From positions 2,108,001 through 2,172,000 of the forward strand of contig NZ_CP027657.1 of the NCBI RefSeq assembly GCF_003008615.1: a stretch of DNA of 64,000 bases. The letters run 5' to 3'. The position numbers and the translations under genes are program-made. Shown in pieces: positions 1-64,000 of the stretch. Numbering within the stretch: the first letter of the stretch is position 1; every line of letters starts with the position of its first letter. The notes under the pieces were generated by a model that saw only the letters and a program-made list of their open reading frames with translations, was not told the DNA's origin and ran no database searches. This DNA comes from Pseudomonas mendocina (GTDB lineage Bacteria; Pseudomonadota; Gammaproteobacteria; Pseudomonadales; Pseudomonadaceae).

Positions 1-842
1 AGCGTCTCGCTGGTATCCAGGCCATGCTTGAGCGGGTTGTTGCCAGCGCTCTGCACGGTGGTCAGGGCCAGACGCAGTTCGTTCTTCAGCTCGCTGCGGG
101 TACGCAGGGCCTGCTGCAGGCTGCCGACGCTCTGCTTGAGCAGCTTGGCAGCATTCAGCGCCAGCGCTTCGCGGGCATCGTCATCGAGGTCGTCGACACG
201 CACGCCAAGGGCATCGGAGAACTTCTCCCAGAAAGTCGGCGGCAGACGCTCGGGTTCCGGGGCGACTTTCGGTTGCGGCGCAGGTGTCGGCATCACCAGC
301 TCGGGTACCAGCAGGTTTTCTTCGTCGATCTGCGCGTAGTCGCGCTGCTGCGCCTGTGCGGTACTGGGGCGCAGTACGGCGGTGAGATCGTCCACCTCGG
401 CGTACACGCGCTCCTGCTGATCCAGCGCGGTGAGCGGATCGAGGTCGAGGAAGGCATCATCCGGGATGATGCTGCCGGCGGCCTGCGGCAGGCCGATATC
501 CCCTTCAAACATGGCCGGATCCTGAACCAGCCGTGCGCGAATCTCGAAGTCGCCCAGGCAATAGACGCTGCCATGCTCGATGCGCTGCGGGCTGCCCTTG
601 GCCAGGCTGGCGCCGCTGTCCTTGAGCTGGATGCCATTGCTGCTGGTGTCGGTCAGGTAGAAGGCGCCATCGCGATAGCTGACTTCCGCATGCCGACTGG
701 AGAGGATGCGCTTGCGATCCGGAATCACCCAGTCGCACTCGTCGGCACGACCGATCACGCCGCCGGCCTGCTTGAAGGTTTTGGTGGTCAACAGACCTGG
801 CACGAACTGCTGCGCGCTGACCACATCGAATACCAGTTCCAT
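1..842 (-). CDS. tagH: Type VI secretion FHA-domain protein (TagH/Fha), 3' end outside window
   Basis: About 280 codons are present, reading minus from an ATG at 842 that begins MELVFDVVSAQQ. The gene continues past base 1, so its end is missing. Residues about 20-90 form a forkhead-associated phosphopeptide-binding domain: GVIGRADECDWVIPD, then SSRHAEVSYRDGAFYLTD and a SSNG turn. After it comes a charged, proline-containing linker and the start of a helical region. In HSI-II type systems Fha2 works with the Stk/Stp kinase-phosphatase pair, whose genes would lie beyond the left edge. Its place as the gene after clpV, sfa and the 44-residue lipoprotein matches the P. aeruginosa H2-T6SS order. 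FHA and T6SS assignment is firm; the Fha2-like subclass is inferred from synteny. Confidence 0.9.
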   Translation of the reverse strand, partial: MELVFDVVSAQQFVPGLLTTKTFKQAGGVIGRADECDWVIPDRKRILSSRHAEVSYRDGAFYLTDTSSNGIQLKDSGASLAKGSPQRIEHGSVYCLGDFEIRARLVQDPAMFEGDIGLPQAAGSIIPDDAFLDLDPLTALDQQERVYAEVDDLTAVLRPSTAQAQQRDYAQIDEENLLVPELVMPTPAPQPKVAPEPERLPPTFWEKFSDALGVRVDDLDDDAREALALNAAKLLKQSVGSLQQALRTRSELKNELRLALTTVQSAGNNPLKHGLDTSET

Positions 843-862
843 GGTGAACCTACTCCTTGCGG

Positions 863-997
863 TCAGTGGCCGCGTTTCTCGGCTTGCGGGTCGCCCAGCG
901 GGCGGTATTGGTCGTCGCTGAACTTGTAATTGCCAGTGCAGCCGGCCAGGGCGATGGCCAGGGCCAGCAGGGCGGCGGTCCGGTAGCGATGCAGCAT
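863..997 (-). CDS. Tiny T6SS-locus lipoprotein (OrfX-like, 44 aa)
   Basis: A 44-residue frame starts at ATG 997 and ends at TGA 863-865. It opens MLHRYRTAALLALAIALAGC, a short signal peptide with a lipobox LAGC (Cys20), followed by a polar tail of 24 residues ending QAEKRGH. It sits between sfa and fha, where P. aeruginosa HSI-II carries a small unnamed gene (orfX). A GGAGCGC-type ribosome site lies just upstream of the ATG. Its length hides it from ordinary ORF callers. The lipidation signal is plain in the sequence; its function is unknown. It is too short to be the TssJ lipoprotein, which should lie beyond the left edge. Confidence 0.75.
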   Translation of the reverse strand: MLHRYRTAALLALAIALAGCTGNYKFSDDQYRPLGDPQAEKRGH

Positions 998-1044
998 GGA
1001 ATGCGCTCCTTGGGTGACAGTGGGTAGAAGATGGGCAGGCATGC

Positions 1045-2574
1045 TCAGACCTCGCTCGGGCTGATCTTCAGCCGCTGCATGCGGTACAGCAGGGTGCGTC
1101 GGGGCAGACCCAGCTCGTTGGCGGCGTTGGTCTGGTTGCCGCGGTTCTTGCGCAGGCAGTCGAGCAGTAGGTTGCGTTCGAGCCGATCCATGCGCTCGCG
1201 CAGGCTCAGCGGCGCGCTATCGGTGCTCTGGGTCTGCTCCAGGTTGAAGTGCTCGGGTAGCAGCTCTCCACCCTCGCAGAGCAGCACGGCGCGCTCGACC
1301 AGGCCCTTGAGCTCGCGCACGTTGCCGGGGAAGGCATAGCCGGCCAGGTGCTCCAGCGCGGCGTCACTCCAACGGCAGGCGTCACGCTGCAGCAAGCCGC
1401 TGGCGGTACTGGCGAAGTGGCGGGCGAGCAAAAGGATGTCCTCGTCGCGCTCACGCAGCGCCGGCAGCTCGATGGGGAAATGCGACAGGCGATAGAACAG
1501 GTCTTCGCGGAAGCTCCCTTCCTCGACACGCTTGCGCAGCTCCTGGTGAGTCGCGGCGACGATGCGCACATCGACCTTGTGCGTCTCGCTGCTGCCCAGC
1601 GGGCGCACTTCGCCTTCCTGCAGCACGCGCAGCAGCTTGGCCTGCAGCGTCAACGGCATATCGCCGATCTCGTCGAGAAACAACGTGCCGCCATCGGCCG
1701 CATCGAACAGGCCCGGCTTGTCGCGGTCAGCACCGGTGAAAGCGCCCTTGCGGTAGCCGAACAGTTCGCTCTCCAGCAGGTTTTCCGGCAGTGCTGCGCA
1801 GTTCTGCACGATGAAGGCCTTGCTGCGCCGCGCACCGCAATCGTGGATGGCGCGGGCGACCAGTTCCTTGCCGGTGCCGGTCTCGCCGGTCAACAGCACG
1901 CTGACCGGGCTGTGCAGCACCTTGCCGATCAACTGATAGACGCGGCGCATGGCCTGGCTCTGGCCGAGCAAGCCGTAGCCGCTGGCGCAGGGTGTGCCAG
2001 GGGCAGGGGAGACGGTTTCGGTGCTGGTTTCACCGTCGACGGCCGGTGCGCGCAGGCGCTGCAACAGGTGCAGCTGAGCCAGGGCGAAACGACCGAGCTG
2101 GGCGAAGGAAGCGGCGAAGCCCTGTAGGATGCGCCGCTCATGACTGGCCACCAGCAGCAGGCCACGGGTATGGCCAGCTCCATCATGCAGTGGCAGGCAC
2201 AGCAGGCTGCGCCAGGCGCGCCCAGCCTCCGGCAGGCAGGCGACGCTATGCAGGCCGCCGTCGAGCTCGTCGATGCACAGCACCTGGTTCTGGCACAGGC
2301 AGTACTGCAGCAGTTGTTCGCCGTCGTAGTCACTGGGCAGGCTGGCTGCCTCACGCGGTTGCAGCAGGCCGTCGAGCCACTCGGCAGAGAGGGTCAGGCG
2401 GGTGTTGGTGTGATCCAGCAGGTATAGCTGGCCCAGGGCGCAATCGGCCAGTTCGGCGGCGGCACGCACCAGGTTGGCGAGCAGGCGCTCGCTGCTGGCA
2501 GCGCCAGCCAGCTCGGCGTAACGACCGAGCAAGGCTTCGGCGTAGCGCAGTGGTTGTGGGACTTCGGCGAACAT
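1045..2574 (-). CDS. sfa2: Sigma-54-dependent T6SS activator (Sfa-type)
   Basis: A 509-residue enhancer-binding protein. Residues about 10-175 form a GAF-like sensory region. The central AAA+ domain has Walker A GETGTGKE near residue 230 and the sigma-54 contact loop GAFTGA near 277. The C-terminus is a Fis-type helix-turn-helix ([20 protein letters not shown]). I chose ATG 2574 rather than the upstream in-frame start at 2598 because GAGGTG lies at ribosome-site distance from it and it avoids overlap with clpV. In P. aeruginosa Sfa2 sits in the same place and acts with RpoN on T6SS genes. No clear -24/-12 promoter is visible upstream of tssA here, so its targets may lie elsewhere, such as hcp/vgrG loci. 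Confidence 0.92.
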
Positions 2575-2584
2575 CGGCGGCACC

Positions 2585-5185
2585 TCAGGCGAACTCACAG
2601 GTCACGGTGGAATCGGCATCCAGCGTGGCATGCACGCGCTGCAGGCTTTCACCGGCAGCCATGGCATCAAGCAGGCGATCGACCACCAGCGGTTGCAGGT
2701 GCTGGTCAATCAGGTGATCGATCAAACGCGCACCGCTGTCGCCATGGGTGCAGCGTTCAGCCAGATGCTCGACCAGGCCGTCGCAATGACTAAAGGCGAG
2801 CTGGCGACGCGCCAGGCGCTCGCCGAAACGGGCCAGCTTTAGGCCGACCAGCTGGCGCAGCAGGTCGCTGTCCATGGGGTAGTAGGGCACCACGCGCATG
2901 CGCCCGAGCAGGGCCGGCTTGAAGTGCTGGGTCAGTTGCGGGCGGATGGCCAGTTCCAGATCCTCGGTGGCCGGGCGCTCGCCGCCGGCGCAGAGACTGG
3001 CGATACGCTCGCTGGCCAGGTTGCTGGTCATCAGGATCAGGGTGTTGCGGAAGTTGATCTCGCGCCCTTCACCGTCGTTGGCCACGCCCTTGTCGAAGAT
3101 CTGATAGAAGACGTTCATCACGTCCGGGTCGGCTTTTTCGACTTCGTCGAGCAGGATCACCGAGTAGGGTTTCTGCCGCACGGCCTCGGTGAGCATGCCG
3201 CCTTCGCCGTAACCGACGTAGCCAGGCGGCGCGCCGATCAGGCGGGAAACGGTGTGCTTCTCCTGGAATTCGGACATGTTGATCACGGTGAGGAAACGCT
3301 CGCCGCCATACAGCAGGTCGGCCAGTGCCAGAGCGGTCTCGGTCTTTCCGACACCGCTGGGGCCGACCAGCAGGAACACGCCCACCGGTGCATCGGGCTT
3401 GTTCAAACCAGCAGCGGTGGCGCGCATGGCCTTGTCCAGCGCCTGGATCGCCTGCTCCTGGCCGCGCACGCGCTGGCGCAGGTCGTCGGCGAAGGTGATG
3501 ACCTTGGTGTTGTGCTCACGCGCCAGCTGACTCAGCGGTACACCCGTCCAGTGGCTGATCACCTCGGCCACCAGGCGTGGGCAGACCTCGAAGCTGACCA
3601 GACGCTCGCTGGCCTGCGCAGCGGCCAACTCGGCCTGGATGGCGCGCAGTTCGGCTTCCAGCTCCTCCAGGCTCGGGCGTGGTTCGTCGCCGGCCTCTTC
3701 GTCGTTACCCAGACGCGCAGCGGCGCATTGTTTGCGCTGCTCCAGCAGGCGTTCGGCCAGGTCACGTTGCACGGCCCAGCGGGTTTCCACTTGCTCCAGC
3801 TCGGCACGGGCGGCGACCAGACGACTGTCCAGTGCGTCCAGTGCTTCACCATCGATGGCCAGGCCGGCATCCAGATCGCGGCGCATGGCTTCACCCTGGC
3901 GCTCGCCCTCGGCGATCTCGCCGCGCAGGCGCTCCAGTGCCTCAGGCGCGGCGGCCAGGCTGATACGCACGCGAGCGCAGGCGGTGTCGAGCACGTCCAC
4001 GGCCTTGTCCGGCAACTGGCGGCCGGCCAGGTAGCGCGCCGACAGTTCGGCAGCAGCAACCACCGCGTCATCGCGCAGGTAGATACCGTGGCTCTTCTCG
4101 TACACCGGCGCCAGGCCGCGCAAGATGGTCACCGCCTCGTCGACAGTAGGCTCGTGCAGTTGCACCGGCTGGAAGCGGCGGGCCAGGGCCGGATCCTTCT
4201 CGAAGTACTTCTTGTATTCGCTCCAGGTGGTGGCGGCGATGGTGCGCAGCTCGCCACGGGCCAGCGCCGGCTTGAGCAGGTTGGCGGCGTCGCCGCTGCC
4301 GGCCTGGCCACCAGCGCCGATCAGGGTATGGGCTTCGTCGATGAACAGGATGATCGGCTTGGGCGAGGCCTTCACTTCGTCGATCACGCCCTGCAGGCGG
4401 CGCTCGAACTCGCCCTTGACGCTGGCGCCGGCCTGCAGCAGGCCGAGATCCAGGCACAGCAGCTCGACGCCCTTGAGCACCTGCGGCACCTCGCCGGTGG
4501 CGATGCGCAGGGCCAGGCCCTCGACGATGGCGGTCTTGCCGACGCCAGCCTCGCCGACCACGATGGGGTTGTTCTTGCGGCGGCGGGCGAGGATATCGAT
4601 CATCTGGCGGATCGCGCCGTCACGGCACAGCACCGGGTCGAGCTTGCCGTCGCGGGCCTGCTGGGTGAAGTTGTGGGTGAAGCGCGCCAGGTTGGATTCG
4701 CCACTGGCTGCCGGCTTGCCGGCACTGCCTTGCGGCTGCTGGCTGAGGGCAAAGTCGCGCAGGCGCTCGGCGTTGAGCTTGCCCAGCAGCGCCTGGTAAC
4801 GGCTGCCGGCGTAGCGCATGGGGTTGCGCAGCAGGGCGAGGATCAGCGCAGCCTGGTCGATCTGGCTGGCGCCCAGCTCCAGGTTGGCGACCAGCAGGGC
4901 ATCCTGCAGCCATTGCACCAGCTCGGCGCTGAACACCGGGTTGCGCGACTCGCTGTGTTCGCCGCGCGGCTGCAGTGCCTGGGCCAGCTCGCCGGCATCG
5001 ATCTCGGCGTCCTGCAGGGCTCGCGCCAACAGGCTTTCCGGGCGCTCCAGCAAGCCCAGCAGCAGGTCTTCGACGAGGATCTTGTTGCCGCCGCGCACTA
5101 CACAGCGTTCGGCGGCCATTTCCAGGTCGCGCTTGCTCGCGGCGTCCAGGGCTTGAACCAGTTGTTGCAGATCGACGTTGATCAT
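2585..5185 (-). CDS. clpV: T6SS sheath-disassembly ATPase ClpV/TssH
   Basis: An 866-residue class I Clp/Hsp100 ATPase. The N-terminal double Clp repeat spans residues 1-150. The first AAA+ domain has Walker A GEAGVGKT at 211-218 and Walker B IILFIDEAHT near 280. A coiled-coil middle domain covers about 410-525. The second AAA+ domain has GPSGVGKT at 608-615. Length and the divergent N-domain fit ClpV rather than ClpB. ClpV unfolds contracted TssB/TssC sheath in the cytoplasm so that subunits are recycled. It lies 11 bases after tssG, and the next gene (sfa) begins 10 bases after its stop, so all are probably co-transcribed. Confidence 0.97.
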   Translation of the reverse strand: MINVDLQQLVQALDAASKRDLEMAAERCVVRGGNKILVEDLLLGLLERPESLLARALQDAEIDAGELAQALQPRGEHSESRNPVFSAELVQWLQDALLVANLELGASQIDQAALILALLRNPMRYAGSRYQALLGKLNAERLRDFALSQQPQGSAGKPAASGESNLARFTHNFTQQARDGKLDPVLCRDGAIRQMIDILARRRKNNPIVVGEAGVGKTAIVEGLALRIATGEVPQVLKGVELLCLDLGLLQAGASVKGEFERRLQGVIDEVKASPKPIILFIDEAHTLIGAGGQAGSGDAANLLKPALARGELRTIAATTWSEYKKYFEKDPALARRFQPVQLHEPTVDEAVTILRGLAPVYEKSHGIYLRDDAVVAAAELSARYLAGRQLPDKAVDVLDTACARVRISLAAAPEALERLRGEIAEGERQGEAMRRDLDAGLAIDGEALDALDSRLVAARAELEQVETRWAVQRDLAERLLEQRKQCAAARLGNDEEAGDEPRPSLEELEAELRAIQAELAAAQASERLVSFEVCPRLVAEVISHWTGVPLSQLAREHNTKVITFADDLRQRVRGQEQAIQALDKAMRATAAGLNKPDAPVGVFLLVGPSGVGKTETALALADLLYGGERFLTVINMSEFQEKHTVSRLIGAPPGYVGYGEGGMLTEAVRQKPYSVILLDEVEKADPDVMNVFYQIFDKGVANDGEGREINFRNTLILMTSNLASERIASLCAGGERPATEDLELAIRPQLTQHFKPALLGRMRVVPYYPMDSDLLRQLVGLKLARFGERLARRQLAFSHCDGLVEHLAERCTHGDSGARLIDHLIDQHLQPLVVDRLLDAMAAGESLQRVHATLDADSTVTCEFA

Positions 5186-5196
5186 TTCATCTGTCC

Positions 5197-6204
5197 TTAA
5201 TGAATCTTGCTGCCCAGAGTGACAAGGCCATCGGCGTTCTCACGGCCGAGCCAGGTCGTCCAGCCGAGCAGGCAGGGGTTTTCTTCGCCGATGCGCAGGT
5301 CACGGATTTCGTCCTGACGCAGTTCCAGGCGGATGTCGTAGTCCAGCGGATCGCGCAGGGTGAAGCGCACCAGCGCACAGAGCGGCTGGTAGCCCGTACC
5401 GATCGGCAGGAATTCGTGAAAGCGCGTCCAGCCCAGCTGGCGCACGTGAATACGAAACTTGCCGCCACGGTCGCGCACGCGCTCGCCGAGCACGGCGTCC
5501 TCACCGAGCAGGCTGTTGGCGAGGCCGAGGCGGTTGCGCTGCTCTTCCAGTACCGTCACCTGGCGCTCCAGGCACTGCTCAATGAACAGCTCGGCGTGCT
5601 TGAAGTAGTAACGCAGTACCGACTCGATCAGTGCCGCCGAGTGAGCGCGCAGGCTGAGCAGGCCGAGGTAGGGCAGCAGGCGCTTCCAGTTCAGCTCCTG
5701 GGCCTGGCGAATCTGCTCGCTGCCCAGGCCGATCAGGGCGAACAGGTGCGCCGAGAAGGCGTCCATGGCCCCGCTCTGGAAGCTGGCGCGGTAGCGGTAC
5801 TTCTTCCAGATCGGCAGCAACAGGCGTTGCAGGCGGTTGTTGAACAGGTCGAGGAAATCGCGGGTCGGGTTGCCGTCCTCGCTGTCGCCCAGGGCCTGTT
5901 CGCTGTAGAACGCCGGCAGTGGCGAACCTCCGCCGAACAGGCCTACCAGGTTGACGCGCATGCGCGCGCGCAGCTCGCCATGCTCCTCGAAGAACTGCAC
6001 GCGATCGATATCGCTGCCAGGAAAACCCAGGCTCGGGTTGGCCTGGAACTCCAGGTACTCGTAGAGGCGCTCCTCATCCAGATGCGGATGAGCAGCACCC
6101 AAGCGCTCCAGCACCAGCTGTACGGCCTGGAACAGGCTGTACTCGCGGATGCCTTTGCTCAATCGACTTAGAGCAGGGGCTGCTGCCCCATACGTGGCGT
6201 CCAT
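5197..6204 (-). CDS. tssG: T6SS baseplate protein TssG
   Basis: 335 residues, matching the TssG (ImpH/VasB, DUF1305) family in length and in motifs such as YEYLEFQANPSLGFPGSDID and the C-terminal region ending WLGRENADG. TssG forms wedge complexes with TssE, TssF and TssK in the baseplate. The chosen start at 6204 overlaps the 3' end of tssF by 37 bases. A later start is possible, but the N-terminal MDATYGAAAPALSRL segment looks like that of HSI-II relatives. The tight tssF-tssG overlap suggests translational coupling. Confidence 0.94.
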   Translation of the reverse strand: MDATYGAAAPALSRLSKGIREYSLFQAVQLVLERLGAAHPHLDEERLYEYLEFQANPSLGFPGSDIDRVQFFEEHGELRARMRVNLVGLFGGGSPLPAFYSEQALGDSEDGNPTRDFLDLFNNRLQRLLLPIWKKYRYRASFQSGAMDAFSAHLFALIGLGSEQIRQAQELNWKRLLPYLGLLSLRAHSAALIESVLRYYFKHAELFIEQCLERQVTVLEEQRNRLGLANSLLGEDAVLGERVRDRGGKFRIHVRQLGWTRFHEFLPIGTGYQPLCALVRFTLRDPLDYDIRLELRQDEIRDLRIGEENPCLLGWTTWLGRENADGLVTLGSKIH

Positions 6205-7958
6205 TTGTACAACTCTCCCTGTGTGCTCTGTACGTGCAGCTCGTGGTAGCTGTTAAGGCTGGCGTAGAGGGCGAAAAATTCATTGAGTACCGAGGCGAAC
6301 AGAAACAGATCGCCCTCACCCAGATAGCCTTCCGGGTTCATGGTCAGTTCGGTGCGCACCCCGCGTACCGGCAGGCCGCGGTGCAGGCGGTCGACGTGAC
6401 GGTGGCCGATGTTCTTGAGGCCGCCGAGCAGGCGCTTGCTGACGCGCTCGGCGTGCTGGTCGTAGTAGCGCGGCAGGTCGTAGGTCTCGAGGATCACCTT
6501 GAGCGCCTCGACGTTGGCCAACGACAGGTAGTTCAGCGACATGTTGGAAATCAGCTTCCACAGGAAGTCGCGGTGCAGCGGCGGCGCGTAGCATGGCGTG
6601 ACCGCGCTGATATTGCGGAAGCTGAGGAAATCTGGAGTGTCCTCGCTGGGCAGGCAGATATCGCCCAGGCGCAGCTGGCGCGGCAGATTCTGGTTGGTGC
6701 AGGTCAGCTCGATGGACAGCGTCTCATGCTGATCGAGGTTGCGCAGACCGAAACTGAGCCAGGTCTCCAGACCGTCGCCGAGCATCGAGGGTTGCTGGCG
6801 CACGCTGTAGTGCGGGCGCGCCACCGGCACGTCGAAGCTGGGGTCGTGCTCGAACGACTCGAACGGCACGTACTCTTCGTAACCCATGCCGCCCGGCTTC
6901 CAACCGGTGACGCGATCGACCGAGAACACACCGCAATGCTGCGAATCGAACTCGGCCGGCAACAGCAGGTATTGATCCTGCTTGCCATCGAGGCGGATCG
7001 GAATGGCGTCGTGCTGGAACAGGTTGACCACCGGCGTGCAGTACAGGCGCACGTTCTCCAGGGTCGGGCGGATGCGCTGCACGCCGGCCTTGTGGATATC
7101 GAAACGCAGCTCCAGGCCACGCGCCTGCTTGAGCAGGTCTTCAGGCAGGCTGTGGATGGCATCCAGACCGAGCAGGTCGACGAACAGGAATTTCTCCTGG
7201 AAGGCGAAGTATTCCTGCAGATAGCGATAGCCGCGGAAGGTGTTCAGCGGGTAGGGGATCAGCGCCTCGTCCTCGGCGAAGCCTACCGGTTGCACCTGCT
7301 CGGACTTGAGCTGCAGGGTGCCGAGCGTCTGGCCGAAGGCATCCTGCAGCGGCTTGCCGGCCTGGTCGAGCAACACCAGCTGAATGCTGCCGAGGTTGCG
7401 TAGCAGCGCCAGGTAAAGCATCTGGCCGATATAACGTTCGCCGGCCAAGTGCAGGCGCAGCTTGTTCAGGCCGATCTCACCGATGTGACCATCGGCGCTC
7501 ATGGCCAGGCGCAGGCTGAGCAGTGCACCGTCGCCCTTGACCGAGTAATCCAGGCCGTTCAACGCCAGCGGCAGTACTTCAGTGGGGAAGCAGGTGCGAA
7601 AGCGGCAGGTGACGCCCTCGATGGCCTTGGCCTCCACCGGGGTACCACGACTGACCGGCAGCGCCGGGCCGGGGCGGGTCAGCGGATCGAACTGCAGCAT
7701 GCTGAAGGCCGGCAGCGGGCGCATGTAGTTCGGCCACAGCAGGTGCATCAGCGAATGGGTCAGCTCCGGCAGCTCGTCGTCGAGCTTCTGACGCAGGCGC
7801 CCGGTGAGGAAGGCGAAACCTTCGAGCAGGCGCTCGACGTCCGGGTCGCGCCCCGCCTGGCCGAGGAACGGCGCCAGCGCCGGGCTACGCTCGGCGAAAC
7901 GCTTGCCCAGTTGGCGCAAGGCGGTGAGTTCGCTTTGGTAGTAGTGGTTGAAAGACAT
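6168..7958 (-). CDS. tssF: T6SS baseplate protein TssF
   Basis: 596 residues from the ATG at 7958, which opens MSFNHYYQSELTALR, the usual TssF (ImpG/VasA, DUF879) beginning. The frame is open 15 codons further upstream, but that stretch runs into the preceding lipoprotein gene and lacks family character. The conserved early segment ERSPALAPFLGQAGRDPDVERLLEGFAFLTGRL is visible in the sequence. TssF is the large wedge subunit that joins TssG and TssE. Its start is one base after the stop of the small lipoprotein gene, and its end overlaps tssG. Confidence 0.95.
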   Translation of the reverse strand: MSFNHYYQSELTALRQLGKRFAERSPALAPFLGQAGRDPDVERLLEGFAFLTGRLRQKLDDELPELTHSLMHLLWPNYMRPLPAFSMLQFDPLTRPGPALPVSRGTPVEAKAIEGVTCRFRTCFPTEVLPLALNGLDYSVKGDGALLSLRLAMSADGHIGEIGLNKLRLHLAGERYIGQMLYLALLRNLGSIQLVLLDQAGKPLQDAFGQTLGTLQLKSEQVQPVGFAEDEALIPYPLNTFRGYRYLQEYFAFQEKFLFVDLLGLDAIHSLPEDLLKQARGLELRFDIHKAGVQRIRPTLENVRLYCTPVVNLFQHDAIPIRLDGKQDQYLLLPAEFDSQHCGVFSVDRVTGWKPGGMGYEEYVPFESFEHDPSFDVPVARPHYSVRQQPSMLGDGLETWLSFGLRNLDQHETLSIELTCTNQNLPRQLRLGDICLPSEDTPDFLSFRNISAVTPCYAPPLHRDFLWKLISNMSLNYLSLANVEALKVILETYDLPRYYDQHAERVSKRLLGGLKNIGHRHVDRLHRGLPVRGVRTELTMNPEGYLGEGDLFLFASVLNEFFALYASLNSYHELHVQSTQGELYKWTPRMGQQPLL

Positions 7959-7959
7959 C

Positions 7960-8445
7960 TCAGCGGCTCGTCCATGTGGCTGGGTCGACACAGTCGCTGG
8001 CATTAGCCAGCAAGGCGTCGGCGCGGTGGTCGTTCCACTGCGCGGGGATCAATTCCAGGTCGCCTATCGGCGGGCTCTGGGTCGGGCAACCATTACGGGA
8101 CGTCCAGACGCAATGCCGTGGCTGGAACCCTTGCGCTTCGACCGTCATGACAACGATGCACAGCGGCGCATCTGCCAGCACAGCGAAGAGCCGCCAATCC
8201 TCGTGGGCGCCAAAGGCGAATCGACCCTGACTGTCGCTGCGCACCTGATAGCTGTGCGAAGTGTCGCTGGCGACCTCAAGAATGAGCGCCGCACCACGCA
8301 CCGGCTGACCGTTCTCTGCGGAAACCAGACGCCCACCGATGGCCGGATTGATCGGCGCCGCATGTGGTGCCAACACGCAACCCTGCAACGCAAGCACAGC
8401 GAGCAGACCGCTCCATCGAGTCGAATAGCGCAGGAGGCGATTCAT
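7960..8445 (-). CDS. Putative lipoprotein between T6SS PAAR and tssF genes
   Basis: About 161 residues from ATG 8445 (MNRLLRYSTRWSGLLAVLAL then QGC). This gives a signal peptide with lipobox LQGC. The following part has a beta-sandwich look: IGGRLVSAENGQPVRGAAL, then VRSDSQGRFAFGAH, resembling carboxypeptidase regulatory-like/transthyretin-like repeats. Several cysteines (LCIVV, RHCVW, GCPT, DCVD) may form periplasmic disulfides. It is not a recognised core T6SS component and it lacks the TssJ pattern. It lies between a PAAR gene and tssF with no room for its own promoter, so it is probably made with the machine. It could be a cargo-specific accessory or an immunity protein; the sequence does not decide. 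Confidence 0.7.
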   Translation of the reverse strand: MNRLLRYSTRWSGLLAVLALQGCVLAPHAAPINPAIGGRLVSAENGQPVRGAALILEVASDTSHSYQVRSDSQGRFAFGAHEDWRLFAVLADAPLCIVVMTVEAQGFQPRHCVWTSRNGCPTQSPPIGDLELIPAQWNDHRADALLANASDCVDPATWTSR

Positions 8446-8455
8446 CACGAGCAAC

Positions 8456-8731
8456 TCAACCGCCAATCAACACGGTGCCGGAGCCAGCCACCACGGTATT
8501 GCCATGGCTGCCCACGCTACCCACCACCGCCGCTGGCTTGCCGTTGATCAGCACGGTAGGAATCACCGCGCCAGCCATGGCGCCGCCACAGGCGGAAGGG
8601 TCGCCCATGCGGGCGGCCGGCAGGCTGTCGAACAGCACGTCGGGTGAACCGGCGGCGATCGGGTTGGTGCCGTGGCCGGGAATCGGGCAGGCAGTGGGAT
8701 CGCTCAGGCGGGCGGCGGGTTTACCGGACAT
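8456..8731 (-). CDS. PAAR-domain T6SS spike tip protein
   Basis: 91 residues from ATG 8731 (MSGKPAARLSDPTACP), with an AGGAGCG ribosome site upstream. The protein is a single PAAR domain: an N-terminal SDPTACPIPGHG metal-site segment, MGDPSACGGAMAGAV in the middle, and a glycine-rich end (GSGTVLIGG). PAAR proteins cap the VgrG trimer and can carry effectors. This one has no C-terminal toxin extension, so an effector would have to bind it separately. The start overlaps the tssE stop by 11 bases. A PAAR gene inside the core operon, with no vgrG beside it, is uncommon. Confidence 0.93.
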   Translation of the reverse strand: MSGKPAARLSDPTACPIPGHGTNPIAAGSPDVLFDSLPAARMGDPSACGGAMAGAVIPTVLINGKPAAVVGSVGSHGNTVVAGSGTVLIGG

Positions 8732-9146
8732 GTGACGCTCCTGGGTTGACGTTGACCTGACCGCTGCCATCCAGGCTCGCGGAGAAACTGACCTGACGTT
8801 TGATACCGTCCATTTCCAACATGGCGTCGATGGCGAAGGCCTGACGCAAAGGGTCATGGGTACGCGGCAGGGAAATCACCCGCACCTGGGTCAGTCGTGG
8901 TTCGTACGCTTCGATAAAGCGTTCGATGGCGATACGCGCCTGCTGCAACGAGTCGTGCAGCGACAGGCGCATATCGTTCAAATCGGGCAACCCGTAGTCG
9001 GGCAGCGTTTGCACGCTGCCCGCACGGGTGCTGAGCATCTTGGCCAGATGGGCAGCCACCGAGGCCATGGCGGCGACCTCGCGGCTCCAGCCGGCACGTT
9101 GGCCGACCTCGCCACCGAGGCGCTCGAACAGGCTGCCGTAGGCCAT
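8721..9146 (-). CDS. tssE: T6SS baseplate wedge protein TssE (gp25-like)
   Basis: 141 residues, a gp25/lysozyme-like baseplate subunit. The family pattern is visible in MAYGSLFERLGG near the start, then LAKMLSTRAGSVQTLPDYGLPDLND, and the conserved acidic segment IERFIEAYEPRLTQVRV. TssE starts sheath assembly at the baseplate. It begins six bases after tssC and overlaps the PAAR gene. The order tssB-tssC-tssE is usual. Confidence 0.95.
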   Translation of the reverse strand: MAYGSLFERLGGEVGQRAGWSREVAAMASVAAHLAKMLSTRAGSVQTLPDYGLPDLNDMRLSLHDSLQQARIAIERFIEAYEPRLTQVRVISLPRTHDPLRQAFAIDAMLEMDGIKRQVSFSASLDGSGQVNVNPGASHVR

Positions 9147-9152
9147 GCGTGC

Positions 9153-10631
9153 TTACTCCTTGTCCAGCTTGCCGACCAGCGACAAGGTGAAGTCGGCACC
9201 CATGTACTTGAAGTGCGGGCGCACGTTCAGGCTGACGCGGTACCAGCCCGGCTCGCCTTCGACATCGCTGACGATGACCTGGGCGGCACGCAGCGGACGA
9301 CGGCTACGCACTTCGGAGCTCGGGTTCTCCTGGTCGGCAACGTACTGGCGAATCCACTTGTTCAGTTCCAGCTCAAGGTCGGTACGCTCTTTCCAGGCAC
9401 CGATCTGCTCGCGCTGCAGCACTTTCAGGTAGTGAGCCAGGCGGTTGACGATGAACATGTATGGCAGCTGGGTGCCCAGCTTGTAGTTCAGCTCGGCGGT
9501 CTTGCCTTCTTCACTGATGCCGAAGAACTTCGGCTTCTGCGCCGAGTTGGCGGAGAAGAACGCGGCGTTGTCGCTGCCCTTGCGCATGGTCAGGGCGATG
9601 AAGCCTTCCTCGGCCAGCTCATACTCGCGACGGTCGGACACCAGCACTTCGGTGGGGATCTTGGTCTCGATCTCGCCCATGCTCTCGAAGTGGTGCAGCG
9701 GCAGGTCTTCCACCGCGCCACCGCTCTGCGGGCCGATGATGTTCGGGCACCAGCGGAACTTGGCGAAGCTGTCGGTCAGACGGCTGGCGAAGGCGTAAGC
9801 GGTGTTGCCCCACAGGTAGTGCTCGTGACTGTTGGCCACGTTTTCCTTGTAGACGAAGGTCTTCACCGGGTTGTCTTCCGGGTCGTACGGGTTGCGCAAC
9901 AGGAAGCGCGGTACGGTCAGGCCGACGTAGCGGGCATCCTCCTGCTCACGGAAGCTCTGCCACTTGGTGAATTGCGGGCCTTCGAAGTGGTCTTTCAGAT
10001 CCTTCAGATCCGGCAGGCCGGTGAAGGTCTCCAGGCCGAAGAATTTCGGGCCGGCAGCAGCGATGAACGGCGCGTGGGACATGCAGGCCACCGAGGCGAC
10101 GTACTGCAGGGTCTTGACGTCCGGGGCGCTCGGATCGAAGAAGTAGTTGGCGATCAGGGCGCCGACCGGCTGGCCACCGAACTGGCCGTACTCGGCGGTG
10201 TAGATGTGCTTGTACAGACCGGACTGAACGATTTCCGGACTGTCTTCAAAGTCATCGAGCAGATCCTGTTTGGAGGCGTTGAGAATCTCCAGCTTGATGT
10301 TCTCGCGGAAGTTGGTGCGATCCACCAGCAGCTTGAGGCCGCGCCAGGAGGATTCCAGAGCCTGGAACTGCTCATGGTGGAGGATTTCGTCCATCTGCCG
10401 GCTGAGCTTGGCGTCGATCTCCGCGATCATGCGGTCGACCATGGCCTTCTTCACCGGCTCGTTTTCGTTCTGCGGCTTGAGCAGCTCTTCGATGAAGGCC
10501 GACACACCACGCTTGGCGATGTCGTAGGCTTCGTCGTCCGGAGTCAGCTTGGTTTCCGCGATGATGCGGTCGAGGATGCCGAGTTCAGCGGCGCTGCGGC
10601 CGCCTTCTACTGCTGCGCTAGTCGTGCTCAT
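9153..10631 (-). CDS. tssC: T6SS contractile sheath large subunit TssC
   Basis: 492 residues, the normal TssC (VipB/ImpC, EvpB) length. The family sequence is clear throughout: AIVVD-like N-terminal helix region, SWRGLKLLVDRTNFRENIKLEI near residue 95, the FGGQPVGALIANYFFD segment, and the C-terminal LSLVGKL. TssC pairs with TssB to build the sheath that drives the Hcp tube. The gene starts 25 bases after tssB, as expected for a stoichiometric pair. Confidence 0.98.
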   Translation of the reverse strand: MSTTSAAVEGGRSAAELGILDRIIAETKLTPDDEAYDIAKRGVSAFIEELLKPQNENEPVKKAMVDRMIAEIDAKLSRQMDEILHHEQFQALESSWRGLKLLVDRTNFRENIKLEILNASKQDLLDDFEDSPEIVQSGLYKHIYTAEYGQFGGQPVGALIANYFFDPSAPDVKTLQYVASVACMSHAPFIAAAGPKFFGLETFTGLPDLKDLKDHFEGPQFTKWQSFREQEDARYVGLTVPRFLLRNPYDPEDNPVKTFVYKENVANSHEHYLWGNTAYAFASRLTDSFAKFRWCPNIIGPQSGGAVEDLPLHHFESMGEIETKIPTEVLVSDRREYELAEEGFIALTMRKGSDNAAFFSANSAQKPKFFGISEEGKTAELNYKLGTQLPYMFIVNRLAHYLKVLQREQIGAWKERTDLELELNKWIRQYVADQENPSSEVRSRRPLRAAQVIVSDVEGEPGWYRVSLNVRPHFKYMGADFTLSLVGKLDKE

Positions 10632-10656
10632 GAATATGCGTCCTTGTCAGTGAGAA

Positions 10657-11163
10657 TCAGGAATCGAGCTTGCCTTGGGCGGCCAGGCCCAGTTCGCCGA
10701 GCACGCGGTCGCGCGAGTCGTCGTCGGAGAGCACGCTCTCGATGGCCTTGCGGAAAGCCGGGGCGTTGCCCAGCGGGCCTTTCAGGGCGACCAGGGCGTC
10801 GCGCAGCTCCATCAGCTTCTTCAGCTCGGGAACCTGGTCGACCAGGTTGGCCGGGTTGAAGTCCTTCATGGAGTTGATCTTCAACTGCACGGCCAGCTCG
10901 TCGCCTTCCTGCTCGTCCTGCAGGCGGTTCGGCACGGCGAAGGTCAGGTTCAGCTCCTGCTTGGCCAGCACTTCATCGAAGCTGTTCTTGTCGATGCTGA
11001 TGGGCTTGCGGTCTTCGATCTTGCGATCGTCGGCACGCTGAGTGAAATCGCCGAGCACCATGAGTTTCAGCGGCAGTTCGATTTCTTCCTGAGCGCCGCC
11101 GGTGGCGGGTTTGAAGGTGACGTTGATGCGTTCCTTGGGGGCTACCGAGCCTTCTTTGGCCAT
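10657..11163 (-). CDS. tssB: T6SS contractile sheath small subunit TssB
   Basis: 168 residues, the TssB (VipA/ImpB) family. Visible hallmarks are the N-terminal APKERINVTFKPATGGAQEE, then LPLKLMVLGDFTQ, and the C-terminal LMELRDALVALKGPLGNAP, including the helix recognised by ClpV. A strong ribosome site (GGAGAAC) precedes the ATG at 11163. It lies 54 bases downstream of tssA. Confidence 0.98.
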   Translation of the reverse strand: MAKEGSVAPKERINVTFKPATGGAQEEIELPLKLMVLGDFTQRADDRKIEDRKPISIDKNSFDEVLAKQELNLTFAVPNRLQDEQEGDELAVQLKINSMKDFNPANLVDQVPELKKLMELRDALVALKGPLGNAPAFRKAIESVLSDDDSRDRVLGELGLAAQGKLDS

Positions 11164-11217
11164 GGGTGTTCTCCTTTGCGTTGATGGCCCGGAGGCCTTG
11201 ATTGGCGTGTTGGCGCC

Positions 11218-12780
11218 TTACTCCAGCACCACCTCGAGGTCGAGGTGGCACAACCTGCGATAGATCTCGTCCTTGCTGTCGCGCACCGCATGGTTCTGCG
11301 GCAGGAGCTCGCAGCAGTTGTGCAGCAGACGCAGCACATCCAGAGCGAGATCGGGTTCCCACTCGCCGAGGCCGGAGGCCTGCAGCGTCTGGTCGAGTGA
11401 TTCGAGTTGGGTCTTGGCCAGGTCGTACTTCTTCGCGGCGAAGCACAGACGGGCCAGGGTCAGTTGCCAGAAGAAGCGCTCGCGCCCGCCACGGGCGCGC
11501 GACATGCCTTCCTTGAGCTGCTGCACGGCGGCCTTCAAGCCGTCTTTGCGCAGGCCGGGCAGCACCTTCTGCAAGGCTTCTTCCCAGGGTGGCGTGGCGC
11601 CCATCTCGCTGGCGGCAGGCTTCTTCTCGATTTCCGGCGCCTGCAGGTGCGGCAGCACGTGAGCGCCGATCCAGGCACGGGTTTCGGCGTCAGCGAAGGG
11701 CACGCCGTCGTGGAAGCGCAGTTCGTCGAGGCCGGGAACGCGCTGCAGGAACAGGGCGAACTGGATTTCAACTTCGCGCATGGCCTGCTCGGCCTTGAGT
11801 TCCTGCAGGCACTCCCAGACCAGGCGCTGGCCGTCGAGCCAGAACGGCGCGCGGGCGATGCTGGCTTCGAGGTCGGCGAGCAAATCGGCATAGGCGCCCT
11901 GGGCGAAGCGTTCCTTGTAAGACGCCAGCTTGTCGGCCGGCAGGCCGCGCAGGGCGGTGATGTGTTCGGCGTTACGCTCGGGCAGCGACTCGATGGGCAG
12001 CCACAGCAGGGTGCGCGACAGGCGCAACGGCTTGAGGTCGGTGGCCTTGTTCTTCAGCCACCAGGCGCACAGCGGACGGGCCGCGTCCTGCTGAGTACGC
12101 AGGGCCTTGTGCGCGTCCTTCTCGTTCTCGATGGGGCCGGTGCCGGTGATGATCTGGGTGGCGACCTGCTTGACCTGGGCGATGGCGGCGCCCACGGCGC
12201 CGGGCTCGGCCTGGCCCTGGCTGGCGCGCTTGATCTGCTCGTCGAGGCGACGGCACAGCGGCAGCAGCAGCGGCGAATCTTCGCCGAGATGGCTCGACAG
12301 GCTGGCCTCGAGGCCATGCAGGTGCTCGGCCAGACGGCGGAACAGCGGCAGTTGCTCGCTGATCGGCACATGCTCGGCCAGCGCCTGCTCCAGGCGCGGC
12401 AGCAGCCAGTTGAGGGCGGCGGCGCGGGTTCGCGGCTTGCGCGGATGCAGCTCGTGCCAGTGGTGCTCGCAGAGGTAGTGCAGAAGATTCAGGCCGGCCT
12501 GCAGGCCGGCGAAGGACTCGCGCTGGAACAGCCCCCAGGTCAGCCAGGTGGCGGCGCGCAGATCCTTGGATTGAGTGGTCAGCAGGTTCTCGCTGCCTTC
12601 CCTCACCTTCTGCCAGTCGATGGCAGCGGTTTCATGCAGGGACGAGGCCTTGCCCAGCTCGGTTTCCAGCATCTCGTATTCGCTGGAATAGCGTACATCC
12701 TCACCGGCGAAGTTTCCTTCATTAATAGGAGACTTGGCCAAATTGAGATAATGCGCGGTCAGCTTGCTGGAGTACGTCAT
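11218..12780 (-). CDS. tssA: T6SS protein TssA (ImpA N-terminal and VasJ-type C-terminal regions)
   Basis: About 520 residues. The N-terminal third carries an ImpA_N pattern (SSEYEMLETELGKASSLH, then DWQKVREGSENLLTTQSKDLRAATWL). The C-terminal part resembles the long VasJ-type TssA proteins. TssA primes tube and sheath polymerisation and may stay at the distal end. I prefer ATG 12780 over an in-frame TTG at 12792; neither has a good ribosome site. It is the first gene of the operon. The 430 bases upstream contain the palindrome array described separately. Confidence 0.9.
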   Translation of the reverse strand: MTYSSKLTAHYLNLAKSPINEGNFAGEDVRYSSEYEMLETELGKASSLHETAAIDWQKVREGSENLLTTQSKDLRAATWLTWGLFQRESFAGLQAGLNLLHYLCEHHWHELHPRKPRTRAAALNWLLPRLEQALAEHVPISEQLPLFRRLAEHLHGLEASLSSHLGEDSPLLLPLCRRLDEQIKRASQGQAEPGAVGAAIAQVKQVATQIITGTGPIENEKDAHKALRTQQDAARPLCAWWLKNKATDLKPLRLSRTLLWLPIESLPERNAEHITALRGLPADKLASYKERFAQGAYADLLADLEASIARAPFWLDGQRLVWECLQELKAEQAMREVEIQFALFLQRVPGLDELRFHDGVPFADAETRAWIGAHVLPHLQAPEIEKKPAASEMGATPPWEEALQKVLPGLRKDGLKAAVQQLKEGMSRARGGRERFFWQLTLARLCFAAKKYDLAKTQLESLDQTLQASGLGEWEPDLALDVLRLLHNCCELLPQNHAVRDSKDEIYRRLCHLDLEVVLE

Positions 12781-12855
12781 TCCATGACTCAACTATTAAA
12801 GAGGGCAACTTCCGTGACAGTAAACTGAACCATCCAGCCCAGTTGAAACATCAAA

Positions 12856-12899
12856 GTGCGCAACTTTTTGCGCACTTTCTTGTGCAACAAATTGCGCAA
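12856..12899. promoter_or_regulatory. Four-copy 12-bp-periodic palindromic operator array upstream of the T6SS operon
   Basis: Four 8-bp near-palindromes follow one another with exactly four bases between them: GTGCGCAA (12856-12863), TTGCGCAC (12868-12875), TTGTGCAA (12880-12887), TTGCGCAA (12892-12899). Copies 1 and 2 together form a larger inverted repeat around their spacer, and so do copies 3 and 4. The array begins about 75 bases upstream of the tssA start. The 12-bp period suggests side-by-side dimers on the DNA. The binding protein is not known; Sfa or a repressor are both possible. Confidence 0.6.
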
Positions 12900-13170
12900 G
12901 AGCCTTATAGGACGGGCATCCTAGCCCCATGATCGAAGGTGAGCAACCGCCCGAAGTGTGAAATACCTAACATTCGAAGAGATCTTTCAAATTATTACCA
13001 GAACATCAGTCACGATAATTCATAATGCACTTCTAACAAGTTCCTATCGTGGCTTTGCCACTCAGACAAGTTCGCCGTTAGTTGTAGGAAATTACTTACT
13101 GGCAAATTAGTGGCACGTCACATTTAATGGCGACTTGCCATTATTTTTTGTGATGCCGAGCGCGGTTACT

Positions 13171-13194
13171 GCCCTGGCTTTTATGCCAGGGCAC
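13171..13194 (-). terminator. Hairpin after the mutarotase gene
   Basis: A 9-bp perfect stem, TGCCCTGGC and GCCAGGGCA, with a 6-base loop, 20 bases beyond the mutarotase stop on the minus strand. There is no immediate T-run in that direction, so it may be a weak or Rho-assisted terminator. Confidence 0.45.
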
Positions 13195-13214
13195 ATGAAA
13201 AACATGGGAGGGAT

Positions 13215-14117
13215 TCAGGGACGCAACGGTTCGCTGGAAAGACGCAGTTCGAGCCGGTGCCGTTCGTCGGACTGCAGCTGCACGATATCCTCCATCAGGT
13301 TGGCCGTCTCGATACACAGCATGTCCTGCCAGGCATCGTCGGGGAACTGCGACAACCGCTGCGCCTTGTCGACCCAAGGGTTCCACAGCACCGCCGAACG
13401 CGAACCGCGGGCATCCAGGTGAATACGCCGCTTCCAGCCAGGATCGACGATGCTCAAGCGAGCCGGCGTGTCGAGATAGATACGATCCGTCTCTGCGCCA
13501 AAGGTCGGCTCGCCCTGCTGGCGCAGTTCCTGCCAGCCTTGCAGGGTATCGAGATAGCGACAGCCCTCCAGCCCTTCGACGCTGACTTGGCGCACATCGC
13601 TGACGGCAAAATAGGTGTGCAACGCCTGGCTAAGAACCAGAGGCGTATCGCTGCGGTTGTGGGTTTCCAGACTCATGCTGAGATCCTGCGCCAAGCGCAC
13701 GACGAAGCTCAGACCGGCATCGCGGGGCCATCCCGCCAATGGCTGATCACGCGTGTCGTAGGCGAAACGCAGAGTCACCGCATCGTCTTCCTCGTCGATC
13801 CCCAGCAGTTCCCAGTCCAGCGCCCGCACCAGCCCGTGGGCCGGCGCCTCGTCCTGCTGGTAGTGCGCCTGCACGGCCTGTGGATTGCGCCGCAGGTCGC
13901 CGAACCAGGGCCAGCAGATCGGCACACCGCCGCGCACGCTCTGGCCACCTTTATAAGCAGCATCCGGGCTCAACCAGATCAACGGCGGCTGGTCACCCTG
14001 CTGGTAGCTGAGAATCTGCGCGCCCTGCTGAGCAACCAGTAATTCGCTCTCGGCGGCACGAATCCGCCAGCAGGTCAGTTGATCCAGTTCCACGCATTCG
14101 ACTTGGGCAGTGCTCAT
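13215..14117 (-). CDS. yeaD: D-hexose-6-phosphate mutarotase (YeaD-like)
   Basis: 300 residues from ATG 14117 (MSTAQVECVEL). It is a galactose-mutarotase-fold protein of the YeaD family. The family blocks are visible: GAQILSYQQGDQPPLIWLSPDAAY, then KGGQSVRGGVPICWPWFG, HGLVRALDWEL with a catalytic-type His, and WNPWVDKAQRLSQFPDDAWQDMLCIETAN near the end with a catalytic-type Glu. It would interconvert alpha and beta glucose-6-phosphate in the cytoplasm. The longer open frame upstream has no family similarity. It is a lone gene followed by its own hairpin. Confidence 0.93.
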   Translation of the reverse strand: MSTAQVECVELDQLTCWRIRAAESELLVAQQGAQILSYQQGDQPPLIWLSPDAAYKGGQSVRGGVPICWPWFGDLRRNPQAVQAHYQQDEAPAHGLVRALDWELLGIDEEDDAVTLRFAYDTRDQPLAGWPRDAGLSFVVRLAQDLSMSLETHNRSDTPLVLSQALHTYFAVSDVRQVSVEGLEGCRYLDTLQGWQELRQQGEPTFGAETDRIYLDTPARLSIVDPGWKRRIHLDARGSRSAVLWNPWVDKAQRLSQFPDDAWQDMLCIETANLMEDIVQLQSDERHRLELRLSSEPLRP

Positions 14118-14167
14118 GACGATCTCTCGTTGGGATAGATGATGAATAATGTGACAACGCAAAAAGC

Positions 14168-14196
14168 AAAACGCCCGTCACGAGGACGGGCGTTTT
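14168..14196 (-). terminator. Rho-independent terminator after dctM
   Basis: A 12-bp stem AAAACGCCCGTC / GACGGGCGTTTT with a 5-base loop, just past the dctM stop. The stem's own T-run continues into a T-rich stretch on the minus strand. Confidence 0.85.
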
Positions 14197-14214
14197 GTCA
14201 TGACCGCAACAGCA

Positions 14215-15591
14215 TCACTTGCCGTAAATCTGTTCCGGCAGCCAGGTGATGATGCCTGGGAACAGGTAGGCGATCACCAGCATCAGCAACTGGATGCCAA
14301 TGAAGGGAATCACGCCGCGGTACATGGTGCCGGTGGTCACCGAACGTGGCGTGACACCGCGCAGGTAGAACAGCGAGAAACCCAGCGGCGGGGTGAGGAA
14401 GGACGTCTGCAGGTTCAGCGCGATCATCACGCCCAGCCAGATCGGGTCGAGCCCCATGGCCAGCAGCACTGGACCTACGATCGGCACCACCACGAAGATG
14501 ATTTCGATGAAGTCGAGGATGAAGCCGAGCAGGAAGATCACCAGCATCACCAGGAAGAACGCACCCAGCACGCCGCCTGGCAGCGAGTGGAATACTTCCT
14601 CGATCAGATGCTCGCCACCAAAGCCGCGGAAGATCAGGGAGAACAGCGAAGCACCAATCAGGATCAGGAACACCATGCAGGTGATGTCGGTGGTGCCGTG
14701 CGCAACGCTGCGCAGTTGTCCCAGATTGAGCTGCCCCTTGAACAGCGCCAGCAGGGTCGCACCCACGGCACCGATGGCTGCTGCCTCGGTCGGCGTAGCG
14801 AAACCGGCAAGGATCGAACCGAGCACGATGACGATCAGCGCCAGCGGCGGAACCAGGGCGCCGAGCAGCTTGCCCCACTCCACCTCGCCCAGCTCTTCCT
14901 TGGGAATCGCCGGCATCTTCTCCGGCTTGATGAAGATCATCACGACCAGATACAGCACGTACAGGCCGACCAGCATCAGACCAGGGATCAGCGCGCCCAT
15001 GAACAGGTCGCCCACCGATACGGTCTTCGGCGAGAAGATGCCCATCTTCAGCTGCGCCTGCTGGTAGGCGCTGGACATCACGTCGCCCAGCAGCACCAGT
15101 ACGATCGACGGCGGAATGATCTGACCCAGGGTGCCAGTGGCCGCCAGCGTACCGGTGGCGATACCTGGATCGTAACCGCGCTTGAGCAGGGTCGGCAGGG
15201 CCAGCAGGCCCATGGTCACCACGGTAGCACCGACGATACCGGTCGAAGCAGCGAGCAGGGCGCCCACCACGCAGACCGAGATGATCAGGCCGCCACGCAG
15301 GCTACCGAACAGACGGGACATGGATTCCAGCAGGTCTTCGGCGACCTTGGACTTTTCCAGCATCACGCCCATGAACACGAACAGCGGCACAGCCAGCATG
15401 GTCTGGTTGTTCATGATGCCGAACAGGCGGTTCGGCAGGGCGCTCAGATAGCCCGGGTCGAAGGTGCCAGTCAGCACACCGATGCCGGCGAACAACAAGG
15501 AGACACCAGCCAGCGTGAAGGCCACCGGATAACCCGCCATCAGCACCACACAGATGCTGACGAACAGCAGAATCGCCATGAACTCAGCCAT
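14215..15591 (-). CDS. dctM: TRAP transporter large permease DctM
   Basis: 458 residues, about 12 hydrophobic segments, the DctM large subunit of a tripartite ATP-independent periplasmic transporter. Family motifs include LFVFMGVMLEKS, GIVGATVVTMGLLALPTLL, GTLGQIIPPSIVLVLLGD and LNLQTSFLTPPLGFSLFYLRG. It belongs with the TakP/FcbT3 branch that handles 2-oxo acids or aromatic and sugar acids. Its start overlaps the dctQ stop by 8 bases. It imports substrate across the inner membrane using a sodium or proton gradient. Confidence 0.95.
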   Translation of the reverse strand: MAEFMAILLFVSICVVLMAGYPVAFTLAGVSLLFAGIGVLTGTFDPGYLSALPNRLFGIMNNQTMLAVPLFVFMGVMLEKSKVAEDLLESMSRLFGSLRGGLIISVCVVGALLAASTGIVGATVVTMGLLALPTLLKRGYDPGIATGTLAATGTLGQIIPPSIVLVLLGDVMSSAYQQAQLKMGIFSPKTVSVGDLFMGALIPGLMLVGLYVLYLVVMIFIKPEKMPAIPKEELGEVEWGKLLGALVPPLALIVIVLGSILAGFATPTEAAAIGAVGATLLALFKGQLNLGQLRSVAHGTTDITCMVFLILIGASLFSLIFRGFGGEHLIEEVFHSLPGGVLGAFFLVMLVIFLLGFILDFIEIIFVVVPIVGPVLLAMGLDPIWLGVMIALNLQTSFLTPPLGFSLFYLRGVTPRSVTTGTMYRGVIPFIGIQLLMLVIAYLFPGIITWLPEQIYGK

Positions 15592-16129
15592 GTTTCACCT
15601 CCGGCGCCGGGATGCGGCCAGCGATGACGTACGCAGCCTTGATCAGGTTGGACAGGCCTTGCAGGCTCATGCCCACTGCCAATAGCAGGATGATGCTCTT
15701 TTGCAGGTAGACGAACCGCAGCCCGCCGGTTTCATTGGAAATTTCCTTGGTCGCCCAGGAGTTGGTCACGTAATCCCAGCTGGCCCAGCCCAGGTACAGA
15801 CACACCGGCAGGAGCAGGAACAGACTGCCAAGCAGCTCCACCACTGCCTGACGACGACCGCTGAATTTCTGGAAGAAGATGTCCACGCGCACGTGGCCGT
15901 TACGCTGCAGAACCCAGGCAGCGGCGCCCATGAACACCAGCGCATGAGCGTAGAGCACGCCCTCTTGCAGAGCGGTGGCGCCAATGCCGAAGCCATAGCG
16001 CAGCACCACGACCACAGCCGTACCGAGGACGAGGAACAGGGTGAACCAAGCGATTATTCTGCCGAGCCAGCCATTAAGGCCGTCAATGAGGTATGCAAGC
16101 TTGAGGGGGATTGAAGGCTTGTCGGACAT
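15584..16129 (-). CDS. dctQ: TRAP transporter small permease DctQ
   Basis: 181 residues with four predicted membrane helices (WFTLFLVLGTAVVVVLRYGFG; LVFMGAAAWVLQRNGHVRVDI; LGSLFLLLPVCLYLGWASW; SIILLLAVGMSLQGLSNLI). The HVRVDIFF segment after helix 2 is typical of DctQ. It pairs with DctM. The gene is divergent from dctP, which is less usual than a dctPQM operon, and the two halves would share the control region at 16130-16373. Confidence 0.94.
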   Translation of the reverse strand: MSDKPSIPLKLAYLIDGLNGWLGRIIAWFTLFLVLGTAVVVVLRYGFGIGATALQEGVLYAHALVFMGAAAWVLQRNGHVRVDIFFQKFSGRRQAVVELLGSLFLLLPVCLYLGWASWDYVTNSWATKEISNETGGLRFVYLQKSIILLLAVGMSLQGLSNLIKAAYVIAGRIPAPEVKHG

Positions 16130-16338
16130 AAGGAGTCCTTATCATTATGGTTTAGGGACATGACGACGAGCCTGTTGGCCTGCCATCGCGCCGCGCGCAT
16201 CCTTGTGGGCTGCGGCCGGCGATTTTATGCAGGCCATGCGGGGATCAGCAATGCCACTACAACTTTAGTCGCACTTCTGTAGCTTGAGGGTGTCGCCACC
16301 TTATGTTACTCAGGACGGGTTTGACGCCGGCGATCCCG

Positions 16339-16349
16339 TGGTCAGACCA
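16339..16349. promoter_or_regulatory. GntR/FadR-type operator upstream of dctP
   Basis: A perfect 11-bp palindrome TGGTCAGACCA, the TGGT-N3-ACCA pattern used by FadR/FCD-class GntR regulators. It is 24 bases before the dctP start, inside the divergent dctQM-dctP control region. No GntR gene is in the window. Confidence 0.5.
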
Positions 16350-16373
16350 ATACAACAAAAAAAGGAGCATTGA

Positions 16374-17474
16374 ATGAAACGTCGCGACATACTCGCCGCA
16401 GCGGGTGTAGGCCTTGCAGCAACCGCCCTCGCAGGTTGCAAAGAAGACTCGAAAAACGCCGCAGCGCCTCAAGAGGGCTCGAGTTCTCAAACCTTCACCT
16501 GGAAAATGGTCACCTCCTGGCCGAAAAACTTCCCTGGCGTGGGCGTAGGCGCAGAGCGCTTCGCCAAGCTGGTCGATGAAATGAGTAATGGTCGCCTGAA
16601 GGTTCGCATCTATGCGGCTGGCGAACTGGTTCCGGCGCTGGAAGTCTTCGACGCCGTTTCCCGCGGTACCGCCGAACTGGGGCACGGCGCACCGTACTAC
16701 TGGAAGGGCAAGGTACCGGCGGCACAGTTCTTCTGCGCCCTGCCGTTCGGCCCCAATGCTCAGGAAATGAACGCCTGGCTGCACCACGGCGGCGGCATCA
16801 AGCTGTGGGAAGAGGTGTACAAACCATTTGGCGTACTGCCGATGGCGTGCGGTAACACTGGCGTACAGACCGCTGGCTGGTTCAACAAGGAAATCAATTC
16901 GGTCGATGATTTCAAAGGCCTGAAGATGCGCACCCCGGGCCTGGGCGGCGAAGTGCTGACCAAGATGGGCGGCACCGTGGTCAACATGCCGGCGGGTGAA
17001 ATCTTCACTGCCCTGCAGACTGGCGCCATCGACGCCACCGAGTGGATCGGCCCGTACAACGACCTGGCTCTGGGCCTGCACAAGGCTGCCAAGCACTACT
17101 ACACCCCGGGCTGGCAGGAGCCGAGCGTACTGTTCGAGCTGGACGTCAACCTGAAGGCCTGGGAAACCCTGCCGCCGGATCTGCAAGCCATCGTTCGCGC
17201 CGCTGCCCGCGACGTCAACGGCGACATGCTCGACGACTACAACGCCAAGAACATGGAGGCCATGGAGCAGCTCAAGTCCGAGGGCGTCGATGTCCGTCGC
17301 CTGCCTGACGAAGTATTGGCCCGCCTGAAGGAAGTGGCTGCCGAAGTGGTCGAGACCTCGGCCAACGCCGACCCGGCCGCGAAGAAAGTCTGGGAACACC
17401 AGAAAGCCTATCTGCAGCGTCTGTACGACTATGCAGAAAGCAACGAGAAAGACATCTACAACATCCGCGGCTGA
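16374..17474 (+). CDS. dctP: TRAP transporter periplasmic binding protein, TakP type
   Basis: 366 residues. The N-terminus has a twin-arginine start (MKRRDILAAAGVGLAATAL) followed by AGC, so it combines a Tat-like signal with a lipobox. The mature part is a TakP/FcbT1-type solute receptor: TWKMVTSWPKNFPGVGVGAE, ELGHGAPYYWKGKVPAAQF, LKMRTPGLGGEVL, and GAIDATEWIGPYND. That branch is known to bind 2-oxo acids such as pyruvate, and related polyols or aromatic acids. The ligand cannot be fixed here. A strong AAGGAG site precedes ATG 16374, and a strong terminator follows. Confidence 0.94.
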   Translation: MKRRDILAAAGVGLAATALAGCKEDSKNAAAPQEGSSSQTFTWKMVTSWPKNFPGVGVGAERFAKLVDEMSNGRLKVRIYAAGELVPALEVFDAVSRGTAELGHGAPYYWKGKVPAAQFFCALPFGPNAQEMNAWLHHGGGIKLWEEVYKPFGVLPMACGNTGVQTAGWFNKEINSVDDFKGLKMRTPGLGGEVLTKMGGTVVNMPAGEIFTALQTGAIDATEWIGPYNDLALGLHKAAKHYYTPGWQEPSVLFELDVNLKAWETLPPDLQAIVRAAARDVNGDMLDDYNAKNMEAMEQLKSEGVDVRRLPDEVLARLKEVAAEVVETSANADPAAKKVWEHQKAYLQRLYDYAESNEKDIYNIRG

Positions 17475-17500
17475 TCCCCAACGGGTTTCTGGCACACGGA

Positions 17501-17528
17501 AAAACGCCGGCCTCAGGGCCGGCGTTTT
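17501..17528 (+). terminator. Bidirectional-looking terminator between dctP and thioesterase gene
   Basis: A 12-bp perfect stem AAAACGCCGGCC / GGCCGGCGTTTT with loop TCAG, flanked by A-run and T-run. It can serve both converging genes. Confidence 0.88.
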
Positions 17529-17563
17529 CGTTAACGGATATTGCCGCAGGCGATCGGTTCGGC

Positions 17564-17968
17564 TCAGCCGCGCCGTGGCGGTACCGGACGAGTGCGGCCG
17601 CTGCCATCGATGGCGACAAAAACGAACACCGCCTCGGTGACCTTGCGCCATTCATTGGACAACGGATCGTCGCTCCACACCTCGACCATCATCTGGATCG
17701 AGCTACGCCCCACTTCCAGCGCCTGCGTGTAGAACGACAACTGCGCACCCACGGCAACCGGTACGAGAAAGGCCATGCGATCGATGGCTACCGTAGCGAC
17801 GCGACCACCGGCGATCTTGCTGGCCATGGCGGTGCCGGCCAGATCCATCTGCGATACCAGCCAGCCGCCATAGATATCCCCGAAACCATTGGTCTCGCGC
17901 GGCAAGGCGGTGATCTGCAGGGCAAGGTCGCCCTGGGGGATCGGATCTTCCTGTTCGTAGTCGTTCAT
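17564..17968 (-). CDS. Acyl-CoA thioesterase, hotdog fold (YciA-like)
   Basis: 134 residues from ATG 17968 (MNDYEQEDPIPQGDLALQI). The hotdog acyl-CoA thioesterase pattern is plain: TNGFGDIYGGWLVSQMDLAGTAMA with the conserved Asp in the central helix, then VATVAIDRMAFLVPVAVGAQL. The C-terminal tail is basic (RTRPVPPRRG). YciA-type enzymes hydrolyse a broad range of acyl-CoAs in the cytoplasm. A 75-codon open extension upstream is not family-like, so I excluded it. It converges with dctP. Confidence 0.88.
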   Translation of the reverse strand: MNDYEQEDPIPQGDLALQITALPRETNGFGDIYGGWLVSQMDLAGTAMASKIAGGRVATVAIDRMAFLVPVAVGAQLSFYTQALEVGRSSIQMMVEVWSDDPLSNEWRKVTEAVFVFVAIDGSGRTRPVPPRRG

Positions 17969-18216
17969 CGGCTCGAGACTCGCGGCGCGGTTGTTGTTCT
18001 GGGCGCGGAACCCGCATAGCAGGTGGGCTCGGCGAGTATACCGACTGAACAGTCGCCGAGCGACCACTCTAGATGGCGCTGCAGACACCGCCACAGCTGG
18101 CTTATCGGGCAAAACGCACGACCCGCAATGGGCTCGTCGGGCAGGATGCCCGCCGCCGTTATTTCCCGATAAAAATAACCTACTGATTTTCAATGATTTT
18201 ATTTGAACGCGCAGGC
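17969..18216. other. Intergenic region upstream of thioesterase gene
   Basis: No gene is visible. There is an 8-bp hairpin CTCGGCGA / TCGCCGAG (18028-18035 and 18053-18060) and a widely spaced inverted pair TTATCGGG / CCCGATAA. The right half is AT-rich and leads into the sigma-54 promoter. Confidence 0.5.
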
Positions 18217-18232
18217 TGGCACGGGCAGTGCA
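18217..18232 (+). promoter_or_regulatory. Sigma-54 (RpoN) -24/-12 promoter
   Basis: TGGCACG, four bases (GGCA), then GTGCA. The -24 element is perfect and the -12 element is four of five. GG and GC are separated by exactly 10 bases. It points at the small-gene cluster starting at 18334. Predicted transcript start is near 18244. Confidence 0.72.
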
Positions 18233-18333
18233 ATGACTACTGCAAAGGATCGATAGGTACCGATCTCGAAACTGGAGACAGGCAACGCAGACACCTTCAT
18301 GAAGCTGCCACGCCGCCCGACAGGAGAACCGCC

Positions 18334-18534
18334 ATGTGGATAGTCGCCCTGCTGATTGCCAGCCTGCTGCTACTGCTCGGCCTGACGCTCGCCAGCGTCA
18401 TGCTGGTTGGCCAGACCCTGTGCGCAAGCCGCAACACCGCCGAGCTGGAGCTGCCCGAAGGCAATGCACGCCAGCCACAAGCGCAACCGAGCAATACGCA
18501 AGACCCCTGGCCTACCTGGGCCATTACTCACTGA
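18334..18534 (+). CDS. Small single-pass membrane protein of unknown function
   Basis: 66 residues from ATG 18334, with an AGGAGA ribosome site. The N-terminal half is one hydrophobic helix ([20 protein letters not shown] continuing to VMLVGQTLC). The C-terminal half is polar and Gln/Pro-rich and ends WPTWAITH. I recognise no family. It is the first of three closely spaced genes (followed by ytjA and an Ivy-like gene) downstream of the sigma-54 promoter, which suggests an envelope or stress-related role. Confidence 0.7.
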
Positions 18535-18553
18535 TCCACCGAGGAGAAACGCC

Positions 18554-18718
18554 ATGCTGAGCTGGGCAATTACCTTCCTGATCATCGCCATTGTCGCTGC
18601 TGTACTGGGCTTCGGTGGTATCGCCGGCACCGCTACCGGGATCGCCAAGATTCTGTTCGTGGTCTTCCTGGTGCTGTTCGTCATCTCGTTCATCATGGGC
18701 CGTCGCCCACGTTTGTAA
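18554..18718 (+). CDS. ytjA: YtjA-family (DUF1328) small membrane protein
   Basis: 54 residues, [20 protein letters not shown] followed by [20 protein letters not shown] and a basic end (MGRRPRL). This is the DUF1328/YtjA family at its normal length, with two hydrophobic helices. GAGGAG lies before the ATG. The family is often osmotically or stress induced; its biochemical role is not known. Confidence 0.9.
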
Positions 18719-18728
18719 GGAGAGGTTG

Positions 18729-19190
18729 ATGCAGTCAATCCACGCCATTGCCGCCGCCCTGTTGCTGGGCGGCGCCCTGGCGGCCCAGGCCGCCGACCGT
18801 GATGCCACCTTTCACCCTGCCGAGCTGCTGACCAGCAATGCCGAGAACCGCAATGCCTGGCAGGACGTGGTGAAGAACGAGGAACGCCTGCCAGACTGGC
18901 TGATGAACCTCAGCGGCCTGTCGACACCTATGCAGTCGGTGGAAGCCGACGGTGATCGCTATCTGGTCGGCCAGGTCTGCGAGGTGCAGAACTGCTTCAG
19001 CCAGCGGGTCTACGTCGCCTTCGAATGGAATGATGACGACGCCTACGCACTTTATGTGCAGGTGCCTCAAGGCCTGCCGGAAGACCGTGCGCCCAGCGAA
19101 CATGCCAGCCTGCGCTGGTTGGGTGAGCCGGACGAGGAAGTCCAGCAGATGCTGATGGAACAGCTGCGCAGCGACCCCAACTGGTACTAG
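18729..19190 (+). CDS. Ivy-like putative lysozyme inhibitor, periplasmic
   Basis: 153 residues from ATG 18729 with a Sec signal peptide ending AAQAA. The mature part resembles the inhibitor-of-vertebrate-lysozyme fold: HPAELLTSNAENRNAWQDVV, LPDWLMNLSGLSTPMQSVE, then GQVCEVQNCFSQRVYVAFEW. In Ivy the loop between the two cysteines (CKPHDC) blocks C-type lysozyme. Here the loop is CEVQNC, with the His absent, so the activity may be lost or directed at another target. The gene is 10 bases after ytjA and likely co-transcribed. Family assignment is from pattern, not a search. Confidence 0.65.
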   Translation: MQSIHAIAAALLLGGALAAQAADRDATFHPAELLTSNAENRNAWQDVVKNEERLPDWLMNLSGLSTPMQSVEADGDRYLVGQVCEVQNCFSQRVYVAFEWNDDDAYALYVQVPQGLPEDRAPSEHASLRWLGEPDEEVQQMLMEQLRSDPNWY

Positions 19191-19243
19191 GGTTCGCCCA
19201 CACATCCGTCGCGCCAGACCGCGATGAGGTGTCAGCCTCCCTA

Positions 19244-19385
19244 AGAACCTGTTCAAAGTCTGCTGCGCGTCGGCACTGCGGCGTTAAAAACAGGCTCGGA
19301 CTGCTCATTTACAGCTCGTAAACTCCGCGTCCTCGCCTGTTTTCGCCTTGCATTGCTCTAGCTCGCGAGACTTTGAACAGGCTCT
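19244..19385. repeat. Foldback repeat, copy 1 (142 bp)
   Basis: The ends are AGAACCTGTTCAAAGTCT and its near-exact inverted partner AGACTTTGAACAGGCTCT (17 of 18). Inside are a second inverted pair, AAAACAGGC / GCCTGTTTT, and a central TTTAC-agctc-GTAAA. The whole element can fold into one long hairpin. It is intergenic, between the Ivy-like gene and the SpmAB-type gene. Confidence 0.85.
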
Positions 19386-19466
19386 GAGTAACGGCAGTTT
19401 GCCGGCCGTCCCATAGAGGCGGCCGGCGCGTTATCATCCCCCGCCAGAACGACGAGGGGGTGCGGC

Positions 19467-20696
19467 ATGCTCAATGGCCTGTGGCTGAGCTTTTTTCTGG
19501 TGGCAGCAGTCGCGGGCTTTTCCCGCTGGCTGATCGGCGATGACCCGACGGTGTTCGGTGCCATGGTCGAAAGCCTGTTCGCCATGGCCAAGCTTTCGGT
19601 GGAAGTGATGGTGCTGTTGTTCGGCACCATGACCCTGTGGCTCGGCCTGCTGAGAATCGCCGAGCAAGCCGGCCTGGTGGATGCGCTGGCGCGCGTACTG
19701 GGCCCGCTGTTCGCCCGCCTGATGCCGGAAGTACCGCGCGGCCATCCCGCGCTCGGGCTGATCACCATGAACTTCGCCGCCAATGGCCTGGGCCTGGACA
19801 ACGCCGCCACGCCCATCGGCCTCAAGGCCATGCGCAGCCTGCAGGAGCTGAACCCGGACAAGCTCACGGCCAGCAACGCGCAGATTCTCTTTCTGGTGCT
19901 CAACGCTTCGTCGCTCACCGTGCTGCCGGTATCGATCTTCATGTACCGCGTGCAGCAGGGCGCCGAAGACCCAACCCTGGTATTCCTGCCGATTCTTCTG
20001 GCGACCAGCGCCTCGACCCTGGTCGGCCTGCTGTCGGTGGCCCTGATGCAGCGCCTGCGACTATGGGATCCGGTGGTGCTGGCCTATCTGATTCCCGGTG
20101 CACTGCTGCTCGGCGGCTTCATGGCGCTGCTGGCCGGCCTGAGCGCCACGGCACTGGCGGCGCTGTCATCGCTGCTCGGCAACCTGACGCTGTTTGGGGT
20201 GATCCTGGCCTTCCTGGTAGTCGGTGCGCTGCGCAAGGTCAAGGTCTACGAGCAGTTTATCGAGGGCGCGCGCGAAGGCTTCGACATCGCCAAGAGCCTG
20301 CTGCCATACCTGGTGGCGATGCTCTGCGCCATTGGTGTGCTGCGCGCCTCGGGCGCCCTGGAGTTCGGTCTCGACGGCATCCGCTGGATGGTCGAGGCCT
20401 TCGGCTGGGACACCCGCTTCGTCGAGGCGCTGCCCACCGCGCTGGTCAAGCCGTTCTCCGGCAGCGCGGCACGCGCCATGCTGATCGAGACCATGCAAAG
20501 CCATGGTGTGGACAGCTTCCCGGCGCTGGCCGCGGCGATCATCCAGGGCAGTACGGAAACCACCTTCTACGTGCTGGCAGTGTACTTCGGCGCGGTCGGT
20601 ATCCAGCGTGCACGCCACGCCGTAGGCTGCGCCTTGCTGGCGGAGCTGGCCGGGGTGATCGCCGCGATCACCGTCACCTACTGGTTCTTCGGCTGA
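19467..20696 (+). CDS. Nucleoside-recognition / SpmA-SpmB-type membrane protein
   Basis: 409 residues, strongly hydrophobic with about 10 membrane segments. It joins two halves of the Gate (nucleoside recognition) domain in the manner of spore maturation proteins A and B. Family motifs: MTLWLGLLRIAEQAGLVDAL, then ITMNFAANGLGLDNAATPIG, TASNAQILFLVLNASSLTVLP, and in the second half LVKPFSGSAARAMLIETM and IIQGSTETTFYVLAVYFGAVG. In non-sporulating bacteria the transported compound is unknown. GGGGGTG precedes ATG 19467. It is a single gene. Confidence 0.85.
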   Translation: MLNGLWLSFFLVAAVAGFSRWLIGDDPTVFGAMVESLFAMAKLSVEVMVLLFGTMTLWLGLLRIAEQAGLVDALARVLGPLFARLMPEVPRGHPALGLITMNFAANGLGLDNAATPIGLKAMRSLQELNPDKLTASNAQILFLVLNASSLTVLPVSIFMYRVQQGAEDPTLVFLPILLATSASTLVGLLSVALMQRLRLWDPVVLAYLIPGALLLGGFMALLAGLSATALAALSSLLGNLTLFGVILAFLVVGALRKVKVYEQFIEGAREGFDIAKSLLPYLVAMLCAIGVLRASGALEFGLDGIRWMVEAFGWDTRFVEALPTALVKPFSGSAARAMLIETMQSHGVDSFPALAAAIIQGSTETTFYVLAVYFGAVGIQRARHAVGCALLAELAGVIAAITVTYWFFG

Positions 20697-20715
20697 TCCC
20701 AGGAAGCGGAACAGT

Positions 20716-21300
20716 TCAGTCGGAGGCAAACCCCAGCTTGTCGCCGACCCAGCTCAGCACCGGGTCGGCATGGTCATATTCGCGCAAGGCCAGCAATTTG
20801 GGTTCGATGAACGCTTCGAAGTCGTCGGCCTGCTCGAAATACACGCCCGTGAAGATGGTGAACATCGATTTGTTGCCGACCGTGGCATAGAACAGGTTGC
20901 CCACCGGCTCACCATCCTGGGTCAGCAACCTGAGACTGGCGCGGGTCGCCAGCTGCGTGTCCAGTTCCAGCTCCTGTTGGGCCAGGCCGCTGTCGCGCAG
21001 ACCGAACGACGCACCGAAGGTCTCGGCATAACTGGTCATCAACGCATCAGCGGGCCGCGGGTAGAGCGAGACGCCGCTGTAGAGATAGAACCAGTCGCTG
21101 TCCTCACTCTCGAAACTGAGGTCGATGCTGCGCGCCGCGTAGGTCACCAGCTTCTCGTAACGGCCTTCGGCCGGCGCCTCATAGGCCGCGAAATCCTCAC
21201 TGCTGAGCAGCAGTCGCCGCTCTTCGGCGAGCGGTGTTTCGTGGTCGATGCAACCCACGAGCGACAATAGGCTGAGCATCATCAGCACGTTCCTGAACAT
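20716..21300 (-). CDS. Hypothetical lipoprotein
   Basis: 194 residues from ATG 21300 (MFRNVLMMLSLLSLVGC), a type II signal with lipobox LVGC, and GGAGG upstream. The mature part has an acidic N-terminus, an alternating beta-type centre (YEKLVTYAARSIDLSFESED, then DSDWFYLYSGVSLYPR) and a C-terminal segment ending WVGDKLGFASD. I do not recognise the family. It converges with the SpmAB-type gene at a distance of 19 bases. Confidence 0.75.
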   Translation of the reverse strand: MFRNVLMMLSLLSLVGCIDHETPLAEERRLLLSSEDFAAYEAPAEGRYEKLVTYAARSIDLSFESEDSDWFYLYSGVSLYPRPADALMTSYAETFGASFGLRDSGLAQQELELDTQLATRASLRLLTQDGEPVGNLFYATVGNKSMFTIFTGVYFEQADDFEAFIEPKLLALREYDHADPVLSWVGDKLGFASD

Positions 21301-21552
21301 GGCATTCCTCCCTGAATGAGCGCGAGCAGCTTGCCCGATCCAGGCACGCCTCGCCACTTGCAGCCGTTACAGCTGTGCGCGACGCCACATCATTCGTCCG
21401 CCTGGCGTGAATCGCCACCCTCACTGGCCGGCTGCATCCGCCTAGCCTGAGCACGGGCTAGAACAACAATCACAAGGCCCGTTTATCGAATCGTCACGCA
21501 CTGGTTTGCTAGGCGTTCGGCCGTTGAACGGGTACGCCGCCAGGAACCTTCC
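21301..21552. other. Intergenic DNA with no clear feature
   Basis: About 250 bases between the lipoprotein start and the epimerase remnant. I see no convincing gene, strong promoter or repeat. Confidence 0.4.
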
Positions 21553-21696
21553 ATGCGTATTTTGATCACCAGTGCAGCCGGTTTCATCAGCCATCAACTG
21601 CTTGCAGAGCTGGCCATCCAGCACCCGCAATGGACACTAATCGCCGGCGAGACCTTCGTCGCCTTTCTCAAGGCGCAAGGCCTCAGCTACCGCTGA
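21553..21696 (+). pseudogene. Remnant of an NAD-dependent epimerase/dehydratase gene
   Basis: A 47-codon frame: MRILITSAAGFISHQLLAEL, then AIQHPQWTLIAGETFVAFLK and AQGLSYR. The opening is the Rossmann beta-alpha-beta start of extended SDR epimerases, but the family GxxGxxG has become SAAGFIS, losing the first and last glycines. The first 30 residues look N-terminal and the last 16 look like a C-terminal helix, so the centre (roughly 270 residues in a full enzyme) seems deleted in frame. It overlaps the dodecin gene tail to tail. Original family member not certain. Confidence 0.6.
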
Positions 21697-21898
21697 GGCG
21701 AAAGCCGACCTTGAGCGTCACCTGATAGTGGCCGACCTTGCCGTCCTCGATATGCCCACGGGTGTCGACGACCTCGAACCAATCCATATTGCGCACGCTC
21801 TTGGCACATTCGGCCAAAGCGTTCTCGATGGCATCCTCGATGCTGGTACGGGACGAGCCGACGATCTCGATCTTCTTATAGGTATGCTGGGTGGACAT
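21683..21898 (-). CDS. Dodecin, flavin-binding
   Basis: 71 residues, MSTQHTYKKIEIVGSSRTSI, then EDAIENALAECAKSVRNMDW and FEVVDTRGHIEDGKVGHYQVTLKVGF. This is the dodecin fold: one helix packed on a three-stranded sheet. It keeps the conserved Trp of the flavin-stacking site (in MDWFEV) and a Gln in GHYQVTLKVGF. Dodecins form 12-subunit shells that store riboflavin, FMN or FAD. Length is normal, and the gene stands alone. Confidence 0.95.
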   Translation of the reverse strand: MSTQHTYKKIEIVGSSRTSIEDAIENALAECAKSVRNMDWFEVVDTRGHIEDGKVGHYQVTLKVGFRLSGS

Positions 21899-21988
21899 GA
21901 TGGACTCCTGAGTCCTGAGGGTTCCCCCTTGAGACTAGCCGCCGCAGCAGAAGTGTCATTTACAGGCACCTCGCCAGATCGCAAAAAT

Positions 21989-22009
21989 GCGACAAGTTCT
22001 CATTCATTA
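21989..22009 (+). promoter_or_regulatory. Fur-like box in front of ECF relic
   Basis: GCGACAAGTTCTCATTCATT matches the boxes before the intact sigma genes downstream in most positions. It is degraded at the right end. Confidence 0.4.
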
Positions 22010-22022
22010 TGAGACACCTCTC

Positions 22023-22246
22023 TTGTCGACTGCCTCCAAGCTGGGATTTTCCTTCATCGACCACCACCGCTGGCTGCTGCAATACGTCCACCGCCAACTG
22101 CGCAGTCGCGCCGACGCCGAAGACACCGCCGCAGAGACCTTCTGCCAACTGCTCGGCGCCCGGGTCGACCCGAAAAGCCTCTAAAAGCCTCGAACAACCA
22201 AATGCCTTTCTCTCCACCGATGCCCTTCGCAATGTCCTGGCGGCAT
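22023..22246 (+). pseudogene. Relic of a FecI-type ECF sigma factor gene
   Basis: The first part reads STASKLGFSFIDHHRWLLQY, then VHRQLRSRADAEDTAAETFC and QLLGARVDPKSL, then a stop at 22184. This is region 2 of FecI-type sigma factors (compare LYRDHAGWLQSWLRKRLGDR in the next gene). Directly after, in another frame, comes SLEQPNAFLSTDALRNVL, which corresponds to the REPRSFLATVAKRVM segment. So a frameshift and loss of the 3' half have killed it. The anti-sigma and receptor genes of this cassette are gone. Confidence 0.65.
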
Positions 22247-22299
22247 TGAGCCTTTTCCCTCGACTGTTGTTTCAAAAACAGAGTCACCCGAATACAATC

Positions 22300-22320
22300 G
22301 CGATCAATTCTTATCCGCAT
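22300..22320 (+). promoter_or_regulatory. Fur-like iron box, cassette 1
   Basis: GATCAATTCTTATCCGCA within a 21-base near-palindrome, 25 bases before the sigma gene start. The same sequence with few changes recurs at 26537 and 30870 before the next two sigma genes. Confidence 0.6.
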
Positions 22321-22344
22321 CGCTTTTGTCAAAGGAAGATCCGG

Positions 22345-22857
22345 GTGTCCCGCGCCTCGCTGCACGATGAAATGCACTGCCTCTATCGCGATCACGCCGG
22401 CTGGCTGCAGAGCTGGCTGCGCAAGCGCCTGGGCGACCGGCAGCGCGCGGAGGACATTTCCCATGACACGTTCGTACGCCTGATCGCTTCCACCGTGGCT
22501 CATCCATTACGCGAGCCGCGCAGCTTTCTGGCGACCGTGGCCAAGCGGGTGATGGTCGATCACCTGCGTCGACGCAGCCTGGAGCAGGCCTACCTGGAAG
22601 CCCTGACGCAGGAGCCCGAGTTGCAGGAATGCTCGCCGGAACAGCGCCTGCTGATGCTGGAAACCCTGCTGCAACTCGATGCCATGCTCGACGGCCTCGG
22701 CACCAAGGTGCGCCAGGCGTTTCTGTTCGCGCAGCTGGAAGGCCTGAGCTATGCCGAAATCGCCCAGCGCCTGGAGGTTTCCGTCAGTTCGGTGACCAAG
22801 TACATGGCCAAGGCCACCACTCAGTGCCTGTTGTTCGCCCTGGATGCCGAAGGGTGA
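22345..22857 (+). CDS. FecI-type ECF sigma factor, iron cassette 1
   Basis: 170 residues from GTG 22345 with AAGGAAG upstream. The frame is open much further 5', but that part runs into the relic and is not sigma-like. Region 2 is MHCLYRDHAGWLQSWLRKRL to EDISHDTFVRLI. Region 4 is the C-terminal GLSYAEIAQRLEVSVSSVTKYMAKA helix-turn-helix. Such factors are released by a FecR protein when the partner receptor binds its siderophore, and then drive the receptor gene. The stop overlaps the anti-sigma start (GTGA). Confidence 0.92.
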   Translation: MSRASLHDEMHCLYRDHAGWLQSWLRKRLGDRQRAEDISHDTFVRLIASTVAHPLREPRSFLATVAKRVMVDHLRRRSLEQAYLEALTQEPELQECSPEQRLLMLETLLQLDAMLDGLGTKVRQAFLFAQLEGLSYAEIAQRLEVSVSSVTKYMAKATTQCLLFALDAEG

Positions 22858-23792
22858 ACGCCGCCGAACAGCGCCTGGCGCTGCGCGATGCCGCCCACTG
22901 GCATGCCCGCCTCGGCGCCGCCCCGAGCTGCGCGCAGACGCAGCAGCAATGGCAGGCCTGGCACCGGCAGAGCGCCTTGCACCAATGGGCCTGGCAGCGC
23001 CTGGAAGACCTGCAGGCCGAACTCCAGGGCCTGCCTGGGCCGCTGGCGCGCCGCGCCATGGGAGCGAGCGTGCAGGCGACTCGGCGCACCCTGCTCAAGG
23101 GCCTGGTGCTCGGCCTGGGCGTTTCCAGCCTGGCCTGGACGGGCTACCGGCAGAGTCCGATCTGGCTGGCCGACCAACGCACCGCCACCGGCGAACGGCG
23201 TAGCCTGACCCTGCAGGATGGCACCCGCCTGATCCTCAACACCGCCAGCGCGGTGGATATCCGCTTCGACGCCCAGCAACGGCTAATCATTCTGCGTGCC
23301 GGTGAAATCCTTATCGAGACGGCCAAGGATTCGCGCCCGTTCAAGGTGCGCAGCGCCCATGGCGAGATGCGCGCTTTGGGCACGCGCTTTAACGTGCGTC
23401 AGCATGAAGATCGCACCACGCTCAGCGTGCTGGAGCATGCCGTCGCCGTGCGTAACGCACCGGGCCGTGAAGAAGTCCGTGTCGAGAGCGGCATGGGGCT
23501 GGACTTCGCTGCTGGCGCACTGGCAACCCCGCACCCCATCGACCTTAATCACAGTACCTGGAGCCAAGGACGCCTGGTGATCGATGACTGGCGCCTGGAT
23601 CGTACCCTGGCCGAACTGCAGCGCTACCGTCCTGGTGTCATCGTTTGTGCCGATGACGTTGCCGGTTTGCGTCTTTCCGGCGCCTACCCGTTGGACGATA
23701 TCGACCGTGCCCTGAGCGCCATCGCCCAGGCGCTGCCGGTGCGCATCGAGACCCGCACGCGCTATTGGGTAAGCATCAAAGCGCGCAAGTGA
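22854..23792 (+). CDS. FecR-type anti-sigma / sigma regulator, cassette 1
   Basis: 312 residues from GTG 22854, coupled to the sigma gene by GTGA. The cytoplasmic N-terminal DUF4880-type part holds paired Trp residues (AHWHARL, QQQWQAWHRQSALHQWAWQRLEDLQ). One membrane helix follows near residue 90 (TLLKGLVLGLGVSSLAWTGY). The periplasmic FecR domain begins GERRSLTLQDGTRLILNTASA. The last segment (LSGAYPLDDIDRALSAIAQALPVRI) is the STN-like part that contacts the receptor signalling domain. Confidence 0.93.
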   Translation: MNAAEQRLALRDAAHWHARLGAAPSCAQTQQQWQAWHRQSALHQWAWQRLEDLQAELQGLPGPLARRAMGASVQATRRTLLKGLVLGLGVSSLAWTGYRQSPIWLADQRTATGERRSLTLQDGTRLILNTASAVDIRFDAQQRLIILRAGEILIETAKDSRPFKVRSAHGEMRALGTRFNVRQHEDRTTLSVLEHAVAVRNAPGREEVRVESGMGLDFAAGALATPHPIDLNHSTWSQGRLVIDDWRLDRTLAELQRYRPGVIVCADDVAGLRLSGAYPLDDIDRALSAIAQALPVRIETRTRYWVSIKARK

Positions 23793-23819
23793 AAATATTT
23801 TTCATTAGCGATTGTCGGT
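23792..23819 (+). promoter_or_regulatory. Candidate ECF-sigma promoter of receptor 1
   Basis: GAAAAT, a 16-base spacer, then TGTCGG followed by TTTTCC. A matching element (GAAAAT, 15 bases, TGTCGG, TTTTGCC) precedes receptor 2. The GAAAAT/TGTC pattern resembles promoters of FecI-class factors. Confidence 0.5.
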
Positions 23820-23878
23820 TTTCCAATCTCGCTCGACCTCTCCTGCAAACCGCCTTACCGGTATTTGAAGGAGCCCTC

Positions 23879-26278
23879 ATGTCGCATATCCACCAGCACG
23901 CCAGAAAGCCTCTGGCCATCGCCATCCTCGGCGCCACCCTGGCTCTGAACGCTGGCTTTATCCTGCCGCTGTTGAGCGACGCCAGCAAGGCCCACGCCGA
24001 AGAGGCGGTAAAGACCTACGCCATAGCCGCTGGGACCCTGGGCTCGGTGCTTAGCCGTTTCGCCAACGAGGCGGGTGTAGTGCTGTCGTTCGATGCGACG
24101 CTTACCAATGGCAAGCAAAGCCCAGGTTTGCAGGGCAGCTATAGCGTGGAACAGGGTTTTGCACAGTTGTTGGTGGGTAGCGGGTTGCAGGCGGTCGCCA
24201 GCGGCTCGAGTGATTTCAGCATCATCCCAGCGAGCAACAGCGGTAACGCCCTGGAACTGTCGGTGATGAGTATTTCCGGCAAGGCACCGGGTTCGATCAC
24301 CGAGGGCACCGGTAGCTACACCACTGGCTCGACCAGCAGTTCCACGAGGCTCAACCTGTCGCTGCAGGAAACCCCGCAGTCGATCACCGTGCTGACCCAG
24401 CAGCGCATGGAAGACCAGAATCTGGACAACCTGCCCGATGCGCTCAGCGCGACCACCGGGGTAATCGTCAAACCCTTCTCCGGCGGTGGCGACGGCCCGC
24501 AGATCTGGGCGCGCGGCTCGAACATCCGCAACTACCAGGTCGATGGCGTGCCCAGTTCGGCATCCATGTCGAACTACGTGCAGAGTACCGCCCTGTACGA
24601 CCGGGTCGAGATCGTCAAAGGTGCCACCGGCATGATGAGCGGCCTGGGCAACCCATCCGCTACCGTCAACATGATCCGCAAGCGGCCGACCTTCGAGCCG
24701 CAGCTAAAGCTCAACGTGGAGGCAGGCAGTTGGGATCGCTACGGCAGCATGGCCGATGTCTCCGGCCCGCTGACCGAAAGCGGCAACCTGCGCGGGCGTT
24801 TCGTCGCCGACTACAAGAACCAGCATGGCTGGACCGACAACTTCGAGCAGGAGTACCAGACGCTCTACGGCATCGTCGAGGCGGACCTGAGCGAGTCGAC
24901 CATACTCACCCTCGGCGCCAGCCAGATAAAGCGCAAGAGCACGTCGCAGACCAACACCTTCCCGGTGTACTACAGCAACGGTCAGCCCACCGGCGCCGAC
25001 GCTGGCGATAACGACAGCCCAGGCTGGGCCTACTACGACCACGAGCTGCAGAACGTCTTCACCTCCATCGAACATCAGTTCGACTCCGGCTGGAGCCTGA
25101 AGAGCGAGTTCAGCCACGCCGACTACAAGCATGACGCCACTGGCGCGGGGCTGAGCGGAGCGGCCAATCAGGCGACCAATACCATGCCCGGCCTGGTGTT
25201 CCAGCGTTATATCGGGCACAGCGAGCAGGACAGCCTGGATACCTACGTCACCGGGCCATTCTCGCTATTGGGCCGCGAGCATGAGTTGATCGGCGGCTTC
25301 ACGCTTTCGCAACTCGACACCTATGCACCCAGCACGACCCGGATCTCGCCGGCGTTCAGCAACCTCAATCTGGATAGCTGGACCGACGATGTACCCAAGC
25401 CGTCCTTCACCAAGAGCGGCAAGTCGGATACCCGGGAAGACCAGCGCAGCGCCTTTGTCAGCACACGGCTGCACCTGAGCGACGACACCAAGTTGCTGCT
25501 CGGCAGCCGCGTGATTGACTGGAAGAACAGCCGCGAGGCGGTCACCTACAGCACCGGCGCTCGCACCAAGACGACGGACAAACGCAGTGGGATCTTTATC
25601 CCCTATGCCGGTATCGTTCACGATCTCGATGAAACCTGGGCGATCTATGCCAGCTACACCAAGATCTTCCAGCCGCATGACTACTTGACCAATCTGTACT
25701 CCAACTCGCCCATCGACCCCACCGAGGGCACCAGCTACGAAACCGGCATCAAGGCCCGTTTCAATGACGGCGCCCTCAACGCCAGTCTTTCCCTGTTCAG
25801 GACCGAGCAGGAAAATCTGGCGGTATGGGACGCCATCTCTTTCTCCTACATAGGCACCAAAGCCACCACCGAAGGCGTGGAACTGGAGTTGGCCGGCGAA
25901 CTGGCCGAAGGCTGGCAGTTCAGCAGCGGCTATGCCTACAGCGAAAGCCGCAACGACGACGATGAGCGCATCCTCCCGCGAGTGCCGCTGCACAGCCTGA
26001 AGACCTTCACCACCTACCGGCTGCCGGGCACGCTGGACAAGTTCACCATCGGCGGTGGCTTCAACTGGGAAAGCCGCACCCACGACAACGCCTTCGTCGA
26101 GCAGGGCAGTTACATGCTGGTCAACCTGCTGGGCCGCTACGACATCAACGAGCACCTATCGGCGTCGATCAGCGTCAACAACCTGTTCAACAAGGAGTAC
26201 TACCTGGCCATCGCCGGCAACATGGCCGCGTTCGGCGCGCCACGTAACGTGATGACCTCCCTGAGCTACACCTACTGA
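23879..26278 (+). CDS. TonB-dependent siderophore receptor with signalling domain, cassette 1
   Basis: 799 residues from ATG 23879, with AAGGAG upstream. The signal peptide ends AHA near residue 41. Residues about 45-115 form the secretin/TonB N-terminal (STN) signalling domain (TYAIAAGTLGSVLSRFANEA). A TonB-box-like stretch (LELSVMSISG) precedes the plug, which has LQETPQSITVLTQQRMEDQN and RVEIVKGATGMMSGLGNPSA. The beta-barrel ends in SLSYTY, with a terminal aromatic. It belongs with the FpvA/FoxA/FiuA group of ferri-siderophore receptors. The ligand cannot be told. Confidence 0.94.
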   Translation: MSHIHQHARKPLAIAILGATLALNAGFILPLLSDASKAHAEEAVKTYAIAAGTLGSVLSRFANEAGVVLSFDATLTNGKQSPGLQGSYSVEQGFAQLLVGSGLQAVASGSSDFSIIPASNSGNALELSVMSISGKAPGSITEGTGSYTTGSTSSSTRLNLSLQETPQSITVLTQQRMEDQNLDNLPDALSATTGVIVKPFSGGGDGPQIWARGSNIRNYQVDGVPSSASMSNYVQSTALYDRVEIVKGATGMMSGLGNPSATVNMIRKRPTFEPQLKLNVEAGSWDRYGSMADVSGPLTESGNLRGRFVADYKNQHGWTDNFEQEYQTLYGIVEADLSESTILTLGASQIKRKSTSQTNTFPVYYSNGQPTGADAGDNDSPGWAYYDHELQNVFTSIEHQFDSGWSLKSEFSHADYKHDATGAGLSGAANQATNTMPGLVFQRYIGHSEQDSLDTYVTGPFSLLGREHELIGGFTLSQLDTYAPSTTRISPAFSNLNLDSWTDDVPKPSFTKSGKSDTREDQRSAFVSTRLHLSDDTKLLLGSRVIDWKNSREAVTYSTGARTKTTDKRSGIFIPYAGIVHDLDETWAIYASYTKIFQPHDYLTNLYSNSPIDPTEGTSYETGIKARFNDGALNASLSLFRTEQENLAVWDAISFSYIGTKATTEGVELELAGELAEGWQFSSGYAYSESRNDDDERILPRVPLHSLKTFTTYRLPGTLDKFTIGGGFNWESRTHDNAFVEQGSYMLVNLLGRYDINEHLSASISVNNLFNKEYYLAIAGNMAAFGAPRNVMTSLSYTY

Positions 26279-26400
26279 CAGGCGAGCCTGCCGGTATGGC
26301 ATCAGGCAATACCGGCTTGTGGAAGGGGCTTTAGCCGCGACAAGAAACTCGCCGCTGAAGCGCCTCCTGCATGTTGTGGTGCCGCCCCATCATCGATGAT

Positions 26401-26447
26401 CGTTCCCACGCTCTGCGTGGGAACGCAGCCCAGGGCGCTCCGCGCCC
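26401..26447. repeat. REP-like double hairpin
   Basis: A perfect 11-bp stem CGTTCCCACGC / GCGTGGGAACG with a 3-base loop, followed by a 6-bp stem GGGCGC / GCGCCC. The first sequence is a common dispersed palindrome in Pseudomonas genomes. Confidence 0.8.
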
Positions 26448-26536
26448 GTGCGGCATACAGCCCCCACGCAACCATCCGAATACTCAGCCAATTCTCACTG
26501 CAGCTGTTCCCAAATCCGCAGCGCCTCCATACAATC

Positions 26537-26557
26537 GCGATCAATTCTTATCTGCAT
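26537..26557 (+). promoter_or_regulatory. Fur-like iron box, cassette 2
   Basis: GATCAATTCTTATCTGCA, nearly identical over about 30 bases to the box of cassette 1, which points to duplication of the control region. Confidence 0.6.
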
Positions 26558-26578
26558 CGGCGTGCCAGGGAGCCCAGG

Positions 26579-27097
26579 GTGTCCAGCGTTCTGCCGCCGT
26601 CATCGCTGCATGATGACGTACACAGGCTTTACAACAATCACCACGGCTGGCTGCAAGGTTGGCTACGCCGCCGCCTGGGCGACCGTGAGCGGGCCGCTGA
26701 TATCGCCCAGGACACCTTCCTTCGTCTGCTGGTAACACGGCGCATGCCGGAGCACGGCGAAGGCCGCCGCTTCCTCGCGCAGATCGCCCGCAACCTGGTG
26801 ATCGACCAGTGGCGCCGCCAGCGCATCGAACAGGCCTATCTGGAAAGCCTCGCCGCTCTGCCGGAACCGGAAACCCCGTCGCTGGAAACCCGCGCCATGG
26901 TCATCGAAACCCTGACGCAGATCGACGCCATGCTCGACGGCATGCCGGCCAAGGTGCGCGAAGCCTTCCTGTTGTCCCAGTTCGAAGGGCTGACTTATCC
27001 ACAGATCGCCGAGCGCCTGGGGGTCAGCGTCAGCTCGGTGCAGAAGTACATGCTGCGCGCCATCGCTGCCTGCTATCAGGCGTTCTACGCCGAATGA
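26579..27097 (+). CDS. FecI-type ECF sigma factor, iron cassette 2
   Basis: 172 residues from GTG 26579, placed as in cassette 1 (VSS start, GGGAG upstream). Region 2 reads HRLYNNHHGWLQGWLRRRLG then RAADIAQDTFLRLL. Region 4 is GLTYPQIAERLGVSVSSVQKYMLRA. It is clearly a paralogue of the cassette 1 factor, with shared EQAYLESL linker and AMLDGMPAKVREAFLLSQ. The stop overlaps the anti-sigma start (ATGA). Confidence 0.92.
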   Translation: MSSVLPPSSLHDDVHRLYNNHHGWLQGWLRRRLGDRERAADIAQDTFLRLLVTRRMPEHGEGRRFLAQIARNLVIDQWRRQRIEQAYLESLAALPEPETPSLETRAMVIETLTQIDAMLDGMPAKVREAFLLSQFEGLTYPQIAERLGVSVSSVQKYMLRAIAACYQAFYAE

Positions 27098-28050
27098 AAG
27101 CCGCCAGCGAAGCACCTATCGCCCCTGCCATCGTCGAGCAGGCCAGCCACTGGTTGATGCTGCAGTGGGGCGGCGAGATGGATGACGAACAGCAGCGCCG
27201 CTTCCGCGAATGGCGCGCCGCCGACCCCGAACATGGCCGCGCCTGGCAGCGCCTCGAACAGCTGCAAACTACCCTGAGCGGCGTGCCGGCCGACACCGCC
27301 TGCGCGGTACTGCGCGAACTGCCCGATGCGCGTCGACGGCAGACGCTCAAGCTGCTCGGCACGCTGTTGCTGGTCGGCGGCAGCGGCTACCTCGCCCAGT
27401 CGCAACTGCCATGGCGCGAGGCCATGGCCGACCTGCACAGCGGCACCGGCGAGCGCCTGCAACGCACCCTGGCCGATGGCAGCCGGCTGAGCCTCAACAG
27501 CGGCAGCGCGGTGAATATCCTGTTCAGCGCCAGCGAGCGACGCATCCGTCTGCTTGAGGGTGAGTTGCTGCTCGACAGCGGCCATGACGCGGCGCAACGC
27601 CCGCTGATCGTGGAAACCGCAGCCGGGGAAATCCAGGCGCTGGGCACACGCTTTTCCGTTTATCAGCGTGATGGTGGCAGCCAGGTGAAACTGTTCGAGG
27701 GCGAGCTGGAATTGCGTCCGCGCAGTGCATCGCCACTGCGTTTGCAGGCCGGGCAGAGTCGCTGGTTCTCCGCCACCGGGTTTGGCGAACTCGCCAGGGC
27801 CGATACCAACACCATCGCCTGGCAAGACGGCCGCCTGATCGCCGAGCGCATGCCACTGAAACAGTTCATCGCCGAACTGTCCCGCCATCGCCCCGGCGTG
27901 CTGCGCTGTGACCCGGCTGTTGCCAACCTGACGCTGACCGGCGTATTCCCGCTGGCCGACACAGACCGCGTGCTGACGGCGCTGCAGCAGTCGCTGCCGG
28001 TAAAGGTGCACAGCTTGACACGCTACTGGGTCACGATCGGCCCCGCGTAG
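27094..28050 (+). CDS. FecR-type anti-sigma / sigma regulator, cassette 2
   Basis: 318 residues. The N-terminal cytoplasmic part carries SHWLMLQWGGEMDDEQQRRF and FREWRAADPEHGRAWQRLEQ. The membrane helix is LLGTLLLVGGSGYLA. The periplasmic FecR domain starts GERLQRTLADGSRLSLNSGSA, and the receptor-contact end is LTGVFPLADTDRVLTALQQSLPVKV. The stop codon TAG lies inside the left arm of the repeat at 28047, so the repeat abuts and supplies the end of the gene. Confidence 0.92.
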   Translation: MKAASEAPIAPAIVEQASHWLMLQWGGEMDDEQQRRFREWRAADPEHGRAWQRLEQLQTTLSGVPADTACAVLRELPDARRRQTLKLLGTLLLVGGSGYLAQSQLPWREAMADLHSGTGERLQRTLADGSRLSLNSGSAVNILFSASERRIRLLEGELLLDSGHDAAQRPLIVETAAGEIQALGTRFSVYQRDGGSQVKLFEGELELRPRSASPLRLQAGQSRWFSATGFGELARADTNTIAWQDGRLIAERMPLKQFIAELSRHRPGVLRCDPAVANLTLTGVFPLADTDRVLTALQQSLPVKVHSLTRYWVTIGPA

Positions 28051-28112
28051 GGTGCGCCGTGCGCACCAACCTTATATTGAGGCATCCGGGCGGTGCGCAT
28101 CGCGCACCCTAC
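28047..28112. repeat. Inverted repeat of the GTAGGGTGCGC type, copy A
   Basis: Two 21-base arms, left at 28047-28067 beginning GTAGGGTGCGCCGTGCGC, and right at 28092-28112, its reverse complement with two mismatches, separated by 24 bases. A related element is at 56570. It overlaps the fecR2 stop codon and may act as a terminator. Confidence 0.75.
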
Positions 28113-28156
28113 GGATAGCTCTCCGGCGAGCGCTATGTCGGCCACGAATGCATCGT

Positions 28157-28183
28157 GAAAATTTCTCTGCAGCCCTTTGTCGG
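28157..28183 (+). promoter_or_regulatory. Candidate ECF-sigma promoter of receptor 2
   Basis: GAAAAT, 15 bases, TGTCGG, then TTTTGCC. It matches the element upstream of receptor 1 in both motifs and the following T-run. Confidence 0.5.
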
Positions 28184-28250
28184 TTTTGCCGATTCGTTCG
28201 GGATACCTCTTGAACTCAACCAAGAAGCATTCTCAAGAGGATCATCCAGA

Positions 28251-30773
28251 ATGCCGCATCTGCCCACTTCGACACGTTCCCGGCTGAGCCTCGCGGTTCG
28301 CCACGCCCTGTTCGCCAGTCTGCTGACCGGCGGCCCGCTACTGCTGACCATACCTGTGTCCCAGGCCATTGCCAGCGAACAGGCCCGCAGCTACGCCATT
28401 CCCGCAGGCAATCTCGACCAGGCGCTTAACCGCTTCGCCAGCGAAGCCGGCATCCTGCTTTCAGCCGACGGCCAGCTCACCGCCGGTAAGCGCAGCCCGG
28501 GGCTCAGCGGCAGCTATTCGGTGGATGAAGGCCTGGCGCGGCTGCTGGCCGGCACCGGCCTGCGCGCGCTCAGTGTCAATGGCAACTACATGCTGGAAAT
28601 GGCGGCGGTGCATAGCGATGCGCTTGAGTTGGGGGCGACAACCGTAACCGGTAGCAGCCTCAATGCGATGACCGAGGGTAGCGGCTCCTACACCGCCAGT
28701 GCAGTGACCATTGGCAAGGGCCAGCACACGCTGAAGGAAACACCGCAGTCCATTACGGTCATGACTCGCAAGTATATGGATGACCAAAACATCACCAGCA
28801 TTGATCAGGTAATGGAGAAAACCCCGGGCATCGCGGTATATGAGTCCCCAATGGGTGGTAAGTACTTCTACTCCCGTGGCTTCATGATGCAGGGGCAGTA
28901 CCAGTACGACGGCGTGCCTCTGGACGTAGGCGCGGAGTACGTCCAGGCCAATAGCTTCTCGGGCGACATGGCTTACTACGACCGCGTCGAAGTGCTCAAG
29001 GGCGCGGCGGGTATGATGAAAGGCTCCGGTGGTTCTGCCGGCGGGGTCAACTTCGTGCGTAAGCGTGGTCAGGACCAATTCACGACCAGCCTGACACTTT
29101 CGGCCGGCTCCTGGGACAACTACCGCGGCCAAGTGGATGTCGGCGGCCCGCTGAACGAGTCGGGAACCCTGCGCGGCCGTGCCGTCATGGCTCAGCAGGA
29201 TCGCCAGTACTTTTACGACCTCGGCGAACGGGAGGATCAGATCCTCTACGGCGCCCTGGATTATGACCTCACACCAGACACCACCGTCGGTGTGGGCGTC
29301 GCCTACGAAAGTCTGGACGCCACCCCTTGCTGGCATGGCCTTCCCCGCGCCAGCAACGGTAAAGATCTGAAGCTGAGTCGCTCCACTTGCCTGGGCGCAT
29401 CCTGGAATAACTGGGAGAGCGAGCGCACCACAGTCTTCGCAGACCTGTCACATCGACTGAACGAGGACTGGGCCTTCAAGTTCGCCAGCGTTTACACCCG
29501 CAACAAGCAGGAGATCAAATACGCGCTGTCCGAAACCAACGGCGGCGTCACTCCAGGCGCCACATCGGCACCATCCAATGTCTACTCAGGCCTGTTCGAC
29601 TATGACCAGACCGACTACGGTTTCGACGCCTACCTGGATGGGAAATTCGATGCCTTCGGCCTGGAACACGAGCTGACCGTCGGGGCCAATGCCAGCCGCG
29701 GCAAGACCCGTGACCACATGGCGCTCATCAATATGACCTCATTGCTGGGCACGACACAGGATCCGTTCAAACCGAACGCGCATATTCCCGAACCACCGGA
29801 CAGCTTCTACGCCCCCAACTCCTATCGTGGTGGTTCGGTACCCACCGAGTCGGATACCCGGCAATTCGGTACCTACGCCACGCTGCGCCTGAAACTCGCC
29901 GAACCGCTGACATTCGTGCTGGGCTCTCGCGTCAGTTGGTATCGCAACAGCCGCGACTCCTACACCCGCGCCTGGAACTACTGGCAACACGACAGGAGCC
30001 AGGAGAACGGCGAAGTCACCCCCTTTGCCGCACTGATCTACGACCTGAACGACAACTGGTCCGTGTACACCAGCTATGCCGACATCTTCCAGCCGCAGAG
30101 CACTTACACCGACGAGTCCAACAGCCCGATACAGCCCAAGACCGGCGCCAGCTACGAGCTGGGTATCAAGGGTGAGTTGATGCAGGGCCGCGTCAATACG
30201 GCATTCAACCTGTTCCGAACCGTCGAAGAGCACCGTGCAGAAGCGAACTACAGCACCAGTTGCCTGGGTTCTTCCGACGGATTCTGCTACAGCGACGTGG
30301 GCAAGGTGCGCGCGCAAGGCTTCGAAGCAGAAATCAGTGGCGAGCTCGTTGATCGACTCCAACTGCTGGCAGGCTACACCTACACCCAGACCAAGTACCT
30401 GGAAAGCGCCAACCTCGACCCGCAAGAGCCGACCTTTTCCGTCACCTACTTCCCACGCCACCTATTCCGAGCCTGGGCCGACTACCAGTTGCCCGGCGAG
30501 CTGGAGCGCTGGAACCTCGGCGCCGGCGTGAGCGTACAAAGCGACATCACCTACCGAGATGCGAACGTGAGCCCCGCCGTCAGTTCGGTGCAGGCCGGTT
30601 ATGCGATCTGGAGCGGCCGCGTAGGCTTCCGTATCGATGAAAATTGGTCTGTCGCGCTCAACGGCAACAACCTGTTCGACAAGAAGTACTACCAGAGCGT
30701 AGGTGCCGTTTCCTGGGGGAACTTCTACGGCGAGCCGCGTAACTTCATGCTGACGGTCAAAGCGGACTTCTGA
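28251..30773 (+). CDS. TonB-dependent siderophore receptor with signalling domain, cassette 2
   Basis: 840 residues from ATG 28251. The signal peptide spans about residues 1-40 (ending AIAS). The STN domain starts YAIPAGNLDQALNRFASEAG. The plug holds LKETPQSITVMTRKYMDDQN and VEVLKGAAGMMKGSGGSAGG. The barrel includes GFDAYLDGKFDAFGLEHELT and ends MLTVKADF with terminal Phe. An earlier in-frame ATG (28155) would place a non-signal sequence first, so I rejected it. The pair of cysteines in TPCWHG and RSTCLGAS, and CLGSSDGFC later, suggest extracellular loop disulfides. Confidence 0.93.
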   Translation: MPHLPTSTRSRLSLAVRHALFASLLTGGPLLLTIPVSQAIASEQARSYAIPAGNLDQALNRFASEAGILLSADGQLTAGKRSPGLSGSYSVDEGLARLLAGTGLRALSVNGNYMLEMAAVHSDALELGATTVTGSSLNAMTEGSGSYTASAVTIGKGQHTLKETPQSITVMTRKYMDDQNITSIDQVMEKTPGIAVYESPMGGKYFYSRGFMMQGQYQYDGVPLDVGAEYVQANSFSGDMAYYDRVEVLKGAAGMMKGSGGSAGGVNFVRKRGQDQFTTSLTLSAGSWDNYRGQVDVGGPLNESGTLRGRAVMAQQDRQYFYDLGEREDQILYGALDYDLTPDTTVGVGVAYESLDATPCWHGLPRASNGKDLKLSRSTCLGASWNNWESERTTVFADLSHRLNEDWAFKFASVYTRNKQEIKYALSETNGGVTPGATSAPSNVYSGLFDYDQTDYGFDAYLDGKFDAFGLEHELTVGANASRGKTRDHMALINMTSLLGTTQDPFKPNAHIPEPPDSFYAPNSYRGGSVPTESDTRQFGTYATLRLKLAEPLTFVLGSRVSWYRNSRDSYTRAWNYWQHDRSQENGEVTPFAALIYDLNDNWSVYTSYADIFQPQSTYTDESNSPIQPKTGASYELGIKGELMQGRVNTAFNLFRTVEEHRAEANYSTSCLGSSDGFCYSDVGKVRAQGFEAEISGELVDRLQLLAGYTYTQTKYLESANLDPQEPTFSVTYFPRHLFRAWADYQLPGELERWNLGAGVSVQSDITYRDANVSPAVSSVQAGYAIWSGRVGFRIDENWSVALNGNNLFDKKYYQSVGAVSWGNFYGEPRNFMLTVKADF

Positions 30774-30785
30774 TTCGGGTAGCAC

Positions 30786-30805
30786 CTGCGCTCGAAGGAG
30801 CGCAG
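30786..30805 (+). terminator. Hairpin after receptor 2
   Basis: An 8-bp perfect stem CTGCGCTC / GAGCGCAG with a GAAG tetraloop, 12 bases past the stop. There is no strong T-run. Confidence 0.5.
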
Positions 30806-30869
30806 GGCCGCCTACTCGCCAGCAACCACTCAACGACCATTCCCAACCACCATCCTCCTGCGTATAGTT

Positions 30870-30890
30870 GCGATAAATTCTTATTCGCAA
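30870..30890 (+). promoter_or_regulatory. Fur-like iron box, cassette 3
   Basis: GCGATAAATTCTTATTCGCA, the most regular of the three plus-strand boxes: GCGATAA and TTATTCGC are inverted around ATTC. It is 19 bases before the sigma gene start. Confidence 0.65.
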
Positions 30891-30909
30891 TCTCTCAGCA
30901 GGAGGCTGG

Positions 30910-31425
30910 ATGTCCACGCTGCTATCCGAAACGGGCAACCACGCCCAGTTGGCCGTGCTCTACCGCGAGCATCACAGCTGGCTGCGTGGCTGGCTGCGTC
31001 AACGCCTGAACAGCTCCGCCGATGCCGCCGACCTGGCTCAGGACACCTTCATCCGTGTGCTGCTCGCCCGCAGTGCCGGCAGCCTGCGCGAACCGCGCCA
31101 TTACCTGGCGACCGTCGCCCGCGGCCTGGTGATCGATCTGTATCGTCGCCGCTCGCTGGAGCAGGCCTATCTCGAAGCTCTGGCACTGCAGCCCGAGCGC
31201 TACGAGCCCGCTGCCGAAACCCGCGCCCTGATCCTCGATAGCCTGCTGGCCATCGACCGCCTGCTCGATGGCCTGGGCGAACGTACCCGCGCAATCTTTC
31301 TCGCCGTGCAGCTGGACGGCCTGAGCTACGAGAAGGCTGCCGAGCGGGTTGGAGTCTCCGTCACCACCGTGCGCAAACACCTGGCCAGCGCGCTGATGCA
31401 CTGCCTGTTGCTGGACGAAGCATGA
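30910..31425 (+). CDS. FecI-type ECF sigma factor, iron cassette 3
   Basis: 171 residues from ATG 30910 with CAGGAGG upstream. Region 2 is AVLYREHHSWLRGWLRQRLN then DAADLAQDTFIRVL. Region 4 is GLSYEKAAERVGVSVTTVRK. The stop overlaps the anti-sigma start (ATGA). Confidence 0.94.
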   Translation: MSTLLSETGNHAQLAVLYREHHSWLRGWLRQRLNSSADAADLAQDTFIRVLLARSAGSLREPRHYLATVARGLVIDLYRRRSLEQAYLEALALQPERYEPAAETRALILDSLLAIDRLLDGLGERTRAIFLAVQLDGLSYEKAAERVGVSVTTVRKHLASALMHCLLLDEA

Positions 31426-32345
31426 AGGTCGCCCTCAGCCAGGCCGTGGACTGGTACGTCTGCCTGAACGACAGCCAGGTCACCGATGCCCAGCGTGCCG
31501 CCTGGCAGGCCTGGCTCACCGAGGATCCGCGCCACGCCCAGGCCTGGGCGCGTCTGGAAAACCTGTGCCAGCGCTTCGACCAGGCGCCACAGGGCATCGC
31601 CGCACTGGCCCTGGAGAACGCCCGACACAGCCGCCGCAACGTGATGAAAACGCTGGCCGTGCTACTAGGCGTCGGCCTGGTCGGCTGGCAGGGCTATCAG
31701 GTTTCGCCGTGGAGCGCCGATTACGTCACTCGCGTCGGCGAACGGCGACGCGTAACGCTGGCCGATGGCAGCCGCCTCGACCTCAATACCGACACCCGGG
31801 TGGATATCCGCTTCACGGCCGGGCAGCGACTGATCCATCTGCTGCACGGCGAGATTCTCGTCACCACTGCCAAGGATCCGCGCCCGCTGCGCGTACAGAC
31901 CGCCGAAGGGCACATCCTTGCGCTCGGCACCCGCTTCGGCGTGCACCAGGCCAGTAGCCAGACACGAGTGACAGTCGAGGAACATGCCGTGGAAATCCGC
32001 CCGAGCCAGGCCACGGCTCAGGCGGTGCGAGTGGAAGCCGGCCAGGCATGCGATTTCACCAGCACCAGGGTCGGCGCGCTGCGCCCGGCAGCGGCCAGCG
32101 CCTCGGCCTGGACGCAGGGCATGCTGGTGGTGGTCGACTGGCGCCTGGACGAAGTGCTCGCCGAACTGTCACGTCATCGTCACGGCTACCTGGGCTGCTC
32201 GCCACAGGTCGCGGCCCTGCGTCTATCCGGGGCCTTCAACCTGAACGACAGCGAGGCCACGCTGGCCAGCCTGCTGGACGCCCTGCCGATCCAGATGCAC
32301 CGCATGACCCGTTACTGGATACGCATCGAGGCGCGCGAGGCATGA
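31422..32345 (+). CDS. FecR-type anti-sigma / sigma regulator, cassette 3
   Basis: 307 residues. The N-terminal cytoplasmic segment has VDWYVCLNDSQVTDAQRAAW and AWLTEDPRHAQAWARLENL. One membrane helix follows (VMKTLAVLLGVGLVGWQGY). The FecR domain starts GERRRVTLADGSRLDLNTDT, and the C-terminal end is LSGAFNLNDSEATLASLLDA. It is coupled to the sigma gene, and its receptor follows after 182 bases. Confidence 0.93.
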   Translation: MKVALSQAVDWYVCLNDSQVTDAQRAAWQAWLTEDPRHAQAWARLENLCQRFDQAPQGIAALALENARHSRRNVMKTLAVLLGVGLVGWQGYQVSPWSADYVTRVGERRRVTLADGSRLDLNTDTRVDIRFTAGQRLIHLLHGEILVTTAKDPRPLRVQTAEGHILALGTRFGVHQASSQTRVTVEEHAVEIRPSQATAQAVRVEAGQACDFTSTRVGALRPAAASASAWTQGMLVVVDWRLDEVLAELSRHRHGYLGCSPQVAALRLSGAFNLNDSEATLASLLDALPIQMHRMTRYWIRIEAREA

Positions 32346-32527
32346 CGGCGCCAGCCCAGCGAGCGGGGTAGCGTCGCCCGATCCACGGTGCCGCATGAAA
32401 TGTGGGGGCATGCACAGAGGCGTAAATATTTTCATCTTGGGGGTAACAGATTTTCATTCCTATTTCGGCTCCATGTTCACGTCCATTTCCGCCTGCCCGC
32501 CCAGGCCACCTGAACAGGAGCCATTCG

Positions 32528-34924
32528 ATGTCAGCATCCCCCTCTCCACTCGCCCGTAGTATTCGCCAGGCAGTCCTGGCCCTGAGCCTGTCCGGCTCAC
32601 TGCTGGCTACCGCCAGCGCTTGGGCCGAACCGCTCAGCTACAGCATTCCCGCTGGCAGCCTGGCCGCCGCGCTCAGTCAGTTCGCCGCCGCCAGCGGCGT
32701 GACCATCAGCTTCAGCAGTGAAGAAACGGCTGGGCTGAGTAGCAGCGGCCTGCATGGCAAGTACGAGGTGGATCAGGGCTTCGCCGTGTTGCTGCAAGGC
32801 AGTGGCCTGCAGGTGCAGCAGGCTGGCGACAAGCGCTACGTACTGGTTCGCCCGAGCCAGGAAGGCGCGTTGGAGCTGAGTGCGATGACCGTATCCGGTG
32901 CGCAGTTGGGCGCCACCACCGAAGGCACCGGCAGCTACACCACCGGCTCGACCAACACCGCGACCGGGCTGAACCTGTCGATGCGCGAGACGCCGCAGGC
33001 GGTCAGCGTGGTGACCCGTCAGCAGATCGAGGATCAGAACCTCACCGACATCGCCCAGGTACTCGAACAGACCCCCGGCGTGGTCGTCGACAGCATGGGC
33101 CCAGCCGGCAGCGACGCCAACCACATCTACGTGCGCGGCATGGAGATCGGCAACATCCAGGTCGACGGTATCAACCGCACCGACAGCTACGGCTTTCGTG
33201 ACGACCTCGCCGACATGGTCACTTATGACCGGGTCGAAGTGGTGCGCGGCGCGACTGGGCTGATGTCGGGCACTGGCGACCCCAGTGCCACCGTGAACCT
33301 GATCCGCAAGAAGCCGACCCTGGAGACGCAGCGCAAGCTGACCGTGCAGGCGGGCTCCTGGGATAGCTACCGAACCGACCTGGACGTATCGGGCAAGCTC
33401 TCGGAAAGCGGCCATGTACGCGGCCGTTTCGTCGCCTCGAAGAGCGACAGCAAGAGCCATGTCGACCGCCAGGAGCTGGAGAAACAGGTGGCCTATGGCG
33501 TACTGGAATGGGACATCAGCGATGCCACCATGCTGACCGTGGGTGCGGAGTACCAGAAGATGGATAACGACGGAGCAGGCAACCACGGCTTCCCGATGTA
33601 CAACGCCAACGGTACCCACTTCAAACCATCGCGCTCGTTCAACTCCGGCGCCGACTGGAGCTACCACAAGCGTGAAACCAAGACGCTGTTCACCACCCTG
33701 GAACATGCGCTGGGCAATGGCTGGCAAGTGAAATTCAACGCCGAGCACAGCCGCCGCAGTTATGACGATGCCTTCGCCACTGCTGCCAGCGGCAGGGTCA
33801 ATCCCGATGGCAGCGGTATCTCCACCTGGACAGGCCGCTGGGCAGGCGAGCCGCGCCAGACCTCGTTCGACCTCTCAGCGTCCGGCCCCTTCGAGCTATT
33901 CTCCCGCGAACATGAATTGCACCTGGGCGCCAGCCACGCCAAGTCCTATTACCGCAGCTACGGCTACAACCTCTGGGGGTTCCAGAGCATCGACAACATC
34001 TTCACCTGGGACGGCTCGCTGCCGATACCCGACATCGTGCGTGACAAGTATTCGGAAGATGCGCTGGATGAAACACAGACGGGATGGGTCGCGGCGGCAC
34101 GCTGGAGCCTGGCTGACAGTCTCTCGCTGATCACCGGCACACGGGTGATCGACTGGCAACGCGACAAGTCTTCACGCGTGCTGGCGACCGGCAATGTCAC
34201 CTCCACCCGAGAACAGGAAAATGGCATCGTCACGCCTTACCTTGGCCTCATCTACGACTTCGCCGAGAACTGGTCTGCCTATGCCAGCTACACCACCATC
34301 TTCAACCCTCAGAATGTGCAGCAGGTCGGCGGCACCTATCTCGAGCCGAAGGAAGGCGAAAGCTATGAGCTGGGCCTCAAGAGCGAGTTCTGGGACAAGC
34401 GCCTGACGGCCGGCCTCAGCGTCTTCGAGGTACGCCAGGACAACCTGCCTGTGGCAGACCCTAACAACCCCGGCTACTCCATCCCCGAATCCGGCACCAA
34501 GACCCGTGGTTTCGAGGTGGAAATGGCGGGTGAGATCCTGCCGGACTGGCAGGTTGCTGCCAGCTATTCCTATGCGGTGATCAAGAACGCCGATGACCAG
34601 CGCATGCTCACCGAGGTGCCGCGCGACACCTTCAAGCTGTTCACCAGCTATCGCCTGCAATCCATTCCGCAACTGAAAGTCGGTGGTGGCGTGCGCTGGC
34701 AGGGTGCGGAGTACTACAAGGGCGCCGGCCCCAACAACGCCACCTTCCACCAGGGCGCCTACAGCGTGGTGGATCTGATGGCGCAGTATGCCTTCACCCC
34801 CGAGACCAGCGTGTCATTGAACCTCAACAACGCCTTCGACGAGACCTACTACACCGCCATCGGCGCGCGCGGTTGGTATGGCACTCCGCGCAGCCTGACG
34901 GCAAGTCTGTCGCATTCGTTCTGA
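32528..34924 (+). CDS. TonB-dependent siderophore receptor with signalling domain, cassette 3
   Basis: 798 residues from ATG 32528, with CAGGAG upstream. Signal peptide ends SAWA near residue 33. The STN domain is LSYSIPAGSLAAALSQFAAA. The plug has MRETPQAVSVVTRQQIEDQN and VEVVRGATGLMSGTGDPSA. The C-terminal barrel ends SLSHSF. It resembles FpvA-type pyoverdine receptors in plug and barrel motifs (ETPQAVSVVTRQQ, GVRWQGAEYYKGAG), but this is pattern recognition only. Its upstream DNA lacks the GAAAAT-TGTCGG element found before receptors 1 and 2. Confidence 0.94.
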   Translation: MSASPSPLARSIRQAVLALSLSGSLLATASAWAEPLSYSIPAGSLAAALSQFAAASGVTISFSSEETAGLSSSGLHGKYEVDQGFAVLLQGSGLQVQQAGDKRYVLVRPSQEGALELSAMTVSGAQLGATTEGTGSYTTGSTNTATGLNLSMRETPQAVSVVTRQQIEDQNLTDIAQVLEQTPGVVVDSMGPAGSDANHIYVRGMEIGNIQVDGINRTDSYGFRDDLADMVTYDRVEVVRGATGLMSGTGDPSATVNLIRKKPTLETQRKLTVQAGSWDSYRTDLDVSGKLSESGHVRGRFVASKSDSKSHVDRQELEKQVAYGVLEWDISDATMLTVGAEYQKMDNDGAGNHGFPMYNANGTHFKPSRSFNSGADWSYHKRETKTLFTTLEHALGNGWQVKFNAEHSRRSYDDAFATAASGRVNPDGSGISTWTGRWAGEPRQTSFDLSASGPFELFSREHELHLGASHAKSYYRSYGYNLWGFQSIDNIFTWDGSLPIPDIVRDKYSEDALDETQTGWVAAARWSLADSLSLITGTRVIDWQRDKSSRVLATGNVTSTREQENGIVTPYLGLIYDFAENWSAYASYTTIFNPQNVQQVGGTYLEPKEGESYELGLKSEFWDKRLTAGLSVFEVRQDNLPVADPNNPGYSIPESGTKTRGFEVEMAGEILPDWQVAASYSYAVIKNADDQRMLTEVPRDTFKLFTSYRLQSIPQLKVGGGVRWQGAEYYKGAGPNNATFHQGAYSVVDLMAQYAFTPETSVSLNLNNAFDETYYTAIGARGWYGTPRSLTASLSHSF

Positions 34925-34929
34925 CCGGC

Positions 34930-34963
34930 AGGGCGCTCACCACAAGCCTGGCTTGAGCGCCCT
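34930..34963 (+). terminator. Hairpin after receptor 3
   Basis: A 9-bp perfect stem AGGGCGCTC / GAGCGCCCT with a 16-base loop, five bases past the receptor 3 stop. Confidence 0.55.
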
Positions 34964-35044
34964 AGCCTAGAGGCTTCGATAAAACATCAGGCCGGACAAG
35001 CTGCGCGTCACCCACTCCGTCCCTCACAAAACTTCTCGCCAGAT

Positions 35045-35073
35045 CGCCAATGCCGCTAAGGGCGACATTGGCG
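35045..35073 (-). terminator. Hairpin after receptor 4
   Basis: An 8-bp stem CGCCAATG / CATTGGCG with further inner pairing, 19 bases beyond the receptor 4 stop on minus. It separates the two convergent receptor genes. Confidence 0.45.
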
Positions 35074-35091
35074 CTATGCTCGAAGCCTCGA

Positions 35092-37506
35092 TCAGAACTC
35101 CACCTGATAACCCAGCGTGAAGGTACGGCCGCGACCCTTGAAGTTGTAGTCGTTGGCGATGCGTGCCGACTGCGAGTAGTAGGTGAAGTAGTCCTCGTCG
35201 AGCAGGTTGTCGATACCCAGTGACAGGCTGCCCACCGGCAGGCGGCGGCTGACGCTGGCCGAGAGCAGGGCATAACCGTCGAACTCCAGGCGCGGGTCGT
35301 CGAAGCTGCGGCTGACGTAGTAGTTGTATTGCAGGTAGCTCGACCAGTCCTCGTTCCAGTTGGCCTGCCAGGCCAGGCTGTACTGATCCGGTGAGATGTT
35401 CAGGCCGGTCAGGCGCGTATCCACCTTGCCGTCATCATCGGTGTCGGACTTGCCCTGGCTGTGGGCATAGCTACCGCGCAGGCTGTGGCGGTCGTTCAAG
35501 TGCCAATTGCCGGTCAACTCATAGCCCTGGATCTCCACCCGCTCGCGGTTGGCGATGTAGTTGCCATCGCTGTTTACCGACAGGCGCTCGCCGACGTTGG
35601 AGAAGGACTCGTAGTAGCTCAGCTCCATGTCCACTCGGTCGAAGTTCAGGCGCAGGCCCACCTCGCGCGAGCGGGTGACGATCGGCTCCAGCTCCAGCAG
35701 GCTTTCCACGTCCAGGCCCGGTTCGTCGAGCCCGCGCAGCACGCGGCCGATGTCGGGCATGCCGAAACCTTCCGAGTAGCCGCCGTAGAGCTGCGCCCAG
35801 TCGGTGGCCTGGTAGGTGAAACCGTAGTTGCTCAGGGTCTTGCCGAACGACACCTTGCCACCGGTGACGCTAACCCCCCCGGCGTTGTTGGTGCCCCATA
35901 CGGTGCGGAAGTCATCCACGTCCAGCTCGGAGTGCTCGCGGCGCACGCCGGCCATCAGGGTCAATTTGTCGGTCAGGTGCAGGTCGCCCTGGAGGAAGCC
36001 GGCCTGGTTGTCGTAGGTGGACGGCGGCACGTAGCTGCGGTTGGTCTGCACCAGCACCTGTTCGCCCTTGTCACGCATCAGGTCGACGCCGCCGGTCAGG
36101 TCGAGCAGGCCGTCGAACAGGCCGCTGCGGCGCAGGGTCAGCTTGCCGCCCCATTTCTCCGAGTCGCTGCGGCTCTGCTCCCACAACGTGCCGACCGGCG
36201 CGATGTTGGGATCCTGGAAGGCGGCCGACATCAGCGCGCCGAACTGGCCGCGGTAACGCTGGTGATAGAGCTGCACGTCGAGCACGTTGCCGTACAGATC
36301 CTGGTTGCTGTAGCTGAAGGTGTACTGACGGTTTTCGTTGAACGCCGGATCGCCTTGCGGGTCGCCCTTGCGCGCGGTGGTGGGGATGCCCGCGGCGCGG
36401 TCACCGAGCACCGGCACGTAGTCGTTGTTGCCCTTGAGTTCGTAGTGGTTGGCGCTGAACTGCAGGTGCTGTACCTCGTCAATCCAGTAACCGAGCTTGA
36501 ACATCAAGTCATGGTCACGGGTGTCCTGGATCTCGCCAGGGTAGGCGACGCCGATCAGCTCATCGTTGGCGTCGTAGAATGCGCCGCGCTCCTGCCAGGT
36601 GGCGCCGAACAGGGTTTCCCAGTCGCCCTGCTGGGCGCTGACCCGGTAGTTCATCTTGTAGCTCAGGCCATCCTTGCTGAAGCGGTCATCGCTCTCCAGG
36701 CTGACGCCGGCGTGCTGATTGATGCCATCGCTCTCGGGGCGGCGACTGATGAAGTTGACGATACCGCCAGTGGCGCCGCCGCCATGCTCGGCCGAAGCTC
36801 CGTGGATCACCTCGATGCGCTCGATCTGCGCCAGATCGATGGTGTAGCTGCTGCGCCCGTCGTTACGGATCGAGCTGGCCTGCGGCACACCGTCGACGAG
36901 AAATTGCGGGGTACGGCCACGCAGCGTTTCACCGGCGTTGGACATCTTCTGCCGGCTTGGCGAATAGGACGGAATCAGGTTGCTCAGCACCTGCCCTGGG
37001 TCGCTGCTCAGCGCCAGCTGCTGTTCGATCTGCTGCCGATCGATCACGGTCACGCGCTGGCTGGTCTGGCCGACAGCGGTATCGCCACGCAGGGTGCTGA
37101 CGGTGATCTGGGTGGCGTCCAGCTCCAGCACGTCGCTGTTCACCGGACGTTGCTGCGGCTGTGGTTCCAGGCCGTAGATGCCCTCGCCCTGGCGCACGGC
37201 GCGCAGACCGCTGTCTTGCAGCAGGCGGGCGAAACCTTCCTCGACCTCATAGGTACCTTGCAGACCCTGACTGCGCTGCCCCTGCAACGCAGTGGCATCG
37301 AACGACAGAGCGATGCCGGCTGCACTGGCATAGCGGTTCAACACCTCGGCCAGCGGGCCGCCAGCGATATCGAAAGACTGTGCCTGCACGGCAGACTCTG
37401 CTGGCGCGGCACTGAGCGTCGGCACCGTCAGTGCCAGGCCGGAGCAGAGCAGTGCGGCCTGAACGGCCACGGTCAGCGAATGCAGTTTGCAACGAGGTTG
37501 ACGCAT
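35092..37506 (-). CDS. TonB-dependent receptor with signalling domain, cassette 4
   Basis: 804 residues from ATG 37506 (MRQPRCKLHSLTVAVQAALL), with AGGGGAA upstream. Signal cleavage is near residue 40. The STN domain reads FDIAGGPLAEVLNRYASAAG. The plug differs from receptors 1-3: SQRVTVIDRQQIEQQLALSS, then ETLRGRTPQFLVDGVPQASS and IEVIHGASAEHGGGATGGIV. The barrel ends TFTLGYQVEF. The plug is of the type seen in IutA/ChtA-like hydroxamate receptors, so a different siderophore is likely. The gene converges with cassette 3. Confidence 0.93.
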   Translation of the reverse strand: MRQPRCKLHSLTVAVQAALLCSGLALTVPTLSAAPAESAVQAQSFDIAGGPLAEVLNRYASAAGIALSFDATALQGQRSQGLQGTYEVEEGFARLLQDSGLRAVRQGEGIYGLEPQPQQRPVNSDVLELDATQITVSTLRGDTAVGQTSQRVTVIDRQQIEQQLALSSDPGQVLSNLIPSYSPSRQKMSNAGETLRGRTPQFLVDGVPQASSIRNDGRSSYTIDLAQIERIEVIHGASAEHGGGATGGIVNFISRRPESDGINQHAGVSLESDDRFSKDGLSYKMNYRVSAQQGDWETLFGATWQERGAFYDANDELIGVAYPGEIQDTRDHDLMFKLGYWIDEVQHLQFSANHYELKGNNDYVPVLGDRAAGIPTTARKGDPQGDPAFNENRQYTFSYSNQDLYGNVLDVQLYHQRYRGQFGALMSAAFQDPNIAPVGTLWEQSRSDSEKWGGKLTLRRSGLFDGLLDLTGGVDLMRDKGEQVLVQTNRSYVPPSTYDNQAGFLQGDLHLTDKLTLMAGVRREHSELDVDDFRTVWGTNNAGGVSVTGGKVSFGKTLSNYGFTYQATDWAQLYGGYSEGFGMPDIGRVLRGLDEPGLDVESLLELEPIVTRSREVGLRLNFDRVDMELSYYESFSNVGERLSVNSDGNYIANRERVEIQGYELTGNWHLNDRHSLRGSYAHSQGKSDTDDDGKVDTRLTGLNISPDQYSLAWQANWNEDWSSYLQYNYYVSRSFDDPRLEFDGYALLSASVSRRLPVGSLSLGIDNLLDEDYFTYYSQSARIANDYNFKGRGRTFTLGYQVEF

Positions 37507-37603
37507 GAATTTCCCCTGAGAATGGAAGGCCTGTAGCCGGTATTTCAGGAGGGCCGAGCCAGTCGAGAAAAAAGTGCAAACGACAATCAATATTTTTTAA
37601 ACG

Positions 37604-38545
37604 CTATACCTTCGGCACCAGCGTCACCCAGTAGTCGGTACGCCGCACCACCCGTACCGGGAAGCTGTGCTCCAGCGCGGCCAGGGCGCGATCGGTGTCG
37701 GCCAGGGGGAAACTGCCGGATACCTTCAGCCCGCCCAGGGCCGGATCGAGCCGCAGCACGCCATGGCGATAGCGCGCCAGCTCGGCGATCACCTCGCCCA
37801 GCGGCTGATCGAGAGCGATCAGGCTGCCCTGCGTCCAGGCCGCCGTGGCCGCATCGTTGGCAAGCGGTGACCCGAGCTGCCCGGCATCGAAGCGCAGGTG
37901 ATGCCCGGCAGTCAGCGTCTGCATGGATTGCAGATGGCGCAGGGGCGCGACCTCCACGTGCTGTTCCAGCACGGCGACCTGGCTGCCTTGCTCATCGCTG
38001 CGCACGCAGAAACGCGCACCCTGGCTGCGTACCAGGCCATGGCGGGTTTCCACCAGCAGCGGGCGGGCCTCGCCTGGGCAGTGGATCAACGCTTCGCCAC
38101 TCAACAAACGCAGCAGGCGCCGTTGCCCGTCGACATGCCACTGCGCCGCGCTGGCGGTGCCGAGCATCAACTCGCTGCCATCGCTCAGTTGCCATTGGCG
38201 ACGCTCACCTACGCCACTGCGGTAGTCGGCCAGCCAGTAACGCCGGGTGTCGCTCTGCCAGGCGAACCAGCCCAGCGGCGCAGCCAGGCCGACCAACGCC
38301 AGACTGCCGAGCAGGCGCCGCCGGCCGTGGTCGACGCCGCGCAGGGTCGACGAGGCAATGGGGCCAGGCAGCAGCCCCAATTGCTCACGCAGCTTCTCGA
38401 TCTGCTGCCAGGCCTGGCGATGATGCGCATCGGCGTCATACCAGCGTTGCCAGGCCTGCTGCTCGCTGGCATCGCTGCTGCCAGAGCACAGCCGTGCGTA
38501 CCAGCCGCTGGCAGCCTTGAGCGCGACGCGCTGTGCCTCGTTCAC
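37604..38545 (-). CDS. FecR-type anti-sigma / sigma regulator, cassette 4
   Basis: 313 residues from GTG 38545, which overlaps the sigma stop as GTGA, the same arrangement as cassette 1. The N-terminal part has ASGWYARLCSGSSDASEQQA and WQRWYDADAHHRQAWQQIEK. The membrane helix is RRLLGSLALVGLAAPLGWFAW. The FecR domain begins GERRQWQLSDGSELMLGTAS, and the end is VSGSFPLADTDRALAALEHS. A TTG 9 bases earlier is in frame but less likely. Confidence 0.92.
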   Translation of the reverse strand: MNEAQRVALKAASGWYARLCSGSSDASEQQAWQRWYDADAHHRQAWQQIEKLREQLGLLPGPIASSTLRGVDHGRRRLLGSLALVGLAAPLGWFAWQSDTRRYWLADYRSGVGERRQWQLSDGSELMLGTASAAQWHVDGQRRLLRLLSGEALIHCPGEARPLLVETRHGLVRSQGARFCVRSDEQGSQVAVLEQHVEVAPLRHLQSMQTLTAGHHLRFDAGQLGSPLANDAATAAWTQGSLIALDQPLGEVIAELARYRHGVLRLDPALGGLKVSGSFPLADTDRALAALEHSFPVRVVRRTDYWVTLVPKV

Positions 38546-39048
38546 GACTGCCAACCTGCCTGCAACAGGCAGCAGTGTTCCACAGCGCGAGCCATGTAGT
38601 TGTTCACACTGCGCAGGGAGATACCCAGACGGGCAGCAATCTGCGCGTAGGTGAGGCCGTCGAGCTGAGACAGGATGAACACCTCGCGCACCGTGCGACC
38701 GAGACCGTCGAGCATACGGTCGACGTCCATCAGCGCTTCCAGCAGCAACGCCTGCTGTTCGGCGCTGGGGTGTTCTGCCTGCGGCTGGCTGGCCAGCACA
38801 TCGAGGTAGGCCTGCTCCAGCGAGCGGCGGCGCAGGAAGTCGACCATCAGCCCGCGCGCCACGGTGGCCAGGTAATCGCGCGGTTCACGGATGCTCGCCG
38901 CGTTGCCGGCACGTAGCAGACGCACGAAGGTGTCCTGCGCCAGGTCGGCAGCATCGCAACGGTTGCCCAGGCGCCGTCGCAGCCAGCCTTGCAGCCAGCT
39001 GTGATGATCACGATAGAGGGTATCCAGCACCTGGACTTCGGCAGACAT
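38542..39048 (-). CDS. FecI-type ECF sigma factor, iron cassette 4
   Basis: 168 residues from ATG 39048 (MSAEVQVLDTLYRDHHSWLQ). Region 2 is LYRDHHSWLQGWLRRRLGNR to LAQDTFVRLLRAG. Region 4 is GLTYAQIAARLGISLRSVNN. The 26-codon extension upstream crosses the Fur box and is excluded. The cassette order is the same as on plus, but the whole set faces the other three. Confidence 0.93.
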   Translation of the reverse strand: MSAEVQVLDTLYRDHHSWLQGWLRRRLGNRCDAADLAQDTFVRLLRAGNAASIREPRDYLATVARGLMVDFLRRRSLEQAYLDVLASQPQAEHPSAEQQALLLEALMDVDRMLDGLGRTVREVFILSQLDGLTYAQIAARLGISLRSVNNYMARAVEHCCLLQAGWQS

Positions 39049-39066
39049 GGCGCGATTTCGTATCAA

Positions 39067-39089
39067 ATGACAATGAATTGCATTGTCAT
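39067..39089 (-). promoter_or_regulatory. Fur box, cassette 4
   Basis: A perfect inverted repeat ATGACAATG / CATTGTCAT around AATTG, 18 bases upstream of the sigma gene. It fits the GATAATGATAATCATTATC Fur consensus better than the other three. Confidence 0.7.
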
Positions 39090-39152
39090 CTTTGCCAGGC
39101 CGGCTTGGCAATATCCCAGGCGTCATGTCTGCTCTTGGAGCGTTGCCGTTCT

Positions 39153-40028
39153 CTAGCGCGACGACACCTGGAGGCTGGCGGCAGCGCTCAAACGCGCATT
39201 GATCCAGGTAACGCCATCCTCTATTCCGCCGAAGGGGTAAAGATGCCAGCCGATGCTACCCAGTCGCCTGCCACCCAGCCCGGCCTGCAACTGATCCCAG
39301 TAACGTTCGGCGCCGACGCGCTGCATCAGGTTGGTCATCGATAACCCATAGAGCCGCAGGATGGAGGCAGAGGTCGCCACGCCGAACTGACGGGCAAAGC
39401 GCAGCAGCTTGCCAACATCGGCAGGCCCAGGCACGCCAATGCGGATGGGCGTTTCGATGCCCTGCTGGCGCAGTTGCGCGATCCAGCGCACCACCGCCTC
39501 GGCATCGAAACCAAACTGCGTGGTGATCTCCACAGCGCAACCGGCCTCACGCAGAAAATCCAGTTTCCATTTCAGGGCGCGCATGAGTTCGCCGCTGTCG
39601 ATCTTCGGGTGCCCTTCCGGATAGCCGGTGATCACCACCTGATCGATGCCGTGGCGCTCCAGCACGCCACTGGCCAGTAGCGCCAGGGAGTCGTGGTAGG
39701 GGCCGGCAGGAATGGCCGGATCGCCGCCGACGAACATGAAGCGCCTGGGTGCCGCCTGCTCGACCAGCGCGCCGATCAGCTCGTCGCGATCCTCCTCGCT
39801 GCGCAGCCGACGTGAGGAAATGATCGGTACAGGCTCGGCGCAGCACGCACGGATGACCTTGGCCGCATGGATGCGCTGGGCATGGTCTTCATTGCCCAGA
39901 AAGGCAATGTTGATCGGTGTGCCTGCAGGTATCGCCGCTCGAGCCTGCTCGACTTCACGAATACCCTTGCCAGTCACCTCCAGCGTGTAGGGGATGAAAT
40001 CGGTGGAACTGCTGCACGGGTTGGACAT
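39153..40028 (-). CDS. Methylenetetrahydrofolate reductase-like protein
   Basis: 291 residues from ATG 40028 (MSNPCSSSTDFIPYTLEVTG). The TIM-barrel MTHFR family is recognised by RRFMFVGGDPAIPAGPYHDS, VVITGYPEGHPKIDSGELMR and LDFLREAGCAVEITTQFGFD, then GIETPIRIGVPGPADVGKLL. The usual MetF start with FEFFPP and its catalytic Glu is not present: the first strand reads YTLEVTG. So this is a divergent member, perhaps serving a methyl-donor breakdown pathway rather than methionine synthesis. It stands alone downstream of trpI with no partner gene. Confidence 0.8.
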   Translation of the reverse strand: MSNPCSSSTDFIPYTLEVTGKGIREVEQARAAIPAGTPINIAFLGNEDHAQRIHAAKVIRACCAEPVPIISSRRLRSEEDRDELIGALVEQAAPRRFMFVGGDPAIPAGPYHDSLALLASGVLERHGIDQVVITGYPEGHPKIDSGELMRALKWKLDFLREAGCAVEITTQFGFDAEAVVRWIAQLRQQGIETPIRIGVPGPADVGKLLRFARQFGVATSASILRLYGLSMTNLMQRVGAERYWDQLQAGLGGRRLGSIGWHLYPFGGIEDGVTWINARLSAAASLQVSSR

Positions 40029-40160
40029 TGACGCCTCGTCTGAACCGGCCAGGCCGTTGTGCGAAAGAAAGTCCCGCGATGCTAGCAACCGGTTTCTCGC
40101 ACTACCTCGCTGGTAACGTCGCGCGTATCGGCATTGGCGACCTAACCAGACGCCATCCGC

Positions 40161-41051
40161 TCAATCCGTAGCGGTTGCCAGTTCTTCCCGTAGCCAGCCC
40201 GCCAGGCGCTCGCTACGCGGGTCGACGCGACGTGTCCACAGCGCCAGGCAGCCGGTAGTCTCGACGAAGCCCCAGGGCGCGACCAGGCGACCGGCACGCA
40301 GGTCATCCGCCACCAGCGTCTGCGGGGCGATGGCCACGCCCAGCCCGGCGGCTGCCGCCTCCAGCAGATAGTAGAGGTGCTCGAAACCCTGTCCCTGCTG
40401 CATGCGTTCTGCCGCCAGGCCCTGCGCAGCCGCCCATTGTGGCCAGGCCTGGGGACGCGAGGTGGTGTGCAGCAACGGCTCGGCGTACAGCGCCTCGGCA
40501 GTGGCTGCGGCCAGGCGTGCATGGTTGGCATAACGCGGGCTGAGCACCGGGCCGATGCGCTCGGGCGCCAGCTCGAACACCTGCATGTCGGCCGGCCAGG
40601 GCGGATCGGCGAACAGCAGGGTCGCGTCCACCTCGGCGCTGCGCGGATCCAGCTCGCCCTGGCTGGCCGACAGTTGCAGGCGCAACTCCGGCAGTTCGCG
40701 CTGCAGGCGATCCAGCCGCGGGATGAACCAGCGCGCCAGCAGGCTGCCGGGGCAACCAAGCACGAAGGGCCGCTCTTCCTGCTGACGGCGCAGGTCGGCA
40801 CAGACGCCACGCAAGCGCTCGAAGCTTTCCGAGGTGACATCGCGCAGGCGCAAGCCGGCATCGGTGAGTTTTACGCCGCGCCCGTCCTTGTCGAACAGGC
40901 TGACCCCGAGCTGTTCCTCCAGCGCACGAATCTGCCGGCTGATCGCACCGTGGGTGACATGCAGCTCATCGCCGGCACGGCTGACGCTCTGCAGGCGAGC
41001 GGCAGCCTCGAAAGCGCGCAGGGCATTGAGTGGTGGAAGGTCTCGGCTCAT
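40161..41051 (-). CDS. trpI: LysR-type activator of tryptophan synthase genes, TrpI
   Basis: 296 residues beginning [20 protein letters not shown], which matches remembered P. aeruginosa TrpI ([20 protein letters not shown]), as do [55 protein letters not shown] and [13 protein letters not shown]. The N-terminal winged helix is followed by a GcvA-class effector domain. TrpI activates trpBA with indoleglycerol phosphate as inducer. In Pseudomonas it normally sits next to and divergent from trpBA. Here it has the right orientation, but 6.1 kb of other genes lie between. Confidence 0.85.
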
Positions 41052-41056
41052 ATCGA

Positions 41057-41076
41057 GTGAATTTTCCTGACAAGTC
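41057..41076. promoter_or_regulatory. Candidate TrpI box on the trpI side
   Basis: GTGAATTTTCCTGACAAGTC, six bases before the trpI start. It matches 16 of 20 positions of the sequence at 47051-47070 upstream of trpB. Confidence 0.45.
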
Positions 41077-41142
41077 GGAAAACTCTAATGATTTTTCTGC
41101 TGCCTGACCATGGCCGCCTGGCAGCCGATGCATCGGCCCCGA

Positions 41143-41751
41143 TCAGAAGGTGACCGGCGTATTGACCCAGAGAATGCGGGCCTCGCTATCGCCACCGTTG
41201 CGGTAGCCGTGAGGCAGGTTGCTGGGGAAATGGAAGGCATCGCCAGCCGTCAGGCTGTAGGTCTGCTCGCCGATGGTCAGCTCGATGCTGCCGGTCAGCA
41301 CGTAGCCCATTTCCTCACCGGGGTGTTCGATCAGGCCATCGCTGGCCACGCCAGGCGCAACAATATGGATATTGCCCTGCAGCAGACCACCCTTCTGCAG
41401 ATGCGTGATGCGCTCCAGGCCTATCTCGCCGTCCTTGTTGCGTTTGACGAAACGCTTCACCGGCCTGTCGCCGGCGCGCAGCACGGGCTCGTCGGATACC
41501 CATTCCTCGGACGTGAGCGTCGACACGTTGCTGCCCAGCGCACCCGCCAAACGGTGCAGCATGGCCAGCGAAGGCGAAGCCGCATCGTTCTCCAGCTTGG
41601 AGATCAGGCTTTCCGAGCAGCCAGCGGCAACCGCCACCTGCTTGAGGGTCAGCCCGGCGACCTTGCGCGCATGGCGCAGACGCATGCCCAGGCTGGGCAG
41701 GCCATCGGTGTGGTGAGCCTTGGTCGAAGGGGTAGGACTGGGTTTGCGCAT
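41143..41751 (-). CDS. XRE-family regulator with cupin domain
   Basis: About 202 residues from ATG 41751 (MRKPSPTPSTKAHH); ATG 41757 is also possible. Residues 20-80 form an HTH_3 domain (GMRLRHARKVAGLTLKQVAV, then CSESLISKLENDAASPSLAM). Residues 125-200 form a cupin_2 domain (HPGEEMGYVLTGSIELTIGE, AGDAFHFPSNLPHGYRNGGD). The layout is that of PuuR-type regulators of nitrogen compounds. It lies at the end of the ABC/amidohydrolase operon, in the same direction, after a hairpin. It probably controls that operon, perhaps at the ATTCAAG palindrome at 46875. Confidence 0.9.
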   Translation of the reverse strand: MRKPSPTPSTKAHHTDGLPSLGMRLRHARKVAGLTLKQVAVAAGCSESLISKLENDAASPSLAMLHRLAGALGSNVSTLTSEEWVSDEPVLRAGDRPVKRFVKRNKDGEIGLERITHLQKGGLLQGNIHIVAPGVASDGLIEHPGEEMGYVLTGSIELTIGEQTYSLTAGDAFHFPSNLPHGYRNGGDSEARILWVNTPVTF

Positions 41752-41808
41752 GTACATCTCGATCAATGGATGACAACGGGTACAGCCACGAACGGCACAG
41801 TATCGCGC

Positions 41809-41842
41809 AAGGCGCTCACGGAATTAAGCCGTGAACGCCCTT
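41809..41842 (-). terminator. Hairpin between DUF1989 gene and XRE-cupin gene
   Basis: A stem AAGGCGCTCACGG / CCGTGAACGCCCTT with minor mismatches and a 7-base loop, about 60 bases past the DUF1989 stop. It may terminate the nitrogen operon and lower expression of the regulator. Confidence 0.5.
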
Positions 41843-41901
41843 GGCGTGACTCTGTACGTTATGCCAGGCCCATGCCAGAGAGGCACAGGCCTGGCAGCAG
41901 G

Positions 41902-42615
41902 TCAGCCGGCGCTGACCACGAAGTGCACTTCCACCGGGTTCAGGTCGTTGATCGGCACGATGTCCTGAGGGCAGGCGGACATCACCACCACGCAGTCCAT
42001 GGCTGCCTGGATTTCCACGTAGTCACCGGCCTTGGAAACCGGTGGCAGCCACTCGATGCTGTAGTCCGCCTTGACCGGGATGTTCATCCACAGGTTGAAC
42101 GGCTGCGGCACTTCACGGGCACGCAGACCGATGGCCTGCAAGGCCAGGCGCATGTTGTCGGCGCAGCTGTCGTGATAACCCTCGACACCGAGGTTGGTAT
42201 AGCGATGCAGGTCGCAGGCGGCGATCAGGGTGTCGTGCACGCCCGGCGAGGTGTCGCTCAGCAAGGTGCCGATGGTGCGGCGACGGTTGCTGAACAGCTC
42301 GTCACCCGCCTTGGGAATGATGCGGTCGATATGCGCACGGGCGTGTTCCATGGAAAGGAATTCGCTGAGGTCTTCGCTGTTGAACAGCCAGGTGTCGCAG
42401 ACCTGGGTGCCGTGGGTATTGATGATCTTGATCACCTCACCGGCCTTCAGACGCACGGCGCGGCCGCAGCGGGCCGGCACGGTGTAGGTCTTGCCCAGCT
42501 CGGGCGTGCCGTCGGCCGACAGTGGCTCGTTGAGAGTGGCGTTGATGCCCAGCGCGGCGCCGTTGTCGGGCTGGCAGCAGGCGGGATAGTCGTGGGCGTG
42601 GTTGGAATGGCTCAT
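41902..42615 (-). CDS. DUF1989 / urea carboxylase-associated family protein
   Basis: 237 residues (MSHSNHAHDYPACCQPDNGA). The DUF1989 signature is visible: TYTVPARCGRAVRLKAGEVI, IINTHGTQVCDTWLFNSED, EHARAHIDRIIPKAGDELFS, and HDTLIAACDLHRYTNLG. The conserved Cys, His and Asp residues suggest a metal or catalytic site. Relatives accompany urea carboxylase and guanidine or amino-acid catabolism. It is the last gene of the transporter operon, 27 bases after the amidohydrolase. Confidence 0.88.
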   Translation of the reverse strand: MSHSNHAHDYPACCQPDNGAALGINATLNEPLSADGTPELGKTYTVPARCGRAVRLKAGEVIKIINTHGTQVCDTWLFNSEDLSEFLSMEHARAHIDRIIPKAGDELFSNRRRTIGTLLSDTSPGVHDTLIAACDLHRYTNLGVEGYHDSCADNMRLALQAIGLRAREVPQPFNLWMNIPVKADYSIEWLPPVSKAGDYVEIQAAMDCVVVMSACPQDIVPINDLNPVEVHFVVSAG

Positions 42616-42642
42616 GGTCGCTCCTAGGTGGGCAATGGCAGA

Positions 42643-43875
42643 TCAGACTTGTTCGGCCAGTTGGACGAGGCTCCAGGCCAGCGCACGGGCGCCGGCTTCG
42701 AGCTGGGAAGGTTCGGTGTATTCGTTGGGGTTGTGGCTGATGCCATCGCGGCTGGGCACGAACAGCATGCCGGTGGGGCAATGCCCAGCCAGGTACATGG
42801 CATCGTGGAAGGCACCAGAGCGCAGGCTCAGGGACGCCTCACCCGTGGCATCGGCGGCCTGCTGCAGCACCTCGACGATGCCGGCCTCGAAGGCCACCGG
42901 CGGATGGCTGAACAGTGGCTGCAGCTCGGCGCCTTCGGGCAGGCAGTTCGGCAACTCGGCGTCGAAGGCCTCCAGCACGGCCGGGTCGGCATGGCGGAAG
43001 TCGATACTGAAGGTCACGTCGCCCGCCACGGTATTGATCGAATTGGGTTTCACCTGCCAGCGGCCGAAGGTCAGGCGCTGTTCGGCACCGGCCAGGCGCT
43101 CGGCCAAGGCCTCGATGGCCGGCAGACAGCGCGTGGCCTGCAGCATGGCATCGCGGCGCATGTCCATCGGCGTGGTGCCGGCGTGGGCCGAGGCGCCCTG
43201 GCAGCGAATCTGATACCAGCGCACGCCCTGAATGCCGGACACCACCCCCAGTGGCACCTCGGCACGCTCCAGCACCGGGCCCTGTTCGATATGCAGCTCG
43301 ACGAAAGCATGGGCGGCGATCTTCTCGCGCAGCGGCAGGTCGGCGAAACGCTCGGTATGGGCGTCCAGCGCCTCCCCCAGGCTGATGCCATTGGCATCGA
43401 GGCTGCCGCGATAGGCGTTCATGCGCTGTGGTTCGACGAAGGCACTGGAGCCCATGGCCCCCGGGCTGAAACGGCTGCCTTCCTCGTTGGTCCAGACCAC
43501 CAGTTCGATAGGCCGGCGCGTACGCAGATTCTGGTCATGCAGGGCCAGCAGGCATTCCAGCCCGGCCATCACGCCGTAGCAGCCGTCATAACGGCCGCCG
43601 TTGGGCTGGGTATCGATATGGCTGCCGGTCATCACCGGCGGCAGGTCTTCCAGGCCGTCGCGACGAATGAACAGGTTGGCGCAGGCATCCGTCCACAGCC
43701 GGCAACCGATACGCCGGGCTTCGCCGATCAGCCAGGCGCGCGCGTCGAGATCCTCCGCCGACAGCGCCTGGCGATTCATCCCGCCACCCTCAAGGCCACC
43801 GAAGTCGGCCAGGGTTGTCAGCAAACCCTGCAGGCGTTCGCCACGCACGGCATTCATCACCCGTACAGCCGTCAT
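42643..43875 (-). CDS. M20-family amidohydrolase (allantoate / N-carbamoyl-amino-acid hydrolase type)
   Basis: 410 residues from ATG 43875, overlapping the ABC ATPase stop as ATGA. Metal-binding motifs of the M20 amidase family are present: MTGSHIDTQPNGGRYDGCYG (His and Asp ligands), then VVWTNEEGSRFSPGAMGSSA (Glu pair), HIEQGPVLE, and near the end SGAFHDAMYLAGHCPTGMLF (His ligand). The family includes allantoate amidohydrolase, beta-ureidopropionase and N-carbamoyl-L-amino-acid hydrolase, all releasing ammonia from ureido compounds. Which one cannot be said. The operon pairs it with an importer, so the substrate is probably external. Confidence 0.88.
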   Translation of the reverse strand: MTAVRVMNAVRGERLQGLLTTLADFGGLEGGGMNRQALSAEDLDARAWLIGEARRIGCRLWTDACANLFIRRDGLEDLPPVMTGSHIDTQPNGGRYDGCYGVMAGLECLLALHDQNLRTRRPIELVVWTNEEGSRFSPGAMGSSAFVEPQRMNAYRGSLDANGISLGEALDAHTERFADLPLREKIAAHAFVELHIEQGPVLERAEVPLGVVSGIQGVRWYQIRCQGASAHAGTTPMDMRRDAMLQATRCLPAIEALAERLAGAEQRLTFGRWQVKPNSINTVAGDVTFSIDFRHADPAVLEAFDAELPNCLPEGAELQPLFSHPPVAFEAGIVEVLQQAADATGEASLSLRSGAFHDAMYLAGHCPTGMLFVPSRDGISHNPNEYTEPSQLEAGARALAWSLVQLAEQV

Positions 43876-44678
43876 GCCGTCACCTCCGCACGCGGGCTGA
43901 GGCTGCGGTTGAACCAGGGCTTGAGAAACTGTTTCAGGCGCTCGGTGGCCGGTTGCTGGAACATCTCGCCCGGCGCGCCGGTCTCGACGATGCGTCCAGC
44001 TTCCATGAACACCACCTGGCTGGAAATCTGCGCGGCAAAGCTCATCTCGTGGGTGACCATGACCATGGTCATGCCATCGTCGGCCAGGCTGCGGATCACC
44101 TGCAGCACTTCCTCGACCAGCTCCGGGTCGAGCGCCGAGGTCGGCTCGTCGAGCAACATCAGACGCGGTTTCACCGCCAGCGCCCGGGCGATACCGACAC
44201 GTTGCTGCTGCCCCCCGGAAAGCCGCGCGGGGTAGGCATCGGCCTTGGCCGCCAGGCCGACACGCTGCAACGCGCTTTCGGCCAGGGCACGCGCTTCGCC
44301 CTTGTTCATGCCCTTGCCCAGCAGCAGGGGCGCCATGACGTTCTCCAGCACGGTCATGTGCGGCCACAGGTTGAATTGCTGGAACACCATGGACAGCGGC
44401 CGACGCACCTCGGCGATGGCCGCAGGGCTGTCCTGATCCCGTGGTTTGCGGCCCGGGCCGCTGTAACCGAGCAACTGACCGTCGATCCACACCTCGCCTT
44501 CGTCATAGGCTTCGAGAAAATTCATGCAACGCAGCGCGGTGGTCTTGCCCGAACCGGACGGGCCGATCAGCGAGACGATCTCGCCCGCGTGCACACTGAG
44601 GTCGAAGCCCTGCAGCACGCGGTTGGCGCCGTAGGACTTGCCAACGCCGCGCAGTTCAAGAAGGGGGAGGTTGCTCAT
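43872..44678 (-). CDS. Polar amino-acid type ABC transporter ATP-binding protein
   Basis: 268 residues from ATG 44678 (MSNLPLLELRGVGKSYGANR). Walker A is GPSGSGKTT near residue 40, the Q-loop FQQFNLWPHMTV, the signature LSGGQQQRVGIARAL, and Walker B LMLLDEPTSALDP, followed by VTHEMSFA. This is the GlnQ/HisP class. A small insert (GYSGPGRKPRDQDSPAAIAE) before the Q-loop also occurs in relatives. It is flanked by permease and amidohydrolase genes with 4-base spacing and overlap. Confidence 0.95.
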   Translation of the reverse strand: MSNLPLLELRGVGKSYGANRVLQGFDLSVHAGEIVSLIGPSGSGKTTALRCMNFLEAYDEGEVWIDGQLLGYSGPGRKPRDQDSPAAIAEVRRPLSMVFQQFNLWPHMTVLENVMAPLLLGKGMNKGEARALAESALQRVGLAAKADAYPARLSGGQQQRVGIARALAVKPRLMLLDEPTSALDPELVEEVLQVIRSLADDGMTMVMVTHEMSFAAQISSQVVFMEAGRIVETGAPGEMFQQPATERLKQFLKPWFNRSLSPRAEVTA

Positions 44679-44682
44679 CGAT

Positions 44683-45330
44683 TCATCCTCGCAGGTAGCG
44701 CGTGGCGCGCCGGCCAAGCCCGGCGGCAACGAAACCGACCAGCAGCGTCAGCAGCCAGTACGAAAGCACCAGCAGCACATAGGGCACGACATAGGAAAAG
44801 GTGCTGGACACGATCTGTCCGGCGGTCATGGTCAGTTCCGGCACGGTGATGATCGACGCCACCGCGCTTTCCTTGATGGTCAGGATCACCTGGTTGCCCA
44901 GCAGCGGCAGGGCGAAGGCCATGGCCTGCGGCGCCTGGATATGCCAGAAGGTCTGCACGCCACTGAGGCCGTGCACGCGCGCCGCCTCCAGCTGCCCGTT
45001 GGGCACGCTGGCCCAGGCCGAGCGCAGCAGTTCGGCGAAATAGGCCGCGCTGTACAGGCCCAGCGCAAGGATGCTGGCCTGCACCGCATCGAGGGTCAGG
45101 CCCAGCACTGGCAGGCCAAAGTAGATCAGCAGCAGTTGGGCCAGGAACGGTGTTCCGCGCACCAGCCAGACGTAAAGCCGATACAGGCCGATGAAACCGG
45201 GCACGGCCAGGCGCAGGGCATTGAGCACGAAGCCCAACAGCAGACCGAAGGCTGCGCCGGCAAAGCTGATGCCCAGGGTGACCAGCAGCGCCTGACCGAA
45301 ATCGGGGAGGTAGTTCATCCAGTTCTCCAT
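44683..45330 (-). CDS. Polar amino-acid type ABC transporter permease 2
   Basis: 215 residues, about five membrane helices, HisM/GlnP family. The EAA-like loop is GQLEAARVHGLSGVQTFWHI then QAPQAMAFALPLLGN. The RGTPFLAQLLLIYFGLP segment is typical. Its ATG overlaps the stop of the upstream permease gene by one base. Confidence 0.94.
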   Translation of the reverse strand: MENWMNYLPDFGQALLVTLGISFAGAAFGLLLGFVLNALRLAVPGFIGLYRLYVWLVRGTPFLAQLLLIYFGLPVLGLTLDAVQASILALGLYSAAYFAELLRSAWASVPNGQLEAARVHGLSGVQTFWHIQAPQAMAFALPLLGNQVILTIKESAVASIITVPELTMTAGQIVSSTFSYVVPYVLLVLSYWLLTLLVGFVAAGLGRRATRYLRG

Positions 45331-45986
45331 CAGCTGCGTGCCTGCCAGCGTCGTTCCAGCTCACGCCCGAGCAGGGCCAGCAGGCTGGTCAACGCCAGGT
45401 AGAACAGCGCCGCGACTAGGTAGACCTCAAGCGGTCGGTAGGTCTGCGACACCAACTGCTGGCTGACCCGCATCAGGTCGGTGATGGAGATCACCGAGAC
45501 CACCGCCGACACCTTGATCACGTCGATCAGCTCGGAGATCAGCGCCGGCAGGGTCAGACGCAGCACCTGCGGCAACTGGATATGCAGCAACATGCGCCAG
45601 CGGCTGATGCTGAACACCGCCGCGGCCTCCAGCTGCCCGGCCGGGATGGCGGCGAAACCGCTGCGCAGAATCTGCGACTGATAGGCCGCGGTATTCATCG
45701 CCAAGGCCAGGCCTGCCGCGACCAGCGCCGGAACATCCAGCCCCAGCCCGGCGGGCAGATAGAACAGCAACAGCAGCTGCGCCAGCATCGGCGTGCCACG
45801 AAAGAAACTGACGTAGACCCTGGCGAACGCCACGCAGCCACGGCTGCGGCTATTGCCCAGCAGATAGATCAGCACACCGAGCACGAAGCCCAGCAGCATG
45901 CCGGCCAGACACAACCACAAGGTAGTCAGCGCGCCGTCGAGCAAAGCTGGCCAGTAGAGTGCGAAGCGAGCGCCAAAATCATTCAT
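45330..45986 (-). CDS. Polar amino-acid type ABC transporter permease 1
   Basis: 218 residues, about five membrane helices, with FFRGTPMLAQLLLLFYLP and the loop GQLEAAAVFSISRWRMLLHI then QLPQVLRLTLPALISELID. It pairs with permease 2 as a heterodimer. It begins ten bases after the binding-protein gene. Confidence 0.94.
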   Translation of the reverse strand: MNDFGARFALYWPALLDGALTTLWLCLAGMLLGFVLGVLIYLLGNSRSRGCVAFARVYVSFFRGTPMLAQLLLLFYLPAGLGLDVPALVAAGLALAMNTAAYQSQILRSGFAAIPAGQLEAAAVFSISRWRMLLHIQLPQVLRLTLPALISELIDVIKVSAVVSVISITDLMRVSQQLVSQTYRPLEVYLVAALFYLALTSLLALLGRELERRWQARS

Positions 45987-45996
45987 CAGCGACGAC

Positions 45997-46842
45997 TCAG
46001 ATGCTCGGCTCAGGCATGGCGTCAGCAGGCACGTCCATGCTGAAACCGAACCATTTTTCCTGCAGGGCCTTCATCGTGCCGTCGCGGTTGGCGCGGCCGA
46101 TCCCTTCGCTGAACAGCTTGACCAGGCTGGCGCTGTCTTCGCCCTTGCGGCCGACCCAGCCGTAGTAGGTCTTCGGCCCAAGCATTTCATTCAGGGTGAC
46201 GAACAGGCCTGGGCGCGACTTGATCAGCGGCCCCAGGTTGGACAGCGACTGCGCCACGCCATCCAGGCGGCCGAGCGCGAGGTCTGCATAGGCTTCGTCG
46301 AAGCTGACGTACTCACGAATACCTCTGAGGCCCGGCTGACCTTCGGCCTTGAGCTTGGCGTCATAGGCCATCAATACCTGCAGCTGGCCGGACCCGCTCT
46401 GCGAACCGACGATCTTGCCATTGAGGTCGCTCAGGCTGCTGACCGAAGCATCGTCGGCACGCTTGAGCAGCGCCACGGTGGACTCTGCAATCGGGGCGGT
46501 GAAGGCGAACTGATCGAAGCGCGCCTTGTTCACCGTGACCGAGGTGACCACGAAATCGAACTTGCCGGTATCCAGGCCCGGCAGAATGCCCTGGAAGGGC
46601 AGATCCAGTTGCTTGACCTTGACGTCGGGCAGATCCTTGAGCACGTAGTTCATCAGATCGACGCCATAACCGACGATCTTGCCGTTCTCCACCGACTCGA
46701 ACGGTGCGAAGCGGGCTTCGGTGGCGATGGTGATCTGTTTGGCCTGCTGGATGCGTTGCAGCAGGTCATCGGCCTGGGCCAGGGAGCTGGCAAGCAGGGT
46801 GGCCAAGGCGAATGTCAGGTTTTTCACGGCACGGCGATGCAT
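45997..46842 (-). CDS. Periplasmic amino-acid-type binding protein of the ABC system
   Basis: 281 residues with a Sec signal (NLTFALATLLASSLAQA). It is an SBP_bac_3 type II binding protein: ITIATEARFAPFESVENGKI, GYGVDLMNYVLKDLPDVKVK, FDFVVTSVTVNKARFDQFAF, then LNGKIVGSQSGSGQL. The FAPFE aromatic pair and TSVTVNKAR segment belong to the amino-acid binding cleft. The ligand is unknown, but the neighbouring ureido hydrolase makes a carbamoyl or ureido compound plausible. It is the first gene of the operon. Confidence 0.93.
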   Translation of the reverse strand: MHRRAVKNLTFALATLLASSLAQADDLLQRIQQAKQITIATEARFAPFESVENGKIVGYGVDLMNYVLKDLPDVKVKQLDLPFQGILPGLDTGKFDFVVTSVTVNKARFDQFAFTAPIAESTVALLKRADDASVSSLSDLNGKIVGSQSGSGQLQVLMAYDAKLKAEGQPGLRGIREYVSFDEAYADLALGRLDGVAQSLSNLGPLIKSRPGLFVTLNEMLGPKTYYGWVGRKGEDSASLVKLFSEGIGRANRDGTMKALQEKWFGFSMDVPADAMPEPSI

Positions 46843-46874
46843 GGCGAGGCCTCTTCTTGAAGAGATGGATATTT

Positions 46875-46891
46875 ATTCAAGCAACTTGAAT
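46875..46891. promoter_or_regulatory. Palindromic operator at the ABC operon start
   Basis: ATTCAAG / CTTGAAT, a perfect 7-3-7 inverted repeat ending at the predicted transcript start of the sigma-54-like promoter. It is a good repressor site, perhaps for the XRE-cupin protein. Confidence 0.55.
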
Positions 46892-46902
46892 GAAGTTACA
46901 AA

Positions 46903-46918
46903 GGCATGAAGCATGCCA
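46903..46918 (-). promoter_or_regulatory. Candidate sigma-54 promoter of the ABC/amidohydrolase operon
   Basis: On minus: TGGCATG, CTTC, ATGCC. GG and GC are exactly 10 bases apart; -24 is six of seven, -12 is weaker (TGC core). A nitrogen-regulated operon would fit RpoN control. Confidence 0.5.
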
Positions 46919-47050
46919 ACCCTTCAAAAGGCCGCCAGACGCAAGAAATGCACAGCACGGGAGGGTCATTGCGCACCATCGGCGAGCAAATGAGTGCATG
47001 CGTGGACTGCCATGGTGCGCGCCACCGCCAATCGGCTGCAGCATCAATTC

Positions 47051-47070
47051 GTGATATTTCCTCACAGGTC
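47051..47070. promoter_or_regulatory. Candidate TrpI box upstream of trpBA
   Basis: GTGATATTTCCTCACAGGTC. The first 15 bases are a GTGA-N7-TCAC palindrome with the LysR T-N11-A pattern. It is about 117 bases before trpB. A related sequence is at 41057. Confidence 0.55.
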
Positions 47071-47186
47071 AGAGCGAAGCTATCGCTTTTCTCACGCCCC
47101 CCGCGGCGTTAGTCTGCGGCCATCGACAGACGCTTCGGCCTTGTCCGTCAACCGACGGCCAGCCCATCCAACCTCAGGAGCACGCC

Positions 47187-48401
47187 ATGACCTCATTTCG
47201 CACCGGCCCCGACACTCGCGGCCTGTTCGGTCGCTTCGGCGGCCAGTTCGTCGCCGAAACCCTGATGCCGCTGATCAACTCGCTGGCCGCCGAATACGAG
47301 AAGGCCAAGAACGATCCGGCCTTCCTCGAAGAACTGGCCTACTTCCAGCGCGATTACATCGGCCGCGCCAGCCCGCTGTACTACGCCGAGCGCCTCTCCG
47401 AACACTTCGGCGGGGCGAAGATCTACCTCAAGCGCGAAGACCTGAACCACACCGGTGCGCACAAGATCAACAACTGCATCGGCCAGATCCTGCTGGCCAA
47501 GCGCATGGGCAAGCAGCGCATCATCGCCGAGACCGGCGCTGGCATGCACGGCGTGGCCACCGCCACCGTGGCCGCGCGCTTCGGCATGCAGTGCGTGGTG
47601 TACATGGGCACCACCGACATCGACCGCCAGCAGGCCAACGTCTTCCGCATGAAACTGCTCGGCGCCGAGGTGATCCCGGTCACTGCCGGCACCGGTACCC
47701 TCAAGGACGCCATGAACGAGGCCCTGCGCGACTGGGTGACCAACGTCCACAACACCTTCTACCTGATCGGCACCGCAGCCGGCCCGCACCCTTACCCGGC
47801 CATGGTGCGTGACTTCCAGTCGGTGATCGGCAACGAAGTGCGCGAGCAGATCCTCGAGAAGGAAGGGCGCCTGCCCGACTCGCTGGTGGCCTGCATCGGC
47901 GGCGGCTCCAACGCCATCGGCCTGTTCCACCCCTTCCTCGACGATAGCGGCGTGCAGATCGTCGGCGTCGAGGCGGCCGGCCACGGCATCGACACCGGCA
48001 AGCATGCGGCGAGCATGGCTGGCGGCGCGCCGGGTGTGCTGCACGGCAACCGCACCTTCCTGCTGCAGGACGAGGACGGCCAGATCACCGATGCCCACTC
48101 GATTTCCGCCGGCCTCGACTACCCCGGCGTCGGCCCGGAACACGCCTGGTTGCACGAGATCAAGCGCGTCGAATACGTGCCGATCAGCGATGACGAAGCC
48201 CTCGAAGCCTTCCACCACTGCTGCCGCCTGGAAGGCATCATCCCGGCCCTGGAAAGCGCCCACGCGCTGGCCGAAGCCTTCAAACGTGCACCCAAGCTGC
48301 CCAAGGATCACCTGATGGTGATCAACCTGTCCGGTCGTGGCGACAAGGACATGCAGACCGTGATGCACCACATGCAGGACAACCAGGAGAAGCACGCATG
48401 A
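47187..48401 (+). CDS. trpB: Tryptophan synthase beta chain
   Basis: 404 residues. The PLP lysine is in [13 protein letters not shown] (Lys93), and the phosphate-binding loop is [28 protein letters not shown] and [18 protein letters not shown] are standard. It condenses indole with serine. The gene overlaps trpA by four bases (ATGA). The 344-base upstream region carries the candidate TrpI box rather than an adjacent trpI gene. Confidence 0.99.
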
Positions 48402-49207
48402 GCCGCCTGCAGAACCGTTTCGCCGAACTGAAAGCGGAAAACCGCGCCGCGCTGGTCACCTTCGTCACCGCCGGTGATCCCGACTACGCCACCTCGCTGA
48501 GCATCCTCAAGGGCCTGCCGGACGCCGGCGCCGACGTGATCGAGCTGGGCATGCCGTTCACCGACCCGATGGCCGACGGCCCAGCCATCCAGCTCGCCAA
48601 CATCCGCGCACTGGCCGGCAAGCAGGGCATGCAGCAGACGCTGCAGATGGTTCGTGAATTCCGCGCTGGCGACCAGAGCACGCCGCTGGTGCTGATGGGC
48701 TACTACAACCCGATCTTCGTCTACGGCGTCGAGCGTTTCATCAATGACGCCAAAGAGGCCGGCGTCGATGGCCTGATCGTGGTCGACCTGCCGCCGGAGC
48801 ACAACGACGAGCTGTGCGAACCGGCGCAGAGCGCCGGCATCGACTTCATCCGCCTGACCACCCCGACCACCGACGACGACCGCCTGCCGACCGTGCTGGC
48901 CGGCAGCTCCGGCTTCGTCTACTACGTATCGGTGGCCGGCGTTACCGGCGCCGGTGCAGCGACCATGGATCACGTCGAGGAAGCCGTGACACGTCTGCGT
49001 CGCCACACCGCTCTACCCGTGTGCATCGGCTTCGGCATCCGCACCCCGCAGCACGCCGCCGAAGTGGCCAAGCGCGCCGAGGGCGCGGTGGTCGGCTCGG
49101 CGCTGATCGACAAGATCGCCGAGGCGAAAAGCCCGCAGCAGGCCATCGAGGGCGTGCTTGGCCTGTGCCGTGAGCTGGCTGAAGGAGTGCGCAGCGCCCG
49201 TCGCTGA
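48398..49207 (+). CDS. trpA: Tryptophan synthase alpha chain
   Basis: 269 residues. Catalytic residues Glu49 (DVIELGMPF) and Asp60 (DPMADGP) sit at the same numbers as in the Salmonella enzyme. [12 protein letters not shown] and [10 protein letters not shown] are family-standard. It cleaves indole-3-glycerol phosphate and channels indole to TrpB. Confidence 0.99.
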
Positions 49208-49230
49208 TCGCCACACCTCGACCCAGAAAG

Positions 49231-49258
49231 AAAAACCGCTGCGACAGCAGCGGTTTTT
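49231..49258 (+). terminator. Terminator after trpA
   Basis: A 12-bp stem AAAAACCGCTGC / GCAGCGGTTTTT with loop GACA and a T-run. It can also serve the converging symporter gene. Confidence 0.9.
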
Positions 49259-49280
49259 TTATGCCCGAACGCTTCTTCGC

Positions 49281-50747
49281 TCAGTTCTTCAGTGCCCTCA
49301 GCGCCGCATCGCCGTAGGTCTCGGCGCGGGTGACGTGATCAGTGCCGTCCCAGCATTCGATGTTCTTCAGATCCGGCATGTCGTCACGGTGGAACACCGG
49401 CTCCACGCCCTGGCGTCGCTGATCCCGGTAATGCTTGAGCAGCCGCGCGACGATACCGGCCAGCGGCAGGATAGCGATCAGGTTGGTCAGCGCCAGCAAC
49501 GGCATGAATACATCCGCCATGGCCCATACCACCGAGACCTTGGCCACCGAGCCGATCAGCACGAAGGCCAGCACCAGCACACGGAACAGCTGCAACCACA
49601 GCTTGCCGCCGAACATGTACTGGATGTTCGACTCACCGTAGTAGTAGTTACCGATCACCGAGGTGAAGGCAAACAGCAGGATGGCGAAGGTCAGGAAGTG
49701 GATCGCCCAGTTGCCCAGTTGCTCGGCCAGCGCCCATTGCGTGAGGCTGGCGCCGAGGGTCTGGTCGCCATAGGCGTGGCTGGGGTCGGCCAGCAGGATG
49801 ATCACTGCCGTCATGGTGCAGATCACCAGCGTGTCGAAATACACCCCAAGGGTCTGCACCAGGCCTTGCTTGACCGGGTGCGAGACGGAGGCCGTGGCGC
49901 TGGCATTGGGCACCGAACCCATGCCGGCTTCGTTGGAGAACAGGCCACGCCGTACGCCCATCATGATCGCCGCACCGACCCCGCCACTGGCGATTTCACG
50001 AAGGCCGAAGGCATGCGCGAAGATCTCGCCGAACATCGCCGGCACACGGTCGAGGTTGAGCAGAATGACCAGCGCGCCGATGCCCAGGTACAGCACGGCC
50101 ATCACCGGCACCACGGTCACCGACACCTTGGAGATGGTCTGTACGCCGCCGAAGATGATCAGGCCGGTGAGAATCGTCAGTGCTATGCCGACACCCCAGG
50201 CCAGCGTCTCGCTGCCGCCTTCGCCCCCGAAGGAAGTCTGCATGGCATCGACGATGGAGTTGGCCTGCACCGAATTGAAGACCAGGCCGTAGGTGATGCT
50301 GATCATCACCGCGAACACCACTGCCAGCCAGCGCCAACCCAGCGCGCGCTGGATGTAGTAGGCCGGCCCACCGTGGTAACGGTACTGCTTCTCGGACTTG
50401 TACAACTGGCCCAGAGTCGACTCGACGAAGGAGGTCGCGCCACCGACCAGCGCCACCATCCACATCCAGAACACCGCACCCGGCCCGCCCAGGGCGATCG
50501 CCGTGGCCACCCCGGCGATATTGCCGGTGCCGACCCGTGAGGCGGCGGAGATGGTGAAGGCCTTGAACGAGGAGATCGCCTCCTTGTCACCGTGATTGTG
50601 CTCGGTGATGACCCTGAACATCTCCGGGATCAGGCGAATCTGCACACCCCGGCAGATATAGGTCAGGTACACCCCGCTGAGCAGCAGCATGGGAATGGCG
50701 AGGTAGCTCCAGAGCCAGCCGGAAAAGGCTTCGAGAAGTGCAGACAC
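49281..50747 (-). CDS. Alanine/glycine:cation symporter (AGCS family)
   Basis: 488 residues from GTG 50747 (VSALLEAFSGWLWSYLAIPM), about ten membrane helices. The AGCS signature is RVGTGNIAGVATAIALGGPG, with FWMWMVALVGGATSFVESTL after it. Other family segments are NEAGMGSVPNASATASVSHP and NYYYGESNIQYMF. It takes up alanine or glycine with sodium. The 44-codon extension before the GTG has no membrane or family character. It converges with trpA. Confidence 0.92.
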   Translation of the reverse strand: MSALLEAFSGWLWSYLAIPMLLLSGVYLTYICRGVQIRLIPEMFRVITEHNHGDKEAISSFKAFTISAASRVGTGNIAGVATAIALGGPGAVFWMWMVALVGGATSFVESTLGQLYKSEKQYRYHGGPAYYIQRALGWRWLAVVFAVMISITYGLVFNSVQANSIVDAMQTSFGGEGGSETLAWGVGIALTILTGLIIFGGVQTISKVSVTVVPVMAVLYLGIGALVILLNLDRVPAMFGEIFAHAFGLREIASGGVGAAIMMGVRRGLFSNEAGMGSVPNASATASVSHPVKQGLVQTLGVYFDTLVICTMTAVIILLADPSHAYGDQTLGASLTQWALAEQLGNWAIHFLTFAILLFAFTSVIGNYYYGESNIQYMFGGKLWLQLFRVLVLAFVLIGSVAKVSVVWAMADVFMPLLALTNLIAILPLAGIVARLLKHYRDQRRQGVEPVFHRDDMPDLKNIECWDGTDHVTRAETYGDAALRALKN

Positions 50748-50957
50748 GGGTATCGTCCTATGGTCGCGTTTTCGAAAGGGGCGCGAGGATAGGGCAAAGC
50801 GCCCCGAAACCCCAAACCCGACTCCGTAGCCGGCAGTCTTGTTCCTTTTGCCAGCGAGGATAGTGCTTAGGGTTGGCACTTATGCGATGGTTCCGAGAAG
50901 TGCATCAACCCGGCACCACCATCAGCCGCCTCGGCATATCAGGAGCAGGCAACTGAC

Positions 50958-51407
50958 ATGAGCATACGCAAGCTGGTCGAAAGCGATCTCGAGGCCGTCA
51001 GTGCGCTGTGCATCTCTGCGTTCATGACAGCGGTGGCACCGTCGTTGTCGCCGCAGGGCGTGGCGCCCTTTACCCAGATAGCGGCCGCTGACAGCTTTGC
51101 CAAACGCATGGCTGGCGACAACCTGATGCTGGTGTTCGTCCAGGAGAATCAGGTGCTGGGCGTCATCGAGCTGAAGGAGGGCCGTCATGTGGCCATGCTC
51201 TTCGTCGACCCGCAACAGCAGAGCAGGGGCGTTGGCCGGCAACTGGTCGCGGCAGCCTTGGCGCACGCGCGTAGCGAGGTGGTCACGGTCAGTGCCTCGC
51301 TGACCTCGGTTGCCGCCTACGAGCGCTATGGCTTCAACCGGGCGGGCGAGATCGGCGAGTACGATGGGCTGGTCTACCAGCCCATGACCATCACGCTCAG
51401 CGGGTGA
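50958..51407 (+). CDS. GNAT-family N-acetyltransferase
   Basis: 149 residues. The acetyl-CoA loop is QQQSRGVGRQLVAAAL (Q/R-x-x-G-x-G/A), followed by the C-terminal AAYERYGF motif. N-terminal IRKLVESDLEAVSALCISAF is usual for the fold. The substrate is unknown. Single gene; the 210 bases upstream show no clear regulatory site. Confidence 0.88.
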   Translation: MSIRKLVESDLEAVSALCISAFMTAVAPSLSPQGVAPFTQIAAADSFAKRMAGDNLMLVFVQENQVLGVIELKEGRHVAMLFVDPQQQSRGVGRQLVAAALAHARSEVVTVSASLTSVAAYERYGFNRAGEIGEYDGLVYQPMTITLSG

Positions 51408-51485
51408 AGCTCGTCCTCATTCGTTGGTAGCGGCACGCCTGAGCAACTGCTTGCAGCGTTCGAGAGGTTGGTGATCAGGCGAGGA

Positions 51486-51884
51486 TCACTGCGCGCAGAG
51501 CGACTCGATCTTGTCGCGCTTGAGGTAGGAGAACTGCAGTTGATGGCCTTCGATCTCCATACCCAGCTGCATGGTGGCCGGCGCGAAGCTCAGCACCTGC
51601 AGGTCGAAGCTCTGGTAGGGCGAGGTGATCTGGATGGTCTTTCCGTCCTCGCTGATGCGGTAGTCGGAGACTTCCACTTCCGGCTGGCTTGGGCTTGGCT
51701 CTTCGCAATTGAAGGGGTGCAGGTTGCTCTTGCCGTCAGCGGTGAACTCCACCACGTTGGCGATGCCGTTGTTCAATGGTTTCATGGCCCAGATACCGAC
51801 GAGCTGGTCTTTGTCGACCGAGGCGGCAAAAGCGCTAGCGCTGGATAGGGCAACGGCCAGGGATACGAACAGCAGTTCTTTCAT
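51486..51884 (-). CDS. Hypothetical small periplasmic protein
   Basis: 132 residues with a Sec signal (MKELLFVSLAVALSSASAFA). The mature part reads DQLVGIWAMKPLNNGIANVV, EFTADGKSNLHPFNCEEPSP, and ends KRDKIESLCAQ, with two cysteines that may pair. The GIWxxxP and FTADGK pattern recalls small lipocalin-like domains, but I do not recognise a named family. Single gene, with GGAGATC before the ATG. Confidence 0.75.
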   Translation of the reverse strand: MKELLFVSLAVALSSASAFAASVDKDQLVGIWAMKPLNNGIANVVEFTADGKSNLHPFNCEEPSPSQPEVEVSDYRISEDGKTIQITSPYQSFDLQVLSFAPATMQLGMEIEGHQLQFSYLKRDKIESLCAQ

Positions 51885-52046
51885 GGTGATCTCCTTATCG
51901 GGTCAGGATGCGCTCGCTGGCGAACGCGAGGGGCGCCGATAGTACCGCAGCATGTCCGCCCTGCGTTGTACACGGCCCGATTTGTGGCATGCCTCACCAA
52001 CCTGGCAGCGCTCTACTGCGGGGTTTTCGACAAAAGAAATCGGCAC

Positions 52047-52082
52047 AAAAAAGCCGCTGGCGAATCGCTCCGCCAGCGGCTT
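52047..52082 (-). terminator. Terminator after the antiporter gene
   Basis: A 12-bp perfect stem AAGCCGCTGGCG / CGCCAGCGGCTT, followed on minus by a T-run. Confidence 0.9.
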
Positions 52083-52097
52083 GGGTCATCCCGGCTG

Positions 52098-53828
52098 TCA
52101 GTGACCGTGAGCCGGTTTGTGGCTCTCGGCTTCGGCTGGGGCGAACTTGGACAGGATGTGATTCTTCATCCCGCGAGCCAGTTCTTCCTCGTCGAAGAAC
52201 ACCTCGCCGATACCGTCACGACGGAAGATCTGCACGGCATCCGGGCTGTGGGTACGGATCACCACTTCGATGTCCGGGTTGAGCGTGCGGGCGATTTCCA
52301 CCATGCGCTGCACGTTCATCGGATCCGGCGTGGCGATGACCAGCATCGAGGCCTTGGCGATGTGCGCCTGGATCAGCGTGCCCGGATCACCGGAGTCACC
52401 GCTGACCGCCGCCAGGCCTTCGGCACGAATCTGCTCGACGCGCTCGCGATTCTGCTCGACCACCACGAACGGGATGTGCCGTTCGCCCAGCGCCTTGACG
52501 ATGCGCCGACCCACGCGACCGTAGCCGACCACCACCACCTGACCTTCGAGGAATTTCTTCTCGGTGCTCATCGGCAGCACGGCCAGCGGGTCGGCACGAT
52601 GCTCCAGGCGTCGAGCCAGGGCCGAGCGCTTGAGCACCAGCGCCTTGAACGGCTGGATCATGCCGAACACCAGCGGATTGAGCGCGATGGAAATCAGCGC
52701 ACCGGCCAGCACCAGGCTCATACCCTCCTGCGGCAAGAGCCCCAGGGCCATGCCGAGACCGGCGAGGATGAAGGAGAACTCGCCGATCTGCGCCAGACTC
52801 GCGGCCACAGTCAGCGCCGTATTCAACGGGTAGCGGAAGGCCAATACCAGGAACACGGCCGCCAGGCCCTTGCCAATGATGATGATCGCCACCACCGCAA
52901 CCACGCGCAGCGGTTCGGCCAGCAGCACGGTCGGGTCGAACAGCATGCCCACCGAAACGAAGAACAATACGGAGAAGGCATCACGTAGCGGCAGCGACTC
53001 TTCGGCGGCACGGTGCGACAGATCCGATTCGCGCATCACGGTGCCGGCGAAGAAAGCGCCGAGGGCGAACGACACATGGAACAGCACCGATGCCCCATAA
53101 GCGATACCGATGGCAGCCGCCACCACGGACAGAGTGAAGAGTTCGCGTGAGCCGGTCTTGGCGATCTGCATCAGCATCCACGGCAATACGCGGCGCCCCA
53201 CCAGCAGCATCAGCGCGATGAAACCGGCGACCTGCAGCAGGGTCACGCCCAGCACGTACCACAACGGTGAACTGGCATCCCCGGCCGCTGGGCTGTGGCC
53301 GCCCAGCACACCCGCCAACGGCGGCAGCAGTACCAGCACCAACACGGTGGCGAGATCCTCGACCACCAGCCAGCCAACGGCGATGCGGCCGTTCATCGAA
53401 TCGAGAATGCCACGGGTTTCCAGCGCCTTGAGCAGCACCACGGTACTGGCGCAGGACAACGACAGACCGAGCAGCAGGCTCTCACCGAAGGTCCACCCCC
53501 ACCAACTGGCGACACCCAGTCCAAGCACGGTGGCCAGGCCCATCTGTACCACGGCGCCGGGCAGGGCGATCTTTTTTACCGCGAGCAGATCCTTGAGGGA
53601 AAAGTGCAGGCCGACACCGAACATCAGCAACATCACGCCGATTTCCAGCAGCTGCGGCGCCAGTTCCATATCTGCCACGAAACCGGGAGTGGCAGGGCCC
53701 ATGATGATGCCGGCAAACAGATAGCCGACCAATGCTGGCAGGCGGATCTTCTCGGCGATGAAGCCGAAAATCAGCGCAAGGCCGAAGCCCCCTGCCAGCA
53801 TTGTGATGAGTGAGACGTTGTGTTCCAT
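52098..53828 (-). CDS. ybaL: Monovalent cation:proton antiporter-2, KefB/YbaL type with RCK domain
   Basis: 576 residues. The first 390 form a Na+/H+ exchanger domain of about 12 helices, with LGLSLSCASTVVLLKALETR and RIAVGWLVVEDLATVLVLVL as in YbaL. The rest is a cytoplasmic TrkA-N/RCK domain with the nucleotide loop VVVGYGRVGRRIVKAL and VSGDSGDPGTLIQAHIAKAS. It ends in a His-containing tail (ESHKPAHGH). It probably exports K+ in exchange for protons. YbaL-like by pattern; KefB or KefC is an alternative. The TrkA-C domain is not evident. Confidence 0.9.
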   Translation of the reverse strand: MEHNVSLITMLAGGFGLALIFGFIAEKIRLPALVGYLFAGIIMGPATPGFVADMELAPQLLEIGVMLLMFGVGLHFSLKDLLAVKKIALPGAVVQMGLATVLGLGVASWWGWTFGESLLLGLSLSCASTVVLLKALETRGILDSMNGRIAVGWLVVEDLATVLVLVLLPPLAGVLGGHSPAAGDASSPLWYVLGVTLLQVAGFIALMLLVGRRVLPWMLMQIAKTGSRELFTLSVVAAAIGIAYGASVLFHVSFALGAFFAGTVMRESDLSHRAAEESLPLRDAFSVLFFVSVGMLFDPTVLLAEPLRVVAVVAIIIIGKGLAAVFLVLAFRYPLNTALTVAASLAQIGEFSFILAGLGMALGLLPQEGMSLVLAGALISIALNPLVFGMIQPFKALVLKRSALARRLEHRADPLAVLPMSTEKKFLEGQVVVVGYGRVGRRIVKALGERHIPFVVVEQNRERVEQIRAEGLAAVSGDSGDPGTLIQAHIAKASMLVIATPDPMNVQRMVEIARTLNPDIEVVIRTHSPDAVQIFRRDGIGEVFFDEEELARGMKNHILSKFAPAEAESHKPAHGH

Positions 53829-54282
53829 CGCGGCTCCTTAGGTCAGCCCCAGGCTGATAACTGCAGCGGAGGGGATGGGTCGGTCGAAAACTGTGCACGC
53901 CCCCGGCAAACCCGGAACATGAGACAAACCCTTGGTTTTCTAGCAAAAATTGCGCCTCCAGATAAGGCGACGCAAGAAAATCCAGCCATCTTCTCACCCT
54001 TGTCCAATGCGGGTGGAGCGGCTGTTGGCTGTACGGCACATGCCGGGACAGGCTCAAGCATCGCCTATCCTGGGCTGCGACGCACAAAGTGCCACATCCA
54101 GACACACAACTATCGAAAATGATCGTTTCAGGTGCAATTTGCACCATATTGAACAGGCAAATTGCACCAATTAGGTGCGCAAAATGAAGCCACCCAACAT
54201 CGCCACGGACTGACCTGCCTCAATGGCGCGGCGATCACCGGGAACTAGATTCCAACCATTGGATGTCTCCCGGAGAAACGCC
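53829..54282. other. Divergent control region between antiporter and SLC13 genes
   Basis: About 450 bases with no gene. The left 200 bases show nothing clear. The right part holds palindromic operators (54131-54182). Confidence 0.55.
54131..54182. promoter_or_regulatory. Paired palindromic operators upstream of SLC13 gene
   Basis: First site GGTGCAATTTGCACC (54131-54145), a perfect 7-1-7 palindrome. Second site at 54162-54182 is TTGCACC / GGTGCgcAA around AATTA. The motif TTGCACC occurs in both. Confidence 0.6.
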
Positions 54283-55758
54283 ATGCCCGTCATCGCACAA
54301 ACCAGTACTCCACGCGTTCCATGGGGGCTGTTGCTCGCCCTGTTGGCGCTGGTCGGCATCATCCTGCTGCCTGAGCAGGCCGGCCTGCCGCTCGCCGGAC
54401 AGCGCATGCTGGCGATCCTGGCTTTCGCCGTGATCGTCTGGATCAGTGAATCGGTCAGCTATGAAGTCAGCGCCATCATGATTCTGGCGCTGATGGCCTT
54501 CCTCCTTGGCAGCGCGCCGACGCTGAGCGACCCGGACACGCTGATCGGCACCAAGGACGCCTTGAGCATGGCGCTCGGCGGCTTCGCCAATTCGGCACTG
54601 GCACTGGTGGCCTCGGCATTGTTCATCGCCGCCGCAATGACCCAGACCGGGCTGGACAAGCGCATTGCCCTGCTGACCCTGTCTAAGGTCGGCGCCAGCA
54701 CCCATCGCGTGCTACTGGGCGCCATCGTGGTGACCATATTGCTCAGCTTCATCGTGCCCAGCGCGACCGCGCGAGTGGCCTGCGTGGTGCCGATCATGAT
54801 GGGGGTGATTGCTGCCTTCGGCGTCGACAAACGCTCGGCCTTCGCGGGTGGCATCATGATCCTGGTCGCCCAGGCCACCAGCATCTGGAACGTCGGCATC
54901 CAGACTTCGGCAGCGCAGAACCTGCTCACCGCCGGTTTCATGCATAAGCTGCTCGGCGAATCGGTGACCTGGACCGACTGGCTGATCGCCGGCGCACCCT
55001 GGAGCCTGCTGATGTCGGCGGTGCTGTACTGGGTGATACTGCGCGTGATGCCGCCGGAGACCGACCGTATCGAAGGCGGCAAGGAGGCGGTGCGCAAGGC
55101 ACTCGCCGAGCTCGGCCCGATGACCTTCGACGAACGCAAGCTGCTGATCACCGTCCTCACCCTGCTCGGCTTCTGGGCCACCGAAGGCAAGCTGCACAGC
55201 TTCGATACGGCCTCCACTACTCTGGTGGGGCTTGCCGTTCTGCTGATGCCCGGCCTCGGCGTGATGAGCTGGAAACAGGCGCAGCCGCGCATTCCATGGG
55301 GCACGGTGATCGTCTTCGGCGTCGGCATCAGCCTCGGCAGCGCAGTGCTGGCCACCGGCGCCGGCACCTGGCTGGCCAGGCTGCTGGTGACCTACCTCGG
55401 CATGGAAGGGCTGTCACCGTTCTGGGTGTTCGCCGTGCTCGGCCTGTTCCTGATCCTCATCCACCTGGGTTTCGCCAGCGCCACGGCGCTGACCTCGGCC
55501 ATGCTGCCGATCATGATCGCGCTGCTACTGCAGCTGGGCGGCGACATCAACCCGCTGGGCATGAGCATGCTGCTCGGCTACGTGGTTAGCTTCGGCTTCC
55601 TGCTGCCGATCAACGCGCCGCAGAACATGGTCTGCATCGGCACGGAAACCTTCACTGCACGGCAGTTCCTGCGTACCGGCATCTGGCTGACGCTGGTCGG
55701 CTACCTCCTGACGCTGGTGTTCGCGCTGACCTGGTGGCGCTGGCTAGGCTGGATCTGA
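54283..55758 (+). CDS. SLC13/DASS-family anion transporter
   Basis: 491 residues from ATG 54283, with CGGAGAAAC upstream. It is about 12 helices of the divalent anion:sodium symporter family: IVWISESVSYEVSAIMILAL, LSFIVPSATARVACVVPIMM (SNT-like ligand loop as S-A-T), and LLPINAPQNMVCIGTETFTA near the end. Substrates of the family are dicarboxylates, tricarboxylates or sulfate. Its operators suggest tight induction by a dedicated regulator not seen beside it. The SDR gene follows after 38 bases. Confidence 0.88.
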   Translation: MPVIAQTSTPRVPWGLLLALLALVGIILLPEQAGLPLAGQRMLAILAFAVIVWISESVSYEVSAIMILALMAFLLGSAPTLSDPDTLIGTKDALSMALGGFANSALALVASALFIAAAMTQTGLDKRIALLTLSKVGASTHRVLLGAIVVTILLSFIVPSATARVACVVPIMMGVIAAFGVDKRSAFAGGIMILVAQATSIWNVGIQTSAAQNLLTAGFMHKLLGESVTWTDWLIAGAPWSLLMSAVLYWVILRVMPPETDRIEGGKEAVRKALAELGPMTFDERKLLITVLTLLGFWATEGKLHSFDTASTTLVGLAVLLMPGLGVMSWKQAQPRIPWGTVIVFGVGISLGSAVLATGAGTWLARLLVTYLGMEGLSPFWVFAVLGLFLILIHLGFASATALTSAMLPIMIALLLQLGGDINPLGMSMLLGYVVSFGFLLPINAPQNMVCIGTETFTARQFLRTGIWLTLVGYLLTLVFALTWWRWLGWI

Positions 55759-55796
55759 ACAGGCACTCTTGGGCCTTCACGACAAGGAGCATGCCA

Positions 55797-56540
55797 ATGA
55801 GCAAGAACCTGCTGATCACCGGTGCCAGCCGTGGCATCGGTCGCGCTACCGCCCTGCTGGCCGCCACCCAGGGTTGGACGGTGGGCGTGAATTACCGAAG
55901 CGACCGCAGCGCCGCCGACGAAGTGGTGAAGCAGATTCTCGCGGCGGGCGGCCAGGCCGTCGCCCTGCAGGGCGACGTGGCCAACGAAGACGACGCGCAG
56001 CGCCTGTTCGAAGCCATGGACAAGCTCGGCACCCTGCACGGTCTGGTGGTCAACGCCGGTATCGTCGCCCCACCCATGCCGTTGCTGGACATGAGTGGCG
56101 AACGCCTGCGACGCATGTTCGACGTCAACGTGCTGGGCAGCTACCTCACCGCCCGCGAAGGCGCCCGGCGCATGGCGCGCAGTCGTGGCGGCGAAGGGGG
56201 CTCGATGGTGCTGGTGTCGTCGGTAGCCGCCAGCCTCGGCTCGCCATTCGAATACGTCGACTATGCCGGCGCCAAAGGCGCAATGGACGTGCTGACCCGC
56301 GGGCTGGCCAAGGAACTGGGCGGCGAGGGCGTGCGGGTCAACGCCGTGAGGCCAGGGCTGATCGACACCGAAATCCACGCTAGCGGCGGCCAACCGGGTC
56401 GCGCCGAGCGCCTGGGCAAGACCACACCACTAGGCCGCGCCGGACGGGCCGAAGAGGTCGCCGAAGCCATCGTCTGGCTGCTCGATGACAAGGCCAGCTA
56501 CACCACCGGCGCGCTGATCGATATCGCGGGCGGCCGCTAA
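55797..56540 (+). CDS. Short-chain dehydrogenase/reductase
   Basis: 247 residues from ATG 55797 (MSKNLLITGASRGIGRATAL), chosen over ATG 55791 by distance from AAGGAG. The cofactor loop is TGASRGIG, the NAG motif is VVNAGIV, the catalytic Ser is in VLVSSVAASLG, and the YxxxK pair is YVDYAGAKGAMD. The basic residues after strand 2 (NYRSDRS) suggest NADP(H). The substrate is unknown. It may be co-transcribed with the SLC13 gene. Confidence 0.93.
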   Translation: MSKNLLITGASRGIGRATALLAATQGWTVGVNYRSDRSAADEVVKQILAAGGQAVALQGDVANEDDAQRLFEAMDKLGTLHGLVVNAGIVAPPMPLLDMSGERLRRMFDVNVLGSYLTAREGARRMARSRGGEGGSMVLVSSVAASLGSPFEYVDYAGAKGAMDVLTRGLAKELGGEGVRVNAVRPGLIDTEIHASGGQPGRAERLGKTTPLGRAGRAEEVAEAIVWLLDDKASYTTGALIDIAGGR

Positions 56541-56569
56541 AGCACGCCCCATATCCCCTCGTATCCGCT

Positions 56570-56622
56570 GTGCACGGCGCACCCTAGGCGTTTAGCGCGA
56601 GGTAGGGTGCGCCATGCGTACC
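56570..56622. repeat. Inverted repeat of the GTAGGGTGCGC type, copy B
   Basis: Left arm GTGCACGGCGCACCCTA (56570-56586) and right arm beginning TAGGGTGCGCCATGCG (56603-56622). It is related to the element at 28047. It lies between the convergent SDR and dkgB genes. Confidence 0.7.
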
Positions 56623-56651
56623 GCTGACAAGCCAGACGACTTTCCGCAGGC

Positions 56652-57455
56652 TCAATCCCAACGGGGCGCGAAGCCGGGGTTGGCGACCCGCTCGCCACGC
56701 TCCAGGGTGGCGATGACGGCCATGTCGTCGGCACTCAGGCGCAGCTCGGCGGCGCCCAGGTTGGCCGCCAGGTTCTCGCGTTTGGTCGAGGACGGAATCA
56801 CCGCATAACCCTGCTGCAGCGACCAGGCCAGTGCCACCTGCGCCGGGCTGACGCCATGAGCGGCGGCGATACGCTGGATCTCCGGCTCGGCCAGCACCTT
56901 GCCGTAGGCCAGCGGCATGTAGGCAGTCAGGTGGATGCCCTGCTGACGGGCGAAATCCACCAACTGGCGGTTCTGCAGCAGCGGATGGATCTCCACCTGG
57001 TTGGTGGCGATCTCGTCGACACCCACGGCATCGATGGCCTGCCGTAGATGGGCAATGGTGAAGTTGGACACGCCAATCGCTGCCGTCAGCCCCTGGCGCT
57101 TGGCCTCCAGCAGCTCGCCCAGATACTGCGCCACGGGGATTTCATCGTTCGGCGACGGCCAGTGGATCAACGTCAGGTCGACCCGTTCCAGACCCAGGCG
57201 CTGCAGGCTCTCCTGCAGGCTGGCAAGTACCCGGCCGCTGCCGAGGTTTTCAGTCCAGATCTTGGTGGTGACGAACAACTCATCACGCGCCACGCTGCTA
57301 GCAGCGATGGCCTGGCCAACCGCGGCCTCGTTGCCGTAGATCTGCGCGGTGTCGATATGCCGGTAGCCCAACTCCAGCCCCGTGCGCACCGAGTCGATGG
57401 CAACCTGATCCTTGAGACGGAAAGTACCCAGGCCGAAAGGGGGAATGAATTTCAT
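56652..57455 (-). CDS. dkgB: Aldo/keto reductase, DkgB (2,5-diketo-D-gluconate reductase B) type
   Basis: 267 residues, the DkgB length. AKR motifs: [20 protein letters not shown] with catalytic Asp and Tyr, [12 protein letters not shown] with Lys, LTLIHWPSP with His, and the NADPH site [15 protein letters not shown]. The enzyme reduces 2,5-diketogluconate, methylglyoxal and other carbonyls. It is divergent from a LysR gene that probably controls it. Confidence 0.93.
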
Positions 57456-57603
57456 GCAGATCTCCTTGATCGATGTCCGAGGCGCGCCAGCGGCCCCGTG
57501 GTCACGGACAGGCCCGAAGGCAGTTGATGACGCGCAGTATCCGGGCCAGACTCATGCGGAAAAAGCCGATAGCCCAGCAAACACCTTTGACTGAAGATCA
57601 ACA

Positions 57604-58497
57604 ATGAAGATCAGCCTGGAAGAAATGCTCGCCTTCGTCAGCGTGGTCGACAGCGGCTCCATCAGCGCCGCCGCCGAGCAACTGGATCAGACCGCTTCCG
57701 GCGTCAGCCGTGCACTGAGTCGCCTGGAGGAAAAACTCGCGGTTACCCTGCTGCGCCGAACCACGCGGCGCCTGGAGCTGACCGAGGAGGGCGAGGTATT
57801 CCTGACCCAGGCGCGGCGTATTCTGGCCAGCGTAGAGGAGGCCGAGGAGCAGATGACACTACGGCGCCAGGCACCGGCCGGGCGCCTGCGCATCAATACT
57901 GCCTCGCCGTTCATGCTGCATGTGATCGTGCCGCTGATCGGCGACTTTCGTGCACGTTACCCCCAGATCGAGCTGGAATTGAACAGTGATGACCGCATCA
58001 TCGACCTGCTGGAACGACGTACCGACCTGGCCATTCGCATCGGCCACCTGCCGGACTCCAGCCTGCATGCCCGGCCGTTGTGCCATAGCCGCCGCCGCGT
58101 GCTGGCCAGCCCCGCGTATCTGGCGCGCCATGGCGCACCGACACGTACCGAAGACCTCTCGCAGCACAGCCTGATCGGCTTCACCGAGCCGGACAGTCTC
58201 AACGAATGGCCGCTGCGCCACGCCCTCGGCGAACGCTGGCGCATCACCCCAAGCCTGCGCGCCTCCAGCGGCGACACCATGCTCGAACTGGCGCTGATCG
58301 GGGAAGGCCTGGTGTGCTTGTCGGACTTCATGACCGATGCCGCCCGCGCCAGCGGTGCACTGGTAGAAGTGCTGGCTGAACAACGCGTGGAGGTGCGCCA
58401 ACCGGTCAATGCGGTGTACTACCGCAACACCGCACTGGCCTCACGCATCACCTGTTTCCTCGATTACCTAAGCGAGCGTCTGGGCTGCCCGGCCTAA
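57604..58497 (+). CDS. LysR-family regulator divergent from dkgB
   Basis: 297 residues. The N-terminal winged helix is MKISLEEMLAFVSVVDSGSI then AAAEQLDQTASGVSRALSRL. The C-terminal effector domain has LRINTASPFMLHVIVPLIGD and ELALIGEGLVCLSDFMTDAA. It matches the LysR clade beside DkgB (YafC-like). The short divergent gap of 148 bases is the likely site of control. Its stop codon abuts foldback repeat copy 2. Confidence 0.92.
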   Translation: MKISLEEMLAFVSVVDSGSISAAAEQLDQTASGVSRALSRLEEKLAVTLLRRTTRRLELTEEGEVFLTQARRILASVEEAEEQMTLRRQAPAGRLRINTASPFMLHVIVPLIGDFRARYPQIELELNSDDRIIDLLERRTDLAIRIGHLPDSSLHARPLCHSRRRVLASPAYLARHGAPTRTEDLSQHSLIGFTEPDSLNEWPLRHALGERWRITPSLRASSGDTMLELALIGEGLVCLSDFMTDAARASGALVEVLAEQRVEVRQPVNAVYYRNTALASRITCFLDYLSERLGCPA

Positions 58498-58638
58498 GAG
58501 CGTGTTCAAAGTCTGCTGCGCGTCGGCCATGCAGCGTTGAAATCAAGCTCAGAATGCTCATTTACATCTCGTAAACTGCGCTTCTTCGCTCGATTTCGCC
58601 TTCCCTGGCTCTAGCTCGCGAGACTTTGAACAGGCTCT
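58497..58638. repeat. Foldback repeat, copy 2 (142 bp)
   Basis: Same length and end arms as copy 1: AGAGCGTGTTCAAAGTCT and AGACTTTGAACAGGCTCT. The internal arm pair differs (GAAATCAAGC with GCTCGATTTC) but still pairs. Confidence 0.85.
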
Positions 58639-58639
58639 A

Positions 58640-58868
58640 AGAACCTGTTTACGATCTGCTGCGCGTCGGCGCTACTGCGTTAAAAACAAGCTCGGAAAGC
58701 CGCTTGCGGCTAACGCACTTCAGTGCGGCCCCGAAGGGGCGAGCGAAGCGAGTCATGCTCATTTACCACCCGTAAAGTCGAGCGCGACTCCGACCACTCC
58801 TCGCTTGTTTTTGCGGGGCCGCCATCGGTGTTGTATCGCTCTAGCTTGCGAGATCGTAAACAGGCTCT
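58640..58868. repeat. Foldback repeat, copy 3 (229 bp), with an internal insertion
   Basis: The ends are AGAACCTGTTTACGATCT and AGATCGTAAACAGGCTCT: both arms changed from copy 1 in matching positions. The internal pair is AAAAACAAGC / GCTTGTTTTT. About 80 extra bases include three small hairpins in a row (58699-58740). It starts one base after copy 2. Confidence 0.85.
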
Positions 58869-58884
58869 AAGGCACAAAGAAAAA

Positions 58885-58903
58885 GGCGACTCATTGAGTC
58901 GCC
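58885..58903 (-). terminator. Terminator after pbpG
   Basis: A 9-bp stem GGCGACTCA / TGAGTCGCC with a one-base centre and flanking A/T runs, 20 bases past the pbpG stop. Confidence 0.75.
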
Positions 58904-58922
58904 CTTTATCGTCAGCAGCGGA

Positions 58923-59825
58923 TCACTGCGCGGCCTGCATGCTCCACTCGGCGAGCTTCTGCTGCTTGTAGCTGAGCGCGGCGGCTGGCACCGGGGTGAC
59001 CTTGCCGGTCTCCATCCAGCGCTTGAGGCGGTTGGCGTCAGCCATGTGGGTGTACTTGCCGAAGGCGCCGAGCACGACGAACGCCACCGGGCGGTTGGCG
59101 ATGGTGGTAGCCATCACCAGGCAGCGACCAGCGGCATTGGTGAAGCCGGTCTTGCTCAGGTTGATGTTCCAGTCCGCCTTGCGCACCAGGGCATTGGTGT
59201 TGCGAAAGCCCAGGGTGTAGTTGGGTTTGCGGAAGGCCACGGTGGCTTCCGAGTCGGTGCTGAACTGGTGGATCAACGGGTACTGGCTGGCGGCCTTGAC
59301 CATCATCGCCAGATCACGCGCGGTGGCGACGTTCTGCTCCGACAGACCGGTCGGCTCAACGAAGTGGCTGTTGCGCATACCCAGCGCCTTGGCCTTGGCG
59401 TTCATGGCCGCGACGAAGGCCGAGTGGCCACCTGGGTAGTGGTGGGCGAGGCTGGCGGCGGCGCGGTTTTCCGAGGACATCAGTGCCAGGTGCAGCATCT
59501 CGCGGCGCGTGATCTCGCTGCCCACTCGCACACGAGAGAACACGCCCTGCATTTCCTGGGTATCGCGGATGGTGATCGGCAGTACCTCGTCCAGTGGCAG
59601 CTTGGCGTCGAGCACTACCATGGCGGTCATCAGCTTGGTGACCGAAGCGACCGGCAGGCGTAGATCCGGATTACTGGAATAGAGCTCCTGGCCAGTTTTC
59701 AGATCGATCAGCAATGCGCTACCGGCGGCCAGCTCCTGCTTTGGCTGGGCCGGCGCGGCCTGGAGGTTCGAAACAACAAGGCTGCTGCACAGCAGCAAAC
59801 CCAAAATCGAATGACGGAGTTTCAC
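58923..59825 (-). CDS. pbpG: D-alanyl-D-alanine endopeptidase, PBP7/8 type
   Basis: 300 residues with a Sec signal (cleavage near AAPAQ, residue 24). The penicillin-binding triad is complete: SVTK at 61-64, SEN at 118-120, KTG at 225-227. It cuts D-Ala-mDAP cross-links in periplasmic peptidoglycan. Length and [19 protein letters not shown] fit PbpG. Single gene with a terminator. Confidence 0.95.
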
Positions 59826-59938
59826 GGTTCACTTCACCGGTTGGAGTGTGGGAGCCGCTGGCAGGTGATGAAAAAAGACCGGCTAGAGCGGCGGCGACCA
59901 GTATAGGGATCACGCTTGGCTATTGCAGTATGGCCCGG

Positions 59939-60859
59939 TCAAACGGTTGCTGCTGGCGAATCCAGCTCAGCCTGCAACCAGTCGACGAAACGCTCGGTCA
60001 GGCGCTGGCGACGCTTACGCTCGGGCAGTACCAGGTAATAGCCAAGCGCCGAGTGCGCTTCGGCGTCACCCAGACGACAGAGCAGCCCCTGCGCGAGAAG
60101 TTCATCCACCAGATGGCGCCAGCCGATGGCCACGCCTTGCCCGGCGATGGCCGCCTGGATCAGCAGGGTGTAGTTGTCGAAGCGCAGCGCGCCGGGTGTC
60201 GGCAGGCTGGCGATGCCGAGGGCGCGGAACAAGCCCTCCCAGTCGAACCAGCGCGAGCGGTGCTCCGGGCGCAGGTGCAACAGCGGCAGCTCGGTCAGCA
60301 CAGCGCTCGGCAGCGGCGGCTGGCGCTCGCCGAGCAGGCGCGGGCTGCACACCGGGAACACCTCCTCGCGAAACAGCAGGTGCGCTTCGCCGTGCTTGAA
60401 GCGGCCGTCACCGAAGTGGATCGCCACATCGATCTCGCTGGACAGCGTGGCCGTATCGCGCTCGCTGGTGATCAGACTGACGTCCACTTCCGGGTACAGG
60501 CGATTGAAGCGCTGCAGACGCGGCATCAGCCAGTAGGCGGCGAAAGCGAAGTCGGTGGCCACCTGCAGCACCTCATGCTGCTGCCGCGCGGTGACCGCGA
60601 CGAGCCCGGCGTCGAGGCTGGCCAAGCCCTCCTGCACATGGCTCAGCAGCAGCTCGCCGGCCTCGGTCAGGACGATGCCGCGATAGACGCGGTCGAACAG
60701 GCGCGTCGCCAGTTGTTGTTCCAGGCGCTTGATCTGCTGGCTGATGGCCGGCTGGCTGCTGCCCAGCTCGCTGGCGGCGGCGGTGAAACTGAGCTGGCGC
60801 GCCGCCGACTCGAACACCCGCAATGCGTCGAGCGACAGCCCATCGATGGCTTTAAACAT
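59939..60859 (-). CDS. LysR-family regulator of choline-sulfate utilisation
   Basis: 306 residues (MFKAIDGLSLDALRVFESAA). Winged helix with LSFTAAASELGSSQPAISQQIKRL, then a GcvA-class effector domain (RFDNYTLLIQAAIAGQGVAI). It is divergent from betC, and the palindrome ATAAGC-TCT-GCTTAT overlaps its start codon, so it probably represses itself and activates betC. The role is inferred from position. Confidence 0.87.
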   Translation of the reverse strand: MFKAIDGLSLDALRVFESAARQLSFTAAASELGSSQPAISQQIKRLEQQLATRLFDRVYRGIVLTEAGELLLSHVQEGLASLDAGLVAVTARQQHEVLQVATDFAFAAYWLMPRLQRFNRLYPEVDVSLITSERDTATLSSEIDVAIHFGDGRFKHGEAHLLFREEVFPVCSPRLLGERQPPLPSAVLTELPLLHLRPEHRSRWFDWEGLFRALGIASLPTPGALRFDNYTLLIQAAIAGQGVAIGWRHLVDELLAQGLLCRLGDAEAHSALGYYLVLPERKRRQRLTERFVDWLQAELDSPAATV

Positions 60860-60872
60860 AAGCTCTGCTTAT
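60858..60872. promoter_or_regulatory. LysR-type operator between betC and its regulator
   Basis: A perfect 6-3-6 palindrome ATAAGCTCTGCTTAT that touches the regulator's start codon and lies about 100 bases before betC. Confidence 0.55.
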
Positions 60873-60972
60873 CCGAGGCATGTGTCGCAGCCGGGTTTAC
60901 CCTGCTGCCGTTCTACCGGAATCATGGTGCCAGCACTGTCGCATAAACCAACAGTATGGAATACCCGCCACC

Positions 60973-62481
60973 ATGAAGCGCCCGAACATCCTCTTCATCA
61001 TGGCCGACCAGATGGCCGCGCCGATCCTGCCGCTGCACGATGCTGCCTCGCCGGTGCAGATGCCCAACCTGATGAAGCTGGCCGAGCAGGCCGTGGTGTT
61101 CGACTCAGCCTACTGCAACAGCCCGCTCTGTGCGCCATCGCGCTTCACCCTGGTCAGCGGCCGCCTGCCATCGAAGATCGGTGCCTACGACAACGCCGCC
61201 GATTTTCCCGCCGACGTACCCACCTACGCCCACTACCTGCGCCGCCTCGGCTACCGCACCGCACTGTCGGGCAAGATGCACTTCTGCGGCCCGGATCAGT
61301 TGCACGGCTACGAGGAGCGTCTGACCAGCGACATCTACCCGGCCGACTACGGTTGGGCGGTGAACTGGGACGAGCCGGACGTGCGCGCCAGCTGGTACCA
61401 CAACATGTCCTCGGTGCTGCAGGCCGGCCCGTGCGTGCGCAGCAACCAGCTGGATTTCGACGAAGAGGTGGTGTTCAAGGCCCGTCAGTACCTCTACGAC
61501 CACGTGCGCATGAGTCCGGATCAGCCGTTCTGCCTGACTGTATCGATGACCCACCCGCACGACCCCTACACCATCCCGTGCGAATACTGGGATCGCTACG
61601 AGGGCGTGGACATTCCCATGCCGCGCCAGCACATCGACCAGGCCGAGCAGGATCCGCACTCGCAGCGCCTGCTCAAGGTCATCGACCTGTGGGACAAGCC
61701 GTTGCCCGAGGACAAGATCCGCGAAGCCCGCCGCGCCTACTTCGGCGCCTGCAGCTATATCGACGACAACATCGGCAAGCTGCTGAAGACCCTGGAGGAA
61801 TGCGGCCTGGCCGAGGACACCCTGATCGTCTTCTCCGGCGACCACGGCGACATGCTGGGTGAGCGCGGCCTCTGGTACAAGATGCACTGGTTCGAGATGT
61901 CCGCCCGCGTGCCGCTGCTGGTACATGCGCCGAAACGCTTCGCCGCGCACCGGGTGAGCCAGTCGGTTTCGACCCTCGATCTCTTGCCGACCCTGGTAGA
62001 ACTGGCCGGCGGCCAGATCGACGATGACCTGGAACTGGAGGGCCACTCGCTGCTGCCACATCTGCAAGGCAAGGGCGGCCACGATGAAGTGCTCGGCGAA
62101 TACATGGCCGAGGGCACCGTCAGCCCACTGATGATGATTCGCCGCGGCCCGTGGAAGTTCATCTACTCCAATCAGGATCCACTGCTGCTGTTCGATCTGG
62201 ACAGCGACCCGTTCGAACGTCAGAACCTGGCCGAGTCCAGCGAGCATCGCGGCATCCTCGCCGGTTTCGTCGCCGAAGCATGCGAGCGCTGGGACATCCC
62301 GACCATCCACGCCGCCACCCTCGCCAGCCAGCGTCGCCGCCGTCTGGTGGCCGAGGCGCTAAGCCAGGGCAAGCTGACCAGTTGGGATCACCAGCCCTGG
62401 GTCGATGCCAGCCAGCAATACATGCGCAACCACATCGACCTCGACGATCTGGAGCGCCGCGCCCGTTTTCCCCAGGTATGA
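60973..62481 (+). CDS. betC: Choline-sulfatase
   Basis: 502 residues from ATG 60973 (MKRPNILFIMADQMAAPILP). The sulfatase site is CAPSR at 53-57, whose Cys53 becomes formylglycine. Asp11-like metal residues in ADQ and the FSGDHGDMLGERGLWYK segment complete the metal centre. The C-terminal tail (SWDHQPWVDASQQYMRN) is typical of BetC. It hydrolyses choline-O-sulfate to choline and sulfate in the cytoplasm. choX and a sulfate permease gene follow, so both products are handled nearby. Confidence 0.96.
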   Translation: MKRPNILFIMADQMAAPILPLHDAASPVQMPNLMKLAEQAVVFDSAYCNSPLCAPSRFTLVSGRLPSKIGAYDNAADFPADVPTYAHYLRRLGYRTALSGKMHFCGPDQLHGYEERLTSDIYPADYGWAVNWDEPDVRASWYHNMSSVLQAGPCVRSNQLDFDEEVVFKARQYLYDHVRMSPDQPFCLTVSMTHPHDPYTIPCEYWDRYEGVDIPMPRQHIDQAEQDPHSQRLLKVIDLWDKPLPEDKIREARRAYFGACSYIDDNIGKLLKTLEECGLAEDTLIVFSGDHGDMLGERGLWYKMHWFEMSARVPLLVHAPKRFAAHRVSQSVSTLDLLPTLVELAGGQIDDDLELEGHSLLPHLQGKGGHDEVLGEYMAEGTVSPLMMIRRGPWKFIYSNQDPLLLFDLDSDPFERQNLAESSEHRGILAGFVAEACERWDIPTIHAATLASQRRRRLVAEALSQGKLTSWDHQPWVDASQQYMRNHIDLDDLERRARFPQV

Positions 62482-62510
62482 ATCTTTGCCTACTGCCGCC
62501 CCCAAAAGGA

Positions 62511-62644
62511 CACCTATAAAAACTACCTGCGTTGCCATCACTGCGTTAAAAACAGGCTCAAAATGCTCATTTACAACTCGTAAACTGCGCTTTTTCGCCT
62601 GTTTTTGCCTTGCGCTGGCTGCCTCGCCTACGTTTTTAGAGGTG
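62511..62644. repeat. Foldback repeat, copy 4 (134 bp), with different end arms
   Basis: The core (CTGCGTTAAAAACAGGCTC, AATGCTCATTTAC, then GCCTGTTTTTGCCTTG) matches copy 1. The end arms are unrelated to copy 1 (CACCTATAAAAAC and GTTTTTAGAGGTG) but still pair with each other. It is between betC and choX. Confidence 0.8.
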
Positions 62645-62673
62645 CCCACACAGAAGAAAAAAGGAGAGACGCC

Positions 62674-63594
62674 ATGAACCGATTCAGCGTGCTACTACTC
62701 GCCGCAGCGCTCACCAGCGCCGGCAATGTCTGGGCCGAAGACGCCGCCTGCGGCACGGTCAAGCTGGGTGACCCGGGCTGGAGCGACATTGCCGTGACCA
62801 ACGGCATCGCCCGCTTCCTGCTCGAAGGCCTCGGCTATCAGACCCAGAGCCAGACCCTGGCGGTGCCGATCATTTTCGCCGGGCTGCAGAAGGGGCAGAT
62901 CGACGTCTTCCTCGGCAACTGGATGCCGGCGCAACAGAGCAACTACGACAAGTTCGTCGCCAGCGGCGAGGTCGACAAGCTGGCGCAGAACCTCGAAGGC
63001 ACCGAGTACACCCTGGCCGTGCCGACCTATGCCTATGAGGCTGGAGTGAAGACCTTCGCCGACCTCGACAAGCACGCCGACAAGTTCGGCAAGAAGCTCT
63101 ATGGCATCGCTTCCGGCTCGCCGGCCAACGAGTCGATCAAGCAGATGATCGCTGGCGATGAGTTCGGCCTGGGCGACTGGCAACTGGTGGAATCCAGCGA
63201 ACAGGCGATGCTGGTGCAGGTCGGCCGCGCGGTGCGCCGCGATCAGTACGTGGTGTTCCTCGGCTGGACACCGCACCCGATGAACGTGCAGTACGACATG
63301 AAGTACCTCAAGGGTGGCGAGAAATATTTCGGCGACAGCGGACAGGTCAACACCCTGGCGCGCAAGGGCTATGCCGCGCAGTGCCCGAACGTCGGCAAGC
63401 TGCTCGCCAACCTCAAGTTCACCCAGGACATGGAGAACGCCATCATGGATCAGGTGCTGAGCAAGGAAGTCAGCAACGACGCCGCGATAAAGGCCTGGAT
63501 CACAGCCAACCCGCAGGTGCTCGATGGCTGGCTGGACGGCGTCACCACCCGCGATGGCGGCGAGGGTCTGGCTGCCGTGAAGACCCGTCTGTAA
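62674..63594 (+). CDS. choX: Choline-binding periplasmic protein of an ABC importer
   Basis: 306 residues from ATG 62674, with AAGGAGAG upstream and a Sec signal (cleavage after VWA). It is an OpuAC/ProX-type binding protein of the ChoX group: LGDPGWSDIAVTNGIARFLL, DVFLGNWMPAQQSNYDKFVA, and FLGWTPHPMNVQYDMKYLKG, giving the Trp residues of the aromatic box. It feeds a ChoVW or shared Cbc transporter. No permease or ATPase gene follows in the window, so the core transporter is elsewhere. Confidence 0.94.
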   Translation: MNRFSVLLLAAALTSAGNVWAEDAACGTVKLGDPGWSDIAVTNGIARFLLEGLGYQTQSQTLAVPIIFAGLQKGQIDVFLGNWMPAQQSNYDKFVASGEVDKLAQNLEGTEYTLAVPTYAYEAGVKTFADLDKHADKFGKKLYGIASGSPANESIKQMIAGDEFGLGDWQLVESSEQAMLVQVGRAVRRDQYVVFLGWTPHPMNVQYDMKYLKGGEKYFGDSGQVNTLARKGYAAQCPNVGKLLANLKFTQDMENAIMDQVLSKEVSNDAAIKAWITANPQVLDGWLDGVTTRDGGEGLAAVKTRL

Positions 63595-63642
63595 CGCCCT
63601 CCCGATCACGGGCAGCCAGCGGTTGCCCGTGCGAGTTTCGCC

Positions 63643-64000
63643 ATGCCGCTACCTGACAAACAGGCGCTGCTGCCGTTTCTGCGCTGGCTACCAGGCGTCG
63701 ACTGTCGCACCCTCGGCAACGACGCGCTGGCGGGCCTGACCGGCGCCATCCTGGCACTGCCGCAATCGCTGGCCTATGCGCTGATCGCTGGCCTACCAGC
63801 CGAGTACGGTCTCTACGCCGCCATCGTGCCGGTGCTCATCGCCTGCCTGTGGGGCTCGTCCTGGCACCTGATCTGCGGGCCGACGGCGGCCATCTCCATC
63901 GTCCTGTTCACCAGCGTCAGCCCCATGGCCACGGCGGGCAGCGAGCACTTCATCGCCCTGATCCTGCAGCTGACCTTTCTCGCAGGGCTGTTCCAGTGGC
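63643..64000 (+). CDS. SulP-family sulfate permease, 5' part
   Basis: 119 codons of an open frame from ATG 63643 (MPLPDKQALLPFLRWLPGVD), continuing past the window end. It shows the SulP start: DALAGLTGAILALPQSLAYA, then LIAGLPAEYGLYAAIVPVLI and GPTAAISIVLFTSV. Position after betC-choX suggests movement of the sulfate set free from choline sulfate. A hairpin CACGGGCA / TGCCCGTG lies between choX and this gene. Confidence 0.9.
   Translation, partial: MPLPDKQALLPFLRWLPGVDCRTLGNDALAGLTGAILALPQSLAYALIAGLPAEYGLYAAIVPVLIACLWGSSWHLICGPTAAISIVLFTSVSPMATAGSEHFIALILQLTFLAGLFQW

Follow-up and report, generated by a model that had tools for sequence, protein, structure and literature searches.

Four foldback copies and their family

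The window, by which we mean the whole 64 kb stretch of DNA that was analysed, contains four copies of a foldback element. A direct sequence check found all four where they had been predicted. Copy limits are given without the target duplication.

19242..19244 and 19385-19387: TAA (left) and TGA (right) flanking copy 1, an inexact duplication
19245..19384, + strand: copy 1, 140 bp, type A ends GAACCTGTTCAAAGTC...GACTTTGAACAGGCTC; R1 core 19257-19367, 104.3 bits
58495..58497: TAA, target duplication left of copy 2, which also serves the LysR-type regulator gene 57604-58497 as its stop codon
58498..58637, + strand: copy 2, 140 bp, type A ends; R1 core 58510-58620, 97.5 bits
58638..58640: TAA between copies 2 and 3
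58641..58867, + strand: copy 3, 227 bp, type A variant ends GAACCTGTTTACGATC; R1 match 58653-58833, 22.2 bits
58697..58754, + strand: inserted module of copy 3, left of the apex, AGCCGCTTGCGGCTAACGCACTTCAGTGCGG...GAGTCA (limits by eye)
58813..58833, + strand: inserted module of copy 3, right arm, GCGGGGCCGCCATCGGTGTTG (limits by eye)
58868..58870: TAA, duplicated target to the right of copy 3
about 62508..62647, + strand: copy 4, ~140 bp, type B ends GGACACCTATAAAAAC...GTTTTTAGAGGTGCCC; R1 core 62519-62629, 104.1 bits; mismatched flanks AAAA and ACAC

A search of the window with the R1 core covariance model returned exactly these four places up to E = 10. The 104.3-bit match of copy 1 arises by construction, as this copy is one of the 36 sequences behind the model, and the low score of copy 3 results from its inserted modules. 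Copies 2 and 3, with a TAA in common, are a tandem insertion into a duplicated target. RNA folding of the plus strand gave z = -7.1 for copy 1 and z = -4.9 for copy 4, with 0 of 200 shuffles as good. The sole match in an Rfam scan of the window at gathering scores was the unrelated P10 sRNA. In all four copies the outer arms pair as originally quoted. The inner arms, predicted to pair likewise, do so in every copy but copy 2 (TCAAGC/GCTCGA), where one A.C mismatch leaves the complementarity incomplete.

The family comprises at least 67 copies in the same genome (core pattern, up to 3 mismatches), while a reversed control yielded 0. This comparison, the shuffled folds and the covarying pairs described below together rule out chance palindromes. 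Within the class, the core was present in 42 of 274 sampled genomes, this one counted; beta-, zeta- and desulfobacterial records and Bacteroidota records were among the core matches listed. Like MITEs, the window copies (140-227 bp) are dispersed, multicopy, mostly intergenic and without a transposase gene. Open reading frames, called by a simple composition filter rather than taken from annotation, overlapped 4 of 66 copies, and 8 of 24 type A/F sites when called on the joined flanks.

The original prediction had also proposed a comparison of empty and filled sites. Copy 4 is absent from the same place in the relative genome G008, giving the clean empty site expected of a MITE; copy 1 is absent in relatives too, but there the site has diverged. 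This empty site and the compensatory changes back the predicted mobile, structured and dispersed element. The outcomes named beforehand as speaking against it (absence of covariation or of empty sites, and fixed loci) were looked for and did not occur.

Ends, target duplications and partner insertion sequences

As their outer arms, the copies carry terminal inverted repeats that belong to different DDE insertion sequences. Type D ends are those of an IS5-family element in the same genome, where an IS5-family transposase lies at about 204,386-205,301 of contig C1; type E ends bound an IS5-family element and type C ends an IS1182-family element, both in congeners (transposase typing of one protein each for D, E and C gave IS5, IS5 and IS1182). 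Types C, D and E thus have terminal repeats matching an autonomous element, as MITEs do, and in the examples compared the terminal repeat was all that insertion sequence and MITE had in common. For types A, B and F, a search of two transposase families in this genome and 13 others returned no autonomous element; for type F, a likeness was seen only to one printed IS5-family terminal repeat (PMC3189936). The claim that end arms are interchangeable proved real, since B and E ends, two different terminal repeats, sit on bodies that are 95.5% identical.

Among 24 type A/F copies of this genome, picked by a tight end rule, the TNA duplication was equal in 20, vs 26% on re-pairing. Type E copies carried an equal 4-bp YTAR duplication in 24 of 57 cases (7.2 expected), and type B copies duplicated four unspecific bases (equal in 8 of 17; 0.3 expected). 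Target site duplication, a MITE property, was therefore found for A/F, E and B. Type D showed 4-bp equality in 4 of 14 copies, no excess over the 2.8 expected from its fixed target, and no consistent duplication was seen for type C (1 of 11 at 4 bp). The remaining 4 type A/F copies, among which is copy 1, have duplications that do not match, as does copy 4.

Stop codons often serve as type A/F targets. Of the 24 copies, 10 had a stop codon as their duplication, vs 12 of 153 (11 of 24 in a second count; both counts used ORFs called by the composition filter). When a TNA insertion hits TAA or TGA, the stop codon would be restored and the gene would survive, a way of inserting at stop codons without harm.

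The inner hairpin and its strand

Between the ends, the core forms a single conserved hairpin of ~110 nt, in which the stems covary and the internal loops are nearly invariant. Core base pairs account for 19 of the 23 most strongly covarying column pairs (among 5778). Covariation was 0.552 vs 0.165 in column shuffles (0 of 500), as expected of a structured RNA in the inner stems, the test being mutual information with column shuffles and no phylogenetic null.

Conservation is among the highest in the non-pairing loops TGCGTT/GCCTT, TC/TC and TCA/CTSC, partly through construction of the sets. The 36 rows of alignment A1, four of them from this genome (copy 1 included), were chosen by an exact core pattern plus GTT/GTC- and GCC-type motifs, and those letters are invariant by construction. 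Large-insert copies were kept out of A1, and 41 of the 165 collected copies, which have other spacing, fall outside the A1 candidates and the ungapped strand counts. Alignment A2, found with a model made from A1, leans to the same letters and is fitted to the structure. The TCA and C..C loop positions were unchanged in 46 of 46 members of the model-found set. At the apex, a pair changes between G-C and A-T while the enclosed loop stays the same.

Compensatory change in both nested stems had been read as conservation of the fold. For the end arms this reading fails, because the terminal repeats of a transposase must match each other anyway; their covariation is attributed to transposase recognition and is uninformative on the fold. 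It holds for the inner stems, which covary over many taxa around near-invariant loops, beyond what terminal-repeat symmetry explains. These alignments suggest that the inner core is a selected fold, formed as RNA or as single-stranded DNA.

Which strand would fold is uncertain, as the sets disagree. Folding is better for the complement strand in 159 of 165 copies, and the pattern-selected sets significantly favour it (77 A.C vs 27 G.T mismatches). The 15 independently found copies gave no clear preference (6 A.C vs 4 G.T), and the model-fitted A2 leaned the opposite way (16 A.C vs 30 G.T). Orientation relative to replication was biased in this genome, with 49 of 67 copies co-oriented for an assumed origin at 2.1 Mb (p = 2e-4), or 45 of 67 for one at 2.3 Mb (p = 0.007), and the bias came from one replichore (32:4 vs 17:14). 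In genome G539 it was not significant (42 of 73, p = 0.24), and it was therefore dropped as a signature of single-stranded DNA.

A proposed two-layered transposon and its alternatives

We interpret the elements, with a probability of about 0.78, as a superfamily of two-layered non-autonomous DNA transposons of the MITE type, in which swappable ends enclose a conserved hairpin.

One possible alternative, which we hold to be considerably less probable, is that the core is a structured RNA like sX9, expressed from elements whose MITE ends are merely its vehicle. The Rfam model RF02228 (sX9), an annotated Xanthomonas sRNA, matches one copy of this genome at 39.1 bits, below the gathering threshold of 44, with further matches in 6 other genomes of 229. 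The core model fits 16 of 20 sX9 loci, this copy included, over its full length at E<1e-8. sX9 belongs to the same family as these foldbacks: it is a 76-nt model of half the element, its consensus matching the 3' half of the hairpin. Rfam scans of the element otherwise gave sub-threshold matches and no curated one, and weak miRNA, snoRNA and sRNA matches in relatives, sX9 excepted, were judged to be chance. The better folding of the complement strand, where the TC/TC loop reads as tandem G.A, also fits an expressed RNA, yet sX9 is modelled on the opposite strand. The absence of any orientation preference among neighbouring genes (15 ++ vs 11 --) likewise argues against it.

It is rather unlikely that the copies are plain MITEs whose symmetry, inner stems included, is wholly mutational, with template switching at replication copying arm onto arm and mimicking compensation. 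Template switching is reported to create and maintain hairpins (PMC8794818), and both ends are replaced together on near-identical bodies, as arm copying would give. However, repair towards perfect palindromes should erase non-pairing loops, whereas these are highly conserved (in part by set construction), and the G-C/A-T variation around a constant apical loop counts against purely mutational symmetry. Transfer as single-stranded DNA by a fold-reading enzyme (REP/RAYT, IS200/IS605 or attC-like) would accord with the strong fold as DNA and with the replication-oriented copies of this genome, but is very improbable. The TNA duplications of type A already refute it in large part; inverted ends, target duplications and matching DDE transposons speak for double-strand DDE transposition, and the replication bias is not significant in G539 and stems here from a single replichore. 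An attC site, considered in view of the R-box motif, was set aside, as the copies are single, dispersed and flanked by target duplications.

In the two-layered transposon, terminal inverted repeats of 15-20 bp would make up the outer layer, either taken over from an available IS5- or IS1182-family transposase or fitted to it. Such a transposase, the presumed catalyst, would excise the element in trans and insert it with its own duplication, namely TNA (A and F), YTAR (E, probably also D) or four unspecific bases (B). The inner layer, the hairpin of ~110 nt, would be kept while the ends change. Ends could be exchanged when one arm mutates and is then copied to the other through template switching in the foldback, or alternatively by recombination. 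Folded as RNA or as single-stranded DNA, the core may make insertions tolerable or help mobility.

A broader proposal is decidedly more tentative. The core may be an independent selfish module, folded as RNA or single-stranded DNA and ranging from Bacteroidota to Gammaproteobacteria, which re-dresses in the ends of successive unrelated transposase families with a varying duplication. The foldback would let one mutational event rewrite both ends, and type A would insert into stop codons restored by its own duplication.

The usual view of MITEs is that each derives by deletion from a single insertion sequence. In the present family, the same conserved body occurs across phyla with ends from at least three transposase groups, namely IS1182 and two subgroups of IS5, and from several unassigned ones, and the target duplication changes together with the ends. 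If this is confirmed, terminal-repeat evolution and transposase switching become directly testable. The much-annotated 'sRNA' sX9 would be explained as a piece of a mobile element.

Among the best-ranked 20 of 69 titles of the open-licence literature, none concerned an element with this core sequence, and the passages returned on common cores with different ends, or on stop-codon insertion, described nothing like the present element. Other small repeats can be compared by description. The P. fluorescens families R0, R1, R2, R6 and R178 are intergenic repeats with inverted repeats and a tail-to-tail bias, proposed to be MITEs, R0 and R2 having IS-like ends; unlike the present family, they are not described there as a common core with several end types (PMC2718517). 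MITEPsy1 of Pseudomonas syringae, compared by description and terminal repeat, resembles these probable MITEs as a small IS5-type MITE; it has 100 nt, 18-nt terminal repeats and a CTAG or YTAA duplication, and its transposition in vivo has been demonstrated (PMC3189936). The 15 nt that open its terminal repeat matched exactly in 0 of 429 loci. ERIC, Correia/NEMIS and YPAL, small mobile repeats forming stem-loops, are described as separate elements, each with its own ends (PMC2229807).

Four foldback elements and their insertion sites

All four foldback copies of the original prediction were found at the places proposed, and a search with a covariance model of the core (from 36 copies, including copy 1 and three others of this genome) recovered them as the sole matches in the window. 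The host chromosome measures 5.77 Mb, and the window covers its positions 2,108,001-2,172,000.

Features of the window
8637-8708, minus strand, Rfam P10 Pseudomonas sRNA (84.4 bits)
19245-19384, foldback element, copy 1
57604-58497, LysR-type regulator gene
58498-58637, foldback element, copy 2
58641-58867, foldback element, copy 3
58697-58754, 58777-58791 and 58813-58833, recurring modules in copy 3
about 62508-62647, foldback element, copy 4

Copy 2 was inserted at the TAA stop of the LysR-type regulator gene, and copy 3 at the duplicated TAA behind copy 2. Genes for choline-sulfatase and for a choline-binding protein flank copy 4. The proposed comparison of empty and filled sites between genomes gave a clear result here: genome G008 is contiguous at this place (C5:1102860|1102861), without 141 bp corresponding to about window 62504-62644, with flanks 90% and 88% identical. 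Copy 1 was missing from G008, G012 and G539, with the spacer diverged in all three.

Exchangeable ends and matching transposons

The terminal repeats surrounding the core fell into six types, and further types occur elsewhere.

End types of the foldback elements
Type A, GAACCTGTTCACGATC or GAGCGTGTTCAAAGTC
Type B, GGGCACCTCTAAAAAC
Type C, CAGGCCGTGTGAAAAC
Type D, GGTTCTGTACGAAAAGT
Type E, CAGGCCGTTGAAAAAC
Type F, GAGGGTGTCTACAAA

A tight end rule typed 90 of 248 scanned copies (E 48, A 15, B 10, D 9, C 8), the other 158 falling outside it. That end arms are interchangeable on one core, as predicted, was borne out by two loci with 95.5% identity across the inner 111 nt. L103, on a viral-collection contig, has type E ends and L057, in this genome, has type B ends, so that the two diverge in the final 10-11 nt on each side.

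Target duplications differed between types A/F, E and B, and therefore change with the ends. Flanking triplets were equal in 20 of 24 type A/F copies of this genome, compared with 26% when left triplets were re-paired with right ones, and read TNA on the left in 22/24 and on the right in 23/24. Types B-E were counted among 262 copies over all genomes compared. Type E showed a 4-bp duplication in 24/57 (7.2 expected by re-pairing) and YTAR on both sides in 33/57, while type B showed a 4-bp duplication without YTAR in 8/17 (0.3 expected). Type D had YTAR on both sides in 6/14 and 4-bp equality in 4/14, not above the 2.8 expected; type C had a duplication in 1/11, none to speak of. In 10/24 A/F copies the triplet served as stop codon for a neighbouring ORF, versus 12/153 of the other nearby non-coding TNA sites (Fisher p = 7e-5); a looser count gave 11/24 versus 14/434.

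Several end types also bounded transposons. A 0.9 kb element of this genome encoding a 283-aa transposase (IS5 family by NF033580) has type D terminal repeats. Elements of 1.34 kb in G012 have type E repeats at their ends (one protein typed, IS5 family, NF033581), and both G012 and G018 contain 1.6 kb elements with type C repeats (one protein typed, IS1182, NF033551). In examples compared side by side, the terminal repeat was the sole part common to the insertion sequence and the small non-autonomous transposon (MITE). The type F end resembles the repeat GAGGGTGTAGACAAAAT of ISPsy19, an IS5 element with a 3-nt duplication according to the available text of PMC3189936. No partner transposon for type A or type B ends was found with the two transposase families sought in this genome and 13 others. 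Palindromes enclose the IS1182-type ends of both a type C MITE (L047) and two IS copies (L130, L134).

The foldback elements are probably MITEs moved by IS5- and IS1182-type transposases, ordinary in kind. What is unusual is one conserved folded body with many end types, across phyla.

A covarying core

The inner paired arms changed together, as the original prediction held. Across 36 non-redundant copies, 111 columns were gap-free, and the proposed structure of 27 pairs was 93.2% paired (72.0% when shuffled), with double changes at 21 pairs. The covariation score was 0.552 versus 0.165 for shuffled alignments (0/500 reached it) and at most 0.127 with slid partners. APC-corrected mutual information over 5778 column pairs placed structure pairs in the top 9 and in 19 of the top 23 ranks; the six lowest ranks were the six structure pairs invariant in this alignment.

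This covariation exceeds what terminal-repeat symmetry would give. Quasi-palindrome repair should erase the conserved internal loops of the core. In 46 model-found copies, including sX9-type ones, the apex stem varied by compensated changes, and TCA in the left loop and two C of CT.C in the right loop were unchanged in 46/46, although the search model itself favours these letters. The likeliest reading is that the body is under selection as a folded strand, most probably RNA.

The excess of A.C over G.T mismatches in ungapped copies (77 versus 27 in 124 copies, p = 1e-6; 29 versus 14 in the 36 non-redundant ones, p = 0.03) would favour the complement strand. However, 15 independently found copies showed no clear excess (6 versus 4), and the model-fitted set leaned the opposite way (16 versus 30). 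The complement strand folded better in 159/165 copies and 35/36 non-redundant ones.

The element also contains at least six recurring hairpin-like modules, similarly placed from copy to copy; 39 of 66 own-genome copies carry one or more of the six.

Distribution and relation to sX9

The core motif TGCTCATTTACANNTCGTAAAC, at up to three mismatches, occurred at 67 sites in this genome (46 forward, 21 reverse), and its reversed control at 0. The number is a minimum, because a model search of a 400 kb sample (eight matches at E<=0.002, seven of them known) added one new copy. By GC-skew origin, 49/67 copies were oriented with replication (45/67 with the origin at 2.3 Mb), nearly all of the excess coming from one replichore (32:4 versus 17:14); in G539 the count was 42/73, not significant (p = 0.24).

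The exact pattern GCTCATKTAC-N5-GTAMAC was present in 26/95 relatives and in 42/274 genomes (36/222 genera) sampled from the class, own genome counted in both; its reversed control matched once over both samples. The core model matched 95/299 genomes of the phylum (36/153 genera, E<=1e-6). A longer core pattern matched at least 120 stretches in named genomes. Among 80 titled matches listed, titles indicated 18 Bacteroidota (Alistipes, Rikenellaceae, Bacteroidaceae), eight Nitrosomonadales or Gallionella, four Desulfobacterales or Desulfuromusa, one Mariprofundales and one uncultured; the other 48 read as gammaproteobacterial. Since many of these, including all 18 Bacteroidota, are MAGs, misbinned contigs possibly lie behind some matches, Bacteroidota included. 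The Bacteroidota copies, however, have ends of their own (GAATAAAAAG...).

The Xanthomonas sRNA family sX9 (RF02228), which a review counts among the commonest annotated sRNAs of bacteria (PMC9029176), matched 7/229 genomes, this one included, and exceeded its cut-off in two; the best match here, at 3,288,758, scored 39.1 bits (gathering 44). Among 20 sX9 loci drawn from these seven genomes, 18 matched the core model at E<0.1 and 16 matched it full length at E<1e-8. RF02228 thus appears to describe one half of a mobile element, and the limits of the family may be wrongly drawn.
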